Below are positions 1-64,000 of a stretch of 64,000 nucleotides of DNA, one piece after another (within the stretch, counting starts at the first letter, position 1; each line of letters starts with the position of its first letter). The notes beneath the pieces are model-generated. The model searched no databases. It was not told where the DNA came from and worked only from the letters and a program-made list of their open reading frames with translations. The position numbers and the translations under genes were made by a program. This stretch comes from Psychrobacillus sp. FSL K6-4046 (GTDB lineage: Bacteria > Bacillota > Bacilli > Bacillales_A > Planococcaceae): positions 2,845,312 through 2,909,311 of the forward strand of contig NZ_CP152020.1 of assembly GCF_038624605.1 (NCBI RefSeq), written 5' to 3'.

Positions 1-673
1 ATGCTATAACATACATTGGATTTCTTACTTCTTTTAAGGCTGTAATCATTTCGTTTATAAATTCTGTAGGTGCGCCTTCTATTTCAGAAAGCTTCACTCC
101 ATCAATTTTGTACTTAGTAGCAAAAGCTACAATAGTGTCTTTAAGTTCAATTTGGACTTCTGGATTTTCTAAATCTAGTTTTAGTACGCCGTCTTTGGAC
201 ATGATCCAATCTTGCTTGTCCTCTTCACTGGCCCAAGTATGCTGCGCACTATAGTTATTCAATGGAAATTCTATCATTAGTTTCATCTTTTGATTATGTG
301 TCTTCTCAATCAAAGCTTCTAATTCATCAGCTGTTCCAAAATGTTTTTCAATTTCATTAAAATCTAAAATTGCTTTACCATCATAGGATTCCGTTGAGAA
401 AACTGGACCGATAGAGAGTATTGAAAAGCCTAAATCACGTATGTGATCCATTTTGTCCATGATTCCTTTAAAATCTCCTCCAGCGAAGGCTAGATGATCT
501 TTCGTATTAACATTGTAGTCATTTGCGACTGTGCTATTAAAATATCGGTCAACGTATAAGTCATAAATACTTTCATTTTGTATAGATGAATCCGCTGCTT
601 GAGCACTAAAAGCAGTTGTCATCCATAGGCTGCTGAAAAGTACACTACAAACAAGCCATTTTTTAAATTTCAA
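1..673 (-). CDS. Alpha-amylase family (GH13-like) secreted protein, 5' part only
   Basis: The reading frame runs leftward from a TTG start at 673 and leaves the window after 224 residues, so the C-terminal part is missing. The TTG is chosen because a strong GAGGAGG ribosome site lies just upstream; no ATG fits. Residues 1-27 look like a Sec signal peptide (KFKKW, a hydrophobic stretch, then AFSAQA). The following DLYVDRYFN, GDFKGIMDKMDHIRDLG and IGPVFS stretches resemble the N-terminal (beta/alpha)8 barrel of glycoside hydrolase family 13, and KIDGVKLSEIEG resembles the region before the catalytic residues. Inference: extracellular alpha-glucan degradation. The catalytic Asp/Glu cannot be confirmed in the visible part; VKLSEIEG has Ser where DGxRxD enzymes carry the Asp nucleophile, so it may be divergent or inactive. 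Confidence 0.7.
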   Translation of the reverse strand, partial: MKFKKWLVCSVLFSSLWMTTAFSAQAADSSIQNESIYDLYVDRYFNSTVANDYNVNTKDHLAFAGGDFKGIMDKMDHIRDLGFSILSIGPVFSTESYDGKAILDFNEIEKHFGTADELEALIEKTHNQKMKLMIEFPLNNYSAQHTWASEEDKQDWIMSKDGVLKLDLENPEVQIELKDTIVAFATKYKIDGVKLSEIEGAPTEFINEMITALKEVRNPMYVIA

Positions 674-842
674 GGTAATCCTCCTCTACATCGGGTCAAC
701 ATAAAATTGTCTTGTTTATTTATACCCTAAAACAAGACTTATCATCGTTAATTTTAACAAAGCTACGTTTCAATCGCTATGTTTTAAAAAGAAATACGTA
801 GAAAATAAAAAAGTATTCGTCCAAACTGTGTCATATTAATAG

Positions 843-1610
843 CTTCTAGGGTTTCTAATCGTTTCCGGTCGGCTTTTGATAAGACATTACTGCTGTATTG
901 AAGAATTTTTTTAAGTTCCTTTTAGATATTGAAAGTCTTCAGTCGGAATCTATTTGTTTCCGGTCGGCTTTTGGATAGACTTTGGCCATATCATTATCGG
1001 AGAAGTTTTAGGAGTGTTGTCGTGACTACCGTCACGACAACACTCTAATTTCGGTAATCTTATGGCTTAATTCTATCCGTCGCCTCCCTACAACTATTAG
1101 AAACGGAATAAAGGCGTTTTAGCTAATGAAAGAATAAATAACTTTTCGAATGGTCAAGCGACTCGCGAAGATGCAATTTCGCGAGCTCTTCGCTTTTTTA
1201 AAGAATAATTCTTACTTTTTTTTTGAAAAGCTAATAAGAAGAATATCTATATCTTTAATGATAAACCAGTAAATCCTTACTTCCTATTTTGAGGTATTAA
1301 AACCTTAAGCCATTGTCTATTTGTTTCCGGTCGGCTTTGGGATAGCTATGGCCATATCATTAACGAGAAATTTTGGAGTGTTGTCGTGACTAACGTCACG
1401 ACAACACTCTACTTTCGGTAATCTTATGGCTTAATTCTATCCGTCGCCTCCCTGCAACTATTAGAAACGAAATAAAAGCATTTTAGCCAATAAAGGAATA
1501 AAAAATTTTCTAATGGTCAAGTAGCTCGCGAAGATGAAATTTCGCGAGCTATAGGCTTTTTTATATTGAAGTTCTTACTTATTTTTTTCAAAAAGTTATT
1601 AGAAGTATAT
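843..1610. repeat. Duplicated ~250-300 bp hairpin-rich element (two copies plus a fragment)
   Basis: Two direct copies lie at about 949-1249 and 1316-1610, with a short third fragment at 843-885 sharing TTTCCGGTCGGCTTTT. Each copy contains a perfect 15 bp stem with a 4-base loop (arms GAGTGTTGTCGTGAC and its complement, near 1014-1047 and 1376-1409). Each ends with an 8 bp stem (CTCGCGAA and TTCGCGAG) followed by a T-run at about 1172-1200 and 1533-1562, which looks like a rho-independent terminator on the + strand. The loop differs between copies (TACC against TAAC) while both arms are kept. No open reading frame or transposase is seen. It may encode a small structured RNA or be a non-autonomous mobile element. 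Confidence 0.75.
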
Positions 1611-1689
1611 TACTTTATTTATTCAACCATTAATTGGCGAGTTTGGTTGGCTATTTTATGCGTTCTGAAGCTGCAGATGTTTCTGCTGA

Positions 1690-2499
1690 TTATTCAAATT
1701 CATTCTTCCGTTTATTGAAAAAGTCGTAGAAAAATCTTACGTTTTCAAGCTCAGTCCATCTATTTGTTGTCAAAAGGGGTGCGTCAAGATTATAAATCTT
1801 AGCATCTAGTGTTCCCAACATAAATGGAGAATGTGTCGCTATAATAAATTGACAGTCAAAAAACCTTGCGAGTTTATTGATTTCTTCTGCCAACTTAATT
1901 TGGTTTGTAGGAGAAAGAGAGGTTTCAGGTTCATCGAGCAAGTATAATCCGTTGGGGACAAGATGTTCATCAAATATCTGCATGGATGTCTCACCGTTAG
2001 AATACTTTTCATTAGAAAATTTCATAATCTTCATTTGTTTGTACATCTGTGAAGAATGTTTCAACTCTTCCAAACGTTCCTTAGTATATCCCAACCTAGA
2101 GTGTTGGTACAGGTAACCTTCCTTAAGAACCGCCTCCTGCTGAATCTTCTTGATCTCATATAAAATATCTTCGCTTTTGATGTACAAAGTATTATACGGT
2201 AGTTGATCTGACTCTCCGTCACTCTTATTTTCACCTAGCGCGTATGAACATTCTGATATGTAATCTAACGGGTATATGTTATGGCTATTATTTGTTATTT
2301 CCTCAGCCCCCGTAATTTTAAGCTTGTTTGCCATTAAATTTAATAGTGTGGACTTACCGGAACCATTGTTACCATACACTACTGTAATGTTATGAAAGAC
2401 TAACACTTCTCCAGTTATTTTTCTAAACACATTGTATGGATATGCATTTGGATTATTGACTGTATGAGGAGAAAGCTTGAAGCTTTTCAGATAGATCAT
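1690..2499 (-). CDS. Stand-alone AAA family ATPase (ABC/SMC-like ATP-binding protein)
   Basis: This is a 269-residue soluble ATPase. Walker A is GNNGSGKST at residues 43-51, and a joined Walker B/D-loop segment LYLLDEPETSLSP lies near residue 190, followed by the switch histidine in IIATHSPFM. The arrangement is that of the AAA_21/AAA_15 (MloB or OLD-like) proteins, which resemble ABC ATPases but stand alone without transmembrane parts. A good GGGAGG site precedes the ATG. No partner nuclease, toxin or transporter gene is adjacent, so neither a defence role nor a housekeeping role can be assigned. It is flanked by the repeat element upstream of the amylase gene and by a gap carrying a possible gene remnant, so this looks like an accessory position. 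Confidence 0.8.
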   Translation of the reverse strand: MIYLKSFKLSPHTVNNPNAYPYNVFRKITGEVLVFHNITVVYGNNGSGKSTLLNLMANKLKITGAEEITNNSHNIYPLDYISECSYALGENKSDGESDQLPYNTLYIKSEDILYEIKKIQQEAVLKEGYLYQHSRLGYTKERLEELKHSSQMYKQMKIMKFSNEKYSNGETSMQIFDEHLVPNGLYLLDEPETSLSPTNQIKLAEEINKLARFFDCQFIIATHSPFMLGTLDAKIYNLDAPLLTTNRWTELENVRFFYDFFNKRKNEFE

Positions 2500-2617
2500 A
2501 TGGGTTAACCTCCCTTTTGGAATAATGAATAGCTATAATCAATATTATCATTTTTTTATTATTGCTCTAGAGGGTTCAATCTTAAATAAATCTTCATTTT
2601 CACCATAGCCTTCTTAA

Positions 2618-2705
2618 AGGGACTATAAATCATCACGTAAAATATGCGTAATAGCTTCTAGCTCACGATAAGGATAGCGTCTACCGAAGCAAAAATCTTT
2701 CCTCG
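2618..2705 (-). pseudogene. Possible remnant of a coding sequence
   Basis: On the minus strand one frame reads GRARKDFCFGRRYPYRELE followed by AITHILRDDL and a TAG stop at about 2618. The composition is protein-like and ends cleanly, but no start or ribosome site is present and no longer frame joins it. It may be the C-terminal scrap of a deleted gene. I do not recognise the family, and it could be chance. Confidence 0.25.
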
Positions 2706-2744
2706 CTCTTCCCTGTATTACAATGTTAACTTTTTATTTAAATA

Positions 2745-2778
2745 CAAAAAAACTCCCATGTAAACATGAGAGTTTTAA
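2745..2778 (-). terminator. Rho-independent terminator after yisL
   Basis: A hairpin with arms AAAACTCCCATG and CATGAGAGTTTT (one wobble pair) and a TAAA loop lies immediately downstream of the leftward yisL stop, followed by a T-run on that strand. Confidence 0.8.
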
Positions 2779-2781
2779 TTA

Positions 2782-3144
2782 TTATGCTAAAAAGTTAATA
2801 CCCATTGGAAGCTTGAATCCTAAGAATAAAGCAATAAAGAAGAACACAAATACTAATACAAGGAACGTCGTATAAGGTTTACCTTTTGCTTTTTTAACTA
2901 AAGTCATTTCCATCATACCAATTACAAGAATACCAGCTATAAACTTCAAGCCATACAGCATGCCTTCTCCATAATCCATCCCTTTGATGAATAAAGCAAC
3001 TCCTGTAAGGATGATAAGCAAATAATCTAAACGTAAAATCATCTGAACAACCTTTGAATTAGACATTGCTAGAGCAACAAAAAATAAAATTAATGCTACT
3101 ACCCAAGTTGTTATGTGTAAGTGCGTACTTGCTAAGAAATCCAT
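2782..3144 (-). CDS. yisL: YisL family (UPF0344/DUF1516) small membrane protein
   Basis: This 120-residue protein has four predicted membrane helices (about residues 12-28, 35-55, 62-82 and 95-115) and short loops. The N-terminal HLHITTWVVALILFF and GMLYGLKFIAG stretches fit the YisL family of Bacillales. The function is unknown in the family. It lies just downstream of the yisK-like gene in the same direction, as in B. subtilis, with a 57 bp gap, so the two are probably co-transcribed and end at the terminator at 2745-2778. Confidence 0.85.
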   Translation of the reverse strand: MDFLASTHLHITTWVVALILFFVALAMSNSKVVQMILRLDYLLIILTGVALFIKGMDYGEGMLYGLKFIAGILVIGMMEMTLVKKAKGKPYTTFLVLVFVFFFIALFLGFKLPMGINFLA

Positions 3145-3201
3145 TGTTTCACCTCAACGTTAATTTTAATATATCTTTACTATACCACTTTTAAACTACC
3201 A

Positions 3202-4098
3202 TTACTCAAACTTGTTTACAAGCGTTCCGATTCCTTCAATAGAAACTTTCACAATATCGCCAGATTTCAAGAATTTTGGGGGATTGAATCCCTTACCTAC
3301 TCCTGCAGGCGTACCTGTTAAAATAACATCTCCCGGCTCCAAGGTTACAATTTTTGATATCTCACAAATAATATTTTCAACCGAATAAATCATATCGGAG
3401 GTAACTCCATTTTGACGAATTTCATCGTTAACTTTTGTAACGATCGTTAGGTCCTGAGGATTTGGAATTTCATCCTTCGTTACGACATATGGTCCCATAG
3501 GACATGACCAATCTAAACTTTTACCTAAGAAGAACTGCTGATGTTTCTTTTGAAGATCTCGTGCGGTAATATCATTAGCAATTGTGTAACCAAATACATA
3601 ATCATAGGCTAATTTAGATGGAATATTCTTCCCTTCTTTTCCTATTACGATTGCAAGCTCCCCTTCGTAATCTAACGAAGAAGTAACCTCTGAGTGGACT
3701 GGTAACGTTTGTTCATCTGCTGCAATTGTTGTCGGAGCCTTTGTAAATACAACAAAGTCCTCCGCTACCCCACCCATTTCCTTTGCATGATCGGCATAGT
3801 TTTTACCAATTGCCATTACATTTTTGGGTGTGCGAGGTATCGGTGATAGCCATTCAATTTCTGTAAATGAGCGTTTAAAACGATTTGGATCCTCTTCTTT
3901 TAAAGCTGTTTCTATTAAAACACGTATTTGTTCAATAAAATCCATCCCGAAGCTGACACCTTGGACGATAGTTGCAGGAAAATTAGGTAGCACTTGTAAT
4001 TCTTCTTGAATAGTAAGTACATCCCATACTGCTTCTTCTTTTTTTACTTTTGGACCAAAATAAATTTTATCGTTTAAACGGTATGACAATAGCTTCAT
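3202..4098 (-). CDS. yisK: Fumarylacetoacetate hydrolase family protein, YisK-like
   Basis: The 298-residue protein has the FAH catalytic fold. The conserved core GKNYADHAKEMGG (about residues 97-109) is followed by the metal-site segment DYEGELAIVIGKEG, then YTIANDITARDLQ and, near the end, GDVILTGTPAGVGKG. The two-domain layout and the neighbouring yisL match B. subtilis YisK, which is reported to have oxaloacetate decarboxylase activity and to associate with the MreB paralogue Mbl. The substrate here is inferred from that relationship. A GAGGAG site precedes the ATG at 4098. The gene follows the DUF418 gene after a short gap. Confidence 0.85.
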   Translation of the reverse strand: MKLLSYRLNDKIYFGPKVKKEEAVWDVLTIQEELQVLPNFPATIVQGVSFGMDFIEQIRVLIETALKEEDPNRFKRSFTEIEWLSPIPRTPKNVMAIGKNYADHAKEMGGVAEDFVVFTKAPTTIAADEQTLPVHSEVTSSLDYEGELAIVIGKEGKNIPSKLAYDYVFGYTIANDITARDLQKKHQQFFLGKSLDWSCPMGPYVVTKDEIPNPQDLTIVTKVNDEIRQNGVTSDMIYSVENIICEISKIVTLEPGDVILTGTPAGVGKGFNPPKFLKSGDIVKVSIEGIGTLVNKFE

Positions 4099-4176
4099 CT
4101 ATAAACACTCCTCTAAAGAAATTTGAATCTATTAATATAGTCTATTACAAACTTTGTTTAATTTCATCTTTTTCGA

Positions 4177-5340
4177 TCATATTTTCGAATAAGTCAGTTT
4201 TCTCCACAATAATTCGACAGGACCTTGTTTAAACTTAGTAAACCATATTTCTGCAAAAATGATTTGAATAACATATATTCCTATTGCCATCCATGTACCT
4301 GTGGCTATGTCGACCTTACCGTATAAACCAAATCCGTAACCGTAGAAAATGGTAGTTGCAAGAATAGATTGCATTAAATAAATGGTCATAGACATTCTTC
4401 CTGCTTTAGCAATAGGCGATAATAATTTTCCTACTATAGGAATTGTACAAATCAATGCTAGAAAGCCACCGTAAGCAATAGCTTGAAGTGGCCCACCAAA
4501 AGTGTCCTGTGCAGTCATTGTAAATAAATCATCACCTTGACTAAACGGTAACCACTTAATAGCTGTTCCTGCTGTCATCGCAACAATTACTGTAATGGTC
4601 CAAAATAGTTTCAGCTCACTCGCTCGCTCGATTAGTCTTAGCTTTGCAGCCGCCGATCCAAGCATTAAAAGCGGTAATATTGTACAAAGAATAAGCACAA
4701 CATTTAAACCGTATCCTTGCATGTAAAGCCAATCGGCTAATCTTTGTCCAAATACATCGAACCACGATCCTTGTGAATAGGCTACGGCCGATTCCTCTAC
4801 CTTTTGAATTGCGGTATAAAGAACGGACTGGTCAGGGGCTATTTTTGTCATGAAGTAGACCAACCCAGTTAACAAGCCATTCGGTATTAAATACAAAACA
4901 GCTGCGATTATTATTAACCAAAGTGGCTTTAATTTCATCAATACGATTAAACACAATCCGGCTAATGCATAGGTAATCAAAATGTCACCAGACCAGATCA
5001 GAAATGCATGAATACACCCAATTCCTAGTAGTATCAATAGCCTTCTTACTGCGAGGCGAGAAAAGGACGTGCCCTTTGCCTCCGACTTCATAAATTGCAT
5101 TGCTAATCCGTATCCAAATAGCATTGCAAACAGCGGATAGACACTGCCTTGTACGAAAATATCAATCCACTTATAGGTTTCTTGATCAGCTGGAGTTTGA
5201 TACCAGTCATATGGATTCACATAAATATACGGACCATGAAAAAATAGCATATTCACTACGAAAATTCCTAGTAAAGCAAAGCCTCTCATTACATCGATAG
5301 AAATGATTCTTTCTTTTTCTTGCGTAGGTAAAATCACCAA
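4177..5340 (-). CDS. DUF418 (YeiB-like) polytopic membrane protein
   Basis: The 387-residue protein has about ten hydrophobic helices. It opens with the family hallmark RIISIDVMRGFALLGIFVVNM, and the C-terminal half carries the DUF418 signature KAGRMSMTIYLMQSIL. Family members are inner-membrane proteins of uncertain, possibly acyltransfer or transport, function. The gene begins 8 bp after addA, so it is likely in the addBA transcript. Two starts compete: TTG at 5340, only 3 bases after a GGGGGA site, and GTG at 5337. The protein differs by one residue. Confidence 0.8.
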   Translation of the reverse strand: MVILPTQEKERIISIDVMRGFALLGIFVVNMLFFHGPYIYVNPYDWYQTPADQETYKWIDIFVQGSVYPLFAMLFGYGLAMQFMKSEAKGTSFSRLAVRRLLILLGIGCIHAFLIWSGDILITYALAGLCLIVLMKLKPLWLIIIAAVLYLIPNGLLTGLVYFMTKIAPDQSVLYTAIQKVEESAVAYSQGSWFDVFGQRLADWLYMQGYGLNVVLILCTILPLLMLGSAAAKLRLIERASELKLFWTITVIVAMTAGTAIKWLPFSQGDDLFTMTAQDTFGGPLQAIAYGGFLALICTIPIVGKLLSPIAKAGRMSMTIYLMQSILATTIFYGYGFGLYGKVDIATGTWMAIGIYVIQIIFAEIWFTKFKQGPVELLWRKLTYSKI

Positions 5341-5348
5341 GCTTCCCC

Positions 5349-8300
5349 CTAAATAATTACTGTGTTATTTATATCAAATAGATATAATACTCTCTCTTTT
5401 ATATCGACCTTCAAGATGTCTTCGATAGCCTTTTCATATAATGAAAGCTGTATAGCGTATCTGTTTTTCATCTCTTTTAGTAAAAGATCCTCGTTGCTTT
5501 GTAAATGCTTTACTTTATCTGTTTTATAATCTAGCAGCACCCACCGTCCATCTTCCTCTTGGAATAAACAGTCTACAACCCCTTGGACAATCTGCTTATC
5601 GCCATCTTGGTCAACTAAAGCATAGGTAAAGGGAAATTCTCTCATAACATTTTTAGCAATTCTTAAACGTTCGGCCATTTCGGAATGAAAGAAAGGGACC
5701 ATCTTTTCTGGATTAATCGCTTCTTTTTCAGCATTAGTAATGATTTCTCGTTCTTTTAACCTCCCTGCAAATGCCAGTACTTGTTCTGCGGTCTTTCGTT
5801 CAGATAAATCTACATGTTGCATAAACGCATGGACAGCCGTACCTGCTTCGGCTCCTGTCAATTTCGTTCCTTCCTGTAAAAAGAAAGGACGCTTAGCCAC
5901 TTTACTTTTTAAAGGAGTAGTAGTAGGACCAAAGAACTCTTCATCATGGCGCTCGGACAATAATTGTAGTCGCTTCATCTCGCTCACTGACTGCTTAGAA
6001 CGTTTATGAGTGGAAGCTTCAAATTCGTAGTGCGTATCAAAGATTTTCTTAATATCTTCTAATAACGCTGGATTTTCCAACTGCAATAGTTCCTGAAGTG
6101 AAGTTTCCTCTTTTTTCTCTTCTTCCTGGTGAACTTTAAGCTCATCTATATGCTTAGCAACTATATTCCACTTGGAGGGACCCTCCACTATGTTTGCCTC
6201 GTTTATTTGAGATAGCTGACTATAATCCCGGTGTCGAGCAAGAGCAGGACCTATCCAATCCAAATATCCTTTCGCTTTTGCCCTTTTATAATCTGGGATC
6301 ATTTCATCACTCATAAGCGTTTGAGAATCCTCCCATTTGTCTAGGGTTTTCGCTAAATCCTTTATAGTAGCTACTAGGAATAAGTGCTCCTTGGCACGAG
6401 TCATCGCCACATAGAGAACTCGCATTTCCTCTGCTTTTAGTTCCATTTGTTTCTTTTCTTTTACCGCTAGGAATGGAAGCGATGTGAAAGAAATACGTTT
6501 GATAGGGTCTATTGCCTTTACGGCAAGTCCAAAGTTTTGATCAAATAAATAGGACTCGTTAAAGTCCATTTGGTTAAATGGTCTTCCCATCCCTGCGAGG
6601 AACACGATAGGAAATTCTAGACCTTTGGAGGAATGGATAGTCATTAAGCGAACAACATTTTCTTTTTCACTAATAGATCTAGCTGCGCCTAAATCGTCTC
6701 CGCGCTTTCTCATCCGATCTATAAAACGTAAGAAACGGAACAATCCACGGAAGGATGTCTTTTCATAAGCAACTGCTCGGTCATGTAACACACGTAGGTT
6801 CGCTTGGCGCTGTTTTCCGTTAGGCATAGAGCCTACTATTTCATAGTAATGGGTGTCCAAATAGATTTGCCATATTAAGTCTGCCAAAGAGCCTCTTCTA
6901 CTAAGATCTCTCCAATCTTCAAATTGTAGCAGGAATCTTTGGAGCTTCTCTGCCGTTTCAGAGGATAAGCCAGCTCCTCCACTAGAGACAAATAGCTTCA
7001 ACGCTTCATAAAATGACTCCTTCGGTGCAGCTAATCGAATAAGCGCAAGCTCTGATTCAGTTAAGCCAACGAAAGGTGCTCGAAGAACAGAAGCTAGTGA
7101 AATATCCTGGTAAGGATTATCAATTGTACGTAGGGTATGTAGCATGATTAGAACTTCTATCGCTTCAAAGTAACCTTTGGAAAGCTCTGCATATAAAGGA
7201 ATTCCTGCCTCTTTAAACTGTTCATTGACTTCCTGCGACCAGGTCATGGACCGCATAAGAATGACCATATCGCTATATTGAACAGGGCGTTCTTTCTTTT
7301 TCCATGGATCATAGACTGTATGTCCGCTCGTAATCATTTCTTTTATTTTTGAAATGATATAACGTGCCTCTGCTTGGGATTTTTTTAATTCCTCCTCGGC
7401 ATCAACAGATGAAAAATCTTCCTCATCTGCATCTACCTCGGCACTACCATCCTCCACTTCATATAACAACGCAAGCTCTACCGCTGCGTCTTTGTCATCA
7501 TATGGAGCTTGAGGCTTTAGGGAAGCAGCATCATCATAATCTATTTCTCCAACATTTTCACCCATAATTTGTTGGAAAATATAGTTCGTTCCGTGGAGCA
7601 CTTCTTGACGACTTCTGAAGTTTGCATTTAAATCAATTTTCACTCCAGATTCTAATGGCTCTTCATTAAATACGCGATACTTTCCAAGAAAAAGCATAGG
7701 CTCAGCAAGTCTGAATCTGTAAATAGATTGCTTTACATCTCCAACCATGAACATGTTCCCAGTTAATTCATCACCGCTTTTAACTAATTGAAGAATAGTT
7801 TCTTGGAGATTATTAGTATCCTGGTATTCATCCACGAGCACTTCTTTAAATCGCTCCTGATATTCCTTTGCGATTGCGGAAGGGACTAAATTTCCGTCCT
7901 CATCATGATCAGTGAGTATCTCTAAGGCATAATGCTCGAGGTCAGAAAAGTCTACTAGCCCTCTATCATTTTTTGCTGCAGTGTATCTTTCTCCATAAGA
8001 AATAGCAAGATTTACTAATGTTTTTAAGTGAGGAGCCATCAATCTCATCTCTTCTAAAAGTCGTTCAGGTGTTCGCGTAAAATATTTGTCCTTGAGATCG
8101 TTGACTACCTTTTTAGCCTTATTCCTCTTACTCGTAGCCTTCTTTTTCAGTTCTTCATCACAGGAATCCTTTCGAATGGAGGCAGCTTTTCCCCACTTTA
8201 ATCCTTGGAAGTAATAATATGTGTCCTGCCAGCTCCCCATCTTCAGTAAGCGTATAGCTTCCTGTATAAGTTGTTGATCATTTATAGCCGTCTCTCCAAG

Positions 8301-9062
8301 TGGAGCAGGACCGTCAGGAAGATTCGCGAGCTTTCGAATATCCTCTGCCAGCGCCATCGCTTCCTCCAGCTGATAAATAATGGAGAGCTTTAATGGGTCG
8401 ATGAATGGCAGTTCATCTATCGTCATGTTACTGTCTAGCTCATAAGCTTCCGGGATAGCCAGTAGCCATTTCTTTGGCTCTGGATGCACACGAGCATACG
8501 TATATAACTTATCGATCATCACTTCAATCGATTGATCATCTCGATCTGAGGTGAAGCTGTCGGATAATAGATACATAGCGTCTGGATTTTCTGTCTGGTA
8601 TGCTTCTTCTAGGATGTCTGCTAGCACATCATCGCGCAGAAGAGCTGCCTCTGTGTCATCTGCTATTCGAAAGCCCGGATCGATTGTCAGCATATAGGAA
8701 TACTGGCGCACAATGTTTAAACAAAAGGAGTGCAAGGTGGAAATCTGTGCTTTGTTTAACAACGTCAGCTGCTTTCTCAAATGATTGGAATTAGGGTCCA
8801 AGGCAATCGCTTTTTCCAACGCCTCTCTCATTCGATGACGCATTTCTGCTGCCGAAGCATTTGTGAATGTAACGACTAGCAATTCATCTACGTTTATTGG
8901 ATTTTCCTTTGCAATCACCTTTTGTATAAGTCGATCGATGAGCACAGCTGTTTTACCAGAACCTGCAGCGGCAGCTACGAGCACATCTGAACCAGTTGCC
9001 CAGATGGCCTTCCACTGCGCTGGTGTCCAAGTTAAATCATCAGGCATCTTAGGAATCTTCAT
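5349..9062 (-). CDS. addA: ATP-dependent helicase/nuclease subunit A
   Basis: At 1237 residues this is the expected length for AddA. It is a superfamily 1A (UvrD-like) 3'-5' helicase with Walker A AAAGSGKT at residues 31-38, the DEYQDTN helicase motif II, GDVKQSIYRFR, and TIHSSKGLEFPIVF (motif V region). The C-terminal RecB-type nuclease domain ends with LLDYKTDK, whose Asp and Lys belong to the catalytic motif. With AddB it processes double-strand DNA ends and loads RecA after meeting a Chi site. It overlaps addB by 14 bp, which fits translational coupling. A good AAGGAG site precedes the ATG. Confidence 0.97.
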   Translation of the reverse strand: MKIPKMPDDLTWTPAQWKAIWATGSDVLVAAAAGSGKTAVLIDRLIQKVIAKENPINVDELLVVTFTNASAAEMRHRMREALEKAIALDPNSNHLRKQLTLLNKAQISTLHSFCLNIVRQYSYMLTIDPGFRIADDTEAALLRDDVLADILEEAYQTENPDAMYLLSDSFTSDRDDQSIEVMIDKLYTYARVHPEPKKWLLAIPEAYELDSNMTIDELPFIDPLKLSIIYQLEEAMALAEDIRKLANLPDGPAPLGETAINDQQLIQEAIRLLKMGSWQDTYYYFQGLKWGKAASIRKDSCDEELKKKATSKRNKAKKVVNDLKDKYFTRTPERLLEEMRLMAPHLKTLVNLAISYGERYTAAKNDRGLVDFSDLEHYALEILTDHDEDGNLVPSAIAKEYQERFKEVLVDEYQDTNNLQETILQLVKSGDELTGNMFMVGDVKQSIYRFRLAEPMLFLGKYRVFNEEPLESGVKIDLNANFRSRQEVLHGTNYIFQQIMGENVGEIDYDDAASLKPQAPYDDKDAAVELALLYEVEDGSAEVDADEEDFSSVDAEEELKKSQAEARYIISKIKEMITSGHTVYDPWKKKERPVQYSDMVILMRSMTWSQEVNEQFKEAGIPLYAELSKGYFEAIEVLIMLHTLRTIDNPYQDISLASVLRAPFVGLTESELALIRLAAPKESFYEALKLFVSSGGAGLSSETAEKLQRFLLQFEDWRDLSRRGSLADLIWQIYLDTHYYEIVGSMPNGKQRQANLRVLHDRAVAYEKTSFRGLFRFLRFIDRMRKRGDDLGAARSISEKENVVRLMTIHSSKGLEFPIVFLAGMGRPFNQMDFNESYLFDQNFGLAVKAIDPIKRISFTSLPFLAVKEKKQMELKAEEMRVLYVAMTRAKEHLFLVATIKDLAKTLDKWEDSQTLMSDEMIPDYKRAKAKGYLDWIGPALARHRDYSQLSQINEANIVEGPSKWNIVAKHIDELKVHQEEEKKEETSLQELLQLENPALLEDIKKIFDTHYEFEASTHKRSKQSVSEMKRLQLLSERHDEEFFGPTTTPLKSKVAKRPFFLQEGTKLTGAEAGTAVHAFMQHVDLSERKTAEQVLAFAGRLKEREIITNAEKEAINPEKMVPFFHSEMAERLRIAKNVMREFPFTYALVDQDGDKQIVQGVVDCLFQEEDGRWVLLDYKTDKVKHLQSNEDLLLKEMKNRYAIQLSLYEKAIEDILKVDIKERVLYLFDINNTVII

Positions 9063-12000
9063 TTGTACTCATCTCCTTTTGTATCTTGTCCGCTATAACA
9101 TCTGGTTTATCTACTTTTAACACTCGGACCTTTTGCTCCGGATCCTGCGGGTCGAATTGACAAACGCTCCTATATGAGCAAAATTGGCAAGGCATCTTAT
9201 CCTTCATGACATATGGATATACTCTCGTATCTCCTGCGTTCATGCCGTTCCCAGCCTGTTCATGTTTTTTACGGACAAAGGTTTGAAGAAGTTTCATTTG
9301 ATTTGGTTCTACAACTTTAGACGAGGATTTAGAAAGGCTGCCGTCCTTGTTCATCCGGACAGGAATAACCTTCGAAAACCCATCTATTTGCTCGTCCATC
9401 TCTGTAATCACTTCTGGGTCAGATAACAACAGTCCATTCATTTTATAGGATTTATATATTGAATCCTGTAGCTCCTCATCCTCTAATTCCTTCTCGCTTT
9501 GAATAAACGGATTATGCATATGAACGTAAAGTACACCAGCAGGCTCTGCTTCTTCCTGGAGCCATATTTTAGCATTTTCTACAGCGACGTCTAAGTACGT
9601 TAACAGCTGTAAGGAAATACCGTGATACACTTCATTGAGATCAAGACCTTTTTTGGAGGACTTATAATCAATGATGCGCATGAACATATTGCCATTTACA
9701 TTCGCTGCGTCCACTCGGTCAATTCTTCCACGCAATTGCATCTTACGTCTATGTTTTAATGGTATCTCTAGAGGTGGCAATTGTTCGCCTGGACCAAAGC
9801 CTGCCTCGATCGCAATTGGTACGAAGCCAGATACTTTGGAATGTCTGCTTAATGCCACTAACGTGTTTCCGACGATTTGCTCTAATTTTCTTTGAATATA
9901 ACGATAACGATTTGTACTCAACAATAGCTGATGCACAAAAATTGGTACGATATGATCCACTGCCTGCTTGGCAAACTGCATGCATTGGGCTCTAGTCAAC
10001 TGTCCCCACGTTAAATCTAAGCGAGAGGTTTCATCTGAAATCCATTTCATTGCAGCATGAAAAAGATCTCCCATAGCCGGTGCCTCTAAGCGATATTCAG
10101 AACGCTCCTCTAGCTTTAACCCATAACCAGCAAAGTGGGCAAACGGACAGCTATAATACTTTTCAACTCTTGAAACACTGGAATTAATCGTTTCCCCGTA
10201 TAAAGCAGCCGTTATATCCGAGGATAGAAGGTCTGTTTTGTTTCCACGCAGCATTGGACGAATAATTCGCTTAATAAGCGTAGACCAATAAGGATCCTCC
10301 ATATAATACTGATACACAGCCTGCCATTCATCTGATAACTCTCCAGACTGTAAAGCCTGTCGTAACTGCATCGACAGGTAAGCAAGAGTAGTTCTCGGGT
10401 GGCTGATTAACGTCATACTAAAGCTAGGATCCTTTACATCAGAAGGATCGATTACCGCTATCTCTAGTGGTACCCCTCCTACAAGCTGTTGGAGCTTACT
10501 AATATACATAGAAGGCAACTGAGCCTTCCCTTCACTATCGGCAATAGCATAGGAAACATACAAATAGTGAGAAGGCGTAGCAAAGGCTTTATAAGTCAAG
10601 TAATTTTCATCGAGCAATCTCATTCGAGAAGTCGGTGCGAGCTCAAAGCCTACTTGGGCGAACCACTCACGCTCCGTATCCGACAGCAAACCCTCGTGAT
10701 CGATTCTTTTTGGAAACACACCATCGTTCACTCCAACTACAAAAACCGCTTTTATATTCGTCAGACGCGCAGTATCCACGTTTCCAACAATCACCTGATC
10801 AATCGATGGAGGAATGCGAGAAAACTCTAGCTGGTCATAGCCCTCGTCAAGTATTTTCATAGTCTCTTCGAGAGACATTTCCTTCTCTCCGAACATTAGA
10901 ACAAATTGATCTAGCACATCGACCCATTCATTCCACGCTTGGTCATGCTCTGTAGCCAGCAACAGCTGTCCGCTTTCCTCCTCCACTTCTTTAAGTTTTT
11001 GCAGTTTTTCGTACACCTGTAAGGATTCCATAAAGGTATAGAGCGCAATAGCAATTTCTTTTCCTGTATTACATTCCTCCAGGGCATCTGCCAAATTCTT
11101 TATCGGCTGGATAAGAATATCTCTCGCCGCGTGAATATCAGCCTGAATACTAAGCTCTTCATCCGTTTGTACCTTTGAATAGAATTCTAGGCCTCTATAC
11201 TTTTTGTACACCCATCTTCGACTATCGAACCATCTATCCCCGTATATACCAAAGGACAGCACGAAATTCTCTAAACGATCCGCTCGTTCTCTCCACATCG
11301 TTTTAGGTGCATCAATCGGGAAGAATAGATCCGTTTTAATCGCTCGGAACATTGGCTCATATTTCCAATCCGATTGAATAATTTCTAAAACCGTTCTGCT
11401 GAGCTCGATCAGAGGATGATGAAGCATAGATTTCTTTTTACTTATAAAAAATGGGATTTCATATTGGGGAAAAGTTGTCTCTATTAGCCCTTCATAACTT
11501 TCAGTATCTCGGTGTAATATTGCCATTTCGTTATAGCGGACATTTTTAAATTGAGCTAAATCTCTAATTTGTCTAGCAACTGCATGAATCTCGGCGCGTC
11601 TATTCATCGCCTCCGTTAGCCTTAGTGCTCCATTAGACATAATTTGAGGAGTTGGGATTTGGTCGAAATTAGCTTCAATATGAGCAAGCTCTTCTGCTAC
11701 GAACCGTCTTTGATCTGTAAAATGCTTCGTTTCCTCTACCTGAACGTTTTCAGTCTGAGCCATTTCAATTAATCTAGCAGCTGTATTAGCAGGCTGGAAG
11801 AAAAGAGATTGCTCATCAAAGGCATCTGAAAGACTCTCCATTGGCAGTGCGATAGATAGTCTTTTTACCTTTTTCATCAATGCTTGGATAATTTCTAGCT
11901 CTCGAGCGGTAAAGGAGGTGAAACCATCAATATAAATTTCTGAGGTTTCCAAAAGATAGGAGTCCTTAATATTATTTGCGAGTAGTGTTAAATACCCTTC

Positions 12001-12543
12001 TCCGTCTACATAGCTTGTCCCTAGCCTTTGTTCGATTAAATCAAGCATCATCATAATATCCGAGGATTTATCTAATAATGTTTGAGGGGCATCGACAGCC
12101 TTTAAGCTGCTAAAGGCATTGCTCATCGAAGAGGAGTCCACGCAATAACGACTAAATTCCTTCAATAGCACCTCTATTTGGTCGGTGAACCCCCGCTTAG
12201 TAGATGCACGCTTAAACAAAGTAAATTCGTCCTTGTTGTCCTCTAATAAGCTACGAATAAGCATACGATAGCCAAAGCCGCTAATCTCTTCTTTAGCTAT
12301 CCCACCTGTTTCTTGAAGAACACGCCAGGCAAGCCGTTTAAATGTACTCACTTGGGCGCGAATAATTCCAGTTACCCCAGAATCAGCGGCCATGTCGTAT
12401 TCACTGGAAAATGACATTTGGTCAGGTACTATATAAAAAATCGGATCTCCGAATGGAGCCGCATTTACTGATTGAACAATTTCTTGTTGCATAAACTTTG
12501 TCTTACCGGATCCAGACCGACCACTAATAATTCGTAATGACAA
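9049..12543 (-). CDS. addB: ATP-dependent helicase/nuclease subunit B
   Basis: The protein is about 1164 residues. It opens with Walker A GRSGSGKT at residues 8-15; the middle is a degenerate helicase, and the C-terminal RecB-like nuclease domain contains RIIDYKSSKKG. The four Fe-S cysteines of AddB are visible: one in YYSCPFAHF, then C-x2-C-x5-C (CQFCSYRSVC) close to the C terminus. I place the start at the TTG at 12543 because AAAGGAG lies 10 bases upstream and the protein then begins like other AddBs; an in-frame ATG at 12564 lacks a ribosome site. It is the first gene of the addBA unit, 60 bp after the signal peptidase gene. Confidence 0.95.
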   Translation of the reverse strand: MSLRIISGRSGSGKTKFMQQEIVQSVNAAPFGDPIFYIVPDQMSFSSEYDMAADSGVTGIIRAQVSTFKRLAWRVLQETGGIAKEEISGFGYRMLIRSLLEDNKDEFTLFKRASTKRGFTDQIEVLLKEFSRYCVDSSSMSNAFSSLKAVDAPQTLLDKSSDIMMMLDLIEQRLGTSYVDGEGYLTLLANNIKDSYLLETSEIYIDGFTSFTARELEIIQALMKKVKRLSIALPMESLSDAFDEQSLFFQPANTAARLIEMAQTENVQVEETKHFTDQRRFVAEELAHIEANFDQIPTPQIMSNGALRLTEAMNRRAEIHAVARQIRDLAQFKNVRYNEMAILHRDTESYEGLIETTFPQYEIPFFISKKKSMLHHPLIELSRTVLEIIQSDWKYEPMFRAIKTDLFFPIDAPKTMWRERADRLENFVLSFGIYGDRWFDSRRWVYKKYRGLEFYSKVQTDEELSIQADIHAARDILIQPIKNLADALEECNTGKEIAIALYTFMESLQVYEKLQKLKEVEEESGQLLLATEHDQAWNEWVDVLDQFVLMFGEKEMSLEETMKILDEGYDQLEFSRIPPSIDQVIVGNVDTARLTNIKAVFVVGVNDGVFPKRIDHEGLLSDTEREWFAQVGFELAPTSRMRLLDENYLTYKAFATPSHYLYVSYAIADSEGKAQLPSMYISKLQQLVGGVPLEIAVIDPSDVKDPSFSMTLISHPRTTLAYLSMQLRQALQSGELSDEWQAVYQYYMEDPYWSTLIKRIIRPMLRGNKTDLLSSDITAALYGETINSSVSRVEKYYSCPFAHFAGYGLKLEERSEYRLEAPAMGDLFHAAMKWISDETSRLDLTWGQLTRAQCMQFAKQAVDHIVPIFVHQLLLSTNRYRYIQRKLEQIVGNTLVALSRHSKVSGFVPIAIEAGFGPGEQLPPLEIPLKHRRKMQLRGRIDRVDAANVNGNMFMRIIDYKSSKKGLDLNEVYHGISLQLLTYLDVAVENAKIWLQEEAEPAGVLYVHMHNPFIQSEKELEDEELQDSIYKSYKMNGLLLSDPEVITEMDEQIDGFSKVIPVRMNKDGSLSKSSSKVVEPNQMKLLQTFVRKKHEQAGNGMNAGDTRVYPYVMKDKMPCQFCSYRSVCQFDPQDPEQKVRVLKVDKPDVIADKIQKEMSTNEDS

Positions 12544-12623
12544 GCTAAACAAGCTCCTTTCCATAAAAAAAAACGAATAATCTCCTACTCTCTATTGTAC
12601 AAAACATAGTCAAGTGAGGGAAA

Positions 12624-13172
12624 TTATTCGGACGTAAAATTGAAGGTAGCATCTGCCAATGGAAGGTATTTGAATTTAACCTCTCCAATAACTTCATCTT
12701 TATCTATAAAATGAAAATACCGACTGTCTAGACTAGCAATTCGATTATCTCCTAGTACAAAAAGTTTGCCTTTCGGTACCGTTTTACTGCCAGTTAGTTC
12801 AAGTAAATTAAAGTCTTCCGTAAAATGTTCATCTGGATTTTTATAAGCAAGATTACTTTCTAGAAATGGCTCCTTTACCTGTTTTTCGTTCACAAATAGC
12901 TCATCATTTTCATACCGGATTGTATCTCCCGGCAACCCAATAACACGCTTTACAAAGTCTTCCTCACCATTGTTAAAAATGATGACGTCCATACGGTTGA
13001 TCGGTGAGATTTTACTAATTAAAACCCTATCCTTATCCGCAAGGGTTGGCATCATCGACTTACCACTAACTTCATAATTTGTTACAAGAAACATTCGAAC
13101 TACGACTACAATAGCTATAGCGATAGTTATGGCAATGACCCATTCCATTGTCTCCTGCTTAAATTTACTCAA
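12624..13172 (-). CDS. Type I signal peptidase
   Basis: This 182-residue enzyme cleaves signal peptides from Sec-exported preproteins on the outer face of the membrane. One N-terminal anchor spans about residues 11-31. The catalytic Ser39 lies in GKSMMPT and the general base Lys75 in VKRVIGLPGD; the conserved GDNR box is followed by SLDSR. The start is TTG at 13172 with a GAGGAG site upstream. It overlaps the 3' end of the TVP38-type gene by 8 bp. The pairing of this gene with a YhjE-like gene and addBA mirrors B. subtilis yhjE-sipV-addBA, so it is a SipV/SipS-type paralogue. Confidence 0.93.
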   Translation of the reverse strand: MSKFKQETMEWVIAITIAIAIVVVVRMFLVTNYEVSGKSMMPTLADKDRVLISKISPINRMDVIIFNNGEEDFVKRVIGLPGDTIRYENDELFVNEKQVKEPFLESNLAYKNPDEHFTEDFNLLELTGSKTVPKGKLFVLGDNRIASLDSRYFHFIDKDEVIGEVKFKYLPLADATFNFTSE

Positions 13173-13806
13173 ATGTCTCTCCTCTTTTTCTCTTTCTTTT
13201 TATATTGACTCCACTTATGTCTTCTTCTACTCTCTTTTCAATTCTTTTTTCCACATGCTTTCCTATAAACCATAAGATAGCAATGATTAGGATAACAATT
13301 GCAGTTCGAACCGGTTGTGTCACAAGTGCTTTAAGATCTGAGCCGATAAAGCTAACGACAAAAATCATAATGAGCTTTCCTGAGGCTACAGTCCATAAAT
13401 ACGTATGTTTTTTTATATTTGATAACCCTGCTACGATATTAACCAGAGCAGATGGAGTAAAAGGGAAACAGATCAATAGGAATAGTGGTCCAAAACCATT
13501 CCTCTCTACCCATAATATTAATTTTTGTATTCTTTCATGCCTAGTTATAAAACCTAAAACTCTGGCCCGTCCATATTTACGAATAACTAAAAAGACGGTA
13601 TAAGCTCCAACAAAGGAACCAACCCATGATAATAAAAATCCAAACAATAAACCATAAGCAGCTACGTTAGCAACGATAAAAACCACTAATGGTAAAAATG
13701 GCAGAAAGGCTTCCAGAAAGGGCAGAAGAATGCCGATAATCGGGCCAAGTGTCCGATATTCTTTTGTTAAATCAGTAAGTGTCTCAAACGATAACCAATC
13801 TGGCAT
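13165..13806 (-). CDS. TVP38/TMEM64 (VTT domain) membrane protein, YhjE-like
   Basis: The 213-residue polytopic protein has a VTT/SNARE-associated domain. Recognisable parts are the re-entrant segment FLPLVVFIVANVAAYG, the glycine-rich GFLLSWVGSFVGAYTVFLVIRKYG and the FPFTPSALVNIVAGLSN loop that the family shares with DedA proteins. Such proteins are implicated in lipid scrambling or undecaprenyl-phosphate handling, but the role of this branch is not established. The C terminus is strongly basic (KRIEKRVEED to KRKRKRGE). GGAGGAG precedes the ATG. It is the first gene of a unit with the overlapping signal peptidase gene. Confidence 0.85.
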   Translation of the reverse strand: MPDWLSFETLTDLTKEYRTLGPIIGILLPFLEAFLPFLPLVVFIVANVAAYGLLFGFLLSWVGSFVGAYTVFLVIRKYGRARVLGFITRHERIQKLILWVERNGFGPLFLLICFPFTPSALVNIVAGLSNIKKHTYLWTVASGKLIMIFVVSFIGSDLKALVTQPVRTAIVILIIAILWFIGKHVEKRIEKRVEEDISGVNIKRKRKRGETFE

Positions 13807-13916
13807 GTCTCTCTCCTCCGCCTATGTATATTTATACTTTCCCCTTTTATTGTATACATAAAACTATACTCTTATAGTATAATTTTTTCATTATGTAAAA
13901 AGGATGTGAATATTTT

Positions 13917-14624
13917 GTGAATAGATCTTTCGCGAGCGGGATGCGGGATGGACTAAGTATCGCTATTGGTTATTTTCCCGTGGCTCTCACCTTTGGCCTA
14001 TTAGCAAAAACCTCAGGATTGTCTCTTCTGGAGGCAACCGCCATGAGCATATTTGTTTACGCTGGAGCAGCCCAATATATGTCCTTAACGCTTATTACAA
14101 AAGGGGTAGACCCTATATTAATTGTATTAAATACTTTTGTAGTGAATATCCGTCACTTTCTTATGACGGCATCACTCAATGAAAAGATGCAAAGCGAGAA
14201 ACGATGGATTAAAGGCATTTATGCATTTGGGATAACGGACGAAGCCTTTTCGGTTCTTGCTACTAAAAAAGGCGAGAAAATTTCCACCCCGTTTGCATTT
14301 GGTGTCGTGATTATTGCCTATAGTAGCTGGGTTGTCTTCACTGCAATTGGTCATGCGATTGGTGCAAACCTCCCTGCTTTTTTAAAAGCAGCGATGGCTA
14401 TAGCTTTATATGCCATGTTCATAGGATTACTAGTCCCGTCTATGAAGGGTAACCGAAAAGTAGTGATGCTAGCCCTCATTTCTGCTGTGATTAATGCTTT
14501 TTTTTACTGGACTAGCTTACTTTCTACTGGATGGTCTATATTAGTCGCAACGCTTGCTTCTTCTATTCTAGTTGAAATCATCTATGCAAGAAAACAAAAA
14601 AGCTTGCCAAAAGGAGTGTTATAA
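13917..14624 (+). CDS. azlC: AzlC family branched-chain amino acid exporter, large subunit
   Basis: The 235-residue membrane protein belongs to the AzlC/YgaZ family, the large subunit of a two-part exporter of branched-chain amino acids or their toxic analogues. It opens with GMRDGLSIAIGYFPVALTFG and contains the family motif FVYAGAAQYMSL and the NIRHFLM segment. The start is GTG at 13917, preceded by AAGGATG. The partner azlD begins one base after the stop codon. The gene diverges from the YhjE-signal peptidase-addBA block, so the AT-rich 110 bp gap holds promoters for both directions. Confidence 0.92.
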   Translation: MNRSFASGMRDGLSIAIGYFPVALTFGLLAKTSGLSLLEATAMSIFVYAGAAQYMSLTLITKGVDPILIVLNTFVVNIRHFLMTASLNEKMQSEKRWIKGIYAFGITDEAFSVLATKKGEKISTPFAFGVVIIAYSSWVVFTAIGHAIGANLPAFLKAAMAIALYAMFIGLLVPSMKGNRKVVMLALISAVINAFFYWTSLLSTGWSILVATLASSILVEIIYARKQKSLPKGVL

Positions 14625-14625
14625 A

Positions 14626-14934
14626 TTGGGTAGTTGGTATTGGTGGATGCTCTTTGGCATGGCAGTTGTTACTTACATTCCTCGGGCATTTCCTTTAACA
14701 TTTTTGGAAGGCAAGGAACTGCCACCTGTTCTTTCAGGTATATTACGTAATATACCTTTTGCTGTTTTAGGAGCATTAATATTTCCAGCAGTTTTATACA
14801 TACAAGAAGGCGATATATTATTTGGTTTTATAGGCGCTATCATTGCTTTTACTCTCGCCTTTTTATTTCAAAATGTGATGGTTGTCGTCCTTGGAACAGT
14901 TGGTTTTTTAGCAGTTTATAGCCTCTTTATATAA
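14626..14934 (+). CDS. azlD: AzlD family branched-chain amino acid exporter, small subunit
   Basis: This small, almost entirely hydrophobic partner of AzlC has about four helices and the family signature YIPRAFPLTF early in the protein. I choose the TTG at 14626 (102 residues) because AAGGAG lies 9 bases upstream and just overlaps the azlC stop. An upstream in-frame ATG at 14572 would add 18 charged residues encoded inside azlC and has no ribosome site. The tight junction implies translational coupling and equimolar expression with AzlC. Confidence 0.88.
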   Translation: MGSWYWWMLFGMAVVTYIPRAFPLTFLEGKELPPVLSGILRNIPFAVLGALIFPAVLYIQEGDILFGFIGAIIAFTLAFLFQNVMVVVLGTVGFLAVYSLFI

Positions 14935-15145
14935 AGGTTTAACTTCTTTAAAAATTTTATTTATTAAAGCTATGTTAAAGTTATTGGCTTATTTGGACTA
15001 ACAATTCTTATTTATAGTGACTGTAAACATATTCAAATGACTATCAAATAAATTATGAAATTGGGGTTGGCAACAGTTTTTTTGCTTTGTTTATGCAAGT
15101 AAATTTATAATCAATATATCGATGTATCAAGGATGTTCCTATTTA

Positions 15146-15279
15146 TTGATTGGAGCGCCAGACGGCGACTCCAGTGGGATGAGTGAGACAGATAAGACAT
15201 CACAACCACGCGCGCAAGCGATGGGTGATGGCTTATCGCTCACCCCACGGAAAGCGTCCGGTTGGCGCGGAAATCAATT
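15146..15279. repeat. Bacillaceae-type intergenic inverted-repeat element
   Basis: An isolated 134 bp element of higher GC than its surroundings. Its two ends form a long imperfect inverted repeat (TTGATTGGAGCGCCAGACGG against the complement of CGTCCGGTTGGCGCGGAAAT). An inner arm GGGATGAGTGAGA pairs with CGCTCACCCC. Elements of this pattern (GCGACTCC-GTGGG, AAAGCGTCCG) recur between genes in many Bacillaceae. It creates a spurious 65-codon frame. No gene is seen in the rest of the 14935-15450 gap. Confidence 0.75.
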
Positions 15280-15460
15280 CAACTCTCTGATTTATAGATT
15301 TCTTTTGTATGCATCATAAATCACCCCTACTCTTTAACATAGCCTTATAGCTCATCCATGAATATAAAACTATGTTATTTATTATTTTTTTGAGCCCTTC
15401 AAAAATTTATATTCAATTAATCAATTAAGTGGTTCAAATTACCCTATTTTTAAAAACCTC

Positions 15461-15489
15461 TTGACGGTTATGTTTTTATTGTTTAAAGT
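15461..15489 (+). promoter_or_regulatory. Sigma-A promoter for the met operon
   Basis: TTGACG at 15461-15466 and TAAAGT at 15484-15489 are separated by exactly 17 bases. This would start transcription about 30 bases before the SAM riboswitch. Confidence 0.65.
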
Positions 15490-15528
15490 TTAAAACAATT
15501 CTTACAACAATTAAATAGCACATCACTT

Positions 15529-15636
15529 TCTTATCTAGAGAAACCGAGGGATCAGGCCCTATGACGTTTCGGCAACAGGTTCAAATCTTTGAATACTGTG
15601 CCAACTCCTGCAAGCGCACTGCTTGAAAGATGAGAA
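15529..15636 (+). ncRNA. SAM-I (S-box) riboswitch
   Basis: The S-box core is plain: a P1 arm TCTTATC, GAGGGATCAGGCCCTATGA, the CGGCAAC segment, then CCAACTCCTGCAAG and the closing AAGATGAGA arm. It binds S-adenosylmethionine and folds so that the downstream terminator forms when SAM is abundant. It sits directly upstream of metNPQ, a standard S-box target, so methionine uptake would be switched off at high SAM. Confidence 0.95.
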
Positions 15637-15660
15637 AAGTTGGCTTTTTCGTAAATTTTG

Positions 15661-15716
15661 GAGAGCTTTCTTTTTCTTATCGTTTTTAGATAAGAACAAG
15701 GAAGCTCTCTTTTTCT
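15661..15716 (+). terminator. Riboswitch-controlled terminator
   Basis: A long hairpin (GAGAGCTTTC to GAAGCTCTC, with an inner CTTATC/GATAAG stem) is followed by TTTTTC. It lies between the SAM-I aptamer and the metN ribosome site, the expected expression platform. Confidence 0.85.
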
Positions 15717-15784
15717 CGTGATAGAAAGGTAGATGACTATCCTTTGTCTGTAACGAACCAATGATGTATGAGGAGGTAATTTGA

Positions 15785-16810
15785 ATGATCGAGTTTAAAA
15801 ATGTTTCCAAGACCTTTCGTCTTGGCAAGCGGGAGGTGCATGCAGTAAAAGATGTTTCTCTAAAAATAAAAGAAGGTGAGATATTTGGCATTATAGGATT
15901 TAGTGGTGCAGGAAAGAGTACGCTGCTTCGACTAGTTAATATGCTGGAACGTCCTTCTGCAGGCTCTGTATTTATTCAGAATATCGATGTCAAATCATTG
16001 ACTTCCAAACAGTTACGAGCAAGACGAAGAAATATTGGAATGATTTTTCAAAACTTTAACTTGTTCCACTCTCGCACAGTTGGCGGAAATATTGCTTACC
16101 CTCTAAAGCTAGCAGGCTTGAGTAAAAATGAAATTACAAAAAGGGTGAACGAACTTCTTAGCTTTGTCGGGCTCTCTGATAAAGAGAAAGATTATCCAAG
16201 CCAGTTGTCTGGTGGTCAAAAACAACGTGTTGGTATTGCTCGGGCACTTGCTACCTCACCTGATATTCTCATTTGTGACGAAGCAACTTCTGCATTGGAT
16301 CCAGAAACTACTGCAGAAATCCTTCGCTTACTTAAAAAGGTGAATAAGGAATTTGGAATTACCATTTTGTTAATCACACATGAAATGCACGTCATTCAGT
16401 CCATTTGCGATCGAGTAGCTGTCATGGAAAATGGAGAGGTTATTGAATCAGGAGACGTATTCGATGTATTTACTGATCCACAGCATCTTACCTCTCAGCG
16501 CTTTATACGATCTGTGCAACAGGATTTACCTTCTCCTCAAATCTTAGAGGATTGGCGTTCTCGAGGAGGCAACGGCTTTTATCGAGTAATCTTCAAGGGC
16601 GACGTAACAAATAAAGCCATTTTATCTCAAGTAACTCAGAAGCATCGCATTCATTTCAATATTGTTTATGGTTCTATACGAGAGTTACAGGAAAGGCTTT
16701 TTGGAGATTTAATCGTGTCTTTTGAAGGCGACACCGTGGCAATTCAAAGTGCCATTAATGAGCTAGAGACAATCGTTGACATTCAGGAGGTGGCAAAGCA
16801 TGAAGGTTGA
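15785..16810 (+). CDS. metN: Methionine ABC transporter ATP-binding protein
   Basis: The 341-residue ATPase energises uptake of methionine (both enantiomers and the sulfoxide in B. subtilis). Walker A is GFSGAGKST at residues 38-46, the signature is LSGGQKQR and Walker B is ILICDEATSALDP. After the nucleotide-binding domain, residues from about 260 form the C-terminal NIL domain, which in E. coli binds methionine and inhibits transport. GAGGAGG lies upstream of the ATG, just after the riboswitch terminator. The 3' end overlaps metP by 11 bp. Confidence 0.97.
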   Translation: MIEFKNVSKTFRLGKREVHAVKDVSLKIKEGEIFGIIGFSGAGKSTLLRLVNMLERPSAGSVFIQNIDVKSLTSKQLRARRRNIGMIFQNFNLFHSRTVGGNIAYPLKLAGLSKNEITKRVNELLSFVGLSDKEKDYPSQLSGGQKQRVGIARALATSPDILICDEATSALDPETTAEILRLLKKVNKEFGITILLITHEMHVIQSICDRVAVMENGEVIESGDVFDVFTDPQHLTSQRFIRSVQQDLPSPQILEDWRSRGGNGFYRVIFKGDVTNKAILSQVTQKHRIHFNIVYGSIRELQERLFGDLIVSFEGDTVAIQSAINELETIVDIQEVAKHEG

Positions 16811-17462
16811 TTGGAGTACTTTCTGGCCGAGGATTGTAGAAGCAACAGGAGAAACCATTATTATGGTGATTGCCACTCTTATCTTTGGTTCTATTTTAGG
16901 AATAACGATTGGTCTTCTATTATTTGTAACACGAGAAAGAAACATTTTAGAAAATAAAATTGTATTTCAGGTGTTGAACATCTTGATTAATATTATTCGA
17001 CCAATTCCCTTTATCATCTTTTTAGTAGCCATCTCGCAGCTCACTAGATTAGTAATGGGATCTACGATTGGTACTGCGGCCGCCATTTTTCCAATGACAA
17101 TCGTCGCCAGCTTCTCTATTGCTCGAGTAGTTGAAAATAACTTAGTGAGTATAGATCCCGGAGTAATTGAAGCGGCTCAAGCAATGGGTGCTAGTCCATT
17201 ACGGATTATATTCACAGTTTTAATACCAGAAGCATTAGGACCTCTTATTCTCGGTTTAACCTTTATAACTGTTAGCTTAATAGACTTTTCTGCTGTGGCA
17301 GGAACAGTCGGTGGAGGCGGACTCGGTCATATAGCAATGACCTATGGATATCAGCGTTTCGACGGAAGTGTTATGCTCGTAACCGTTATAATACTCATCG
17401 TTTTAGTTCAGCTTGCCCAGTGGTTAGGAAATGCATTATCTAAAAAATTCATCAGACGATAA
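16800..17462 (+). CDS. metP: Methionine ABC transporter permease
   Basis: The permease subunit (220 residues) has five or six membrane helices and the ABC permease EAA loop, seen as EAAQAMGASPLRIIFTVLIPEA. I start it at the ATG at 16800 because AGGAGG lies 9 bases upstream and the protein then begins MKVDWSTFWPR like other MetI/MetP proteins; an upstream ATG at 16776 has no site. It works with the MetN dimer and the MetQ lipoprotein. The overlap with metN implies coupled translation. Confidence 0.95.
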   Translation: MKVDWSTFWPRIVEATGETIIMVIATLIFGSILGITIGLLLFVTRERNILENKIVFQVLNILINIIRPIPFIIFLVAISQLTRLVMGSTIGTAAAIFPMTIVASFSIARVVENNLVSIDPGVIEAAQAMGASPLRIIFTVLIPEALGPLILGLTFITVSLIDFSAVAGTVGGGGLGHIAMTYGYQRFDGSVMLVTVIILIVLVQLAQWLGNALSKKFIRR

Positions 17463-17473
17463 GGAGAATAGAT

Positions 17474-18337
17474 ATGAAAAAAATTAGTTTATTAGTCATT
17501 GCTCTTTTGGCAGCAATAGTCTTAGCAGCTTGTAACGACTCTTCAGCTGCTTCAGACAAGGATACAGTTAAGGTGAAAATTGGTGTGAATGGCTCTGATG
17601 GTGCCCAATGGCCAGTTTTAAAAGAGAAAGCAGCTAAAGAAGGAATTGAAATTGAGTTAATCGAGTTTGCAGACTACACTTTACCCAATAATGCCTTAGC
17701 ACAGGGAGATATCGATTTAAATGCCTTCCAGCATATTTCCTTCCTTTCTCAATATGTAAAAGAAAGCGGAAATGACCTTGTTCCAATTGGTTCAACCATG
17801 TTTGCTCCTCTTGGCGTTTATTCAGAAAAAATTAAAGACATCAGTGAAATCAAAAAAGGCGATAAAATTGCTATTCCAGATGATCCATCTAACCAGGCTC
17901 GTGCACTTCGTTTGTTAGAGTCTGCTGATTTAATCACCCTTTCAGACAGCTTCGGGCTTTTTGGAGATCCAAGCGGCATTGTAGAAAACCCATTGAACTT
18001 AGATATTATTCCAATGGTTGCCCAACAAACACCACGAGTGCTGCCGGACGTTACTGCTTCTATCATCAACAATGGCGTTGCAGGTCAAGCAGGATTCTCA
18101 CCTGGTGAGGACCCTATATATAAAGAAGAAGGAAAGGATGAATCCATCTATCCTTATGTCAACACAATAGTAGCCCGTGGAGAAGATAAAAATAACGAAA
18201 CATACACACGTATTGTCGAATTATATCAAGAAGAAGATATCCAGAAAGTTATCACCGAGGATACAAAAGGCGGATCCGCTTTAGTAATTTTAACGCAGGA
18301 ACAACTAGATCAAACATTTGAAGATCTAATCAAATAA
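17474..18337 (+). CDS. metQ: Methionine-binding lipoprotein
   Basis: The 287-residue NlpA/MetQ family solute-binding protein carries a lipoprotein signal peptide with lipobox LAAC; Cys20 would be lipidated. The conserved KIGVNGSDGAQWP opening and the DLNAFQHISFL and NPLNLDI segments are typical of methionine-binding members. It captures methionine outside the membrane and delivers it to MetP. It lies 11 bp after metP with a GGAG site, in the SAM-controlled operon. Confidence 0.96.
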   Translation: MKKISLLVIALLAAIVLAACNDSSAASDKDTVKVKIGVNGSDGAQWPVLKEKAAKEGIEIELIEFADYTLPNNALAQGDIDLNAFQHISFLSQYVKESGNDLVPIGSTMFAPLGVYSEKIKDISEIKKGDKIAIPDDPSNQARALRLLESADLITLSDSFGLFGDPSGIVENPLNLDIIPMVAQQTPRVLPDVTASIINNGVAGQAGFSPGEDPIYKEEGKDESIYPYVNTIVARGEDKNNETYTRIVELYQEEDIQKVITEDTKGGSALVILTQEQLDQTFEDLIK

Positions 18338-18355
18338 AAAATAGGAGGAATACAG

Positions 18356-19558
18356 ATGAGTATTGTAAAAGAACCAAAGGAATTATTGCTAAAGTCAATT
18401 GAGGAAAACAAAGAATTATACGTGCAGGTCAGTCAGGAAATCCATAATAACCCTGAAATCGGCAACCAGGAGTTCTTCGCTAGTGCAAAACATGTAAAGC
18501 TACTACGTGACGCCGGTTTCGAGGTAACTACTTCCGTTGCAGGCCATGAAACATCCTTCTACGCTATTAAAAAGGGAGTAAAAGAAGGGCCAACCGTAGC
18601 TTACCTTGCAGAGTATGATGCCCTTCCTGGACTAGGTCACGCATGCGGACATAATATTATCGGAACAACGAGCGTTGCTGCTGGAATTGCCTTGGCAGAG
18701 GCCCTCCCTCTTACAGGAGGAAATGTAGTCGTTCTTGGGACGCCCGCTGAGGAAGGTGGCCCTAATGGAAGTGCTAAAGGAAGCTTCGTCAAGCACGGTT
18801 TCCTTAAGGATGTTGATGTTGCACTAATGATTCACCCTTCCGGCAAGACTTCTTTAACTGGTGAAACATTGGCCGTGGATCCATTAGATTTTCATTTTCA
18901 TGGGAAAGCAGCACATGCATCTGGATCTCCTGAGAAAGGTATAAATGCTTTAGACGCTGTCATTCTTTTATTCAATGGCATTAATGCCCTTCGTCAGCAG
19001 CTTCCAAGCACTGTACGTATCCACGGGATCATCACCCACGGTGGAGATGCTCCAAACATTATTCCTGACTACGCTTCTGCTCGCTTCTATATCCGAGCAG
19101 AGAGCTGGAAGAAAACAGAGGAAGTAGCAGAAAAAGTCCGTGCTATTGCAAATGGCGCAGCACTTGCAACAGGAGCCTCCGTACGAATTGAGCGATTCCA
19201 AAACGAGGTTCAGGACTTTGTATTAAATTCTAAATTAGATGAAATTCTTCATGAAGAGCTTGAAGCAGTCGGAGAGTTTGTCCATACAGAAAAACGAAAA
19301 GGCAAAGGATCAACAGACGCTGGCAACATCAGCTATGCTGTCCCTACTGCCCATCCACATATTAAAATTGGCCCAGATGATTTGGTCGGTCACACCATCG
19401 AGTTCCGTGAAGCTGCCAAATCCCAGCTTGGCGACGAGGCACTAATTAAGGGAGCTAAGGCTCTAGCCAATACCGGCTACCGCATCCTAACTGATGCTGA
19501 ACTGCTTCACAACGTACGAAAGGAATATGAAGAAGCGCTAGCCAAGAAGCAAGATTGA
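18356..19558 (+). CDS. M20 family amidohydrolase (peptidase M20/PM20D2-like)
   Basis: This 400-residue zinc amidohydrolase of the M20 family has metal-ligand segments LAEYDALPGLGHACGHN (about residues 84-100), GTPAEEGG and, late, GKGSTDAGNISY. The dimerisation (bacterial exopeptidase) domain lies in the middle. Relatives cleave N-acyl amino acids, p-aminobenzoyl-glutamate or unusual dipeptides. It begins 18 bp after metQ with a good AGGAGG site, so it is in the SAM-regulated transcript. Inference: it frees methionine or a related sulfur amino acid from an N-acyl or dipeptide form that the cell imports. The exact substrate cannot be read from the sequence. Confidence 0.88.
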   Translation: MSIVKEPKELLLKSIEENKELYVQVSQEIHNNPEIGNQEFFASAKHVKLLRDAGFEVTTSVAGHETSFYAIKKGVKEGPTVAYLAEYDALPGLGHACGHNIIGTTSVAAGIALAEALPLTGGNVVVLGTPAEEGGPNGSAKGSFVKHGFLKDVDVALMIHPSGKTSLTGETLAVDPLDFHFHGKAAHASGSPEKGINALDAVILLFNGINALRQQLPSTVRIHGIITHGGDAPNIIPDYASARFYIRAESWKKTEEVAEKVRAIANGAALATGASVRIERFQNEVQDFVLNSKLDEILHEELEAVGEFVHTEKRKGKGSTDAGNISYAVPTAHPHIKIGPDDLVGHTIEFREAAKSQLGDEALIKGAKALANTGYRILTDAELLHNVRKEYEEALAKKQD

Positions 19559-19623
19559 GCTGAATACCTGATTCGATGAATGAAAGCCTATGGGTAGGTT
19601 GTAGCTTTGTCCATTTGGATAAA

Positions 19624-19786
19624 AGTGTTGCAGTAGCAACTGGAAGTACTGCACATGGGCAAAGTGTTACGGGAATGGACGAAATTGTTGCGGGAATGAC
19701 TTCAAGTTTTGCGCGCTTTACCCAAAGTGTTGCGCTAAATGGAAAAGTGTTGCGCTTATGGCTTAAAGTGTTGCACCTATCCAAGT
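19624..19786. repeat. Phased array of ~21 bp GTGTTGCG units (array A)
   Basis: Eight degenerate units begin with AGTGTTGC or a close variant (AGTACTGC, AGTGTTAC, ATTGTTGC, AGTTTTGC). The spacings are 21, 18, 21, 21, 21, 20 and 21 bases. The sequence between cores varies. The array lies between the 3' end of the M20 gene and the IS1182 left end. It is the complement of the motif in the array at 53322-53545. Confidence 0.85.
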
Positions 19787-19872
19787 ATCTCACTTTACCA
19801 ATTGACTTCCTCTTGCCACCCCTGTTTGAGGAAGTCTACTTCACTATTACTTTCCATCAATTCGATGGATTA

Positions 19873-21704
19873 AAAAAAGAGGCTGGGACAAAACTAGCTT
19901 CTAATATTGGAAAAAGAGAAATTGAGCTCACTCAATTTCTCTTTTTCCTTATTTTTATGTATTTTTTATTCTTCTATCTAGTTTTTACCGTGAACTTACG
20001 TAAGTTCACGGCCATTAACGCAAGACCCATTTCATTTTCAACCTTCGGTTTCCCACGTACAGAAAATCGTGAGAAACGCAAATTAGCCTTCAAGAATCCA
20101 AAAACTGGTTCCACATCAATTTTTCTTTGACGATAGATAGAACCTGTCTTTTCCTCTGAAAGCTTCGCGCTCACATATTCTTTTTGTTGCTCCCACTTTT
20201 CGTTCACCATCAACTTTCTATTATTACCTTCTTTTGCTTTCGTACAGGAGGAGCGGAACGGACAACCTGAACAGTCCTCACATTCATAGATCTTAAACTC
20301 CCGTTTGTATCCTGTCTTGTCCTCGCGTATGGAATGATATTTAAAGGACAGCTGTTTCTGGTTCGGGCAGGTGTACGTATCGTTCTCTTCGTCGTACTTC
20401 CAATTTGCAGTATTGAACTTATTTTGTTTCTGTTTCTTCTTTTGCTCTTTGATGTACATGTTATAGGTGATCAGAGCTTCGCGTTTACGATTAGATAGTA
20501 TATCGTCATAATTCTGTTCGCTTCCATAGCCTGCATCTGCCACGATATGCTTCGGTAGCTTAAAGTAATTTTTCTCAATCTCATCCAGGAAGGGGATCAA
20601 GGTTTTGGTGTCTGTTGGATTAGAAAACAAACTATAGGCAAGCGTGTATTGACCCTCTGTTGCGATTTGTACATTATAACCAGCCTTCAATTGACCATTT
20701 TTCATGTAGTCGTCTTTCATCCTCATAAAGGTTGCATCATGGTCAGTCTTTGAATAGCTGTTCCGGGTTCCAAAGATTTCAAAGTCCCGTTGATATTTCT
20801 GTTTACGGTAGATATAATCAATCAACTCTTTACGTACCTGCTTTGGATATTTTCGTTCTCTCCTCAAGCTCTTTCGTTCCAAAGCGTCTGACGACGCTTC
20901 TATTTGTTGGTCATATTCGGTGATGATATCCTCTACTTTTTGAACCATTTGAGTTAGTTCTTCCAGTGACAGGTGCTCTTCATCTTCTCGTTCCATTTGA
21001 GGGATGATCTCCTTTTCAAGCAGTTCGTTATATAACTGGTTCGATTTTTCTATCAATCCTTTGTTATATTTCTCTACGGATTTTCTCCAGACAAACGTGA
21101 ACTTGTTAGCGTTTGCTTCAATCTTTGTACCATCAATAAAGATTGCCTCTTGGTCAATGAGTTTTTCTTGGACCAACTGACAGCGGAATTGTACGAAACA
21201 TTGACGGATTAATTCGCTCACCTCTGGCTGCACACGAAATCGATTGATTGTGCGGTAGCTTGGTTGATAGCCCTGGGCCAGCCACATTATCCGGACACTA
21301 TCGTATAAGAGTCCTTCAATTTTTCGACCTGAAAAAACAGACTGGGAGTAAGCACAAAGGATGATTTTCATCATCATGCGGGGATGATAGGCAGGGCAAC
21401 CCGTATTTCGAAGAAATACTTTAAACGCTTCGTCAGGGATGCTTTCAACTAAATGGTGAATATGGAAGGCAATATCGTTTTCTTGTAATTTTACTTCTAA
21501 ATCTAAAGGCAATACCACTTGATTCATGTTATAATCTTTAAACATAAGGACACTTCTTTCTGTTGGATTTGGTGTGGTAACTTAATTTTATCAGAAAGCG
21601 TCCTTTGTTTATGACAAAAAATATAAAGCCGGTGAAATTTTACTTATTGTAAAATTTCATCGGCTTTTTCATTTAAGAGGATGGTTTTGTCCCAGTCTCT
21701 TTTT
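19873..21704 (-). mobile_element. IS1182-family insertion sequence
   Basis: The ends are inverted repeats of about 21 bp (AAAAAGAGGCTGGGACAAAA at the left and the complement of GTTTTGTCCCAGTCTCTTTT at the right, one mismatch). Inside, a perfect 18 bp stem at 19909-19948 and a 19 bp stem at 21625-21667 can stop transcription entering or leaving. One transposase gene is carried. The right end lies in the 3' end of csbA. I could not identify a target duplication; the outer flanks do not match each other. Confidence 0.9.
19974..21545 (-). CDS. IS1182-family transposase
   Basis: The 523-residue DDE transposase appears intact. It opens with the DUF772-type N-terminal domain (FLRNTGCPAYHPRMMMKIILCAYSQ and IRMWLAQGYQPSYRTINRFR) and continues with the catalytic core (IFIDGTKIEANANKFTFVWRK, IVADAGYGSEQNYDDIL). 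A cysteine-rich stretch CEDCSGCPFRSSC follows, and the DDE_Tnp_1_6 C terminus contains QRKIDVEPVFGFLKANL. There is no frameshift or internal stop, so the element may be active. The last codons contain a perfect 24 bp palindrome at 19988-20011. Confidence 0.95.
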   Translation of the reverse strand: MFKDYNMNQVVLPLDLEVKLQENDIAFHIHHLVESIPDEAFKVFLRNTGCPAYHPRMMMKIILCAYSQSVFSGRKIEGLLYDSVRIMWLAQGYQPSYRTINRFRVQPEVSELIRQCFVQFRCQLVQEKLIDQEAIFIDGTKIEANANKFTFVWRKSVEKYNKGLIEKSNQLYNELLEKEIIPQMEREDEEHLSLEELTQMVQKVEDIITEYDQQIEASSDALERKSLRRERKYPKQVRKELIDYIYRKQKYQRDFEIFGTRNSYSKTDHDATFMRMKDDYMKNGQLKAGYNVQIATEGQYTLAYSLFSNPTDTKTLIPFLDEIEKNYFKLPKHIVADAGYGSEQNYDDILSNRKREALITYNMYIKEQKKKQKQNKFNTANWKYDEENDTYTCPNQKQLSFKYHSIREDKTGYKREFKIYECEDCSGCPFRSSCTKAKEGNNRKLMVNEKWEQQKEYVSAKLSEEKTGSIYRQRKIDVEPVFGFLKANLRFSRFSVRGKPKVENEMGLALMAVNLRKFTVKTR

Positions 21705-21938
21705 GTCGCGCGCTTTCATATAGCTGGCATACCAAAATCCAAATGTCAGAGATGCAGCATCTAATATATAGATCCACCAACGATGAGTATAGCCAGCATA
21801 CACAGAGGCTGCGAACAGAGCAACTGTTAGTAGCAAGGCGACATATCGATTAAAGGTTATTCGAGTAAATAGCACAACTAACAAAGCAGGTGCAACAATC
21901 GCAAGTATAACTTGTGTTGGTATAGATAAAGTTTCCAT
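21669..21938 (-). CDS. csbA: CsbA family membrane protein with IS-replaced C terminus
   Basis: The protein has three membrane helices and the family stretch APALLVVLFTRITFNRYVALLLTVALF, matching B. subtilis CsbA, a small sigma-B-controlled protein of unknown function. It is read here as 89 residues, but only the first 78 (through MKARD) are native. The last 11 (KKRLGQNHPLK) and the stop are encoded by the inverted repeat of the IS1182 element. B. subtilis CsbA is 76 residues, so little native sequence was lost and the protein may still work. It follows minJ by 8 bp. Confidence 0.85.
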   Translation of the reverse strand: METLSIPTQVILAIVAPALLVVLFTRITFNRYVALLLTVALFAASVYAGYTHRWWIYILDAASLTFGFWYASYMKARDKKRLGQNHPLK

Positions 21939-21946
21939 TGTTTCTC

Positions 21947-23116
21947 CTACCTTACTAAGATTAATCCTAGTCTGTAATGGTCATGTCTAAACAAAACATG
22001 CTGTCTCAATCGAAGCTCTCCATTATGATCCAATACTTCTAATCTACAATGGGCTGCATTGATTTGAACGGCTTCATACAGTTCTTGCTCATCTGTTACT
22101 TTTTGTCCGTTTACCTTAACGATACATTCTCCAATTTTTAAGCCCATCTTTTCTGCCGGAGAGTCGGAAAGCACACCAGCAATCATTACCCCATTCGATT
22201 GCGGAGATACAGCAAAGGAGCCATTACGCTCTCTTCTATACTCAATAAAGGATATTACTAGTCTTCCTATTACTCCCAACGCCAAAGCTATTAGACTGAT
22301 AAGTGGTTCTATATAGCCTACCGCTGCTACAACTGTCACGATTATCCCTAATTGCCAAACCTTTTTTCCGTACATAGGGAAAAAATTCTCTGCCAGTGAA
22401 TGTCTGCTTTTTTGTTGAAAGCCTATTACAAAAGGAAACAATACTAAAGAAAATGTAGACTCTCCTAAAGTAAACTGTGGCCAGAACGGTAGATATGTAT
22501 GTATAACATCTCCAGGTATGACTAATAGAATCGGTAACAACCAAAGTCGTTTAGTTACATATTCCATTGCCTCGCTGCCTCTTGCCGTTTTAACCAATCT
22601 AGGCGAAGCGTTTGTCGCTCCATGCTTTTGAATAATAAAACCCTCTGCTATCAGCAATAAACCTGCTAAAATAGCAATTGGAACAATAACTTGTCCATCT
22701 ATATCTTGTCCAACAATTTCCCATGAAAATATTTCATAAGACCAATCATAGAAAAACATGATATAAAAAGTAGCTACCGCTAGGGCAATTGCATAAATTG
22801 CAGAGCCGACCTGATACATAAAGAGTAGAACAAATAAAATCATCCATACACTATAAACCATTAACCAAGTGGACGGTATAACCATTCCAACCGCTACACT
22901 AATTACAGATATAATAATTGCCCATACATAACCATCTAGCAAAAAATGCTTGGCCTCTGTCCAACCCCAAAGTATTCTCGCTCGAAATTGTTTTCTCTCT
23001 CTCTTCACCCGAAAGTATCCGATTAATACAGAAAAAAGAAGTGTTATATAAACAGCTGGATGAAGGAAGAAACGTCCAATCCCTTTTGCCAATTCTATTA
23101 ATATTTCTTGTACCAT
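21947..23116 (-). CDS. minJ: Cell division topological determinant MinJ (PDZ membrane protein)
   Basis: The 389-residue protein has several N-terminal membrane helices and one C-terminal PDZ domain at about residues 300-375, seen as GVMIAGVLSDSPAEKMGLKI and IVKVNGQKVTDEQELYEAV. In B. subtilis MinJ bridges DivIVA and MinD to keep the division septum away from the poles. Length (397 in B. subtilis) and position between ctpB and csbA support the assignment over a generic PDZ protein. GAGGAGG precedes the ATG. Confidence 0.88.
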   Translation of the reverse strand: MVQEILIELAKGIGRFFLHPAVYITLLFSVLIGYFRVKRERKQFRARILWGWTEAKHFLLDGYVWAIIISVISVAVGMVIPSTWLMVYSVWMILFVLLFMYQVGSAIYAIALAVATFYIMFFYDWSYEIFSWEIVGQDIDGQVIVPIAILAGLLLIAEGFIIQKHGATNASPRLVKTARGSEAMEYVTKRLWLLPILLVIPGDVIHTYLPFWPQFTLGESTFSLVLFPFVIGFQQKSRHSLAENFFPMYGKKVWQLGIIVTVVAAVGYIEPLISLIALALGVIGRLVISFIEYRRERNGSFAVSPQSNGVMIAGVLSDSPAEKMGLKIGECIVKVNGQKVTDEQELYEAVQINAAHCRLEVLDHNGELRLRQHVLFRHDHYRLGLILVR

Positions 23117-23198
23117 ACGAATCCTCCTCGCTTACAACATAGTCTTCCTATTATTGTAACAAACGAGGAGAACTTCCGTATAGGTTTATTGTCTCAAG

Positions 23199-24620
23199 TT
23201 ATTTATTTAAGCTGTGAATTATATAACTTACACCCATTTGAAGCTGCTGATCATTCTCTTTTCGTGCCTTATACTCATTAATTGTGTTCGTTAAGTCCTG
23301 AAAGAATGTCTCATCTAGCTTCGAATTAATTTCTAGTTTATTTTGCTCTCTATATTTATCTATAGCTTCAACAGTAGCTTCATCAAAATAACCGTCCTTG
23401 CGTGATATATTGTAGCCTAATCCACTAAGAATTTGTTGTACGTACTTAATTTCATCTCCATAATCTCCTTGGTGGAAATCACCATGATAATATTTAATAT
23501 CTGTGTTGAATAACTCATCCTGCTCTACCTTCAAATCTGCCTCTATCCCCTTATGATGAATCCATTGTTGCTTTGGAGTTAACCACTTATGGGTAGAAAT
23601 TTTTAACTTTCCGCCATTAGACAAAGGATGTGTTTCTTGAACAGTACCTTTACCAAAGCTTGTTTCACCTACGATCATAGCACGACTATTATCTTTTAAC
23701 GCCCCAGCCAAAACTTCACTTGCAGATGCACTACCTCCATTTTGCAATAGAACAACTGGTAGCTTGTTCAGGTAAGGGTTATCCTTATTTACCGTATTCA
23801 ATGGTTCTAAAACACCTTTAGCATCTTGCATGTAAGCAAACGTACTTCCGTTTTGTAGAAGGGTTCCTATAATAGAAGAAACGCTGAATAAATAACCTCC
23901 TGGATTACCTCGGACATCCACAACTAGTCCGTTTATTCCACGTTCTACAAGCGCTTTGGTTTGCTTTTCCCACTCTTCAGCAGTTTTTTCTCCAAAAATA
24001 GAAATAGTGACTATCCCTAGAGACTTTCCGTCAACCTCTAGTACTTCACTGGAAACAGTATGCAACGCGATTGTCTCTCGTTTCATATGTAACTCTACAT
24101 GACGATTTTCGCTTGGACGATATATCGTCATTTTAAGACTACTACCTTTGTCACCACTTAATAATCGAACTAATTCAGCCATAGTTTTACCATCTACTCG
24201 TTCACTGTTCACCCGCACGATCTCATCCTGAGGCTTCAAACCTGCTTTGTAAGCTGGAGAGTCTTTAATGGGAGCCACTACAATAAACTTACCGCCAGAA
24301 TTCATAATTTCTACACCAATACCAACGCGTTCCTCAGCTAAAGAAGATTCTTGCGTCTCCGCTTCCTCTTTCGTTAAATACGAAGAATGTGGATCTTCTA
24401 AAGCTTCAGCCATGCCTCTAATTGCACCCTCTACTAATAGCTTTTCATTCTTTGAGAAAACTGCCTCTTTTTTTATTAACTGATACGCTTCATCAATCAC
24501 TTGACTACTACTAACGTTACTTTTCTCTGGCTCTGACGATTTTCCAGACATCCATAAATACCCTAATACCAACACAATGACTAAAATGAATCCAAATAAA
24601 ATAATCCGATTTTTGCGCAA
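23199..24620 (-). CDS. ctpB: C-terminal processing serine protease CtpB (S41 family)
   Basis: The protein is about 473 residues. An N-terminal membrane anchor is followed by a PDZ domain (ERVGIGVEIMNSGGKFIV to IVRVNSERVDG) and the S41 catalytic domain. The nucleophile Ser is in QNGGSASASEVLAGAL and the Lys in GETSFGKGTVQ. A C-terminal peptidoglycan-binding domain (GDEIKYVQQILSGLGY) completes it. In B. subtilis CtpB cleaves SpoIVFA in the SigK checkpoint of sporulation. I prefer the TTG at 24620 because AGGAGG directly abuts the TTG at 24626 and leaves no spacing for it. Confidence 0.9.
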   Translation of the reverse strand: MRKNRIILFGFILVIVLVLGYLWMSGKSSEPEKSNVSSSQVIDEAYQLIKKEAVFSKNEKLLVEGAIRGMAEALEDPHSSYLTKEEAETQESSLAEERVGIGVEIMNSGGKFIVVAPIKDSPAYKAGLKPQDEIVRVNSERVDGKTMAELVRLLSGDKGSSLKMTIYRPSENRHVELHMKRETIALHTVSSEVLEVDGKSLGIVTISIFGEKTAEEWEKQTKALVERGINGLVVDVRGNPGGYLFSVSSIIGTLLQNGSTFAYMQDAKGVLEPLNTVNKDNPYLNKLPVVLLQNGGSASASEVLAGALKDNSRAMIVGETSFGKGTVQETHPLSNGGKLKISTHKWLTPKQQWIHHKGIEADLKVEQDELFNTDIKYYHGDFHQGDYGDEIKYVQQILSGLGYNISRKDGYFDEATVEAIDKYREQNKLEINSKLDETFFQDLTNTINEYKARKENDQQLQMGVSYIIHSLNK

Positions 24621-24692
24621 GTTCAACCTCCTAGTTTTCCACTAATATATGTGAGGAAAACGAAGTTTAATACTTGCCCAAAAATCAGATTC

Positions 24693-25271
24693 TTATTTTA
24701 GTTTATCGACATAATCTATCAGCATTTCCTCATTCATTGGACCAACTATCATATTTTGAATGATGCCATTCGTATCAATCATATAAGTAGTTGGAATAGG
24801 GATCACCTTATAGGCGTTTCCTATTTGCCCTTCCTCATCCATAGGTATTGGAAAGGTTAGACCGTAGTCTTCTACAAACGAAGACACCTCATCTACTCCA
24901 TTATCCTTGTTCGTAAGGTTGACTGCTAAAATTTCCACATTAGCTTCTTCAGACATATCTTCATAGTAGTTTTGCATATGTGGCATCTCTGCTTTACAAG
25001 GAGGACACCATGATGTCCAAAAATTTAATACTACTTTTTTTCCTTTATAGTCTGACAACGAGACCTCTTTTCCGTCTAGTGTTGTCAAAGTAAAATCTGG
25101 GGCTGCATCACCTTTACCAGTCCCTTGGTTTACTGGGTTTTCAGCCATATCTGTTCCCATTTGCTCCCCTTCAAAAGGATCTTCCTTTTCATCAATATTA
25201 TTTTTTACAAATGATATAGTAGCAATAGCTATTAAGGAACCTATAATTAGTAATCCAATTATTTTTTTCAC
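24693..25271 (-). CDS. TlpA/ResA-type membrane-anchored thiol-disulfide oxidoreductase
   Basis: The 192-residue protein has one N-terminal anchor (about residues 4-21) and an extracytoplasmic AhpC/TSA-like thioredoxin domain. The redox motif is WCPPC within NFWTSWCPPCKAEMPH, and the cis-Pro segment is IPIPTTYMID. Such proteins keep thiols of exported proteins reduced, for example apocytochrome c (ResA) or spore-coat substrates (StoA). The sequence cannot decide between these. The start is GTG at 25271 with GGAGG upstream. It lies between ctpB and the M23 gene. Confidence 0.87.
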   Translation of the reverse strand: MKKIIGLLIIGSLIAIATISFVKNNIDEKEDPFEGEQMGTDMAENPVNQGTGKGDAAPDFTLTTLDGKEVSLSDYKGKKVVLNFWTSWCPPCKAEMPHMQNYYEDMSEEANVEILAVNLTNKDNGVDEVSSFVEDYGLTFPIPMDEEGQIGNAYKVIPIPTTYMIDTNGIIQNMIVGPMNEEMLIDYVDKLK

Positions 25272-25403
25272 ACTTAACCTCCACTTTACTTATAAAATAT
25301 TATTATTTTAATTATATGCATAAATCTAAGTAGATACTATTCACTAGCTTAAGTTTTATACAATTTGTGTACAAAAAAAGACTTCCATCAAATCTCTTAT
25401 TCT

Positions 25404-25441
25404 AAAAAAAAAGGCATCCAATTATATAATAATTGAATGCC
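25404..25441 (-). terminator. Rho-independent terminator after the M23 hydrolase gene
   Basis: A hairpin GGCATTCAATTAT/ATAATTGGATGCC (minus-strand sense, one wobble pair) is followed by nine T residues. It separates the ftsEX-M23 unit from the TlpA gene. Confidence 0.85.
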
Positions 25442-25457
25442 CCATGTTACTTTTATT

Positions 25458-26765
25458 TTATAGAGAAATGTATCTCAATGGATTCACTGAGTTACCAGCC
25501 ATACCTTCCCAATATCCTAAATGGATTTCAAAGTGAAGATGTGGTCCAGTAGAATTACCTGTAGTTCCGATTGCTCCGATACGTTGACCTTTAGAGACAA
25601 CTTGTCCAACTCCTACACCTATACTGCTTAAATGAGCATATAATGAAGTGAAAGTTTGACCATCAATAGAATGTGTCACCATAATTACATTACCGTATGT
25701 GCTTAAAGGTGATGCATACGATACGACTCCATCAGCAGCCGATAATACTGGTGTTCCAGTGCTGTTGGCAATATCTATACCATAATGCATTTTTCCTTTA
25801 CCGTAGATTGGATGCATTCTGTATCCATAACCAGAAGTAAAGCTTCCGGATGCAGGTTTTGTCCAGTTACCAGCTGAAACGGCAGGAATCGCCGTTGAAG
25901 ATCCGCTAGCAGCCTGCTGACGTTTACGTTCTGCAGCCGCTTTCTTCTTTTTCTCTTCTGCTGCTTTTCTAGCTATTTCTGCTTGACGCTTTTGCTCTGC
26001 AACAATTTTATCTTGAATCGCTTTATCTAAGTTTAAAACTTCTTCATATTCTGTTTCCATCTGTTCTTTATCTTCCAGAAGCTTAGCTTGTTCAACTTCT
26101 AGTTGATCTACTAATGTGCTCTTAGATGATTTTTGACCATCTAAATTAGCTTTTAAGGAAACAAGCTGCTCTTTACTTGCTTCTTGCTCTTGACGTTTCT
26201 TCTCTAGGCTTGCCGTTTGCTCTTCAAGTTCTTTTTTATCTTCTGCCTGCTCTTTTAGAATTTTACGGTCAGCTTCCATCAATGTATTAACTGCTGAAAA
26301 GCGGTCAATAAAATCTACGAAGCTATTAGCTCCAAGTAATACGTCTAAATAATTGACTGATCCACCACTAACTTGAACAGCTCTTATTCTTTCTTTTAGC
26401 AATTCATCGCGAGCTGCAATTTTCTGTTCTAACTCAGCGATAGAGGCTTTTAATGCTTCGATTTCGCTTGTAGTTTTTTCAATCTCATTTAAAACCGCTG
26501 AAATACTTTTTTCAGTTGCCATAATTTTATTATCCAACTCTTGAATTTGAGCCATAATTTGATCAATTTTAGACTCGTTAGTATCAATTTTTGTTTCAGT
26601 TTCTTTAATATTCGATTGAATAGTGCTTTTCTTTTCTTGGATGTTCTGTTTTTCTTTTTTAAGGTCGTCCAATGAATTGGCAAGAGCGCTTGGCGTGTTA
26701 AATAGTAGCGCTCCGGATGCAGCGATTGCAACAATACGCAACATCCATTTGGATTGTTTTCTCAA
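25458..26765 (-). CDS. Secreted coiled-coil M23 murein hydrolase (EnvC/PcsB-like)
   Basis: The 435-residue protein has a signal peptide ending near ALANS. A long coiled coil at about residues 30-270 is rich in Lys, Glu and Gln. The C-terminal LytM (M23) domain begins at GYGYRMHPIYGKGKMHYGID. The zinc ligands are all visible (H of MHPIYG, D of HYGID, HLHFE), so it should be an active endopeptidase, unlike degenerate EnvC. It begins 28 bp after ftsX and has a coiled coil of the kind that docks to FtsX. Inference: it is the cell-wall hydrolase switched on by FtsEX. The start is TTG at 26765 with AAGGAG. Confidence 0.9.
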   Translation of the reverse strand: MRKQSKWMLRIVAIAASGALLFNTPSALANSLDDLKKEKQNIQEKKSTIQSNIKETETKIDTNESKIDQIMAQIQELDNKIMATEKSISAVLNEIEKTTSEIEALKASIAELEQKIAARDELLKERIRAVQVSGGSVNYLDVLLGANSFVDFIDRFSAVNTLMEADRKILKEQAEDKKELEEQTASLEKKRQEQEASKEQLVSLKANLDGQKSSKSTLVDQLEVEQAKLLEDKEQMETEYEEVLNLDKAIQDKIVAEQKRQAEIARKAAEEKKKKAAAERKRQQAASGSSTAIPAVSAGNWTKPASGSFTSGYGYRMHPIYGKGKMHYGIDIANSTGTPVLSAADGVVSYASPLSTYGNVIMVTHSIDGQTFTSLYAHLSSIGVGVGQVVSKGQRIGAIGTTGNSTGPHLHFEIHLGYWEGMAGNSVNPLRYISL

Positions 26766-26793
26766 ATCTTATTGCTCCTTTCAAGATACCTTC

Positions 26794-27681
26794 TTATACT
26801 CGTAAAAATTTTCTAACTGACATGAAACTACCCCAAATACCGATTAAAACTCCCATTAATAGAATTAATGCGTTTAACTGATAAATGAATGGGGAAAACT
26901 CTAGTAAATTAAATAAATTTCCTAGCTCTAATTTAGGCTGTAATGCATTATAAAGATTATAGTAAAGCACCGTAACTAACGTGATTGGTACAATCGCTCC
27001 TAAAATACCAAGCCACATACCTTCTAATATGAAGGGGATACGGATAAACCAGTTTGTAGCTCCAACTAGTTTCATAATCTCTATATCTCGTCGTCTAGCA
27101 ACAATCGTGATTCGAATAGTATTCGAAATTAAGAACATAGCTGTAAATAATAGAGCAAGGATCAACACTACGCCCACGTTTCTACCCATATTAAGTACAG
27201 AGAATAATCTTTCTATTTTACCTTCTCCGTAGCTCACCTCAAATGTGTTATCTAACTTATCGATTTCCTTCGCAATCGCTTCAGTCTCTTGAGGATCTAC
27301 CGCTTTTGCATAAAAAACATTATGTAATGGGTTTTCTTGTTCATATAACTCTAAATCTGATCCAAAATCCATAACAAGTTTCTTTAGTTCTTCTCCCTTA
27401 GTCGCATATACTAGCTCTGCAACACCTGGAAGATTTTTAATGTCTTCTTCTAGCTTGGTGATTTCTTCTTCACTTGCTGTCAATTCGACGTAAATTTTTA
27501 CTTCTACGTCTCTTTCTAGGTCGTCTGCTACTTTATTTAAATTCATCATAATCATGACGAATACGCCTACCAGTAATAATGTAACGGTAACAGCACTGAC
27601 GGATGCAAATGTCATCCAACCATTTCTGCTGATACTTTTTAAGCTATCTCTGAAGTGTCGTCCTGCTGTTCTAGCCTTCAT
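26794..27681 (-). CDS. ftsX: Cell division ABC transporter permease FtsX
   Basis: The 295-residue protein has the FtsX layout: a cytoplasmic N-terminal segment, one helix (about residues 20-45), a large extracytoplasmic loop (about 50-170) and three closely spaced C-terminal helices. The family motif RRRDIEIMKLVGATNWFIRIPF lies in the last cytoplasmic part. FtsX transmits ATP hydrolysis by FtsE to a periplasmic or wall hydrolase. It overlaps ftsE by 11 bp and is followed closely by the M23 hydrolase gene. Confidence 0.96.
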   Translation of the reverse strand: MKARTAGRHFRDSLKSISRNGWMTFASVSAVTVTLLLVGVFVMIMMNLNKVADDLERDVEVKIYVELTASEEEITKLEEDIKNLPGVAELVYATKGEELKKLVMDFGSDLELYEQENPLHNVFYAKAVDPQETEAIAKEIDKLDNTFEVSYGEGKIERLFSVLNMGRNVGVVLILALLFTAMFLISNTIRITIVARRRDIEIMKLVGATNWFIRIPFILEGMWLGILGAIVPITLVTVLYYNLYNALQPKLELGNLFNLLEFSPFIYQLNALILLMGVLIGIWGSFMSVRKFLRV

Positions 27682-28357
27682 ATCCGTAATCTCCTCCGTA
27701 CTCGTCTCGAGTGATTAAGCCACCCTCAACTACAATAACACGGTGTCGAATTGTATTTACAATTTCTCTATTATGAGTTGCCATAACAATTGTAGTTCCT
27801 CGGGAATTAATTTCTTCAAATGTGTTCATAATTTCCCATGAAGTTTCGGGGTCTAAATTTCCGGTCGGCTCATCTGCAATTACTAGTTTAGGAGTATTCA
27901 CAATGGAGCGCGCTATAGAAACACGTTGTTGTTCCCCGCCTGATAGTTCTGTCGGGAACATTCTAGCTTTATTTTTTAGTCCCACTAGCTCCAATACATC
28001 CATTACTTTTTTCCGGATCACCTTAGGGGATTCCTCTATTACTTCTAAAGCAAAGGCAACGTTTTCATAAACGTTCAGTCGAGGAAGTAGTTTGAAATCT
28101 TGAAAGACAACGCCAATCTGTCTTCTTAAGTAAGGAACATTTTTATTTTTTAAGGTTGCTAAATTCATACCATTGACTATGATCGTACCTGACGTTGGGC
28201 GTTCTTCTCGATACATCATTTTAATAAATGTCGATTTTCCTGCACCACTGGGTCCAACTACGTATACAAATTCGCCCTGCTTAATATTTACGTCAATCCC
28301 GTTAGCTGCAACAATACCATTAGGATATTTTTTATAGACTTTAGTCATTTCTATCAT
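27671..28357 (-). CDS. ftsE: Cell division ABC transporter ATPase FtsE
   Basis: The 228-residue ABC ATPase has Walker A GPSGAGKST at residues 35-43, signature LSGGEQQR and Walker B VIADEPTGNLDP. Its opening TKVYKKYPNGIVAANGI and the CwlO-type neighbourhood fit FtsE. With FtsX it forms a mechanotransmission complex that activates cell-wall cleavage; in B. subtilis it controls CwlO and entry into sporulation. It is the first gene of the ftsE-ftsX-M23 unit. Its upstream gap contains the G-rich stretch and the TTATGGG array. Confidence 0.96.
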   Translation of the reverse strand: MIEMTKVYKKYPNGIVAANGIDVNIKQGEFVYVVGPSGAGKSTFIKMMYREERPTSGTIIVNGMNLATLKNKNVPYLRRQIGVVFQDFKLLPRLNVYENVAFALEVIEESPKVIRKKVMDVLELVGLKNKARMFPTELSGGEQQRVSIARSIVNTPKLVIADEPTGNLDPETSWEIMNTFEEINSRGTTIVMATHNREIVNTIRHRVIVVEGGLITRDEYGGDYGYEG

Positions 28358-28679
28358 TTTATACCACCTAATTACTTTCTTTTATTAAATACAACAATGC
28401 TTATTATAACACTTGATGTCTTTCTTAATGTTACAAATAGATTTCATTTTGTAGGTAAATTTAGTCAGAAAAACTAAAATATTAGCGATTTTTCAGTTTT
28501 TTTAGTGTTTTTTACTCAGTTACAAAAGGACTATACCCTTTATTTCTACACTTTCTTTCATAATTCCTGCTATATTTTGTTGCCAGTGAAAATATTAATA
28601 ACTACAGGTTTATTTCTCCAATATAGTTAACATTCTGTGAAAATCGACAAATAAAGCTATGAGTTTGGGGAAGTTTCTT

Positions 28680-28830
28680 AGTGCGAATTTAGGGTGTCGT
28701 GTGAAGGGTAGTGTAATATTATGGGTGGGATTGATTGAGTTTGGGTGGATATTGGAGATTTAGGGGAGGATGACAAGTGCGGGTTGCGGGGGTAGGTGCG
28801 GATTCCAAAGTTTTAGGTGACACTTTGCTC
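28680..28830. other. Strand-biased G-rich intergenic stretch
   Basis: Roughly 150 bases are strongly enriched for G and T on the + strand, with repeated GTGCGG/GGGT words (GTGCGAATTTAGGGTGTCGT, AAGTGCGGGTTGCGGGGG, GGTGCGGATTCC). No reading frame or hairpin is evident. It leads into the TTATGGG array (a TTTACGGGCG word lies at about 28845). It may be a decayed part of the same array or of another repeat. Runs of G could allow quadruplex structure. Confidence 0.5.
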
Positions 28831-29000
28831 TCTTTACGGGCGATTTGCTGGGATTTAGTTACACCTCTAGAAACTAGTTAGAGTAATTCAACCTTATTGG
28901 CGAATACCTCGCATTTATGGGACACCTTCTCTTACTTTATGGGCGCTTTCTACTCACTTATGGGGCACTTCCCTCAACTCTATGGGCTCTTTTCGGGAAT

Positions 29001-29233
29001 GTAAAATATTTTGTGTAAATGTATTACTATCTTTATTCTAAGCACATACTTACTTTATCCGTTAAGGGGATAAGGCTCTGCTGAAGAGCAACCTGAGCAC
29101 TTAACCGATGGCCAAAAAGGAGAGGGTTTTTCTCTCTCTTTTTCTTATCTTTTTGGTCTAAATTAAGCGTAAAACTTTTGGGTGTAGCGTAGCGGAGCCC
29201 AACACGACTGTACATGAACAAGGGATAATCCTA
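29001..29233 (-). other. Structured non-coding tail of the IS256 element
   Basis: The region after the transposase stop holds several potential hairpins: 29112-29156 (arms CCAAAAAG and CTTTTTGG with an inner GAGAG/CTCTC pair), 29178-29202 (arms TTGGG and CCCAA around a GTAGCGTAGCGG loop), and a GGCTCT/AGAGC hairpin near 29071. A 62-codon frame here has no ribosome site. Most IS256 elements have only a short 3' segment. It may serve as a terminator and transposition-control region or a small RNA. Confidence 0.5.
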
Positions 29234-30433
29234 CTAAATCCGCCCCTCAAAAATAATTTTGAATTGTCCCTCACACTCTAGCCATCCTGGAATAGGCTTA
29301 TTCCATTTTTTTATGGCATCCATCGTGGCCAAATAAAGAATCTTCTTTAGTGAATTGTCCGTAGGATAGGCTGTTTTTGTCTTTGTTACCTTTCTCAGTT
29401 GGCGATGGAATCCTTCCACTGTATTGGTCGTATAAATGATTTTCCGTATCTCCGTCGGGTAGGAAAAGTAAGCTGTAAGCTCCAACCAATGTTCCTCCCA
29501 AGAACCAATAACCTTCGGATATTTATCTTTCCATGATGCCTTTACTTTTCCAAACTCAAGTTCAGCTTGCTCCAAAGTAGAAGCCTTGTATACCTTCTTT
29601 AAATCGGTCATAAACGGGTTTCGTTCCCTTGAAGGCACATACTTCATGGTATTTCGTAATTGATGGATCACACACAACTGAATATGCGTCTTTGGAAAGG
29701 TGCTCTGGATCGCTTCTGTAAAGCCAGAAAGTCCGTCCTTACACGCAATAAAGATATCTTCTACACCACGACTTTTAAGGTCTGTACAGACACCTAGCCA
29801 AAAGCTCGCGCTTTCATTTTCACCTACCCATATACCAAGGATATCCTTAATTCCATCGGAATTAATGCCGAGAACAGTATAAGCAGCTTTATTAATAATA
29901 CGGTTCTCGTGCTTCACCTTGAAGTGGACCGCATCCAAATAAACAATTGGATACACACGGTCTAAAGGGCGGGAGTGCCATTCGAAAATCTGAGGTAAAA
30001 TTTTATCTGTTACCTTACTAACCAAGCTAGGAGATACTTCGACACCATATATATCTTTCATATGTGACTCGATATCTCTTGTGGACATTCCTTTGGAATA
30101 CAAAGCTAAAATCTGTTCTTCTAAGCCATTGATGGACGACTCGTAATTCTTCACGATTTGCGGTTCATATTCACCATTGCGGTCTCTAGGTATATTTAAT
30201 TCTGTATTTCCAAACTTTGTTCGAATCACCTTTGAACGATAGCCATTTCTACTGTTTCCGGTATTATTTCCTGTCGGGCTATGTTTGGAGTAGCCAAGGT
30301 GGTCTTCGATTTCGGCCTCAAATACAAGCTGTAATGTTTCTTTAAAAAGATTTTTCATCATCTCGATGATGTCATCAACAGATTGACACTCTCTAGCTAA
30401 ATCCTTGATTCTCATATTTTCGTAATTTTGCAT
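29234..30433 (-). CDS. IS256-family transposase (mutator type)
   Basis: The protein of about 399 residues is intact. It has the mutator family core: IYLDAVHFKVKHENRI-like first Asp segment (seen as VYLDAVHFKV), CKDGLSGFTEAI with the second Asp, and TNTVEGFHRQLRKVTKTK near the end with the catalytic Glu. I place the start at the ATG at 30433, 10 bases after AGGAG; the ATG at 30442 directly abuts that site. The closing of the frame and perfect target duplication suggest a recent, possibly active copy. Confidence 0.95.
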   Translation of the reverse strand: MQNYENMRIKDLARECQSVDDIIEMMKNLFKETLQLVFEAEIEDHLGYSKHSPTGNNTGNSRNGYRSKVIRTKFGNTELNIPRDRNGEYEPQIVKNYESSINGLEEQILALYSKGMSTRDIESHMKDIYGVEVSPSLVSKVTDKILPQIFEWHSRPLDRVYPIVYLDAVHFKVKHENRIINKAAYTVLGINSDGIKDILGIWVGENESASFWLGVCTDLKSRGVEDIFIACKDGLSGFTEAIQSTFPKTHIQLCVIHQLRNTMKYVPSRERNPFMTDLKKVYKASTLEQAELEFGKVKASWKDKYPKVIGSWEEHWLELTAYFSYPTEIRKIIYTTNTVEGFHRQLRKVTKTKTAYPTDNSLKKILYLATMDAIKKWNKPIPGWLECEGQFKIIFEGRI

Positions 30434-31032
30434 AATGATCATCTCCTATAGGAAAGTTATGGTCATTTACACAAAATTTTATACGTTCTCCTCTTTTCAA
30501 CTTTACGGGCGCATACCTGTGATTTATGGGACACTTCTACATACTTTATGGGCGCTTTCCACTCAGTTATGGGGCACTTCCCTCAACTCTATGGGCACTT
30601 TTCAACTTTACGGGCGGATACCTGTGATTTATGGGACACTTCTACATACTTTATGGGCGCTTTCCACTCAGTTATGGGGCACTTCCCTCAACTCTATGGG
30701 CTCTTTTCAACTTTACGGGCGGATACCTGTGATTTATGGGACATTTCTACATACTTTATGGGCGCTTTCTACTCACTTATGGGACACTTCCCTCAACTCT
30801 ATGGGCGCTTTTCATCTTTATGGGCGGATATCTCGCATTTATGGGACACCTTCACTTACTTTATGGGCGCTTTCCTCTTACTTATGGGACACTTCCCTCA
30901 ACCCTATGGGCGCTTTTCATCCTTATGGGCGGATATCTCGCATTTATGGGACACCTTCACTTACTTTATGGGCGCTTTCCTCTTACTTATGGGACACTTC
31001 CCTCCACTCTATGGGCACTGTCTCATTCCAAC

Positions 31033-31062
31033 AAAAAAACAGCTACTTATAAAAGTAGCTGC
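31033..31062 (-). terminator. Rho-independent terminator after cccB
   Basis: Arms CAGCTACTT and AAGTAGCTG with a four-base loop are followed by seven T residues on the minus strand. It ends cccB transcription before the TTATGGG array. Confidence 0.88.
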
Positions 31063-31075
31063 TTGTCTCACGATT

Positions 31076-31426
31076 TTATTTTTTCTCCGCTAACCATGCA
31101 GCAACTGCTTCTGCATCAGCGCCTTCAATGATTTTACCTGGCATTGCTCCGCGGCCGTTTAAAATAACATCTAATATTTCATCTTCAGATAAGCGAGATC
31201 CTACATCAGCAAGAGCTGGGAAATTACCTTGTCCTTCTAAATTTCCGCCATGACAGCTAATACATTTAGAATTTACAATTTTTTCAGCATCTACAGACGC
31301 GGTTTCAGTCGAATCAGTTGTACCAGTGTCAGTTGTGCCAGTATCTTTTGCTTCGTCGTCTCCACCGCCACAAGCAGCAAGCATAAGACCTGCTCCAAAG
31401 ATAACAGCTAATAATTTTTTATTCAT
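31076..31426 (-). CDS. cccB: Membrane-bound cytochrome c-551 (lipoprotein)
   Basis: The 116-residue protein has a lipoprotein signal peptide with lipobox LAAC (Cys19), a 30-residue Thr/Asp/Gly-rich flexible linker and a small class I cytochrome c domain. Haem is attached at CISCH (residues 55-59), and the axial Met lies in GAMPGK. It would carry electrons on the outer face of the membrane, to a cytochrome c oxidase. The position between yvjA and ftsE matches B. subtilis cccB. Confidence 0.94.
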
Positions 31427-31474
31427 TTAATGAACCTCCCTCAACATTATGAATGCACTCATATTATACCAAAT

Positions 31475-32350
31475 TTAGTACCTTTTGAAACCTTCTCCTA
31501 ACACCTCATAGGCATCAGAAACTATTACAAATGCAGTGGGGTCAATGATTTGAACCACATGTTTCAGCTTTGTGAACTCTGTTTGATACGCCACCACCAT
31601 AAGGATAGACTTCTCTTCATTGGTATATCCACCATATGCAGGTAGTTTAGTTACCCCTCGATCAATCTCCTTATAGATAGCATCTCTAATTTCGTCCTGT
31701 TTATTCGTAATTATATAAATCATTTTTGATTGGCTAAATCCTAGCTGCACAATATCGATTGTTTTAGTAGTTACAAATAAACCTATTAAAGCGTATAAAG
31801 CTTGTTCAATATCAAATACTACGGCAGCACTCAACACAATTAGGCCATCGATTAGCAAGACGCTTCTTCCTAAAGAAAAGCCCGTATATTTGGTTATGAT
31901 TTGAGCTGCTAAGTCTGTTCCGCCTGTTGAAGCGCCGCCTCTAAATACGATTCCTAAACCTAGACCAACTGTAATACCACCAAATAATGCACCTAACAAA
32001 GGATTATATGTCCATGGTTCCCAGCTTGCAGTTAGTAAAACTACTGCAGGTAAAACTAAGGTTCCAACAAAAGATTTAATCCCAAATTTTGCACCAAGAA
32101 ATATTAAGCCTGCGATAAACAAAGGAATGTTAAAAGCATACTGAACAAGCCCAGGCTCCCAGCCAAAAACTCCTTTTAAGATAGTACTTATCCCACTTAC
32201 TCCACCTGATGCAACCTGGTTTGGCAATAAAAACACATTAAAGCCAAGCGCTATTATTGCAGCACCAATGATGACGTATAAATAATCTCTAACATTCGCC
32301 ATCCAAGGAGACATTTCTTTATGAACTCTATTATTTGTCGTAGTAGTCAT
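31475..32350 (-). CDS. yvjA: YitT family membrane protein, YvjA-like
   Basis: The 291-residue protein has five or six membrane helices of the DUF161 (YitT) type, with NVFLLPNQVASGGVSGISTIL and GTDLAAQIITKYTGFSLG. A soluble C-terminal DUF2179 domain of about 80 residues follows (KMIYIITNKQDEIRDAI to FVIVSDAYEVLGEG). Family members are proposed transporters, but no substrate is established. It sits 48 bp before cccB, the same order as in B. subtilis between prfB and cccB. Confidence 0.9.
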   Translation of the reverse strand: MTTTTNNRVHKEMSPWMANVRDYLYVIIGAAIIALGFNVFLLPNQVASGGVSGISTILKGVFGWEPGLVQYAFNIPLFIAGLIFLGAKFGIKSFVGTLVLPAVVLLTASWEPWTYNPLLGALFGGITVGLGLGIVFRGGASTGGTDLAAQIITKYTGFSLGRSVLLIDGLIVLSAAVVFDIEQALYALIGLFVTTKTIDIVQLGFSQSKMIYIITNKQDEIRDAIYKEIDRGVTKLPAYGGYTNEEKSILMVVAYQTEFTKLKHVVQIIDPTAFVIVSDAYEVLGEGFKRY

Positions 32351-32466
32351 TACTATTCCTCTTTCATGTAAATTCTTTTATTCAACCTGAAATAGTATAA
32401 CAACAGAAAAGATTTTTGTGAACTTTAGCAAGATGGTGTATTAACAGGCTACTTGCACAAAACAAG

Positions 32467-32590
32467 AAAAGCGCAAGCGCCTATGTCTGCCCCGACAGGC
32501 AAATGGGGAAAAGCGAGGAGGCAGCTTTTCAGCCACCACAGCTTTTATCCATTTGACCCCGAGGGGCAAGGCGATGGAGCTAGACATCAA
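32467..32590. repeat. Intergenic repeat R1, copy 1
   Basis: The element runs from GCGCAAGCGCCTATGTCTGC through CCCCGACAGGCAAATGGGGA and GCGAGGAGGCAG to GGCGATGGAGCTAGACAT. It can fold because CCTCGGGG-type and CCCCGA words occur on both sides. Two further copies lie at 37935-38059 and 38062-38181. The 38 bases after it (32591-32628) are also nearly identical to those after copy 3. The pattern is that of a family common between genes in Bacillaceae. Confidence 0.85.
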
Positions 32591-32630
32591 TTTATCCACA
32601 GGTTCAGAACTTTATAATTTCCTAAACAAT

Positions 32631-32665
32631 AAAAAAGCGCATCTAAAATAAATTAGATACACTTT
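32631..32665 (-). terminator. Rho-independent terminator after the polytopic chemoreceptor
   Basis: Arms AAAGTGTATCTAA and TTAGATGCGCTTT (minus-strand sense) are followed by a T-run, right after the chemoreceptor stop. Confidence 0.85.
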
Positions 32666-32677
32666 AACTACAAGAAA

Positions 32678-34141
32678 TTATTTACTAATAGATTGTGCTT
32701 CCTTATAGGTTTCGTCGATGTAGTCCGAAATAGCAAGCTGATCCTCTGTGATATTGACTAAAGTTGCATTGATTTCCTCGACAGTAGCCGTGCTTTCTTC
32801 AATGATTGCAGCAAACTCTGTTGTACTTACATTGATGGATTCGCTGTTTTCTGCAATCGTTTCAATCTCATTTAAATAGCTTGTTAATGATGACTGAAGC
32901 GTCTTCATCGTTTCAAACAGACCTTTGAAGGACTCATTGGATTGTTCCGCTGTTTCGGCTTGTGAGTGAGTTTGTGCTAACCCTAATTTCAGCTTTTGAA
33001 GAGCAGCCTCATTAAATTTATTGACATTGTTAAGATTGTCATCTATTTTCTCCACTGTTTGATTGGTTACCCCTGCAAGTTTTCGAATCTCTTCAGCTAC
33101 TACAGAAAATCCTTTACCATGCTCTCCAGCTCTGGCAGCTTCGATAGAGGCATTCAATGCTAATAGATTCGTCTGCTCTGTAATTTGTCGAATATCTTTA
33201 GCAAACTGATTTGTTTCATTAATTTTTTCAAACAAGTTTTGAAATGTTTCATTCAATTCTTCAAAAAAGATTGTAAATTGGGTGATATCTTTTGTCATTT
33301 CTGCCATCACTTTTGAGCCCTCTGAAGCATCTTGCCCAGCAGATTCTGCCTTTTGAACGATTAACTCTAAGTTGTTCGCCATTTCTTTTACGGAGCTGCT
33401 AGTTGCTTCAGTATTACGCACTATATCAGACACATGATCTGCCTGACGTTGAGCACCGACACTCACTTCCCCTACCGCATATAGCATCTCCTGCTGCGCA
33501 ATATTAGCGGATTGTGTGCTTGTGCGAATCTGTTCTAAATTGGTTGAAATGACATGCACTGCATTTTGTAATTTGTCATTTAAGAGATTGTCTTCTTGAG
33601 CTTTAATGGCGGCTTCCTCCGTTAACTGCTGCATCTTCCCAAACAAAGACTTACTTTGAATCACTTGTAAATAAACGCCTAAAGCCATTATAAATTGTAT
33701 AAAGAATACATTAATTGTCTGTCCATCAAATAGGTTTAATTCGTCCTTTGAAACATTTAAATACAGTGCAATCACAGATAAGACATATCCATAAATAAAA
33801 ACAAAACGGTCATTATGTATACTACTTAAAACGAGCACAAAAAACGCCAAAATAATAGTGGCTATACTTATTTTATTGAAGTATGCCGTACTTAATGCAA
33901 CCATGGTGGTAGCTAAAATAATAATATAAGGAAATAATTTAGCTACTTTCATAGATTTCTTTGCTAAAAAATAAAAAACGATAGAAGCAACAAATGGTAC
34001 ACCTATTGAAACAATTATTTCAGATTTTGCTTGAATAATGATTTGAACTAATAGCCCCAGCCCAGCTGCTAATGCAAATGCCAAATAAAGAATATTATTT
34101 TTCTTTAATAAATCCTTCTGCTTTAAATCATCAATGTTCAT
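32678..34141 (-). CDS. Methyl-accepting chemotaxis protein with polytopic membrane domain
   Basis: In this 487-residue chemoreceptor the N-terminal 170 residues form about six membrane helices with almost no extracytoplasmic loop, rather than the usual two helices flanking a sensor. No HAMP domain is seen. The signalling tip is [36 protein letters not shown]. Inference: it senses something within or near the membrane, such as energy state, or a hydrophobic ligand. It is inserted between yvjA and prfB, where B. subtilis has no chemoreceptor, with its own terminator. Confidence 0.92.
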
Positions 34142-34171
34142 ACTTTTTCCCCAATCCCCATATAAAATAGT

Positions 34172-34208
34172 AAAAACCCCATACTATTTTATTATAGCAT
34201 GGGATTTT
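34172..34208 (-). terminator. Rho-independent terminator after prfB
   Basis: The hairpin has arms CCCATGCTAT and ATAGTATGGG (minus-strand sense) followed by TTTTTAC. It lies between prfB and the chemoreceptor start. Confidence 0.88.
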
Positions 34209-34218
34209 TTACCGTCTA

Positions 34219-35323
34219 TTAATTTATTTTGGAACGTAAGTAGGCATGAATAAATGGGTCAATTTCCCCATCCACGACTGCGTGGACATTTCCACTTTCC
34301 TCATTGGTACGGTGATCCTTAACCATAGAGTAAGGGTGGAATACGTAGGAACGAATTTGACTTCCCCATCCAATTTCTTTTTGTTCTCCACGAATTTCAG
34401 CAAGCTGAGCTTCCTGTTCTTCGATTTTTAATTGGTAAAGCTTTGATTTTAAAAGCTTCATCGCGTGCTCACGGTTTTTAATCTGTGAACGCTCTGATTG
34501 GCATGTTACAACTGAGTTAGTTGGTAAGTGAGTGATACGGACAGCGGAGTCAGTTGTATTGATATGCTGACCACCCGCACCTGTTGCACGATACGTATCT
34601 ATTTTCAAATCTTCTGTACGGATTTCAATTTCAATCTCATCAGTAAACTCTGGCATAACCTCACAAGACACAAAAGAGGTATGTCGTCGACCAGACGAAT
34701 CAAACGGTGAAATACGAACTAGACGATGTACACCCTTTTCTGCTTTTAAGTATCCATAAGCGTTATGACCTTTGATCAGTAGCGTTACAGATTTAATACC
34801 TGCTTCGTCTCCTGGCAAGTAATCGATCGTTTCTACTTTAAAGCCACGTTTGTCAGCCCAGCGCTGATACATACGTAAAAGAATCGATCCCCAATCTTGG
34901 GATTCAGTTCCACCAGCACCTGGATGTAATTCTAAAATAGCATTGTGCTTGTCATATTCCTCACTTAAAAGAAGTTGAAGCTCAAACTCTCCCAGTGCAG
35001 CTGTAAACTCTTTCAGCTCACTGCCAAGCTCCTCTTGCAATTCCTCATCAGGAACTTCTTTCAATAACTCTAACGTCATTTCTAAGTTTTCTTGAGTAGA
35101 CATAAGATTATTGTATTGCTCCACTATGCCTTTTAAAGCGTTTAACTCATTGATGACCTTTTGAGCTCCTTGGGAATCATCCCAAAAGTCAGGGAAAGTC
35201 ATTAATTCCTCTAGCTCTTGTATACGAACCTCTTTGTTTTCTAAGTCAAAGAGACCCCCTAAAGTCATTTAACTTGCCCGCCGTACGGTCTAATTCATTT
35301 CTTACAACTGAAATTTCTATCAT
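34219..35323 (-). CDS. prfB: Peptide chain release factor 2, with programmed +1 frameshift
   Basis: RF2 recognises UGA and UAA and triggers peptide release. The start is the ATG at 35323 with GGAGG upstream. A first frame of 25 codons ends at an in-frame TGA (35246-35248) in the classical context AGGGGG...CTTTGAC. The internal Shine-Dalgarno-like AGGGGG and slippery CTT cause a +1 shift that resumes at GAC. The full product is about 367 residues. Visible motifs are the stop-codon-reading SPF ([11 protein letters not shown]) and the catalytic GGQ ([11 protein letters not shown]). RF2 shortage thus raises its own synthesis. It follows secA by 25 bp. Confidence 0.97.
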
Positions 35324-35348
35324 TTTTTGTTTCCTCCGAATATCTCTA

Positions 35349-37859
35349 TTATCTAACTGCTCCGTGGCAATTTTTAAACTTTTCTCCACTACCACATGGG
35401 CATGGTTCGTTACGTCCCACTGTTGCTTGTTTGCGAACAGGTTTTTTCTTTACAGGACCGCCTTCTTCTTTTGGATTTACAGCTTGCCCTTTTGCTACCT
35501 CTTCACGCTCTAGGTTGTTACGAATTTCTGCTTTCATCGCATATTTAGCAACATCTTCTTGGACTGACTCAACCATTGCCTCGAACATTGCAAAGCCTTC
35601 ACTTTGATATTCGCGAAGCGGATCTGTTTGACCATATGCACGTAAGTGAATCCCTTGACGAAGCTGATCCATTGCATCAATATGATCGATCCATTTCGAA
35701 TCAATTGAACGAAGCAGTACAACTTTTTCAAATTCGCGCATACGTTCAGCTGTCATTTCTTCTTCTTTTGCATCATAGAAGGAGATAACTTCTTCTTTAA
35801 TCTTCTCAATAACTTCTTCTTGAGAAAGATTTTCTAAAGTTTCTTGCGTAATAACACCCTCTGGAAGCATATTTGCTTGAATATAATCCTCTATTGCTTT
35901 GTAATTCCACTCTGCTTTATTTTCCGCGTTAGTGTGCGTAGTTACAAGTCGCTCAATAACAGCGAAAATCATGGTTTCCACTAAGTCACGCATGTTTTCT
36001 GTTTCCAGAACTTCGTTACGCTCTTTGTAGATGATTTCACGTTGCTGACGTAATACATCGTCATATTGCAGCAATCGCTTACGAGAGTCAAAGTTGTTAC
36101 CCTCTACTCGTTTTTGAGCAGATTCTACCGCGCGTGACACCATCTTAGATTGGATTGGCTGTGAATCATCCATACCCATCTTAGACATCATATTACGCAT
36201 ATTATCTGAACCAAATCGACGCATTAGTTCATCTTCCATAGAAAGATAGAATTGTGTTACCCCTGGATCTCCTTGACGCCCTGAACGACCACGTAGCTGA
36301 TTATCAATACGTCTAGATTCATGACGCTCTGTACCAATAACAGCTAAACCGCCAACTTCTAGTACTCCATCTCCAAGTTTGATATCTGTACCACGACCAG
36401 CCATGTTAGTAGCAATCGTTACAGAACCAAGATGTCCAGCTGTTGCGATTATTTCTGCTTCATGCTCATGGTTTTTTGCATTTAATACATTATGCTTAAT
36501 GCCATGCTTTGTTAACAGCTTGGAAATGATTTCAGAAGTTTCAATTGCAACCGTACCAATCAGTACTGGCTGACCTTTTTTATTTCGTTCAGCAATATCT
36601 GCAGCAACCGCTTCAAATTTCCCATTCATAGATGCATAGATTAAATCGGCACGATCATCTCTAGCGATTGGCTTATTCGTTGGGATCGCTATAACATTCA
36701 TATTATAAATGTTACGGAATTCCTCTTCCTCTGTTTTAGCTGTACCAGTCATCCCTGACAGCTTGTCATACATACGGAAGAAGTTTTGGAACGTAATTGT
36801 AGCCATCGTCATGGATTCATTTTGAACCTCTAACCCTTCCTTTGCTTCAATAGCTTGATGCAAGCCATCACTATAGCGACGACCTTTCATCAAACGTCCA
36901 GTGAAGGAGTCAACGATTACTACGTCCCCGTCTTGCACCACATAATCTACATCTAGATGCATAGATACATGAGCCTTTAAGGATTGATTAATCGCATGGT
37001 TTAAGCGTACATGTGTTAAATCAAACAAGTTATCTATACGGAACGCTTTTTCAACTTTTTCCACACCGACATCAGTCAAAGTAACACCTTTTGTTGATTC
37101 TTCGTAGGTGTAATCTTCTTCCTTCGTTAACGTACGAACAAAAGCATTGGCCTGCATATATAAAGCTGCGGCTTTGTTAGCCTGCCCTGAGATAATTAAA
37201 GGAGTTCTTGCTTCATCGATCAAGATCGAATCGACCTCATCAATTACAGCATAATGAAGCGGACGTTGTACTTTTTCTTCTTTATAAAGCACCATGTTGT
37301 CACGAAGATAATCGAAGCCAAGCTCATTATTAGTTGAATAAGTCACATCAGCAGCGTAAGCTTCACGTTTTTCATCCTTAGAAAGAGAATTTAAATTCAA
37401 TCCTACCGTTAAACCTAAGAAATTATATAATTTACCCATCTCTTCTGCATCACGACTAGAAAGATATTCATTGACAGTTACTACGTGTACACCTTGTCCA
37501 CTTAACGCATTTAAATAAACAGACATCGTAGAGGTAAGTGTTTTACCTTCCCCGGTTTTCATCTCTGCAATATTGCCCTCATTTAATGCAGCAGCACCCA
37601 TAATTTGTACTCGGAAAGGATACAGACCAAGTACTCGTCTAGCCCCTTCTCGTGCAACGGCAAATGCTTCTGGTAGAAGCTGGTCTAATTTCTCTCCATC
37701 CGCTAGTCTGCCACGGAATTCAACTGTTTTTGCACTTAATGCTTCATCAGAAAGAGCTTCCATTTCTCCTGCTAATGCTTCTACTTTATCTGCGATTTTT
37801 TCTAATCGTTTTAACTCGCGTTTATTTAAATCGAATACTTTATTCAGAACGTTAAGCAT
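35349..37859 (-). CDS. secA: Preprotein translocase ATPase SecA
   Basis: SecA drives preproteins through SecYEG. The protein is about 836 residues. Walker A is in [11 protein letters not shown] (about residues 97-107), Walker B is [16 protein letters not shown], motif III/VI residues include GRGTDIKLG and [13 protein letters not shown], and the C-terminal zinc finger is [15 protein letters not shown] place the start at the ATG at 37859, because GGGAAGTG precedes it and the protein then opens [10 protein letters not shown] as other SecAs do. An upstream ATG at 37877 has no site. It lies between hpf and prfB as in B. subtilis. Confidence 0.98.
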
Positions 37860-37934
37860 ATTATATTCACTTCCCATTTAGTCTTACTCTCCATTTTACC
37901 ATTCGTTACAAAGTCACGCAAATGAGTAACAAAA

Positions 37935-38181
37935 GAAAAGCATAGACGCCTATCTCTGCCCCGACAGGCAAATGGGGAAAAGCGAGGAGGCAGCTCCAAA
38001 GCCACCACAGCTTTTAACCATTTGACCCCGAGGGGCAAGGCGTCGGAGCTAGACATCAAGAAATGCACAGGCGCCTATCTCTGCCCCGACAGGCAAATGG
38101 AGAAAGGCGAGGAGGCAGTTCCTCAGCCACCGGAGCTTTTATCCATTTGACCCGAGGGGCAAGGCGCTGGAGCTAGACATT
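37935..38181. repeat. Intergenic repeat R1, copies 2 and 3 in tandem
   Basis: Two head-to-tail copies (37935-38059 and 38062-38181) of the element also found at 32467-32590. They share CTATCTCTGCCCCGACAGGC, GCGAGGAGGCAG and GGAGCTAGACAT. Copy 3 is followed by the same 38-base tail (TTATCCATAGATTCAAAACT and onward) as copy 1. The pair fills the space between hpf and secA and causes no coding frame of interest. Confidence 0.87.
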
Positions 38182-38223
38182 AATTATCCATAGATTCAAA
38201 ACTTTATAATTACCTAAACATAA

Positions 38224-38258
38224 CAAAAACTCTTCTCTAGGTAAGAGAAGAGTTTTGT
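38224..38258 (-). terminator. Rho-independent terminator after hpf
   Basis: Perfect arms AAAACTCTTCTCT and AGAGAAGAGTTTT with a five-base loop and a T-run, downstream of the leftward hpf gene. Confidence 0.9.
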
Positions 38259-38316
38259 CACTTTTTGTCGTTAAAAAGTATTTATTTACGATGATACAAC
38301 TAGCTTCCAGGTTGTA

Positions 38317-38874
38317 TTAGTTTGTTTCGATTAAACCATATTTCCCATCTCTACGTTTATAAACAATATGAGTACCCATTGAATCTGCATCAGTAAAGAT
38401 GAAGAAGTTGTGACCAAGCATGTTCATTTGTAAAACTGCTTCTTCTTGGTCCATTGGTTTTAAATCAAATTGTTTAGTACGGACGATATTGTATTCGTCT
38501 TCTTCTAAATTTGAAACTGGTGCATCTGGCGGATCGATTGCAGCGAAGTAAGCTCCAACCCCTTCACGCTCACGGCTTTTACGATTTACTTTTGTTTTAT
38601 ATTTACGAATTTGACGTTCTAATTTATCTACTATTAAATCAATAGCGGCATACATATCAGTATGACGTTCTTCCGCTCTTAAAGTTAAATTCTTCATCGG
38701 GATTGTCACTTCGACCTTAGTTTGTTTGTCATTGTATACCTTTAAGTTGACATTTGCAGTCGCTTGAATTTCCTCGTTAAAGTATCGACCCACTTTTTCG
38801 ATCTTGCCCTCAACGTAATCACGAATTGCAGGAGTCACCTCAAGGTTTTCTCCACGAATGTTAAAGTTTAGCAT
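38317..38874 (-). CDS. hpf: Ribosome hibernation promoting factor, long form
   Basis: The 185-residue long HPF has an N-terminal S30AE domain (MLNFNIRGENLEVTPAIRDY, then ERHTDMYAAIDLIVDKLERQ) that blocks the decoding centre. After a linker, a C-terminal dimerisation domain (about residues 130-185, IVRTKQFDLKPMDQEEAVLQ to GKYGLIETN) pairs two ribosomes into 100S dimers. It is B. subtilis YvyD, made in stationary phase and stress. AGGAGGAG precedes the ATG. secA follows, but fliT, which normally precedes hpf, is about 20 kb away here. Confidence 0.96.
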   Translation of the reverse strand: MLNFNIRGENLEVTPAIRDYVEGKIEKVGRYFNEEIQATANVNLKVYNDKQTKVEVTIPMKNLTLRAEERHTDMYAAIDLIVDKLERQIRKYKTKVNRKSREREGVGAYFAAIDPPDAPVSNLEEDEYNIVRTKQFDLKPMDQEEAVLQMNMLGHNFFIFTDADSMGTHIVYKRRDGKYGLIETN

Positions 38875-38955
38875 GTAAACTCCTCCTTTAATTTAACTCT
38901 ATATAATATTTCTACAATCCCTATTTAATATCCTTCTTTTTAAGAAATAAAATAA

Positions 38956-39366
38956 TTATTTTTTGTCGAATCTTGTCACATCTTTGGGTTTGTTTTCCAT
39001 TTCTTTTCTCCGGCGAGCTTTCAGTTCATTAACAATTCTTTGGTCCGTGTCATGATCCCTAACTAATCGTACTCCGTATTCGAAGAAACCATGTACACTC
39101 TTCTTGCACCAAACAAGCTCACCTATCATATCTAGCTGGGTCTCATCAATAATAAAACTTATCTCAATTCGCTTTATTAGCTCGATAGCAAGGGATAGCT
39201 CTGTGACCATTCGCAAGCCATTCGGGCTTATATCTACGATTTGACAGTTCCCCTTATTAGAGAATTCAGCAGGTTGGTCACCTCCCGATTCTTTTATTAG
39301 ACGAAAAGTTGCTTCAGTAGGTTCACCAAATGTGTACCGAAAATATTCATTTCTTTTATATTGCAT
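38956..39366 (-). CDS. PilZ-like domain protein
   Basis: This 136-residue soluble protein has a probable PilZ fold. The second c-di-GMP motif is present as DISPNGLRM (D-x-S-x-x-G), but the first (R-x-x-x-R) is altered: KRNEYFRY has Asn in the first Arg position, with an Arg one residue earlier. Binding of c-di-GMP is therefore uncertain. The ATG at 39366 is chosen because GGGAGGA lies 7 bases upstream; an upstream in-frame ATG has none. It lies upstream of hpf with an 81 bp gap. Related YpfA/MotI proteins act on motility, but this is only a suggestion. Confidence 0.65.
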   Translation of the reverse strand: MQYKRNEYFRYTFGEPTEATFRLIKESGGDQPAEFSNKGNCQIVDISPNGLRMVTELSLAIELIKRIEISFIIDETQLDMIGELVWCKKSVHGFFEYGVRLVRDHDTDQRIVNELKARRRKEMENKPKDVTRFDKK

Positions 39367-39752
39367 ACTATGTCCTCCCACAAGAACCAATAATAACCTT
39401 ATATTTTTCTTCATTATGACTAATAAAGAATTTATTTACAAGAAATCATTCGACTGCTAGAGGTATATGAAAATAATGTTGCTACTACTTTTATACCCTA
39501 TTTATGTATTTTAAACACTTTGATATTTCATACTATAATTCCGCTTTTATTGGAGTTTTAGTTGGTAATTATAAGTCAGTGAACCTTTAATATGTGTGTA
39601 ATTGCCATAATCCTATAAAATCATAAGGCTTAGAAAAGGAAAACCACTGATATATTAAATGCAAACCATCCTAGTGTGATTAAAACTATTATTATATGAA
39701 GCTATAAAAAAATACCTTATCGACTAATCCGATAAGGTACCTTGTTATATGT
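39367..39752. other. Gap without a gene
   Basis: AT-rich spacer between the PilZ-like gene and the NlpC/P60 gene. Apart from the terminator near 39713 I see no open frame, repeat or structured element. Confidence 0.6.
39705..39740 (-). terminator. Rho-independent terminator after the NlpC/P60 gene
   Basis: Perfect arms TACCTTATCG and CGATAAGGTA with a seven-base loop, followed by a T-run on the minus strand. Confidence 0.9.
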
Positions 39753-40247
39753 TTATTTATTTGCAGTCATCGTTACATCTGCTACTCGTTTAGCTCCGAC
39801 AAAACGTTTGCCCCAATAGTATGGATCGCTTAGCTTATCTACCTTTACACCCTTCGAGCTTGAGGAGTGAATAAATTTACCATCTCCAATATAGATGCCA
39901 ACATGCGATACGCCTTTACCAGATGTATTAAAGAAAACTAGATCCCCTGATGAAAGATCATCCTTTTCTACTTTTGATCCTTTTGCATACATACCTGCGG
40001 ATGATCTTGGAAGATTAACTCCTAAATCATCAAATACGTAACCTACAAAACCTGAACAATCAAATCCAGCAGTAGTAGTTCCGCCTCCGCGATATTTAAT
40101 GCCTATTAAGTTTTTAGCAGTGGATACTAATTCAGATGAATCTATTGAGCTAGAAGCTTCAGTATTAGCTGCATATGGAATTGTGACTAAAAGCATAGAT
40201 AAAATAATTATACCAATGACTTTTTGCGATATAGACTTCAAGTTCAT
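39753..40247 (-). CDS. Secreted single-domain NlpC/P60 (C40) endopeptidase
   Basis: The 164-residue protein has a signal peptide (about residues 1-31) and one NlpC/P60 domain with no binding modules. The catalytic Cys lies in FDCSGFVGYVF, the His in GVSHVGIYIGDG and the third polar residue in FIHSSS. Such enzymes cut the D-Glu-diaminopimelate (or Lys) bond in wall peptides. Without LysM or SH3 domains it may diffuse or act on released fragments. It is monocistronic, with terminators on both sides. Confidence 0.9.
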   Translation of the reverse strand: MNLKSISQKVIGIIILSMLLVTIPYAANTEASSSIDSSELVSTAKNLIGIKYRGGGTTTAGFDCSGFVGYVFDDLGVNLPRSSAGMYAKGSKVEKDDLSSGDLVFFNTSGKGVSHVGIYIGDGKFIHSSSSKGVKVDKLSDPYYWGKRFVGAKRVADVTMTANK

Positions 40248-40420
40248 GTAGTTCCTCCGACGTCATAAATTTTCTGAAAACTTAACTATATTCATCTTAT
40301 CACTCTTTAAACCTTTTTTATTTTACAGTTATGTAACATTTTCATTACAAAAGACGTCTAATGTAATCAAGGAGATTTCTCTTTAAATTTGGGACAACCC
40401 TTGATACATAAGGTTTTCAA

Positions 40421-40452
40421 TAAAAAACCATCGACAATTGTCGATGGTTTCT
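40421..40452 (-). terminator. Orphan terminator-like perfect hairpin
   Basis: A perfect 26-base palindrome (AAACCATCGACAA and its complement) is followed on the minus strand by TTTTTTATT. It lies 178 bases upstream of the leftward NlpC/P60 gene and about 280 bases before the divergent SDR gene, so it ends no visible gene. It may terminate a leader or small RNA from the 40450-40730 gap; otherwise nothing is seen in this gap. Confidence 0.6.
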
Positions 40453-40733
40453 TCGCTAAATATAGATGTAAAATCTATGAAATCTTCTGTTAATCTGTTT
40501 TTAGGACAAAACGAATAATTTTATTCATCTCTGCATACAAAAAAATAGGTAGTTATAAAGTAGGGTAAATAAAATATTTAACAAATTAAAAACAGCGTAA
40601 AAATCTCTCTTTGGAGGCTGCTGTTAATCAAATAATGACGATCATATCGAAGGATAATCATTTACACTGACAAATCTGAATATTAAATGTAAGATATTCT
40701 TATAAATAAGAAATGAAGGGGTTGAGCGCTTCA

Positions 40734-41525
40734 ATGGATTTAGGACTCCAAAATAAACGTGTTATAGTGACGGCATCAAGTAAGGGCTTAGGAAAAGCAA
40801 CCGCTTTACAGTTTGCACAAGAAGGAGCAAAGGTGCTTATCTCTAGTCGCAATGAAGAAGAATTAAAGGTAACTATGGAGGATATAAAACAACATAGCTC
40901 CAATCCAAATATCTTCTACACCGTTTGTGACGTTACGAAGGAAGAGGATATTGCTCAATTATTTAAAGAAGCAGAAACCCAGCTTGGTGGAGTAGACATT
41001 TTAGTCAATAATGCTGGTGGGCCATCTCCAGGAGGATTCGGACAAGTAACCGACCAAGACTGGATGGAAGCATTTGAAAAAAATCTGCTTAGCTATATAC
41101 GTACCATTCGACATGCTATTCCATTCATGCAAGCACAAAAATTCGGTAGAATAGTAAACATTTCGTCGTCTTCTACTAAAGAAGTATTAGATGGTCTAAT
41201 TTTGTCGAATACCTTCCGATTGGGTATGGTTGGTTTGTCGAAAAGTATTGCAAGAGAATATGGCAAGGATAATATTTTGATTAATACCGTTGGACCAGGG
41301 CGTATTCAAACAGATCGCGTAACAGAGCTAGATGAAATTGCAGCTAAAAAGCGTGATATAACCGTAGACGATGTTCGAGAAGGGTTTAAACAAATCATTC
41401 CAATGGGCAGATATGGAGAGCCTGCTGAATTTGCCAAGGTCATTACCTTTTTATGCTCTGAGGCAAATACTTATATGACAGGCCAAAGCCTAGTAATTGA
41501 TGGTGGAATGTTGAAGGCATTATAA
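40734..41525 (+). CDS. Atypical short-chain dehydrogenase-like protein lacking the catalytic Tyr/Lys
   Basis: The protein is about 263 residues with a Rossmann fold. The cofactor loop is TASSKGLG (residues 13-20), and NNAGG and the ISSSS strand are conserved. Where classical enzymes have Y-x-x-x-K, it reads LSNTFRLGMVGLSK, so both the catalytic Tyr and Lys are absent. This matches the described BKR-like SDR subgroup with an imperfect tetrad. Its reaction is unknown. The ATG at 40734 lies 12 bases after GAAGGGG, a long spacing; an ATG at 40713 has no ribosome site. It is monocistronic and followed by a strong terminator. Confidence 0.85.
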   Translation: MDLGLQNKRVIVTASSKGLGKATALQFAQEGAKVLISSRNEEELKVTMEDIKQHSSNPNIFYTVCDVTKEEDIAQLFKEAETQLGGVDILVNNAGGPSPGGFGQVTDQDWMEAFEKNLLSYIRTIRHAIPFMQAQKFGRIVNISSSSTKEVLDGLILSNTFRLGMVGLSKSIAREYGKDNILINTVGPGRIQTDRVTELDEIAAKKRDITVDDVREGFKQIIPMGRYGEPAEFAKVITFLCSEANTYMTGQSLVIDGGMLKAL

Positions 41526-41533
41526 AATGAGGA

Positions 41534-41568
41534 AGAAGACTGGAGTATGTGCCAGTCTTCTTTTTTTA
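41534..41568 (+). terminator. Rho-independent terminator after the SDR-like gene
   Basis: Arms GAAGACTGG and CCAGTCTTC with an eight-base loop and seven T residues. Confidence 0.92.
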
Positions 41569-41601
41569 TATGCAAAATGCTAGCTCTGCTGTTGCTTAAA
41601 G

Positions 41602-41634
41602 AAAAAGAAAAAGCCTCCATTATACTGGAGGCTT
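41602..41634 (-). terminator. Rho-independent terminator after the VOC gene
   Basis: Arms AAGCCTCCA and TGGAGGCTT with a six-base loop, followed by a T-rich run on the minus strand. Confidence 0.88.
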
Positions 41635-41640
41635 ACGAAG

Positions 41641-42486
41641 TTATTTAACTGCCATTTTAATTTTGTTTTCTGATGGATCTTTCGTATAGAAAATTTCATT
41701 TTCTTCAAGAACAGAAATATTTTGTTCACGCAAATTTTTTACCGCTGTCTCTCTTTCTTCTATAGAAGGATAAATAATATTAAATGCCTCTAATCCAGTC
41801 ATGTTTTCTGAGGCTGGTTGTGCACCTGCTCCTGCCCAAGTGTTCAATCCGATGTGGTGATGGTATTTTCCAGTAGACATAAATAAAGCCCCCGGGTAAG
41901 GAGTAACAACTTCAAACCCCATTAACTCATAAAATTCTCTTGCTTCTTCTATATCAGCTACCTGTAAATGTATATGCCCCATAACAGTTCCTTTGGGTAA
42001 TCCATTCCATTCCGTGTTGGCACCTGCTGCTAAAATAGCTTGTGCATCTATTGCTAAAGTGTCCATTGCAACAGAATCCTTTTCCCAGTTCCAATCTGAT
42101 TCTGGTCGGTCGCTATAAATCTCGATTCCATTCCCATCAGGATCATTTAAATACAGCGCTTCACTAACTAGATGATCTCCTGCACCAATACGAATTCCAC
42201 TCTCTGCAAAGAATCTTAATACAGCGCCTAGATCCTCACGACTTGGTAAAAGTAATGCGAAATGATAAAGCCCTGTTGTTTTAGGCTGTTTTAGCACTAC
42301 ATTTTCTGGTTGTTCAATGGATAAAAGAGCAGTTTTCCCGTCAGCTGTTAACCAAATTTTGCTCGCTTGTCTATCTAATACTTTAAAGCCGATTACTTCC
42401 TCGTAAAATTTAAGAGATTGCTCCAGGTCTGTTACCTTTAACTCTACAAGCTCAACATAGGTAGAAGGTTTTTGATGAAATTTCAT
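41641..42486 (-). CDS. Two-domain VOC family protein (extradiol dioxygenase/CatE-like)
   Basis: The 281-residue protein contains two vicinal-oxygen-chelate modules. The first is at about residues 10-130 (VELKVTDLEQSLKFYEEVIGF to LNDPDGNGIEIYSDRP), the second at about 165-280 (MGHIHLQVADIEEAREFYELMGF, YHHHIGLNTWAG). Candidate metal ligands are the His in MGHIHLQV and the HHHIG segment. The layout matches B. subtilis CatE (YfiE), a catechol 2,3-dioxygenase, but other VOC functions are possible. It is monocistronic and has an AGGAG site before the ATG. Confidence 0.8.
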   Translation of the reverse strand: MKFHQKPSTYVELVELKVTDLEQSLKFYEEVIGFKVLDRQASKIWLTADGKTALLSIEQPENVVLKQPKTTGLYHFALLLPSREDLGAVLRFFAESGIRIGAGDHLVSEALYLNDPDGNGIEIYSDRPESDWNWEKDSVAMDTLAIDAQAILAAGANTEWNGLPKGTVMGHIHLQVADIEEAREFYELMGFEVVTPYPGALFMSTGKYHHHIGLNTWAGAGAQPASENMTGLEAFNIIYPSIEERETAVKNLREQNISVLEENEIFYTKDPSENKIKMAVK

Positions 42487-42683
42487 AATTTATTTGCTCC
42501 TCTTTTTTTAAGTTACTTTTCGTAAGTAATTATATTTTAATTACCTACTAAAGTCAACTTCTCTTTCGTGAAATAAATCACCTTTCCCGTATTGGCTGTG
42601 AAGGTTTATGAGAAAGCTTACGTTTTGTAGCTATTTAGCGTAGCGCTTCCTGGAGGATAGTCTTTAAAAGCTAAAAATTTCTG

Positions 42684-42802
42684 TAAGCGGTGATAAAATC
42701 TTCGTGAACGGTGATATTTTTCTCCGAACGGTTATAAATCCTCCGCGAACGGTGATAAATCTCTCCGAACGGTGATAAAACCCCAGTAAGCGGTGATAAA
42801 TC
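42684..42802. repeat. Phased array of ~21 bp CGGTGATAAA units (array C)
   Basis: Six units with the core CGGTGATAAA (variants CGGTGATATT, CGGTTATAAA) start at 42688 and recur at 21, 20, 21, 20 and 21 bases. The spacer often ends CTCCGAA or GTGAA. The array lies between the 5' end of the VOC gene and the 3' end of leuD. There are too few bases between cores for CRISPR spacers. Confidence 0.88.
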
Positions 42803-42859
42803 AAAAATGTTGCCATGATCTTATTCTCTTTTATTATGCACATAGCCCATCGACATTAT

Positions 42860-42893
42860 AAGAGCCACTAATCTCTATAGATTAGCGGCTCTC
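42860..42893 (-). terminator. Probable terminator of the ilv-leu operon
   Basis: Arms GAGCCGCTAATCTAT and ATAGAGATTAGTGGCTC (minus-strand sense) form a strong hairpin just after leuD. The T-run that follows is short (CTTATAAT). Confidence 0.75.
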
Positions 42894-42896
42894 TAT

Positions 42897-43481
42897 TTAT
42901 ACTTGGGCAAACTTTTTTTCTTCGTATGCTTTGATCTGGTCTTCGTATTGGAAGGTTAATGAGATTTCGTCCCAGCCGTTTAGAAGCATCATCTTTTGGT
43001 AAGGGTCGATTGGGAATGAATACGAGACTCCATCCTCACCCACTATTGTTTGCTCCTCTAAATTTACTTCTATTGAATAATTTTCTTTACTTAAAATGGA
43101 TTCTACTTCCTCAACGGATAATTTAATAGGAAGAATGCCGTTTTTCATGCAGTTGTTGTAGAAGATATCCGCAAAGCTTGGTGCGATGACGACACGGAAG
43201 CCATAGTCCAGGATCGCCCATGGGGCATGCTCACGTGAGGAGCCGCAGCCAAAGTTTTCATGAGCCACTATAATAGTGGATTCCTTATAACGCTCGTCAT
43301 TTAAGATAAAATCTGCACGTTCGTTTCCTTCTGCATCGAAGCGCCAATGGTAGAAAAGATATTTTCCGAATCCTGTGCGCTCGATTCTTTTAAGAAACTC
43401 TTTGGAAATAATTTGGTCTGTGTCAACGTTTTTTCTATTTAAAGGTGTAACGATACTATTAATTTCATTGATGGGCTCCAT
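42897..43481 (-). CDS. leuD: 3-isopropylmalate dehydratase small subunit
   Basis: The 194-residue swivelling domain of isopropylmalate isomerase pairs with LeuC to interconvert 2- and 3-isopropylmalate. Conserved features are NVDTDQIISKEFLKR early on, and FGCGSSREHAPWAI, which closes over the active site. It lies 12 bp after leuC with a strong AAGGAGG site. It is the last gene of the ilvBNC-leuABCD operon. Confidence 0.97.
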   Translation of the reverse strand: MEPINEINSIVTPLNRKNVDTDQIISKEFLKRIERTGFGKYLFYHWRFDAEGNERADFILNDERYKESTIIVAHENFGCGSSREHAPWAILDYGFRVVIAPSFADIFYNNCMKNGILPIKLSVEEVESILSKENYSIEVNLEEQTIVGEDGVSYSFPIDPYQKMMLLNGWDEISLTFQYEDQIKAYEEKKFAQV

Positions 43482-43493
43482 GTTTTTTCCTCC

Positions 43494-44903
43494 TTAAGCA
43501 GGCACTAGTTGAAATTTTCGAACGTCTACAATATGTCCTTCGATAGCTGCAGCAGCTGCCATAGCTGGACTCATGAGATGAGTTCGCGCTCCTGCTCCTT
43601 GTCTGCCTTCAAAGTTACGATTAGATGTGGATGCACAATGCTCTCCAGCGGGAACGATGTCATCATTCATCGCTAGACACATACTACAACCGGATTCACG
43701 CCATTCGAAGCCTGCTGCCTTGAAGATTTGGTCGATGCCTTCCTCTTCCGCTTGCTTCTTCACGGTTTGCGAGCCTGGTACTACAATAGCTGTAACGTTT
43801 GGATGAACAGTGCACCCCTCTATTATTTTAGCTGCGTTGCGCAGGTCGCTTAAGCGAGCATTCGTACAAGAACCGATAAAGACATTACTAATTCGAATAT
43901 CCGTCAATGGCATACCTTCTTGCAGTCCCATATACGTAAGTGCTTTTTCATGTGCCTGCTGATCGGAAGCCTCTTGGAAGTCTGATTTATAAGGAATACT
44001 TTGGGATACTCCAGAGCCCATCGAAGGGTTTGTTCCCCAAGTGACAAATGGCTCGATTTCATCTGCATTGATTTCCACAGTTTTGTCGTAAGTAGCTTCT
44101 GGATCAGACGCCAAGGCTAGCCAGCGTGAAGCTTCCTGTTCAAATGCTTCACCTGTTGGAACGTATTCTCTGCCTCGTAAAAACTCGACTGTTGTCTCGT
44201 CTGGGCTAATCAAACCTGCTCTCGCTCCTGCTTCAATTGACATATTACAGATGGTCATGCGCTCCTCCATGGTGAGCTTCCGGATAGCTTCTCCGGTATA
44301 TTCCACGATGTAGCCAGTTCCCATATCAATTCCGAACTTGGCGATGATAGCTAGGATAATATCCTTCGCAGTTACTCCTATGCCTAGCTCGCCATTCACT
44401 TTAATTTGCATCGTTTTTGGTTTAGCCTGCCAAAGAGTTTGAGTCGATAAAACATGCTCTACCTCACTTGTACCGATACCAAATGCGATGGCACCAAAGG
44501 CACCGTGTGTGGAGGTATGACTATCTCCACACACGATTGTTTTACCGGGCTGTGTTAAGCCTAGCTCTGGCCCGATAATGTGAACAATTCCTTGGTCGGG
44601 ATGTCCGATATTTGCTAATGGAACTCCGAACTCACCACAGTTTTGCTGTAACGTATTAATTTGTTTACGGGCAATTTCATCTTTAATTTCTTTTTGATTT
44701 CTCGTTGGCACATTATGATCCATCGTCGCGAAGCAAAGGTCTGGGCGGCGAACTTTACGATTATTTAAGCGCAAGCCCTCAAACGCCTGGGGAGACGTTA
44801 CCTCGTGAAGTAAATGAAGGTCGATATAGAGAAGGTCTGGTTTCCCCTCTTCCTCGTATACAATATGTTCATCCCAAATTTTCTCGATAATCGTTTTTGC
44901 CAT
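43494..44903 (-). CDS. leuC: 3-isopropylmalate dehydratase large subunit
   Basis: The 469-residue aconitase-family protein carries the [4Fe-4S] cluster. Ligand cysteines are visible in [13 protein letters not shown] and in [23 protein letters not shown] and [12 protein letters not shown] are conserved aconitase-family segments. It works with LeuD in leucine synthesis. It begins 15 bp after leuB with AAAGGAGAGG. Confidence 0.97.
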
Positions 44904-44918
44904 GTAGTCCCTCTCCTT

Positions 44919-46019
44919 TTATACGTATGAATACATAATGCTTTCTGAAACAAATTCTGAGTCTAATTCATCTAACACCTTGTCAGTCCATTCACTTGTG
45001 GAAAGAACTCGCTTCCCGTTCGTCTGCAAGTCTCCTGTAAAGTAACCATCGTTTAGTACATTAAATACCGCTTCTTCGATAGCAGCAGCCTCTGTTTCCA
45101 TTTGGAAAGCTTCACGGATCATCATGGCAGCAGATAGGATACAAGCAGCAGGGTTCGCTTTGTTTTGACCTGCAATATCTGGCGCAGAGCCATGGACTGG
45201 TTCATAAAGACCAAAACCGTCACCACGAGTGCTCGCAGATGGTAGCATTCCTAGCGAACCGGTGATCACCGAAGCCTCATCGCTTAAAATATCTCCAAAC
45301 ATATTTTCTGTTACGATGACATCAAAAGCTCCTGGCTTTGTGATAAGCTTCATCGCAGTTGAATCGACTAGCATATGCTCTACCTCAACGTCCGGATAGC
45401 CTTGTTTCTTCTCTTCCACTATTTCTCTCCACAGCTTGCTGGAATCCAGTACATTTGCTTTGTCTACAGAGGCTAGCTTACCTCTTCGGCTCCGGGCAAG
45501 CTGGAATGCCGTGTCTACAATTCGCTCGATCTCAGAGCGAGTGTAGACTAAAGTGTCCAATGCGTAATCATTCGTTTTCTTACGAGGCTCTGCAAAATAT
45601 AAGCCGCCGGTAAGCTCTCGAACAATTACCATGTCAACATTTTCTGCGATTTCCTTTTTAAGTGGAGAAGATTCTAGTAGAGCTGGAATAGCCTTCACTG
45701 GACGAATATTCGCATAAAGTCCGAAGTGCTTGCGAATTGCCAATAAACCTTTTTCAGGGCGTAAATGAGATGGGTTTTGATCCCATTTAGGTCCACCTAC
45801 CGCACCTAATAGGATGGCATCACTATCACTGCACAAGCTGATTGTTTCTTCTGGCAGTGGATTCTCACAAGCATCAATTGCTGCTCCGCCGATTAACGCA
45901 AATTGCAGATTAAATGTATGATTATATCGCTTTGCAATTGTTTGAAGCACCTTTACCGCTGCCTCCGTTACTTCAGGACCGATTCCATCACCAGGTAATA
46001 CCGTTATTGTTTTTTCCAT
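44919..46019 (-). CDS. leuB: 3-isopropylmalate dehydrogenase
   Basis: The 366-residue NAD-dependent enzyme oxidises and decarboxylates 3-isopropylmalate to 2-oxoisocaproate. It opens with LPGDGIGPEV. The substrate-binding VRELTGGLYFAEPR and the metal-binding FGDILSDEASVITGSLG are both present, as is the NAD site EPVHGSAPDIAGQ. I use the ATG at 46019 with GGGAG at the right distance; an ATG five codons upstream has no site. It follows leuA by 23 bp. Confidence 0.96.
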   Translation of the reverse strand: MEKTITVLPGDGIGPEVTEAAVKVLQTIAKRYNHTFNLQFALIGGAAIDACENPLPEETISLCSDSDAILLGAVGGPKWDQNPSHLRPEKGLLAIRKHFGLYANIRPVKAIPALLESSPLKKEIAENVDMVIVRELTGGLYFAEPRKKTNDYALDTLVYTRSEIERIVDTAFQLARSRRGKLASVDKANVLDSSKLWREIVEEKKQGYPDVEVEHMLVDSTAMKLITKPGAFDVIVTENMFGDILSDEASVITGSLGMLPSASTRGDGFGLYEPVHGSAPDIAGQNKANPAACILSAAMMIREAFQMETEAAAIEEAVFNVLNDGYFTGDLQTNGKRVLSTSEWTDKVLDELDSEFVSESIMYSYV

Positions 46020-46042
46020 CCCATTCACTCCCATTGTTTTAT

Positions 46043-48632
<2,590 letters not shown>

Positions 48633-49151
48633 TTATTGCAGTATAGAAAGATAAGGGGTATTTGCGGCCTTTTGTGTTTCTCTTACAAAGGCTGTAACAC
48701 CGGTTCTTGTTAATTCTTTAATACCATAAGGCTTGACGAGCTCGATGAACGCATCAATTTTTTCTGGGTTTCCAGTGACCTGGAATGTAACGACATTTTT
48801 CCCTGTATCAATGGTAGATGCTCGGAAAGGCTCTACTAAACTATTGATCTCTGCTCTTACAGACGGTGGAGATACGACCTTTACTAATGCGAGCTCCCTG
48901 ACTACTATTGATTTTTCTGTAATATCATTTACCTTCAGCACGTCTACTTGTTTTTGAAGCTGCTTTAACAGCTGTTCAAGCTTCTGTTCGTCCTCTACGT
49001 TAACGACAAAGGTCATTTTAGAAATTTGGGGCTGCTCGGTGTGACCTACTGTGATGCTTTCAATATTGAATTGACGCTTCATCAGGAGACCAGTCACTCG
49101 ATTAAGCACTCCACTTTGATTGATGACCGTGACAGTAATGATTCGTTTCAT
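48633..49151 (-). CDS. ilvN: Acetolactate synthase small (regulatory) subunit
   Basis: The 172-residue subunit has an N-terminal ACT domain ([20 protein letters not shown] to [10 protein letters not shown]) that binds valine, and a C-terminal ACT-like domain. It activates and gives feedback control to IlvB. The start is the ATG at 49151, which overlaps the ilvB stop as ATGA and has GGAGTG upstream. An in-frame ATG inside ilvB would add 28 residues unlike the family. Confidence 0.95.
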
Positions 49152-50896
49152 TCTGGCTTCACTCCGATCATTTCGTGTAATGCTGTGCCCGGGACAACCA
49201 TTGGAAGGACACTTTCCTTTTGGACTACTCGACAATCGATCAACACTGGCTCATCCGATTCGAGTGCTTCTTTTAATTGCACCTTTGCCTCTTCATATGT
49301 CTCGATTCTATAACCCTTAATATCGTAAGCAGCTGCCAACTTGATAAAATCTGGCTGCACCGGGATTAAGGAGTGAGAATAACGTTCTCCGTGAAAAGTC
49401 TCCTGCCACTGACGAACCATACCGAGTGCCTGATTATTTAAAATAATGACCTTTACCGGTATACGCATTTCTTGGAGTAACGAGAGCTCCTGAAGTGTCA
49501 TTTGGAATCCTGCATCTCCAACGATGGATACCACCTTCGCATCCGGCTTAGCTATTTGTGCTCCAATTGCTGCCGGGAAGCCAAATCCCATTGTCCCTAG
49601 ACCACCTGAGGTCACCCAATTGTGCGGCTTACGGAACTTGTAATACTGCGCTGTCCACATTTGATGCTGTCCTACATCGGTTGTCACAACTGCCTCTCCA
49701 TTTGTGTATTCCTGCACTAGTTCTAAAACCTGCTGAGGAAGTAGTCCCCTATCTCCACTTGCATCATAGTGTAATGGGTATTGCTCTTGATTGACCTTTA
49801 AGCTCTCTAGCCAAGCTGCCGTGTTGCCATTTGGTGCATTTTGATGGAGCAAGGCCTCTAATGCCTCTTTTGCGTCTGCCACAATCGGTATTTCGGTTGG
49901 TACGTTTTTACCGATTTCCGCTGGATCTATATCGATATGAATTACTTTAGCGTTTGGAGCAAAGTAATTTAAATTTCCTGTTAAACGGTCATCGAATCTT
50001 GCTCCTATATTAATGAGTAGGTCGCATGTTTGGATGGCCATATTAGCTGTGTATGTCCCGTGCATACCGGCCATTCCTAGAAACAAAGGATGCGTTCCCT
50101 CGATACTACCTAGCCCTAGTAGCGTATTTGTAATCGGTATTTGGTATTTTTCCGCTAGCTCCTTCAATTGTTCTGAGGCGTTTGCAAACAGCACCCCTGC
50201 ACCAGCTAATATTAATGGTTGCTTTGCGGTAGAGATTGCCTGAGCAGCCTTCTGAATTTGCAGGAAGTTCGGCGTAGTAGTTGGCTGGTAGCCTGGTAAA
50301 TTAACTGCTTCCGTTTCCCCTTCCCTTGGGGTGAAAATACCTGTTGCTATATTTTTAGGTATATCTACGACTACTGGTCCTGGACGACCTGTGGAAGCAA
50401 TGTGAAATGCTTCATTCATAATTCTTGGGAAATCCGCTACATCCTTTACTTGGTAATTGTGCTTCGTAATTGGCTGTGTGATTCCAATGATGTCTGCCTC
50501 CTGGAAGGCATCTGTTCCGATAACGGTTGTGGCAACCTGGCCAGTAAATACGACTAATGGAATCGAATCCATCATTGCATCTGCAATCCCTGTCACCACA
50601 TTTGTAGCACCAGGGCCAGATGTTGCAATCACTACTCCGACTTTCCCAGACACTCGTGCATATCCTTCTGCTGCATGTATTGCTCCTTGCTCATGACGGG
50701 CAAGAATATGCTTAATCGGGTTTTTATGCAGTGCATCATAAATTGGTAAGACGGCACCACCTGGATATCCAAATACTACTTCCACCTGGTGCTTTTTTAG
50801 CGTCTCGATAAACACGTCTGCACCATTCTTTTCCGGGACAGCTTTACTGGTCGCCGGCTCCTCTAACAATTGCTCCGCTTCTACAGTTAACTTCAT
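49148..50896 (-). CDS. ilvB: Acetolactate synthase large (catalytic) subunit
   Basis: The 582-residue thiamine diphosphate enzyme makes acetolactate or acetohydroxybutyrate. The catalytic Glu lies in [14 protein letters not shown], and the cofactor motif runs [15 protein letters not shown] to [10 protein letters not shown]. Three ATG codons stand in a row at 50902, 50899 and 50896. The last gives the best spacing (7) from GGAGG. It is the first gene of the seven-gene ilv-leu operon, controlled by the upstream T-box. Confidence 0.97.
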
Positions 50897-50936
50897 CATC
50901 ATTCCTCCTCTTCCTCAAATCGTCCAGTTTTTATCT

Positions 50937-51210
50937 AATAAAAAAGAAAAGAATTTCCTCCCACACAAAGAAACCATCGTTCTTTTGTATAGGGATGAAA
51001 TTCTTTTCATGGTACCACCCTAATTCGTAGCGCAACCGCTACCTCGCAGACAAACGACATAGCATCGAACGTCCATTTTTAACGAGAGTAGCTTATTACT
51101 ACACCCGGAAGTATCTAAAAGGGATAATCCCGTTCAACACCTCACTCCGAGGGGATGTCGCTAAAGGTTGTATTGCCGGCTCCCAGCACTACCGGCTCTC
51201 TGTGAATACA
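50937..51210 (-). ncRNA. T-box leader of the ilv-leu operon (probable tRNA-Leu specifier CTC)
   Basis: Read on the minus strand: Stem I opens AGAGAGCCGGTAGTGCTGGG and closes with GCCGG. A CTC triplet at 51151-51149 (ATCCCCTCGGAGTG context) is the likely specifier for leucine. The T-box bulge AGGGTGGTACC lies at 51021-51011, and a terminator follows, arms AAAAGAATTTC and GAAATTCTTTT with a T-run. Uncharged tRNA-Leu pairing at both sites would favour the antiterminator and operon expression. The specifier assignment is by position and by analogy with B. subtilis ilv-leu. Confidence 0.92.
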
Positions 51211-51253
51211 AAATTCCTTTAACTTTTACCTCATCATAGATTTACAGCAATAT

Positions 51254-52921
51254 TTATATTTTCATCACGCCACCTGTACTAGCAGATGTAACGAGCTTGG
51301 AATACCTTGCTAAATATCCTTTTTTAATCTTTGGTTCAAATGGTTGTAAGTCTGCTCTTCTTCTAACGAGCTCTTCCTCACTCACCTGTAACTCTATTGT
51401 TCTATTAATAAGATCAATAGCGATAATGTCGCCATTTTCTACTAAAGCAATCGGTCCTCCGTCAGCAGCCTCTGGAGAGATATGCCCGATAGAAATTCCT
51501 CGGGATGCACCTGAGAACCTTCCATCTGTAATGAGGGCAACCTTTGTACCTAAGCCTCGACCTTGAATCGCCGATGTCGGTGCCAGCATTTCTGGCATTC
51601 CCGGACCACCTCTTGGACCCTCGTAGCGAATAACAACTACGTGTCCTTCTCTGACAGTTCCATTATCAATTGCTTCCTGGGAAGCCTCCTGCGAATCAAA
51701 GACGATTGCCTCACCAGTGAATTCCTTAATAGATGGATCAACTGCACCAACCTTAATCACACCACCCTCTGGGGCAATGTTTCCAAATAAGACGGATAAG
51801 CCTCCTACTGGACTATAAGGATTTTCTTTTCTTCTAATCACCTGCTCATTTTTAATCTCGCAGTCTTTCACATTTTCATAGAGTGACTTACCAGTAATCG
51901 TTAGTCGATCCGGGTGAACTGCTCCAGGTATTTCACAAAGCTCTTTTATAATGGCACTGACTCCTCCAGCCAAGTGAACATCATGCATGGAGTAATCAGA
52001 TGCTGGCATGATTTTCGATAAATACGGAATTCGCTTCGCTACTTCATTTATTTCACTAACGTTATACTCGATTTCTGCCTCGTGAGCGATTGCTAACGTA
52101 TGTAACACTGTATTTGTCGATCCGCCCATTGCCATATCAAGTGCAAATGCATCATCGATTGTTTCCTTCGTAATCAAATCTCGAGGCTTCACATCCTCCT
52201 TGACCATTCGAACAAGATGCTTTGCCGCCTCTCGAATCAGTTGGTGTCTCTCATCCGATGTAGCAACGATCGTACCATTACCGGGTAGTGTAACACCTAG
52301 CATTTCCATTAAAGAGTTCATGGAGTTAGCCGTGAACATCCCGGAGCACGAGCCACAAGTTGGACAAGCATTTTGTTCAATGTCTAAAAGCTGCTCTGCT
52401 GTCATTGAACCTGACTTATACGAGCCGACCCCTTCAAAAACAGAAGTAAGGGAAAGCTGCTTCCCGTCTGCGGATACTCCTGCCTCCATTGGTCCTCCTG
52501 ATACAAAAACCGATGGGACATTCGTTCTTACAGCGGCCATTAGCATTCCAGGAGTTATCTTGTCGCAGTTCGGAATATAAAAGACTCCGTCAAACCAGTG
52601 TGCGTTAATAACAGTTTCAGCTGAATCTGCAATTAACTCGCGACTTGGAAGCGAATATCGCATTCCAATATGTCCCATCGCAATTCCATCGTCTACACCA
52701 ATCGTGTTAAATTCGAATGGAATACCTCCTGCCTCTCGAATAGCATCCTTTACAACCTCTGCAAACTTATTTAGATGCATATGTCCAGGAATAATATCGA
52801 TATACGAGTTACAGACACCGATAAATGGCTTATCTAAGTCTCTTGTTTTTACCCCCGTAGCGTAAAGTAAGCTACGATGTGGGGCTCGATCTACACCTTT
52901 TTTAATCATGTCACTTCTCAT
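51254..52921 (-). CDS. ilvD: Dihydroxy-acid dehydratase
   Basis: The 555-residue IlvD/Edd family Fe-S dehydratase makes 2-oxo acids from dihydroxy acids, completing the Ile/Val pathway. Cluster cysteines are in [10 protein letters not shown] and [31 protein letters not shown] and GRFSGASRG are conserved. It lies upstream of the T-box, so it needs its own promoter in the 52922-53057 gap. It is outside T-box control unless read-through occurs. AGGGG precedes the ATG. Confidence 0.96.
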
Positions 52922-53321
52922 TTACATCGCCCCTATACTTTACCGCTTCAACGCGTTTGCCTATGCAAAATTCGTAAATACCTGTTGAAATTACTATGTG
53001 AATTTTCTTGCAATATTTAATATATTGAAGATATCATAACCTCTATAAACCTTAGAGTCAACCGTATTTCTTTAAATTTTCTGTTAGTTTCGAATATTCA
53101 TTTATATTGTAATCGCTTACAATAGCGATATATCGCATTTTGTATAAGGAAAAATTATTTTTAAATTTATTAATACATAACATGATTGTGAGAGGCATAT
53201 GAGTGGGGATGAGGGAAAAGAAGAGTGAGATTAAATAAATGTTTTTCCTATTAAGTAACAATGCAATTACTTCACTTCTATGTAACACTCCTCCTTCTTG
53301 CACGGGGGGGCTCTTTTATTT

Positions 53322-53545
53322 CCCGCAATACTTTCTCCCGTTAGCGCAACACTTTGGGCAATTTCTGCAACACTTCAACTAATTTGTGCAACACTTTCCT
53401 CATTTCCCGCAACTCTTTTAATTTCCCGCAATACTTCCTTCCGTTAGTGCAACACTTTGGTCAATTTCTGCAACACTTCAACTGATTTGTGCAACTCTTC
53501 CCTATTTCCCGCAACACTTCAGCTGACCACTGTAGAACTTCCGCC
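53322..53545. repeat. Phased array of ~21 bp GCAACACTT units (array D)
   Basis: Ten units have the core GCAACACTT (variants GCAATACTT, GCAACTCTT), with successive spacings of 21, 21, 21, 21, 19, 21, 21, 21, 20 and 21 bases. The first five units recur as a higher-order repeat of about 103 bases (the order of spacers CGTTAG, CAATTTCT, AACTAATTTGT is repeated). The motif is the complement of the unit in array A. It lies between the 5' side of ilvD and the 3' end of a chemoreceptor gene. No convincing gene is seen in the rest of 52922-53642. Confidence 0.9.
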
Positions 53546-53585
53546 ATAGATCCCTACACTTAGCCACTTCTCTGTATCACTCCTA

Positions 53586-53624
53586 CAAAAAAGACATCGT
53601 CACAATGTGTGACGATGTCTTCTT
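53586..53624 (-). terminator. Rho-independent terminator after a chemoreceptor gene
   Basis: Arms AAGACATCGTCACA and TGTGACGATGTCTT (near-perfect) are followed by a T-run on the minus strand. Confidence 0.9.
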
Positions 53625-53642
53625 TAAGGGTGACCCCAATTA

Positions 53643-55325
53643 TTAGATTTTAAAGTGGCTTACTTCACTTTGCAGTTTTTCTGCAAGAGTCGCCAATGTT
53701 TGTGCATTTGTTGAAATTTCTTCTGTTGCAGCTAATTGCTGCTCGGTAGCTGCACTCGTATCACTTGCTCCCTCTGCTGCGTGGTTTGCCAAGTTTTCTA
53801 CTTGTTGAGCACTTTCTGTCACAGAGTTAGTCATTTCTTTAATATGTTCAATTGCGGTAGTAACTGTTGCAACTTTCACTGCAACTTCTTCTACACTGGA
53901 CTCAATTTCATTGAACACGTCTAATGATTCGGTTGTCTTAGAAAGACCATCCTCTACCTTATCTCCACCTGTTGTGATTGCTTTAACTGCCTCAGATGAA
54001 GCGGACTGGATGAGTTTAACCATAGATTCAATTTCAGAAGCAGAATTTTTGGATTGCTCAGCAAGCTTGCGTACTTCCTCTGCAACTACTGCGAAGCCTT
54101 TTCCATATTCGCCTGCACGAGCTGCTTCAATTGCAGCATTAAGCGCTAGTAGATTTGTTTGCTCTGAGATATCCGTGATTAAAGCTGTTATGGACTGTAT
54201 TTCATTGGAATGCTTAGCCATATTGTTCATAATTTCGGTCGTTTCTTTGAATGTTTCATGAATCGTATTCATTTGACTTGCTACTCCAGATACTACTGTA
54301 GAGCCTTTAGTAACCAGTTTTTTCACGCCATCCGTTGCTTGTAACATCTCTTTGTTGTTTTGTGAAATGTCTGATACGCCTTGTTGCATTTCGGACATAG
54401 ATCGCACAGAGTTTTCAACATGCTTAACTTGCTCTTCACTTGCTGCCATTTGCTCCTCCGCAGATTTAGCAACCATTTGAGAGGATGCTAGGCTTTCCTC
54501 TGAGCTTGCAGACAGTTCTTCTGCATTAGCAGCAAGCTGCATAGAGGAATCGCGAACATTAGAGACGATGCGCTGTAAATCACTCGTCATTTTATTAAAG
54601 GTAGCTGCCATTGCCCCAACTTCGTCTTTATTTTTAATAACGATTGGTTCTACTTTCAGGTTACCGTTTGCAATTTCCTCTAAGCCCCCTGTCACCTTAC
54701 GAATTGGGTTAGCTATGCCTTTACTGATGAAATGAGAAACAAGTATACCTATAATAATACTTGCGATTGCCAATATAATTATAAATATATTAATTTTATC
54801 ATTATATGTATCTAATTCTTTTCTAGTCTGTAGCATATTTTTTTCTTGAATTTGTTTTAACTCACCCAAGATTGCTAAAGCATTGCCGTTAAGCTCGCTT
54901 GACTTTGCTGCATATTGTTCAAAGGGTTGATTGCTTTTTTTCGACGTGATTATTTTATCATTTGATTCAAAAAGCTGTACCGTCTCTGTTTGAAGGTCCT
55001 TTAATAACTTTTGTGACTCTTCATCCTTTACAGATTCTATTAAAGCACGAGCTGCGACTGATCCCTTTTCTATTTCTTGATCAAATTTTTGGATAGCATC
55101 ATCTGAACCGAACATAACGAACTCTAGAATAGCAGTGGCCATATCCTTTTGAATTACTTCAATTTCTGACACTAGATTAATCTTTTTAATATCCTTATCA
55201 ATAATATCTTTATACTTATTTGCAAGATCATAGGAAGTAAAAATAGAAGTAACACTTATAAAAACTAATAAAAGTAAAACAAATGAAAACCCGAACCACA
55301 TTTTTTTGGAAATTGATAACTTCAT
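53643..55325 (-). CDS. Methyl-accepting chemotaxis protein (4-helix-bundle sensor)
   Basis: The 560-residue transmembrane chemoreceptor has a first helix at about residues 10-30. An extracytoplasmic all-alpha sensor of about 150 residues follows (4HB_MCP type), then a second helix at about 180-200 and a HAMP domain ([24 protein letters not shown]). The signalling hairpin has tip [38 protein letters not shown]. The ligand is unknown. It closely resembles the next chemoreceptor upstream, so the two look like a tandem duplication with diverged sensors. AAAGGAG precedes the ATG. Confidence 0.95.
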
Positions 55326-55447
55326 TTTGGAACTCCTTTTCCGTAATTATTTTCATACATGAGTAAAATGCACCTCTATAATTATACTCTTTATAAGGTA
55401 TTTTGACATAGATAAATGTACATATTTATTCCTAATGGCATAAAAAA

Positions 55448-55477
55448 GTTCTACACTTTTTATATTAAGTATAGAAC
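55448..55477 (-). terminator. Terminator between the two chemoreceptor genes
   Basis: Arms GTTCTATACTT and AAGTGTAGAAC (minus-strand sense, one mismatch) are followed by TTTTTTATG. It ends the LysM-NlpC/P60 and chemoreceptor unit. Confidence 0.8.
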
Positions 55478-55485
55478 CTTTATAC

Positions 55486-57174
55486 CTACATTTTAAAATG
55501 ACTTATATTATCTTGTAATTTTTCTGCTAAATTTGCTAGAGATTGAGCATTAGATGTAATTTCATTATTAGAAGCAAGTTGTTGTTCTGTCGCTGCGCTA
55601 GTATCAGTAGCCCCTTGTGCTACAATTTCTGCGAGTCTTTGAACATCTCTTGAGCCCTCCGTGACCGTTTGAGCAATCGTCTGAATTTGCTTAATTGCAC
55701 TAGAAACAGTTTCTGCCTTAAAGCTTACTTCTACTACTGCGGTTTCAATATGCTCAAATACATCTAAAGATTCTTTTGTTTTTGTTAAACCTTCTTTAAC
55801 CTTGCTTTCTCCAGCCGTAATTGCAACCACCGCATTCCCGGTTGCCCCTTGGATCACTTTTACCATGTCCGCAATTTCAGATGCAGCATTTTTGGATTGC
55901 TCTGCCAGCTTTCTTACCTCGTCTGCAACCACCGCGAATCCTTTTCCATATTCTCCAGCTCGTGCTGCTTCAATCGCAGCGTTTAATGCAAGCAGATTTG
56001 TTTGCTCTGAGATTTGTGTAATAAGAGTAGTAATAGCTTGAATATCACTAGAATGCTTCTCCATATTTCTCATATTGGTTGCTGTTTCATTAAACGTCTC
56101 ATGAATAGTGCTCATCTGTTGTGCCACCGCCTCGATGACATCAGAGCCTTGTTTTACAAGCATTCCAACATTATTAGCAGAATTAAGCATCTCGCCATTA
56201 CTAGAGGCAATTTCATTCACTCCTTGTGAAAGCTCCGACATTCCTTCCATAGAAGTAGTCATATGGAGTACCTGCTGTTCACTGCTAGCCATTTGCTCAT
56301 GAGCTGAGCTTGCTACCATTTGAGAGCTCGCTAAACTTTCCTCTGAACTGGCTGATAATTCTTCTGCATTAGCTGCAAGCTGCATTGACGTTTCATGTAC
56401 ATTCGAAACAATCGTACGGAGGTCGGCTGACATTTTATTAAATGCCGAGGCCATTTCCCCAGCCTCATCTTTATTCTTAATAAGTATAGGCTCTACAAGT
56501 AGATTGCCCACTGCAATTTCTGTAAGACCAGAAGTCACACGCTTAATCGGCCGTGCAACACTTCTTCCAATTAAAAATGCAATGATAATTCCAACGACAG
56601 CTCCAACAATTGTGATAGACATAACAAAAATGATAGCCATGCGCTCGTAATCCAAAAGCTCACCAACAGTAGCATCCATATCCTGCTGAACCTGCTCATC
56701 AATTTTATCTAGCAAAGAAATCATATTATCATTAATCGTTTTAACATCTTTTGTTAACGTATTTATTTGAGATGGATCAATGAGCACTTGATTGGAAATA
56801 AGCTTTTCATTTGCTTCCACAAACATCTTGTATTTTCGTTCATAGTCCTCAATGTATGGTACTGACTCCTCAGATTTCAATCCTTTTTTAAGGTCTTCCA
56901 TCAGCTTCTTTTCATCCTCCAAATGAACACGCACGTTCTTTCTAGAAGCATCTGTTTTCGTCAATAGAAAATCATAAAGGTTTTCTGTAGTCTCATTTTG
57001 AGCCATCTTAATGTCCTGGATAATTCTCACGTTAACACTATCAACCCCTAGGATTTCCCTATATTGACTCGTGGTAGTTTGCGATGCTAGGCTGCTAAAG
57101 TAAGAAATAACAACCATCACTAGGATAATTGCAGAGAAGCCCAACCACATTTTTTTTGTAATTGTCCACTTCAT
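55486..57174 (-). CDS. Methyl-accepting chemotaxis protein (4-helix-bundle sensor), second copy
   Basis: The protein is 562 residues with the same plan as the gene at 53643: anchor, alpha-helical sensor, second helix (about residues 185-207), HAMP ([22 protein letters not shown]) and signalling tip [38 protein letters not shown]. The cytoplasmic halves are far more alike than the sensors. The start at 57174 leaves 7 bases after GGAGA and gives MKWTITKK, matching the paralogue's MKLSISKK; an ATG two codons earlier directly abuts the site. It follows the LysM-NlpC/P60 gene by 19 bp, so they share a transcript. Confidence 0.94.
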
Positions 57175-57193
57175 AATCATTCTCCTGTCTTAA

Positions 57194-57910
57194 TTACTTT
57201 TGAACAAATCGATTAAAGGATACAAAGTGCTCATTCCAGTACACATTATCGAGCTTTGTAATTTCTACTCCCTTAGATCCTGCATGGATGAATTGATTGT
57301 CCCCTAAAAAGATTCCCATATGAGAGATTCCTTCTTTATATGTGTTTTGGAAAAACACCAAATCTCCAGGGACCGGGTTAGTCACCACAACACTATCCAA
57401 ATAATAAGACTCGCTGCTCTTACGTTCCATTTTCACACCAGCCTGATTATGTAGGAAATATATAAATCCACTACAATCAAACCCAGCCATCGTATTTCCG
57501 GCATATAAATAAGGAATGCCTTCCAAACGCTTAGCAAAATCAATGATTAGTGGGTAATAGGCATGTCCTTCCCCTGAAATAATAGGTGCGGGAGCTGGTG
57601 TCGCTACTGGGACCGGAGCAGCAACAACTACTGATTGAACAGGCTTTGTCACAACAGGCGCAGCCTTAGCTGGGACAACCTTTGTGGCACTTTTAACAGT
57701 GGCTGGTTTTTGTACTACAAGCTTTTGCTTAATATAAATATTATCCTTCGTCAGCTTGTTCCAAGTACGTAGATCAGCGACGGTTACTTTATGTAATTTG
57801 GCAATCTTTGTAAGGCTATCTCCCTTTTTCACCTCATAAAGCGTACTTGCACTTGCATTTTCTGTAATAAAAAACAGTATAAATGCTATAATCAGTACCT
57901 TTTTTCTCAT
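57194..57910 (-). CDS. LysM-NlpC/P60 cell-wall endopeptidase (LytE/LytF-like)
   Basis: The 238-residue secreted enzyme has a signal peptide (residues 1-21) and one LysM domain at about 24-68 (LYEVKKGDSLTKIAKLHKVT). A Pro/Ala/Val-rich linker of about 40 residues leads to a C-terminal NlpC/P60 domain. The catalytic Cys is in FDCSGFIYF, with His in ISHMGIFLG and FIHAG. It would cleave peptide stems and help daughter-cell separation. B. subtilis LytF, a sigma-D autolysin linked to motility, has the same architecture with more LysM repeats. Co-transcription with a chemoreceptor and a sigma-D-like -10 upstream support a motility-linked autolysin. Confidence 0.9.
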   Translation of the reverse strand: MRKKVLIIAFILFFITENASASTLYEVKKGDSLTKIAKLHKVTVADLRTWNKLTKDNIYIKQKLVVQKPATVKSATKVVPAKAAPVVTKPVQSVVVAAPVPVATPAPAPIISGEGHAYYPLIIDFAKRLEGIPYLYAGNTMAGFDCSGFIYFLHNQAGVKMERKSSESYYLDSVVVTNPVPGDLVFFQNTYKEGISHMGIFLGDNQFIHAGSKGVEITKLDNVYWNEHFVSFNRFVQK

Positions 57911-57932
57911 ACTTTAAACCCCCTTTTTGTTT

Positions 57933-57959
57933 ATATCGGTAAAACTTTCGTAACATCCA
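57933..57959 (-). promoter_or_regulatory. Possible sigma-D promoter for the LysM-NlpC/P60 and chemoreceptor unit
   Basis: On the minus strand ACCGATAT (57940-57933) differs by one base from the sigma-D -10 GCCGATAT. The -35 region 15 bases upstream reads TGGA rather than TAAA, so the match is only partial. Confidence 0.4.
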
Positions 57960-58029
57960 CAACTTTCAACAAAATATTACCTGGGAAATAAACACTCGTA
58001 AGTTGTCAGAAAATATGTCATAATCATAA

Positions 58030-58045
58030 ATGAATAACCATTCAT
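58030..58045 (+). promoter_or_regulatory. FadR/TetR-type operator candidate
   Basis: ATGAATAACCATTCAT has perfect 6-base arms around four central bases and lies 21 bases before the SCP2 gene start. It resembles the TGAATGA-N-TCATTCA operator of the Bacillus fatty-acid regulator FadR (YsiA). The regulator gene itself is not in the window. Confidence 0.4.
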
Positions 58046-58066
58046 TTAGAAAAAGGGGATATGACT

Positions 58067-58393
58067 ATGAATGAAACATGGGCACAAATCGAAAACACAA
58101 TGAACAACAATCCAACACCAATCCAAAACCAAAACGTCCGCTACGAATTCCACCTATCCGGTGATGAACCTTCCGTCAAACAATTAGTCATCGCAGACGG
58201 TATAGCATTTGTTACAGAGGACACTTCCACAAAGGCAGACTGCACCTTGAAATTGAGCTCAAAAGATTTTGTAAAGCTGATCAATGGAGATTTGAATAGT
58301 ACTTCAGCATTTATGTTTGGGAAACTGAAGATAGATGGGAGTGTTGGGCTAGCTTTGAAGCTGGAGGGATTGTTGAAGGAGTATAACTTTTAA
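58067..58393 (+). CDS. SCP2 sterol-binding domain protein
   Basis: This 108-residue protein consists of one SCP2 domain, a small lipid-binding fold with a hydrophobic cavity. The late segment LKLSSKDFVKLINGDLN, followed by AFMFGKLKIDGSVGLALKLE, is the family signature. It probably binds fatty acyl chains or acyl-CoA in the cytoplasm. The ATG at 58067 is 8 bases after AAAGGGG; the ATG at 58061 is too close. The operator-like palindrome upstream hints at control by fatty-acid status. It is monocistronic, convergent with the flagellar operon. Confidence 0.88.
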   Translation: MNETWAQIENTMNNNPTPIQNQNVRYEFHLSGDEPSVKQLVIADGIAFVTEDTSTKADCTLKLSSKDFVKLINGDLNSTSAFMFGKLKIDGSVGLALKLEGLLKEYNF

Positions 58394-58443
58394 GTAGAGG
58401 AATTATAGCCTATTTTTTTAGGTATTCGTAATCTTTAAACTAT

Positions 58444-58481
58444 AAGCTTGTGAATAAGGGTGTGTCCCTTCTCACAAGCTT
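58444..58481. terminator. Bidirectional rho-independent terminator
   Basis: Arms AAGCTTGTGA-AAGGG and CCCTT-CACAAGCTT flank a five-base loop. It ends the SCP2 transcript and could also stop leftward transcription. The 58485-58720 stretch after it holds only a 91-codon frame without a ribosome site. Confidence 0.75.
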
Positions 58482-58721
58482 TAAATTATTTAGCTATTGT
58501 TGTTTGATCATCAACCTATACTTGTCTATTCTATACATGGAAAGAAAGTTCGAAAGTTTCGTAAATAGCAGCACTAGTAATACGGCAACTCTTTTTGATT
58601 ACATGGCAAAACGCAAAATTTGGTATTCCTCTATAAACGGTATCCAAAAACTGCCGCAAGAAATAATTCATACTATTATAATAAAAAAACTGGCAGAGAT
58701 TTATTTCTCCACCAGGATTAC

Positions 58722-59075
58722 TTAATTTTTTGTATCGTAAAACGTACCATCTTTTGTTATGTTACTATAAGGGTTAACATAGTTTTTCATGTTACTTTTT
58801 TTTGATTTAGCATCAAAAATGTTCTTTTTAATTTCACTAGTGAACATGGTAAGTTTCTTCTGAATACTTTCTTCCATTGCTAAAAGTTCTTTACCAAGGG
58901 CTTCTTCTTCTACTGTAAACGGACTAGTTATTTGTGATTGTAGTTGATCACGAATATCTAAACATTTATCAATATTAACTATCGTCTCTTCACGCCTTGC
59001 TTCATCAGTTTGTCGTGTAAGCTCTAGAAGCGTTTCGGACACTTGATGCCAATTTTTCATCGCTGGTCGAATCAT
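58722..59075 (-). CDS. fliT: Flagellar chaperone FliT-like protein
   Basis: This 117-residue, mostly helical protein matches FliT in position and character (LLELTRQTDEARREETIVNI, KCLDIRDQLQSQI). FliT is the export chaperone for the filament cap protein FliD. The sequence is poorly conserved, so the call rests mainly on context: the start overlaps the fliS stop as ATGA and it closes the flaG-fliD-fliS operon. In B. subtilis hpf follows directly; here it does not. Confidence 0.82.
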   Translation of the reverse strand: MIRPAMKNWHQVSETLLELTRQTDEARREETIVNIDKCLDIRDQLQSQITSPFTVEEEALGKELLAMEESIQKKLTMFTSEIKKNIFDAKSKKSNMKNYVNPYSNITKDGTFYDTKN

Positions 59076-59473
59076 ATTTCATTAACTTCCCCATATTGTT
59101 TTTGACGGTTAATTTGAATCACTTGCTTCCATGTATCGCGAAAATCGGTAATGATAGCAGATGCTTCATCGAACATCTTACCTTCTTTTTTTATATTTCC
59201 ATCTATAAGGCGACTATTAACAAATTCATATAAAGCAAGCATATTTTGTGATACTGGATATGATGTGTCTAAAGTCAACATCAACTCAGTCACAATTGCC
59301 TGAGCCTTCTGAGAAGATAGATTCATCTCTTGATAATTATTATTTTCTAAAGCACTTTTAGCCTGGTGGATAAATTTCAGGCATCCATTGTACAGCATAA
59401 GAGTTAGTTCGCCAGGCGTCGAGGTATTTACTGAGTTATGCTGGTACGTTGCATAAGGATTTTTAGCAGCCAT
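59072..59473 (-). CDS. fliS: Flagellar export chaperone FliS
   Basis: The 133-residue helical chaperone opens NPYATYQHNSVNTSTPGELTLMLYNGCLKFI, the family hallmark. It binds the C terminus of flagellin in the cytoplasm, prevents premature polymerisation and hands it to the export gate. The fliT start overlaps its stop codon, and fliD ends 30 bp upstream of its start, so all are in one operon. AGGAGAG precedes the ATG. Confidence 0.95.
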   Translation of the reverse strand: MAAKNPYATYQHNSVNTSTPGELTLMLYNGCLKFIHQAKSALENNNYQEMNLSSQKAQAIVTELMLTLDTSYPVSQNMLALYEFVNSRLIDGNIKKEGKMFDEASAIITDFRDTWKQVIQINRQKQYGEVNEI

Positions 59474-59503
59474 TAAAATCTCTCCTTTTTGTTACTAGTT
59501 TTA

Positions 59504-61000
59504 TCACGCGCCGCCACCAAGAGCATTCATCAAATTAGCAGACTGAGCATTGGCACGTTGTATCGCATTTTCCATCGCTGAAAACTGTTTCCAATAACGT
59601 GCTTCCACAACTTTCAAGCGATCTTGAAACTTGTCCATTTGCTTATTCATTTCTTTTAAATTTCGCCCTAAAGTAAATGAGTCTTCGGTAGAGCTAGCAC
59701 TTCCTGCTCGTTTATGAATTTCTTTATAACTACTCTCCGCAATAGCTCGCAGTCGAACTGCAAATCCTTGCTCACCTGTTGTACTATCAGCAGATACTGC
59801 AGTACCAGATTGTGCGAATAGTTTTTGGACTTTGTCAGGGTCATTGTTAATGGCTTCCTTTAACTTTATCTCATTCACAACAAGTTTACCATTATCTTGC
59901 CAAGCGTATTGCCCACTAGGTGTCGCAATACCAATATCTTTTAATGAACCTTGGTCTTTAACGGAACCCATAAGTGCTGATCGCATTTGTGATATCATAC
60001 CTGAAATGACCGGATCATTTTTTAGCAAGCCACTTTTAGCTTTTTCTTCCCATAATTCAATCTCTTTATCAGACATCTCGGCTTTCTCTTCAGATGAAAG
60101 TGGTTTAAAGTCGCGATACGTTTTTTCTTTTACTAGACTGTTCAACTCATCTACCAGTTTATTGTAGTCATCTACAAATTTAACTATATTTTCAAAAACA
60201 GCTTCTGTGTCTGGTTTCGTACTAAAATTTATGTCTTTATTATTTGCTGCTTTTAATGTAAACTCGAAACCATTAACCTCAACCACATTTTTTGAACTTT
60301 CCATTTTGAGGCCATTTACTGTATATACAGCTTTTTGACCCTTATTTGTCACAACTTCCCCGTCTAGTCCTAATTTGTTAGCGACATCACCAGCGCTTGT
60401 AACTACAATTTCACTACCAGTTACATTAGCACCACCATGTTTGGTTGACATCGCAATTTTACCAGAATTCGTATCGTAAAAAGCATTAACCCCTGTTTGT
60501 TTCGTAATTTTGTCCATTACATTTTGAATGGTATCTGTAGAAGCTATAGTTACATCTTTATCTTGCATTACTCCATTTTCATTAATCGCACTTATTTTAA
60601 GAGTAGTACCAGTAACCCCAAGATCCGCCATAGTAGTTGTGGCCGGTTTTCCGGCCCCTGCATCAATTACACGACTCTGCAGAGTAGAATTTTTTGCTAA
60701 CTGTTCAATTTTTATTGTTCCAGAAAAATCGCTAGTAGAGTTTTTGTTTTTAATAGAAACATCGTTTGGTGCAGAACTCTCCGTAATTTTCGCATTAAAT
60801 TTTGTTGAAAGTACCATATTGTTGAAAATATTGTCACTAAACTCTTTCACCTTACGGTTTACATTACGATAACTATCTAATTGCCACTGAAGTGTTTGTT
60901 TTTTTTGTGTAACCTTGGTAAGGGGAATGCGTTGTACCTTCATTAAATCATTAATGATTGAGTCTGTATCTATTCCAGATGCTAATCCACCAATTTTCAT
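59504..61000 (-). CDS. fliD: Flagellar filament capping protein FliD
   Basis: The 498-residue cap protein (HAP2) forms the pentameric cap that folds flagellin at the filament tip. The N-terminal coiled-coil segment IGGLASGIDTDSIINDLMKVQ and the C-terminal segment with RLKVVEARYWKQFSAMENAI are conserved; the variable domains lie between. The length fits Bacillus FliD. It follows flaG by 17 bp in the sigma-D-type operon. Confidence 0.96.
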   Translation of the reverse strand: MKIGGLASGIDTDSIINDLMKVQRIPLTKVTQKKQTLQWQLDSYRNVNRKVKEFSDNIFNNMVLSTKFNAKITESSAPNDVSIKNKNSTSDFSGTIKIEQLAKNSTLQSRVIDAGAGKPATTTMADLGVTGTTLKISAINENGVMQDKDVTIASTDTIQNVMDKITKQTGVNAFYDTNSGKIAMSTKHGGANVTGSEIVVTSAGDVANKLGLDGEVVTNKGQKAVYTVNGLKMESSKNVVEVNGFEFTLKAANNKDINFSTKPDTEAVFENIVKFVDDYNKLVDELNSLVKEKTYRDFKPLSSEEKAEMSDKEIELWEEKAKSGLLKNDPVISGMISQMRSALMGSVKDQGSLKDIGIATPSGQYAWQDNGKLVVNEIKLKEAINNDPDKVQKLFAQSGTAVSADSTTGEQGFAVRLRAIAESSYKEIHKRAGSASSTEDSFTLGRNLKEMNKQMDKFQDRLKVVEARYWKQFSAMENAIQRANAQSANLMNALGGGA

Positions 61001-61017
61001 TAATCATTACACCGTCC

Positions 61018-61380
61018 TTATATTTTATGATTGACGAACAGACCATTAAATTCACGCATAGCAGCATGAGCATCCATCAGTTTTCTTGAGGGAATTTCTT
61101 TAATAACTTCGTGTGTTTTTGGATCAACAATTGTTACATAATACTCATTCAATTTTTCATGAAACTCAAATCGAAGTTCTGAATTGGATCCTTCTAAAAA
61201 CTTATTCATACTTTCTGTCATAAGCTTTGCTTGATTAGTAGGTAATTGCTCACCGTCTACTGCATTTCCAATGGCTTTATCTACTATTTTTTTAACCATG
61301 ACATCCATGTCTGGTCCACTTCGTTCGAATTGAGCATTAACTTGCGATGTTACTCCATTACCTTCAATACGATTTACCAT
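61018..61380 (-). CDS. flaG: Flagellar protein FlaG
   Basis: The 120-residue FlaG family protein (YvyC in B. subtilis) has an unstructured first half and a conserved C-terminal domain (SELRFEFHEKLNEYYVTIVD, KTHEVIKEIPSRKLMDAHAA). FlaG affects filament length, possibly through FliD, but its exact role is unsettled. It is the first gene after the sigma-D promoter at 61423-61449. AGGAGG precedes the ATG. Confidence 0.93.
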   Translation of the reverse strand: MVNRIEGNGVTSQVNAQFERSGPDMDVMVKKIVDKAIGNAVDGEQLPTNQAKLMTESMNKFLEGSNSELRFEFHEKLNEYYVTIVDPKTHEVIKEIPSRKLMDAHAAMREFNGLFVNHKI

Positions 61381-61422
61381 TTCTCATACCTCCTTGTATT
61401 CGAGTGCGCTCACATACAAATT

Positions 61423-61449
61423 ATATCGGCTAGTCAAAAAGGAAGTTAA
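61423..61449 (-). promoter_or_regulatory. Sigma-D promoter of the flaG-fliD-fliS-fliT operon
   Basis: On the minus strand the -10 is GCCGATAT (61430-61423), a perfect sigma-D match. The -35 at 61449-61446 is TTAA (consensus TAAA), separated by exactly 15 bases. It lies about 45 bases before flaG. Nothing else is seen in the 61450-61656 gap. Confidence 0.88.
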
Positions 61450-61656
61450 GATAATTGGTAAAAATAAGTATTAGACCTACCTCTATTAAGTTCATCGTTA
61501 CTTTAGTTTAATATAAGGTAATAGAGGGGTAAACATCTCCAGTTTCACCTTTAAAAGTTTTATTTTAAAGTGTAAAATAGAGTCTACTCCTAATTTGCTA
61601 ATATCTCCTTGGAATTTCTATTTTTCATAATGGAAATTCGAGAATACTAATTAGGA

Positions 61657-62481
61657 TTACCAAGCATTTAAACCGCCATCTACAATAATATTCTGTCCAG
61701 TTACATAACTAGACGCATCAGATGCTAAATAAATGAGTGCCCCTACCATTTCCTCTGGCTGAGACATCCTTCCCATTGGAATACGAGAGCTATATTTTTC
61801 TTTAAAAGTATCATTTTGGCCACTTTCTACTCCACCAGGTGTAATTGCATTAACACGAATACCTTCCTTAGCCCAGTAAGTAGCAAGATATTTAGTCAAT
61901 CCAATAACCCCAGCTTTAGATGCTGAATAAATCGCTGGGGAGTTAATTTGACGATTTAAATAATATGAGCCTTCATATATACGCTGATCAGGCGCCATCA
62001 CACCATAAATAGACGATGTTTGGATGATAGAGCCACCTTTCCTCTGTTTCTTCATAACTTTTCCAACATGTTTTGCAACAAGAAACATTCCATCTAAGTT
62101 TGTTCCCATGATTTCTTTCCACTGAGCTAGTGTATAGTCTTCAAAATCCGCAAAAAAGGCATCTAAATCATTTGATTTTCCAGCAGCATTATTATGTAGG
62201 ATATTAATTTCACCAAATTCACTTAGAACTGATTCCACCATTTTTATTACTGATGGCTCAGACGCTACATTGCATTCAAAAGCAACAGCTTTTACACCAA
62301 ATTTTTCTGTAATAACATTTGCAATATTTTTTGCTGCTTCCAAATTAATATCTACCACTGCAATGTTTGCTCCAGCCTCCGCCAAACCAGAACAAAAATG
62401 TCCACCTAATATACCCGCTCCGCCAGTTATAATAGCTGTCTTTCCATTCAACCTAAACTTCTTGATATAAGACTGAGTCAT
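61657..62481 (-). CDS. SDR family oxidoreductase (PtmA-like) in a nonulosonate operon
   Basis: The 274-residue classical short-chain dehydrogenase has NAD(P)-binding TGGAGILGG near residue 20, NNAAGK, the catalytic Ser in IQTSSIYG, and Tyr-Lys in YSASK. It also has an insertion (DQRIYEGSYYLNRQINSP) before the YSASK motif. It is shaped like PtmA of the Campylobacter flagellin-glycan locus, where the gene also adjoins a CMP-sugar synthetase. Its start overlaps the preceding gene's stop as ATGA. It is the last gene of the unit; no strong terminator was found. Confidence 0.82.
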   Translation of the reverse strand: MTQSYIKKFRLNGKTAIITGGAGILGGHFCSGLAEAGANIAVVDINLEAAKNIANVITEKFGVKAVAFECNVASEPSVIKMVESVLSEFGEINILHNNAAGKSNDLDAFFADFEDYTLAQWKEIMGTNLDGMFLVAKHVGKVMKKQRKGGSIIQTSSIYGVMAPDQRIYEGSYYLNRQINSPAIYSASKAGVIGLTKYLATYWAKEGIRVNAITPGGVESGQNDTFKEKYSSRIPMGRMSQPEEMVGALIYLASDASSYVTGQNIIVDGGLNAW

Positions 62482-63185
62482 GATATTTCCCCTCTTTTCA
62501 TTGCCAAAAAAGAAACAAACTCAAAATCAAGTTCAGAATCAATATCTATTGATCGTTCCTCAGGCATTTCATATAACAAAGTTTTTGAATGAAATACAGA
62601 TGTTGAATTCAACAGAATTTCTCTTTTCCAAATATAAATAGAAGCGTTCATATCATAACATTTAGGAGATTCTTGTCTTCGTACAATTACTTTATCAAGT
62701 CTTTTAGACAAATCAGCGTACCCTTTTTCGTTTACTTCTACTAGATTAAAATATGGGCTTCTTCTAGATGGTGCACCTGTAATTAAATTGTCTACGTCTG
62801 AGTTTTCTTCAAATATTCGTATTGATTGGATAATATCTTCTACTAATCTTAATGGCGATGTTGCATCCAAATCGACAATAACTTTAAACTGTTTACCTAA
62901 TTTCTCTTCTACTGCTAATAGACAATGCTGTATCACCGGTAATTTTGCTGCTTGATCAGTTGCAAGTTCATTTGGTCTTTCAACCAATATATCCGCACCA
63001 AACTGCTTAGCAATTGCTAATATTTGTTCATTATCACTACTAACCGCTATTGCATCAAACAAGCCACTTTGTTTAGCCTGTTCAATACTGTGTGCTATTA
63101 AAGGTTTATCTAGCAACATTTTAGTATTTTTATTTTTTACGCCCTTTGAGCCACCTCTTGCACAAATAGTACAAATTCTACTCAT
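62478..63185 (-). CDS. Acylneuraminate cytidylyltransferase family protein (CMP-nonulosonate synthetase)
   Basis: The 235-residue enzyme activates a nonulosonic acid (sialic, legionaminic or similar) with CTP. The nucleotide loop is CTICARGGSKGVKNKNTK near the N terminus; DLDATSPLR holds the catalytic metal-binding Asp and ERSIDIDSELDFEF closes the domain. The ATG at 63185 is chosen because it overlaps the end of the preceding oxidoreductase gene by 8 bp and matches family starts; the frame extends upstream only inside that gene. Which sugar it uses cannot be read from the sequence. Confidence 0.88.
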   Translation of the reverse strand: MSRICTICARGGSKGVKNKNTKMLLDKPLIAHSIEQAKQSGLFDAIAVSSDNEQILAIAKQFGADILVERPNELATDQAAKLPVIQHCLLAVEEKLGKQFKVIVDLDATSPLRLVEDIIQSIRIFEENSDVDNLITGAPSRRSPYFNLVEVNEKGYADLSKRLDKVIVRRQESPKCYDMNASIYIWKREILLNSTSVFHSKTLLYEMPEERSIDIDSELDFEFVSFLAMKRGEIS

Positions 63186-64000
63186 TCGACACCCACACTT
63201 TCTCTTTTGAAGCCTTCTCAGCTTGCTCAATCATTTTAACAATACTTAAACCACTTTCATAAGAGCATAAAAACTCATTTTCTCCATTTAAAATAGCTAC
63301 ATGCTGCTGTTTATAAGTATTATCTTTTCCAACATTAAATTGAATTATTTCTTCATTTATTTGTAGAGTATTTTTAATAAAATCGGCTTTATAAGTAATT
63401 TTATCCGTGTTTATTATCAATATCCTTTGTATTATATTGTCTAAGTAATTCATTTGAAGCGTAACATGTGGGACTAATTCGGTATGATATATTAAAGAAA
63501 AATGATCATCAGAATCAATTTTCAACCTACTAAATTTACCACCAAACGCTGCAATTTCCTTCCATTCACCAAAAAGAAAATTTAAATAATCAAGTTCATG
63601 ACTTAAATCCCGAAGAACTCCACCACCCATTGATGCACTTGCAGAATATGATTTTGTATAATCTGTTCCCGGTCGCCAAGAGGGGAGGTATTGACCAACA
63701 TAGCAAAGTACTGACACAATATTTGAATTTTTTAATTCGTTAAAAAGTTTTTGTACCAAGGGATGAAAACGCAAATTATATCCAATATACAATTCAGCAA
63801 AGTCTAAATCACTATTTATGACCTTCGGAAATAGTGGTTTTTCTACTAGGATTTTTTGATTGTACCCTAAACTCCTTATTTCATTTATAGTCGATTCATG
63901 CTTACTAGTTTCATTGGCTATTACTATATAATTTGGTTGTTCAACCAACAACGCTTCCCTAATATCGTAGTAAGAACTAGAATACTCTACTTCTCTCCTA
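63178..64000 (-). CDS. Gfo/Idh/MocA family oxidoreductase, N-terminal part beyond window
   Basis: The frame is open to the window edge, so the gene is partial: about 273 residues are visible, starting inside the NAD-binding domain. PNYIVIANETSKHESTI and KILVEKPLFP are the usual NAD-domain end (the EKP motif), and the C-terminal domain begins with LYIGYNLRFHPLVQKL. GGGVLRDLSHELDYLNFLFG supplies the conserved D-x-x-x-H. Such enzymes oxidise or reduce nucleotide sugars or related polyols. Overlap with the CMP-sugar synthetase gene places it in the same pathway. Confidence 0.85.
   Translation of the reverse strand, partial: RREVEYSSSYYDIREALLVEQPNYIVIANETSKHESTINEIRSLGYNQKILVEKPLFPKVINSDLDFAELYIGYNLRFHPLVQKLFNELKNSNIVSVLCYVGQYLPSWRPGTDYTKSYSASASMGGGVLRDLSHELDYLNFLFGEWKEIAAFGGKFSRLKIDSDDHFSLIYHTELVPHVTLQMNYLDNIIQRILIINTDKITYKADFIKNTLQINEEIIQFNVGKDNTYKQQHVAILNGENEFLCSYESGLSIVKMIEQAEKASKEKVWVSNE

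Follow-up and report, generated by a model that had tools for sequence, protein, structure and literature searches.

Intergenic direct-repeat arrays phased at about two helical turns in Psychrobacillus: candidate DNA-level binding modules with changing cores

The window, the whole stretch of 64,000 nucleotides of the Psychrobacillus (Planococcaceae) chromosome analysed here, contains four intergenic arrays of short direct repeats, and arrays of the same kind recur across the genome; the observation first made in the window is real and more extensive than first described. A site of 7-13 bp is conserved within each 20-22-bp unit, often in five or six copies. Our results give about even chances to the arrays being phased binding modules that act at the DNA level for putative sequence-specific proteins, and such modules would probably be architectural.

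Phased arrays in the window and across the genome

All four arrays that the earlier note had reported were present where it placed them:

Array 1, 19624..19786, plus strand: GTGTTGCG-type core, 8 units (some degenerate), spacing 18-21 bp; an M20 peptidase gene ends at 19558 on its left, and a DDE-transposase element, which we take to be IS1182-type, begins at about 19874 on its right
Array 2, left piece, 28914..28994, plus strand: four TATGGG cores, spacing 21-22 bp; its last bases are the target duplication CTCTTTTC (28987-28994)
IS256-family insertion sequence in array 2, 28995..30490, minus strand: 1,496 bp, with a Transposase_mut ORF (29234-30442, 402 aa)
Array 2, right piece, 30491..31030, plus strand: 25 TTA[CT]GGG / CTATGGG cores; right target duplication at 30491-30498
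Array 3, 42684..42802, plus strand: CGGTGATAAA core, 6 units 20-21 bp apart, about 95 bp past the leuD 3' end
leuD, 42897..43481, minus strand: Aconitase_C; anchor gene for locating the matching intergenic region in relatives
Array 4, 53322..53545, minus strand: GTGTTGCG-type core (GCAACACTT on the plus strand), 11 units, the last degenerate, with a 103-bp five-unit higher-order repeat; the 3' end of a chemotaxis-receptor gene lies about 100 bp away

The neighbours of these arrays include peptidase, transposase, ABC transporter, cytochrome c, leuD, glyoxalase, ilvD and chemotaxis-receptor genes. The array first given as 28890-31017 is real, but it is a single array split by the IS256-family element, which is flanked by an 8-bp target duplication. 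Core-to-core distances had been described as almost all 20-22 bp, and a hand count including degenerate cores agrees, with 43 of 49 in this range (array 1, 6/7; array 2, 3/3 and 20/24; array 3, 5/5; array 4, 9/10) and the others being one of 18 and five of 19 bp. The five-unit higher-order repeats previously seen in two arrays were recovered by Tandem Repeats Finder (105 bp x 5.0 at 30493-31019; 103 bp x 2.0 at 53311-53519), the 105-bp repeat in the right piece of array 2 comprising spacings of 21, 22, 21, 22 and 19. The window holds 14 TTATGGG pairs, where 100 dinucleotide shuffles predict 0.02.

Genome-wide, the three cores of the window form phased direct-repeat arrays (128, 53 and 20 core pairs; 0 for reversed-pattern controls). 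The commonest repeat distance in a 400-kb sample of this genome (G000) is 21, followed by 42, and no such peak was found in 50 kb of E. coli. The earlier reading had been staked on a genome-wide enrichment of the 21-base period and on arrays beyond this locus, and both were found. Its three unrelated motifs fare less well: the three cores are real, but at least four others (TTTAGGTG, ATCGGTCGGTT, AACCTTG and ATTGTNGTAA) bring the genome to at least seven, some are related, and the set turns over between species. TTATGGG-type and TTTAGGTG cores have common flanking letters and adjoin in one array (L115). That every core faces the same side of the DNA holds for families with a mean period near 21.0 and less strictly for those at 19.7-20.8; some families have a period of 20.0 or a mixed 18/21, so that phasing is imperfect.

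Core turnover and evolution

In many relatives, other cores occur at periods of 20-21 and the occurrence is patchy. No cluster was found in 100-kb samples of G002, G005, G009 and Edaphobacillus or in the Lysinibacillus and Rummeliibacillus samples, and the arrays are therefore sparse and patchy. Planococcus showed none at its LeuD loci and has arrays in other sampled stretches. Where the strict detector gave no call, some arrays (L037, L041) were recognised by visual inspection. Most Psychrobacillus carry an array at the leuD site, with a core that differs between species. In P. faecigallinarum, 115 of 124 cores read CGGTCATAAA in place of the CGGTGATAAA of this genome: the N of CGGTNATA is G in 31 and T in 2 of 33 cores here, versus C in 115, T in 9 and G in 0 of 124 there. 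Five orthologous sites at unlinked loci follow this switch. Five or six units make up 19 of the 24 distinct blocks of P. faecigallinarum, whose flanks are unrelated; two of 26 were left out (L032 is the same locus as L200), and the count with both is 21/26. Dispersal from a master array could likewise give uniform cores within a species.

Orthologous TTATGGG arrays of the sister species carry 20 substitutions in 809 core positions versus 140 in 1569 spacer positions (p = 2e-10; flanks 864/33482), a comparison in which misaligned units raise the spacer rate and one locus is counted twice; these cores thus change about 3.6 times more slowly than their own spacers, and spacers vary widely where cores are invariant. 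Judged from these substitutions, the core is constrained in this one family; the smaller families gave p = 0.06 (CGGTGATAAA) and p = 0.07 (GTGTTGC), significance being reached in TTATGGG only. Minisatellites (VNTR), with changes spread evenly over the unit, do not match this pattern. Unit columns were unevenly variable when 20 arrays were combined (single arrays, p up to 0.48), a test that is biased and given little weight because exact 7-mers served to find the arrays. Selection on spacing, which the earlier note suggested, and on the core draws support from the slower evolution of the TTATGGG core and from the exchange of one core for another between species at loci that are not linked.

Helical phasing of A/T and predicted curvature

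Against nulls that preserve A/T runs, applied to 19 arrays and then to 26 less redundant ones, the A/T one-turn harmonic of the 26 arrays is 0.193 versus 0.10 +/- 0.018, a value that none of 1500 nulls reached at any of the three core lengths used. Different cores share this one-turn phasing, and it is missing (0.03 or less) in L331, L067, L132 and L335. A wedge model predicts no excess of curvature (19 arrays, mean z -0.43, Fisher p 0.95), and static curvature was rejected as a property of the arrays.

A selfish or neutral satellite, which grows by slippage and unequal exchange, spreads by recombination and has no dedicated binder, its uniform core marking recent copies of a few masters, is the strongest rival, though we consider it unlikely. 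It would accommodate the 105- and 103-bp block duplications, the duplication of a block of about 210-230 bp including flanks in G002, the different unit numbers in G000 and G001, the roughly 70% similarity of unlinked TTATGGG arrays and the restriction of some families to lineages; at three sites an array absent in G000 is present in G002 or G008, so sites are not always kept, and staphylococcal STAR loci likewise expand and contract. However, such a satellite does not readily account for widely differing spacers beside invariant cores and a core rate below the spacer rate in TTATGGG, for a period kept through core change, or for one-turn A/T phasing common to different cores. TTATGGG repeats of three or four copies in viral contigs, where 31 stretches hold three cores in phase in chains of 2-4 units, instead have mostly near-identical spacers, unlike the arrays, and viral contigs were rejected as carriers of the same arrays on these grounds.

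Replicons, transcripts and mobile elements

Plasmid iteron clusters consist of some five direct repeats, set about 21 bp or two helical turns apart, in a replication origin beside the Rep gene, and the arrays share this architecture. As decoys, their five or six phased sites could titrate the replication initiators of plasmids or phages, or handcuff them, and so exclude those replicons, core diversity mirroring replicon diversity. We hold this to be improbable: array 2 had no match at E <= 1 among plasmid and phage records, and two other array queries gave 2 and 6 plasmid records with weak single-piece matches covering 9-22% of the query, negative results that are weak evidence because plasmids of Planococcaceae genera may be few in the collection. 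Moreover, the arrays, in many families, lie scattered along the chromosome, the window arrays are not beside a replication-initiator gene, and none of the ten named window proteins is a Rep protein; none is a Cas protein either.

The location bias for which the earlier note proposed a test was found in part. The array is nearer the 3' end of the upstream gene in 11/13 and 9/12 tandem gaps, with gene positions from plain ORF calling (the first count omits the unconvincing array L222, with which it is 12/14), a position that may reflect promoter avoidance alone; a bias by replichore or ter was not established. Replichore-following orientation of TTATGGG, apparent at first among the matches listed (up to 3.11 Mb), is not claimed here, as L126 and L115 disagree and GTGTTGC has no such pattern. 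Cores lie on the same strand as the upstream gene in 16 and on the opposite strand in 21 of 37 cases, one of 38 (L140:8366) being left out since no core pattern matched and its strand was set by default.

An element of 3' untranslated regions acting in RNA stability, termination or attenuation would suit the position near gene 3' ends, the lean of CGGTNAT arrays against the upstream gene (13/18 opposite) and the four of 21 arrays whose fold-energy z is -2 or lower on one or other strand (array 2 at -2.16 on one of its strands, L069, L074 and L115). Its probability appears very low, given the inconsistent strand over all families, the 17 of 21 arrays with fold-energy z above -2 versus shuffles on both strands (no more than 220 bases being folded per sequence), and the leuD-region array that, by eye, comes 3' of a terminator-like hairpin in several Psychrobacillus. 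The role at the DNA level proposed earlier is supported by this lack of consistent RNA structure and overall strand, one leaning family apart, and by the one-turn A/T phasing.

Five of the six copies of the IS256-family element in this genome lie inside arrays of different cores, as do 13 of 14 sites in the sister species, for which core patterns were picked after the flanks had been viewed; a pattern-free test found an array signal at 12/23 IS256-type ends versus 33/1994 background points. A general intergenic safe harbour for insertion sequences was rejected, as the control IS1182-type element has four full copies, none inside arrays and one about 90 bp from array 1. The IS256-type element is missing from 15 of the 16 other genomes in which it was sought, array-bearing ones among them, and was rejected as the origin of the arrays. 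Y1_Tnp genes occur once or twice in 8 of 12 genomes searched; none was matched in G011 and G022, which bear arrays, and of 10 Y1 loci one has a phased cluster, which is weak. The RAYT link was likewise rejected. An origin in which arrays are made or moved by an IS256-type or REP-type (RAYT, Y1) transposase, to which the IS256-type copies within arrays and the Y1 genes might point, is thus largely refuted and highly improbable, the G002 array flanks also being without shared ends.

A proposed model of phased binding modules

The interpretation first given for the window is partly supported. A recognition word that changes while its spacing stays points to putative DNA-binding machinery. In the binding-module reading, a module would be a few directly repeated sites of 7-13 bp, often five, six or multiples of these, and a spacing of about two helical turns would expose them on nearly the same face of the duplex. 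One putative sequence-specific protein per core family would bind these sites co-operatively along that face, with help from A/T-rich positions that recur once per helical turn. The resulting complex, wrapped or filamentous, may form near gene ends, where it would have a topological or nucleoid role like that of REP/BIME in enterics. Modules would gain and lose units by duplication of units and blocks and could reach new intergenic sites by copying. Drift in binder preference would shift cores at many loci jointly, and sister species would therefore differ in core yet keep the period and often the place.

A wider proposal is more doubtful and is offered tentatively: that these are an element class defined by spacing rather than sequence, with modules of about 5-6 sites two turns apart near gene ends throughout the family, the word changing jointly at sites across the genome, much as eukaryotic satellites and their binders co-evolve, several putative binders (one per word) wrapping the DNA, and transposons homing to architecture rather than sequence. 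Should the binding-module reading be right, Planococcaceae chromosomes would hold distributed, fast-evolving architectural binding modules whose recognition word differs between sister species, and would offer a bacterial setting in which to study how binders and sites evolve together, chromosome topology where operons end, and transposon targeting guided by structure. A repeat family that is defined by its period can escape searches for common sequence.

Comparison with known repeat systems

A literature search by abstracts, covering few subscription papers, returned no published account of two-turn-phased arrays in Planococcaceae. CRISPR arrays have repeats of about 23-50 bp and unique spacers of similar length, whereas the arrays conserve 7-13 bp of a 20-22-bp unit and their spacers recur. 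TAACTGA of Beggiatoaceae is an abundant intergenic heptamer repeated head-to-tail, which in the Guaymas Maribeggiatoa genome is found for the most part immediately ahead of start codons and in a single orientation (PMC4679880); both are intergenic direct repeats, but the arrays are spaced, mostly near 3' ends and inconsistent in strand.

REP/BIME are, according to PMC1525189, extragenic, clustered elements in many copies that bind gyrase, IHF and DNA polymerase I and are hot spots for insertion sequences, including the IS256-family ISRm5 (5/7). The arrays resemble them in dispersal, clustering and insertion-sequence targeting. REP/BIME differ in being palindromes of one sequence family per genome; array units are spaced direct repeats, by eye mostly not palindromic (a few cores hold the palindromic hexamers TTGCAA and AACGTT), and no link to a RAYT (Y1) transposase was found.

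With REP/BIME as an analogy, the closest known kind is the STAR elements of Staphylococcus, described with a single 14-bp GC-rich core, T(G/A/T)TGTTG(G/T)GGCCC(C/A), and at least 40 bp between cores (PMC3532100). The arrays have many cores, 20-22 bp apart, that turn over, and TGTTGNGGCCC occurs in 0 of the 356 array loci examined. Like STAR elements, they are intergenic interspersed direct repeats with a short conserved core, locus-specific spacers, species-specific locations and changing copy number.

Arrays in the window and across the genome

LeuD identities to the window copy of 97% in Psychrobacillus sp. BL-248-WT-3 (G001, a draft genome of the sister species), 91% in P. faecigallinarum (G002) and 85% in Psychrobacillus sp. 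OK028 (G008) led us to take the host, whose genome (G000) is a single contig of 3,885,841 bp with the window at C1:2845312-2909311, as Psychrobacillus (Planococcaceae). The four phased arrays described in an earlier note all lie where it placed them, with 43 of 49 core distances at 20-22 bp, as its near-constant period of about 21 bp had implied, and the 105-bp and 103-bp higher-order repeats do comprise five units each. Window features are:

19624-19786, array 1
19874-21700, transposase element about 90 bp from array 1, presumably IS1182-type, with four full copies in the genome
28890-31017, array 2, present but not continuous: an inserted IS256-family element of 1,496 bp splits it and has a target duplication of 8 bp
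30435-31052 and 30548-31093, two open frames (205 and 181 aa) crossing array 2
42684-42802, array 3, adjoining leuD
53322-53545, array 4

The open frames arise because both 21 and 105 are divisible by three, and are probably not genes.

The cores recurred as same-strand pairs across G000: 88 + 40 pairs for TTATGGG, 29 + 24 for GTGTTGC and 11 + 9 for CGGTGATA, with none for the reversed controls. Exact GTGTTGC or CGGTGATA pairs were absent from 0-0.24 and 3.26-3.89 Mb, which could be an origin-proximal gap around a putative origin. Within 400 kb of G000, picked irrespective of arrays, 21 was the top distance between identical 7-mers (162 pairs), followed by 42 (157) and then 125, 104, 84 and 105; no comparable 21/42 peak was found in 50 kb of E. 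coli. Five of the seven exact-7-mer clusters in this sample were phased arrays (two being parts of the single L115 array) and two, L116 and L222, were unconvincing. The sample also held new cores: ATCGGTCGGTT, at strict 21-bp spacing, and, in a single region, TAATGGG grading into TTTAGGTG. With AACCTTG and ATTGTNGTAA, the three cores of the note, all found, become at least seven in G000.

Anatomy and genomic position

Blocks of 5 or 6 units made up 19 of 24 distinct blocks in G002 (the rest having 3, 4, 4, 4 and 8), and no common ends were found in the flanks of these 24. Among the blocks shown, those of Sporosarcina quadrami had 6, 6 and 6 units and those of Planococcus 5, 6, 4 and 4; Bhargavaea reached 7 in one set and 23 in another. 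By plain count without a placement null, arrays in tandem gaps lay closer to the 3′ end of the upstream gene in 11/13 (G000) and 9/12 (G002). Array gaps without insertion sequences were convergent in 12 cases and divergent in 5, against 37 and 49 for background gaps 100 bp or longer in the G000 sequence examined. Two G000 clusters were flagged as coding, one being array 1 via a chance open frame. Cores ran on the strand of the nearest upstream gene in 16 cases and opposite in 21 (n = 37); for CGGTNAT cores alone the counts were 5 and 13.

Distribution among relatives

At least one cluster with 18-24 bp spacing occurred in 24 of 80 named LeuD loci, including a few coding or 9/18-bp repeats (L045 partly, L049, L087). 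At 18-22 bp, sampled stretches yielded six clusters in 60 kb of S. quadrami (two overlapping open frames) and seven in 80 kb of Bhargavaea (two being identical copies). Two Planococcus genomes, sampled at 60 kb apiece, had two and three, of which one was coding; S. jiandibaonis had one, and Ureibacillus a single coding one. Stretches from Lysinibacillus, Rummeliibacillus, Chryseomicrobium and three of five Sporosarcina contained no cluster, and the control bands of 25-29, 30-34 and 47-51 bp gave means of 0-0.3. Arrays were sparse in 100-kb samples from other Psychrobacillus genomes, with a single intergenic cluster in each of G008 and G011 and none in G002, G005 or G009; Edaphobacillus also had none.

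The core word varies by lineage. Pairs of TTGCGATT numbered 15-44 per genome in G003-G010 and 0 in G000, G001, G002, G011 and nine further genomes (controls 0 throughout). TTATGGG pairs numbered 129 in G001, 39 in G008 and 0-5 in the remaining 25 of 27 genomes (controls 0-3). Three S. quadrami arrays, of six units at strict 21 bp, have cores containing CGGTGATA, as in G000, and this likeness of sequence may reflect common descent, transfer or convergence:

L313:3487-3617
L313:12887-13017
L314:11967-12097

Two Bhargavaea arrays, identical as printed and 3,148 bp apart (L331:8274-8425 and 11422-11573), suggest recent segmental duplication. Two Planococcus arrays (L335:4736-4807 and 7200-7271) carry the same core, GAACCAC / GTGGTTC, inverted and about 2.4 kb apart, as if bracketing a segment.

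Changed cores at the same sites

A strict detector found an array between leuD (or the following gene) and a glyoxalase gene in 8 of 11 Psychrobacillus loci; inspection by eye added two further loci (L037 and L041) and only array remnants in L035. The cores in this gap were of types CGGTGATAAA, CGGTCATAAA, TTGCGATT, ATGTTGCG and CTTGCGAATA. The cleanest core switch is that between G000 and P. faecigallinarum: at position 5 of CGGTNATA, 31 of the 33 array cores in G000 (8 loci, selected partly with the G pattern) have G and the other 2 have T, and in G002 (15 loci) 115 of the 124 have C and the other 9 T. The switch is visible at five orthologous sites. A neutral pattern over the whole G000 genome returned 24 pairs, 20 of the G/G form, with 2 control matches. 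The position was mixed in G001 (33 G, 9 C, 8 T, 1 A; n = 51). G000 carried no array at the orthologues of G002 site L204:6940, of L199 and of G008 site L208, which counts against strict retention of sites.

Insertion sequences and other mobile genes

G000 contained six IS256-type copies, each with an 8-bp duplication, and five lay inside arrays (three TTATGGG, one ATCGGT, one ATTGTNGTAA). The 23 IS256-type ends at contig borders of G001 resolved into 14 sites, with at least three phased cores at 13 and at least four at 11, by family patterns picked once the flanks had been inspected; among 763 noncoding points the rate was 1.6%. A pattern-free test found arrays at 12 of the 23 ends and at 33 of 1994 noncoding points. 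The sixth G000 copy and the lone non-array G001 site fall at different positions in apparently the same gene, bearing a GDSL-lipase-like motif (read by eye), the only non-array target seen in the two genomes. None of the four full copies of a control element in G000 lay inside arrays, and the IS256-type element was missing from 15 other genomes. The remaining mobile-gene features are:

G000:C1:249182-250647 (L215) and G001 contig ends (L292/L304), non-array IS256-type sites in the GDSL-lipase-like gene
G000:C1:796449 (L348) and 2996222 (L347), Y1_Tnp genes, RAYT-like and about 200 aa long, without flanking phased arrays

The target duplications in the GDSL-lipase-like gene, GGTCATTT and AGGGACGA, mark two separate insertions, gene identity being judged by eye. 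REP elements offer a precedent for IS256-type insertion into arrays, being targets of ISRm5 (IS256 family) in 5 of 7 cases (PMC1525189).

Core constraint, helical phasing and the putative binder

Between orthologous TTATGGG arrays of G000 and G001, 20 of 809 core positions had changed, compared with 140 of 1569 in spacers (p = 2e-10 for core versus spacer) and 864 of 33482 in flanks. The differences were 21/194 versus 36/202 for CGGTGATAAA (p = 0.06) and 1/62 versus 7/75 for GTGTTGC (p = 0.07). The input was 16 G001 loci, some without an array in the aligned stretch and one (L176) counted via two alignments, and mispaired units may raise the apparent spacer change. Along the unit, the second harmonic of A/T content (10-10.5 bp) was strong, averaging 0.193 over 26 arrays against a null of 0.10 +/- 0.018, and was matched by none of 1500 nulls preserving natural A/T runs at each of three core lengths; none of the other three harmonics departed from the null by more than about 1.1 sd. 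In 19 of these 26 arrays the second harmonic exceeded the first, and in 16 it exceeded the third; the 26 are not all independent because some have related cores (CGGTNATA types). RNA folding was unremarkable in 17 of 21 arrays and wedge-model curvature was not increased.

A satellite without a binder accounts for copy number and spread but leaves both the core constraint and the helical A/T phasing common to the arrays unexplained. The facts ask for an agent that sets the word in trans together with the two-turn spacing, acting at the DNA level, largely independently of strand and with the same physical signature for different words. A putative protein binding co-operatively along one DNA face of the array would meet these demands with the least strain; the binder, its complex and any cellular role are inferred.

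Comparison with known repeats

Iterons have a geometry similar to that of the arrays, and plasmid searches with array sequences found no plasmid link. REP/BIME elements resemble the arrays as insertion-sequence targets but differ in sequence logic. STAR elements are the closest described kind, yet the Psychrobacillus arrays have neither the STAR core nor the STAR spacing.
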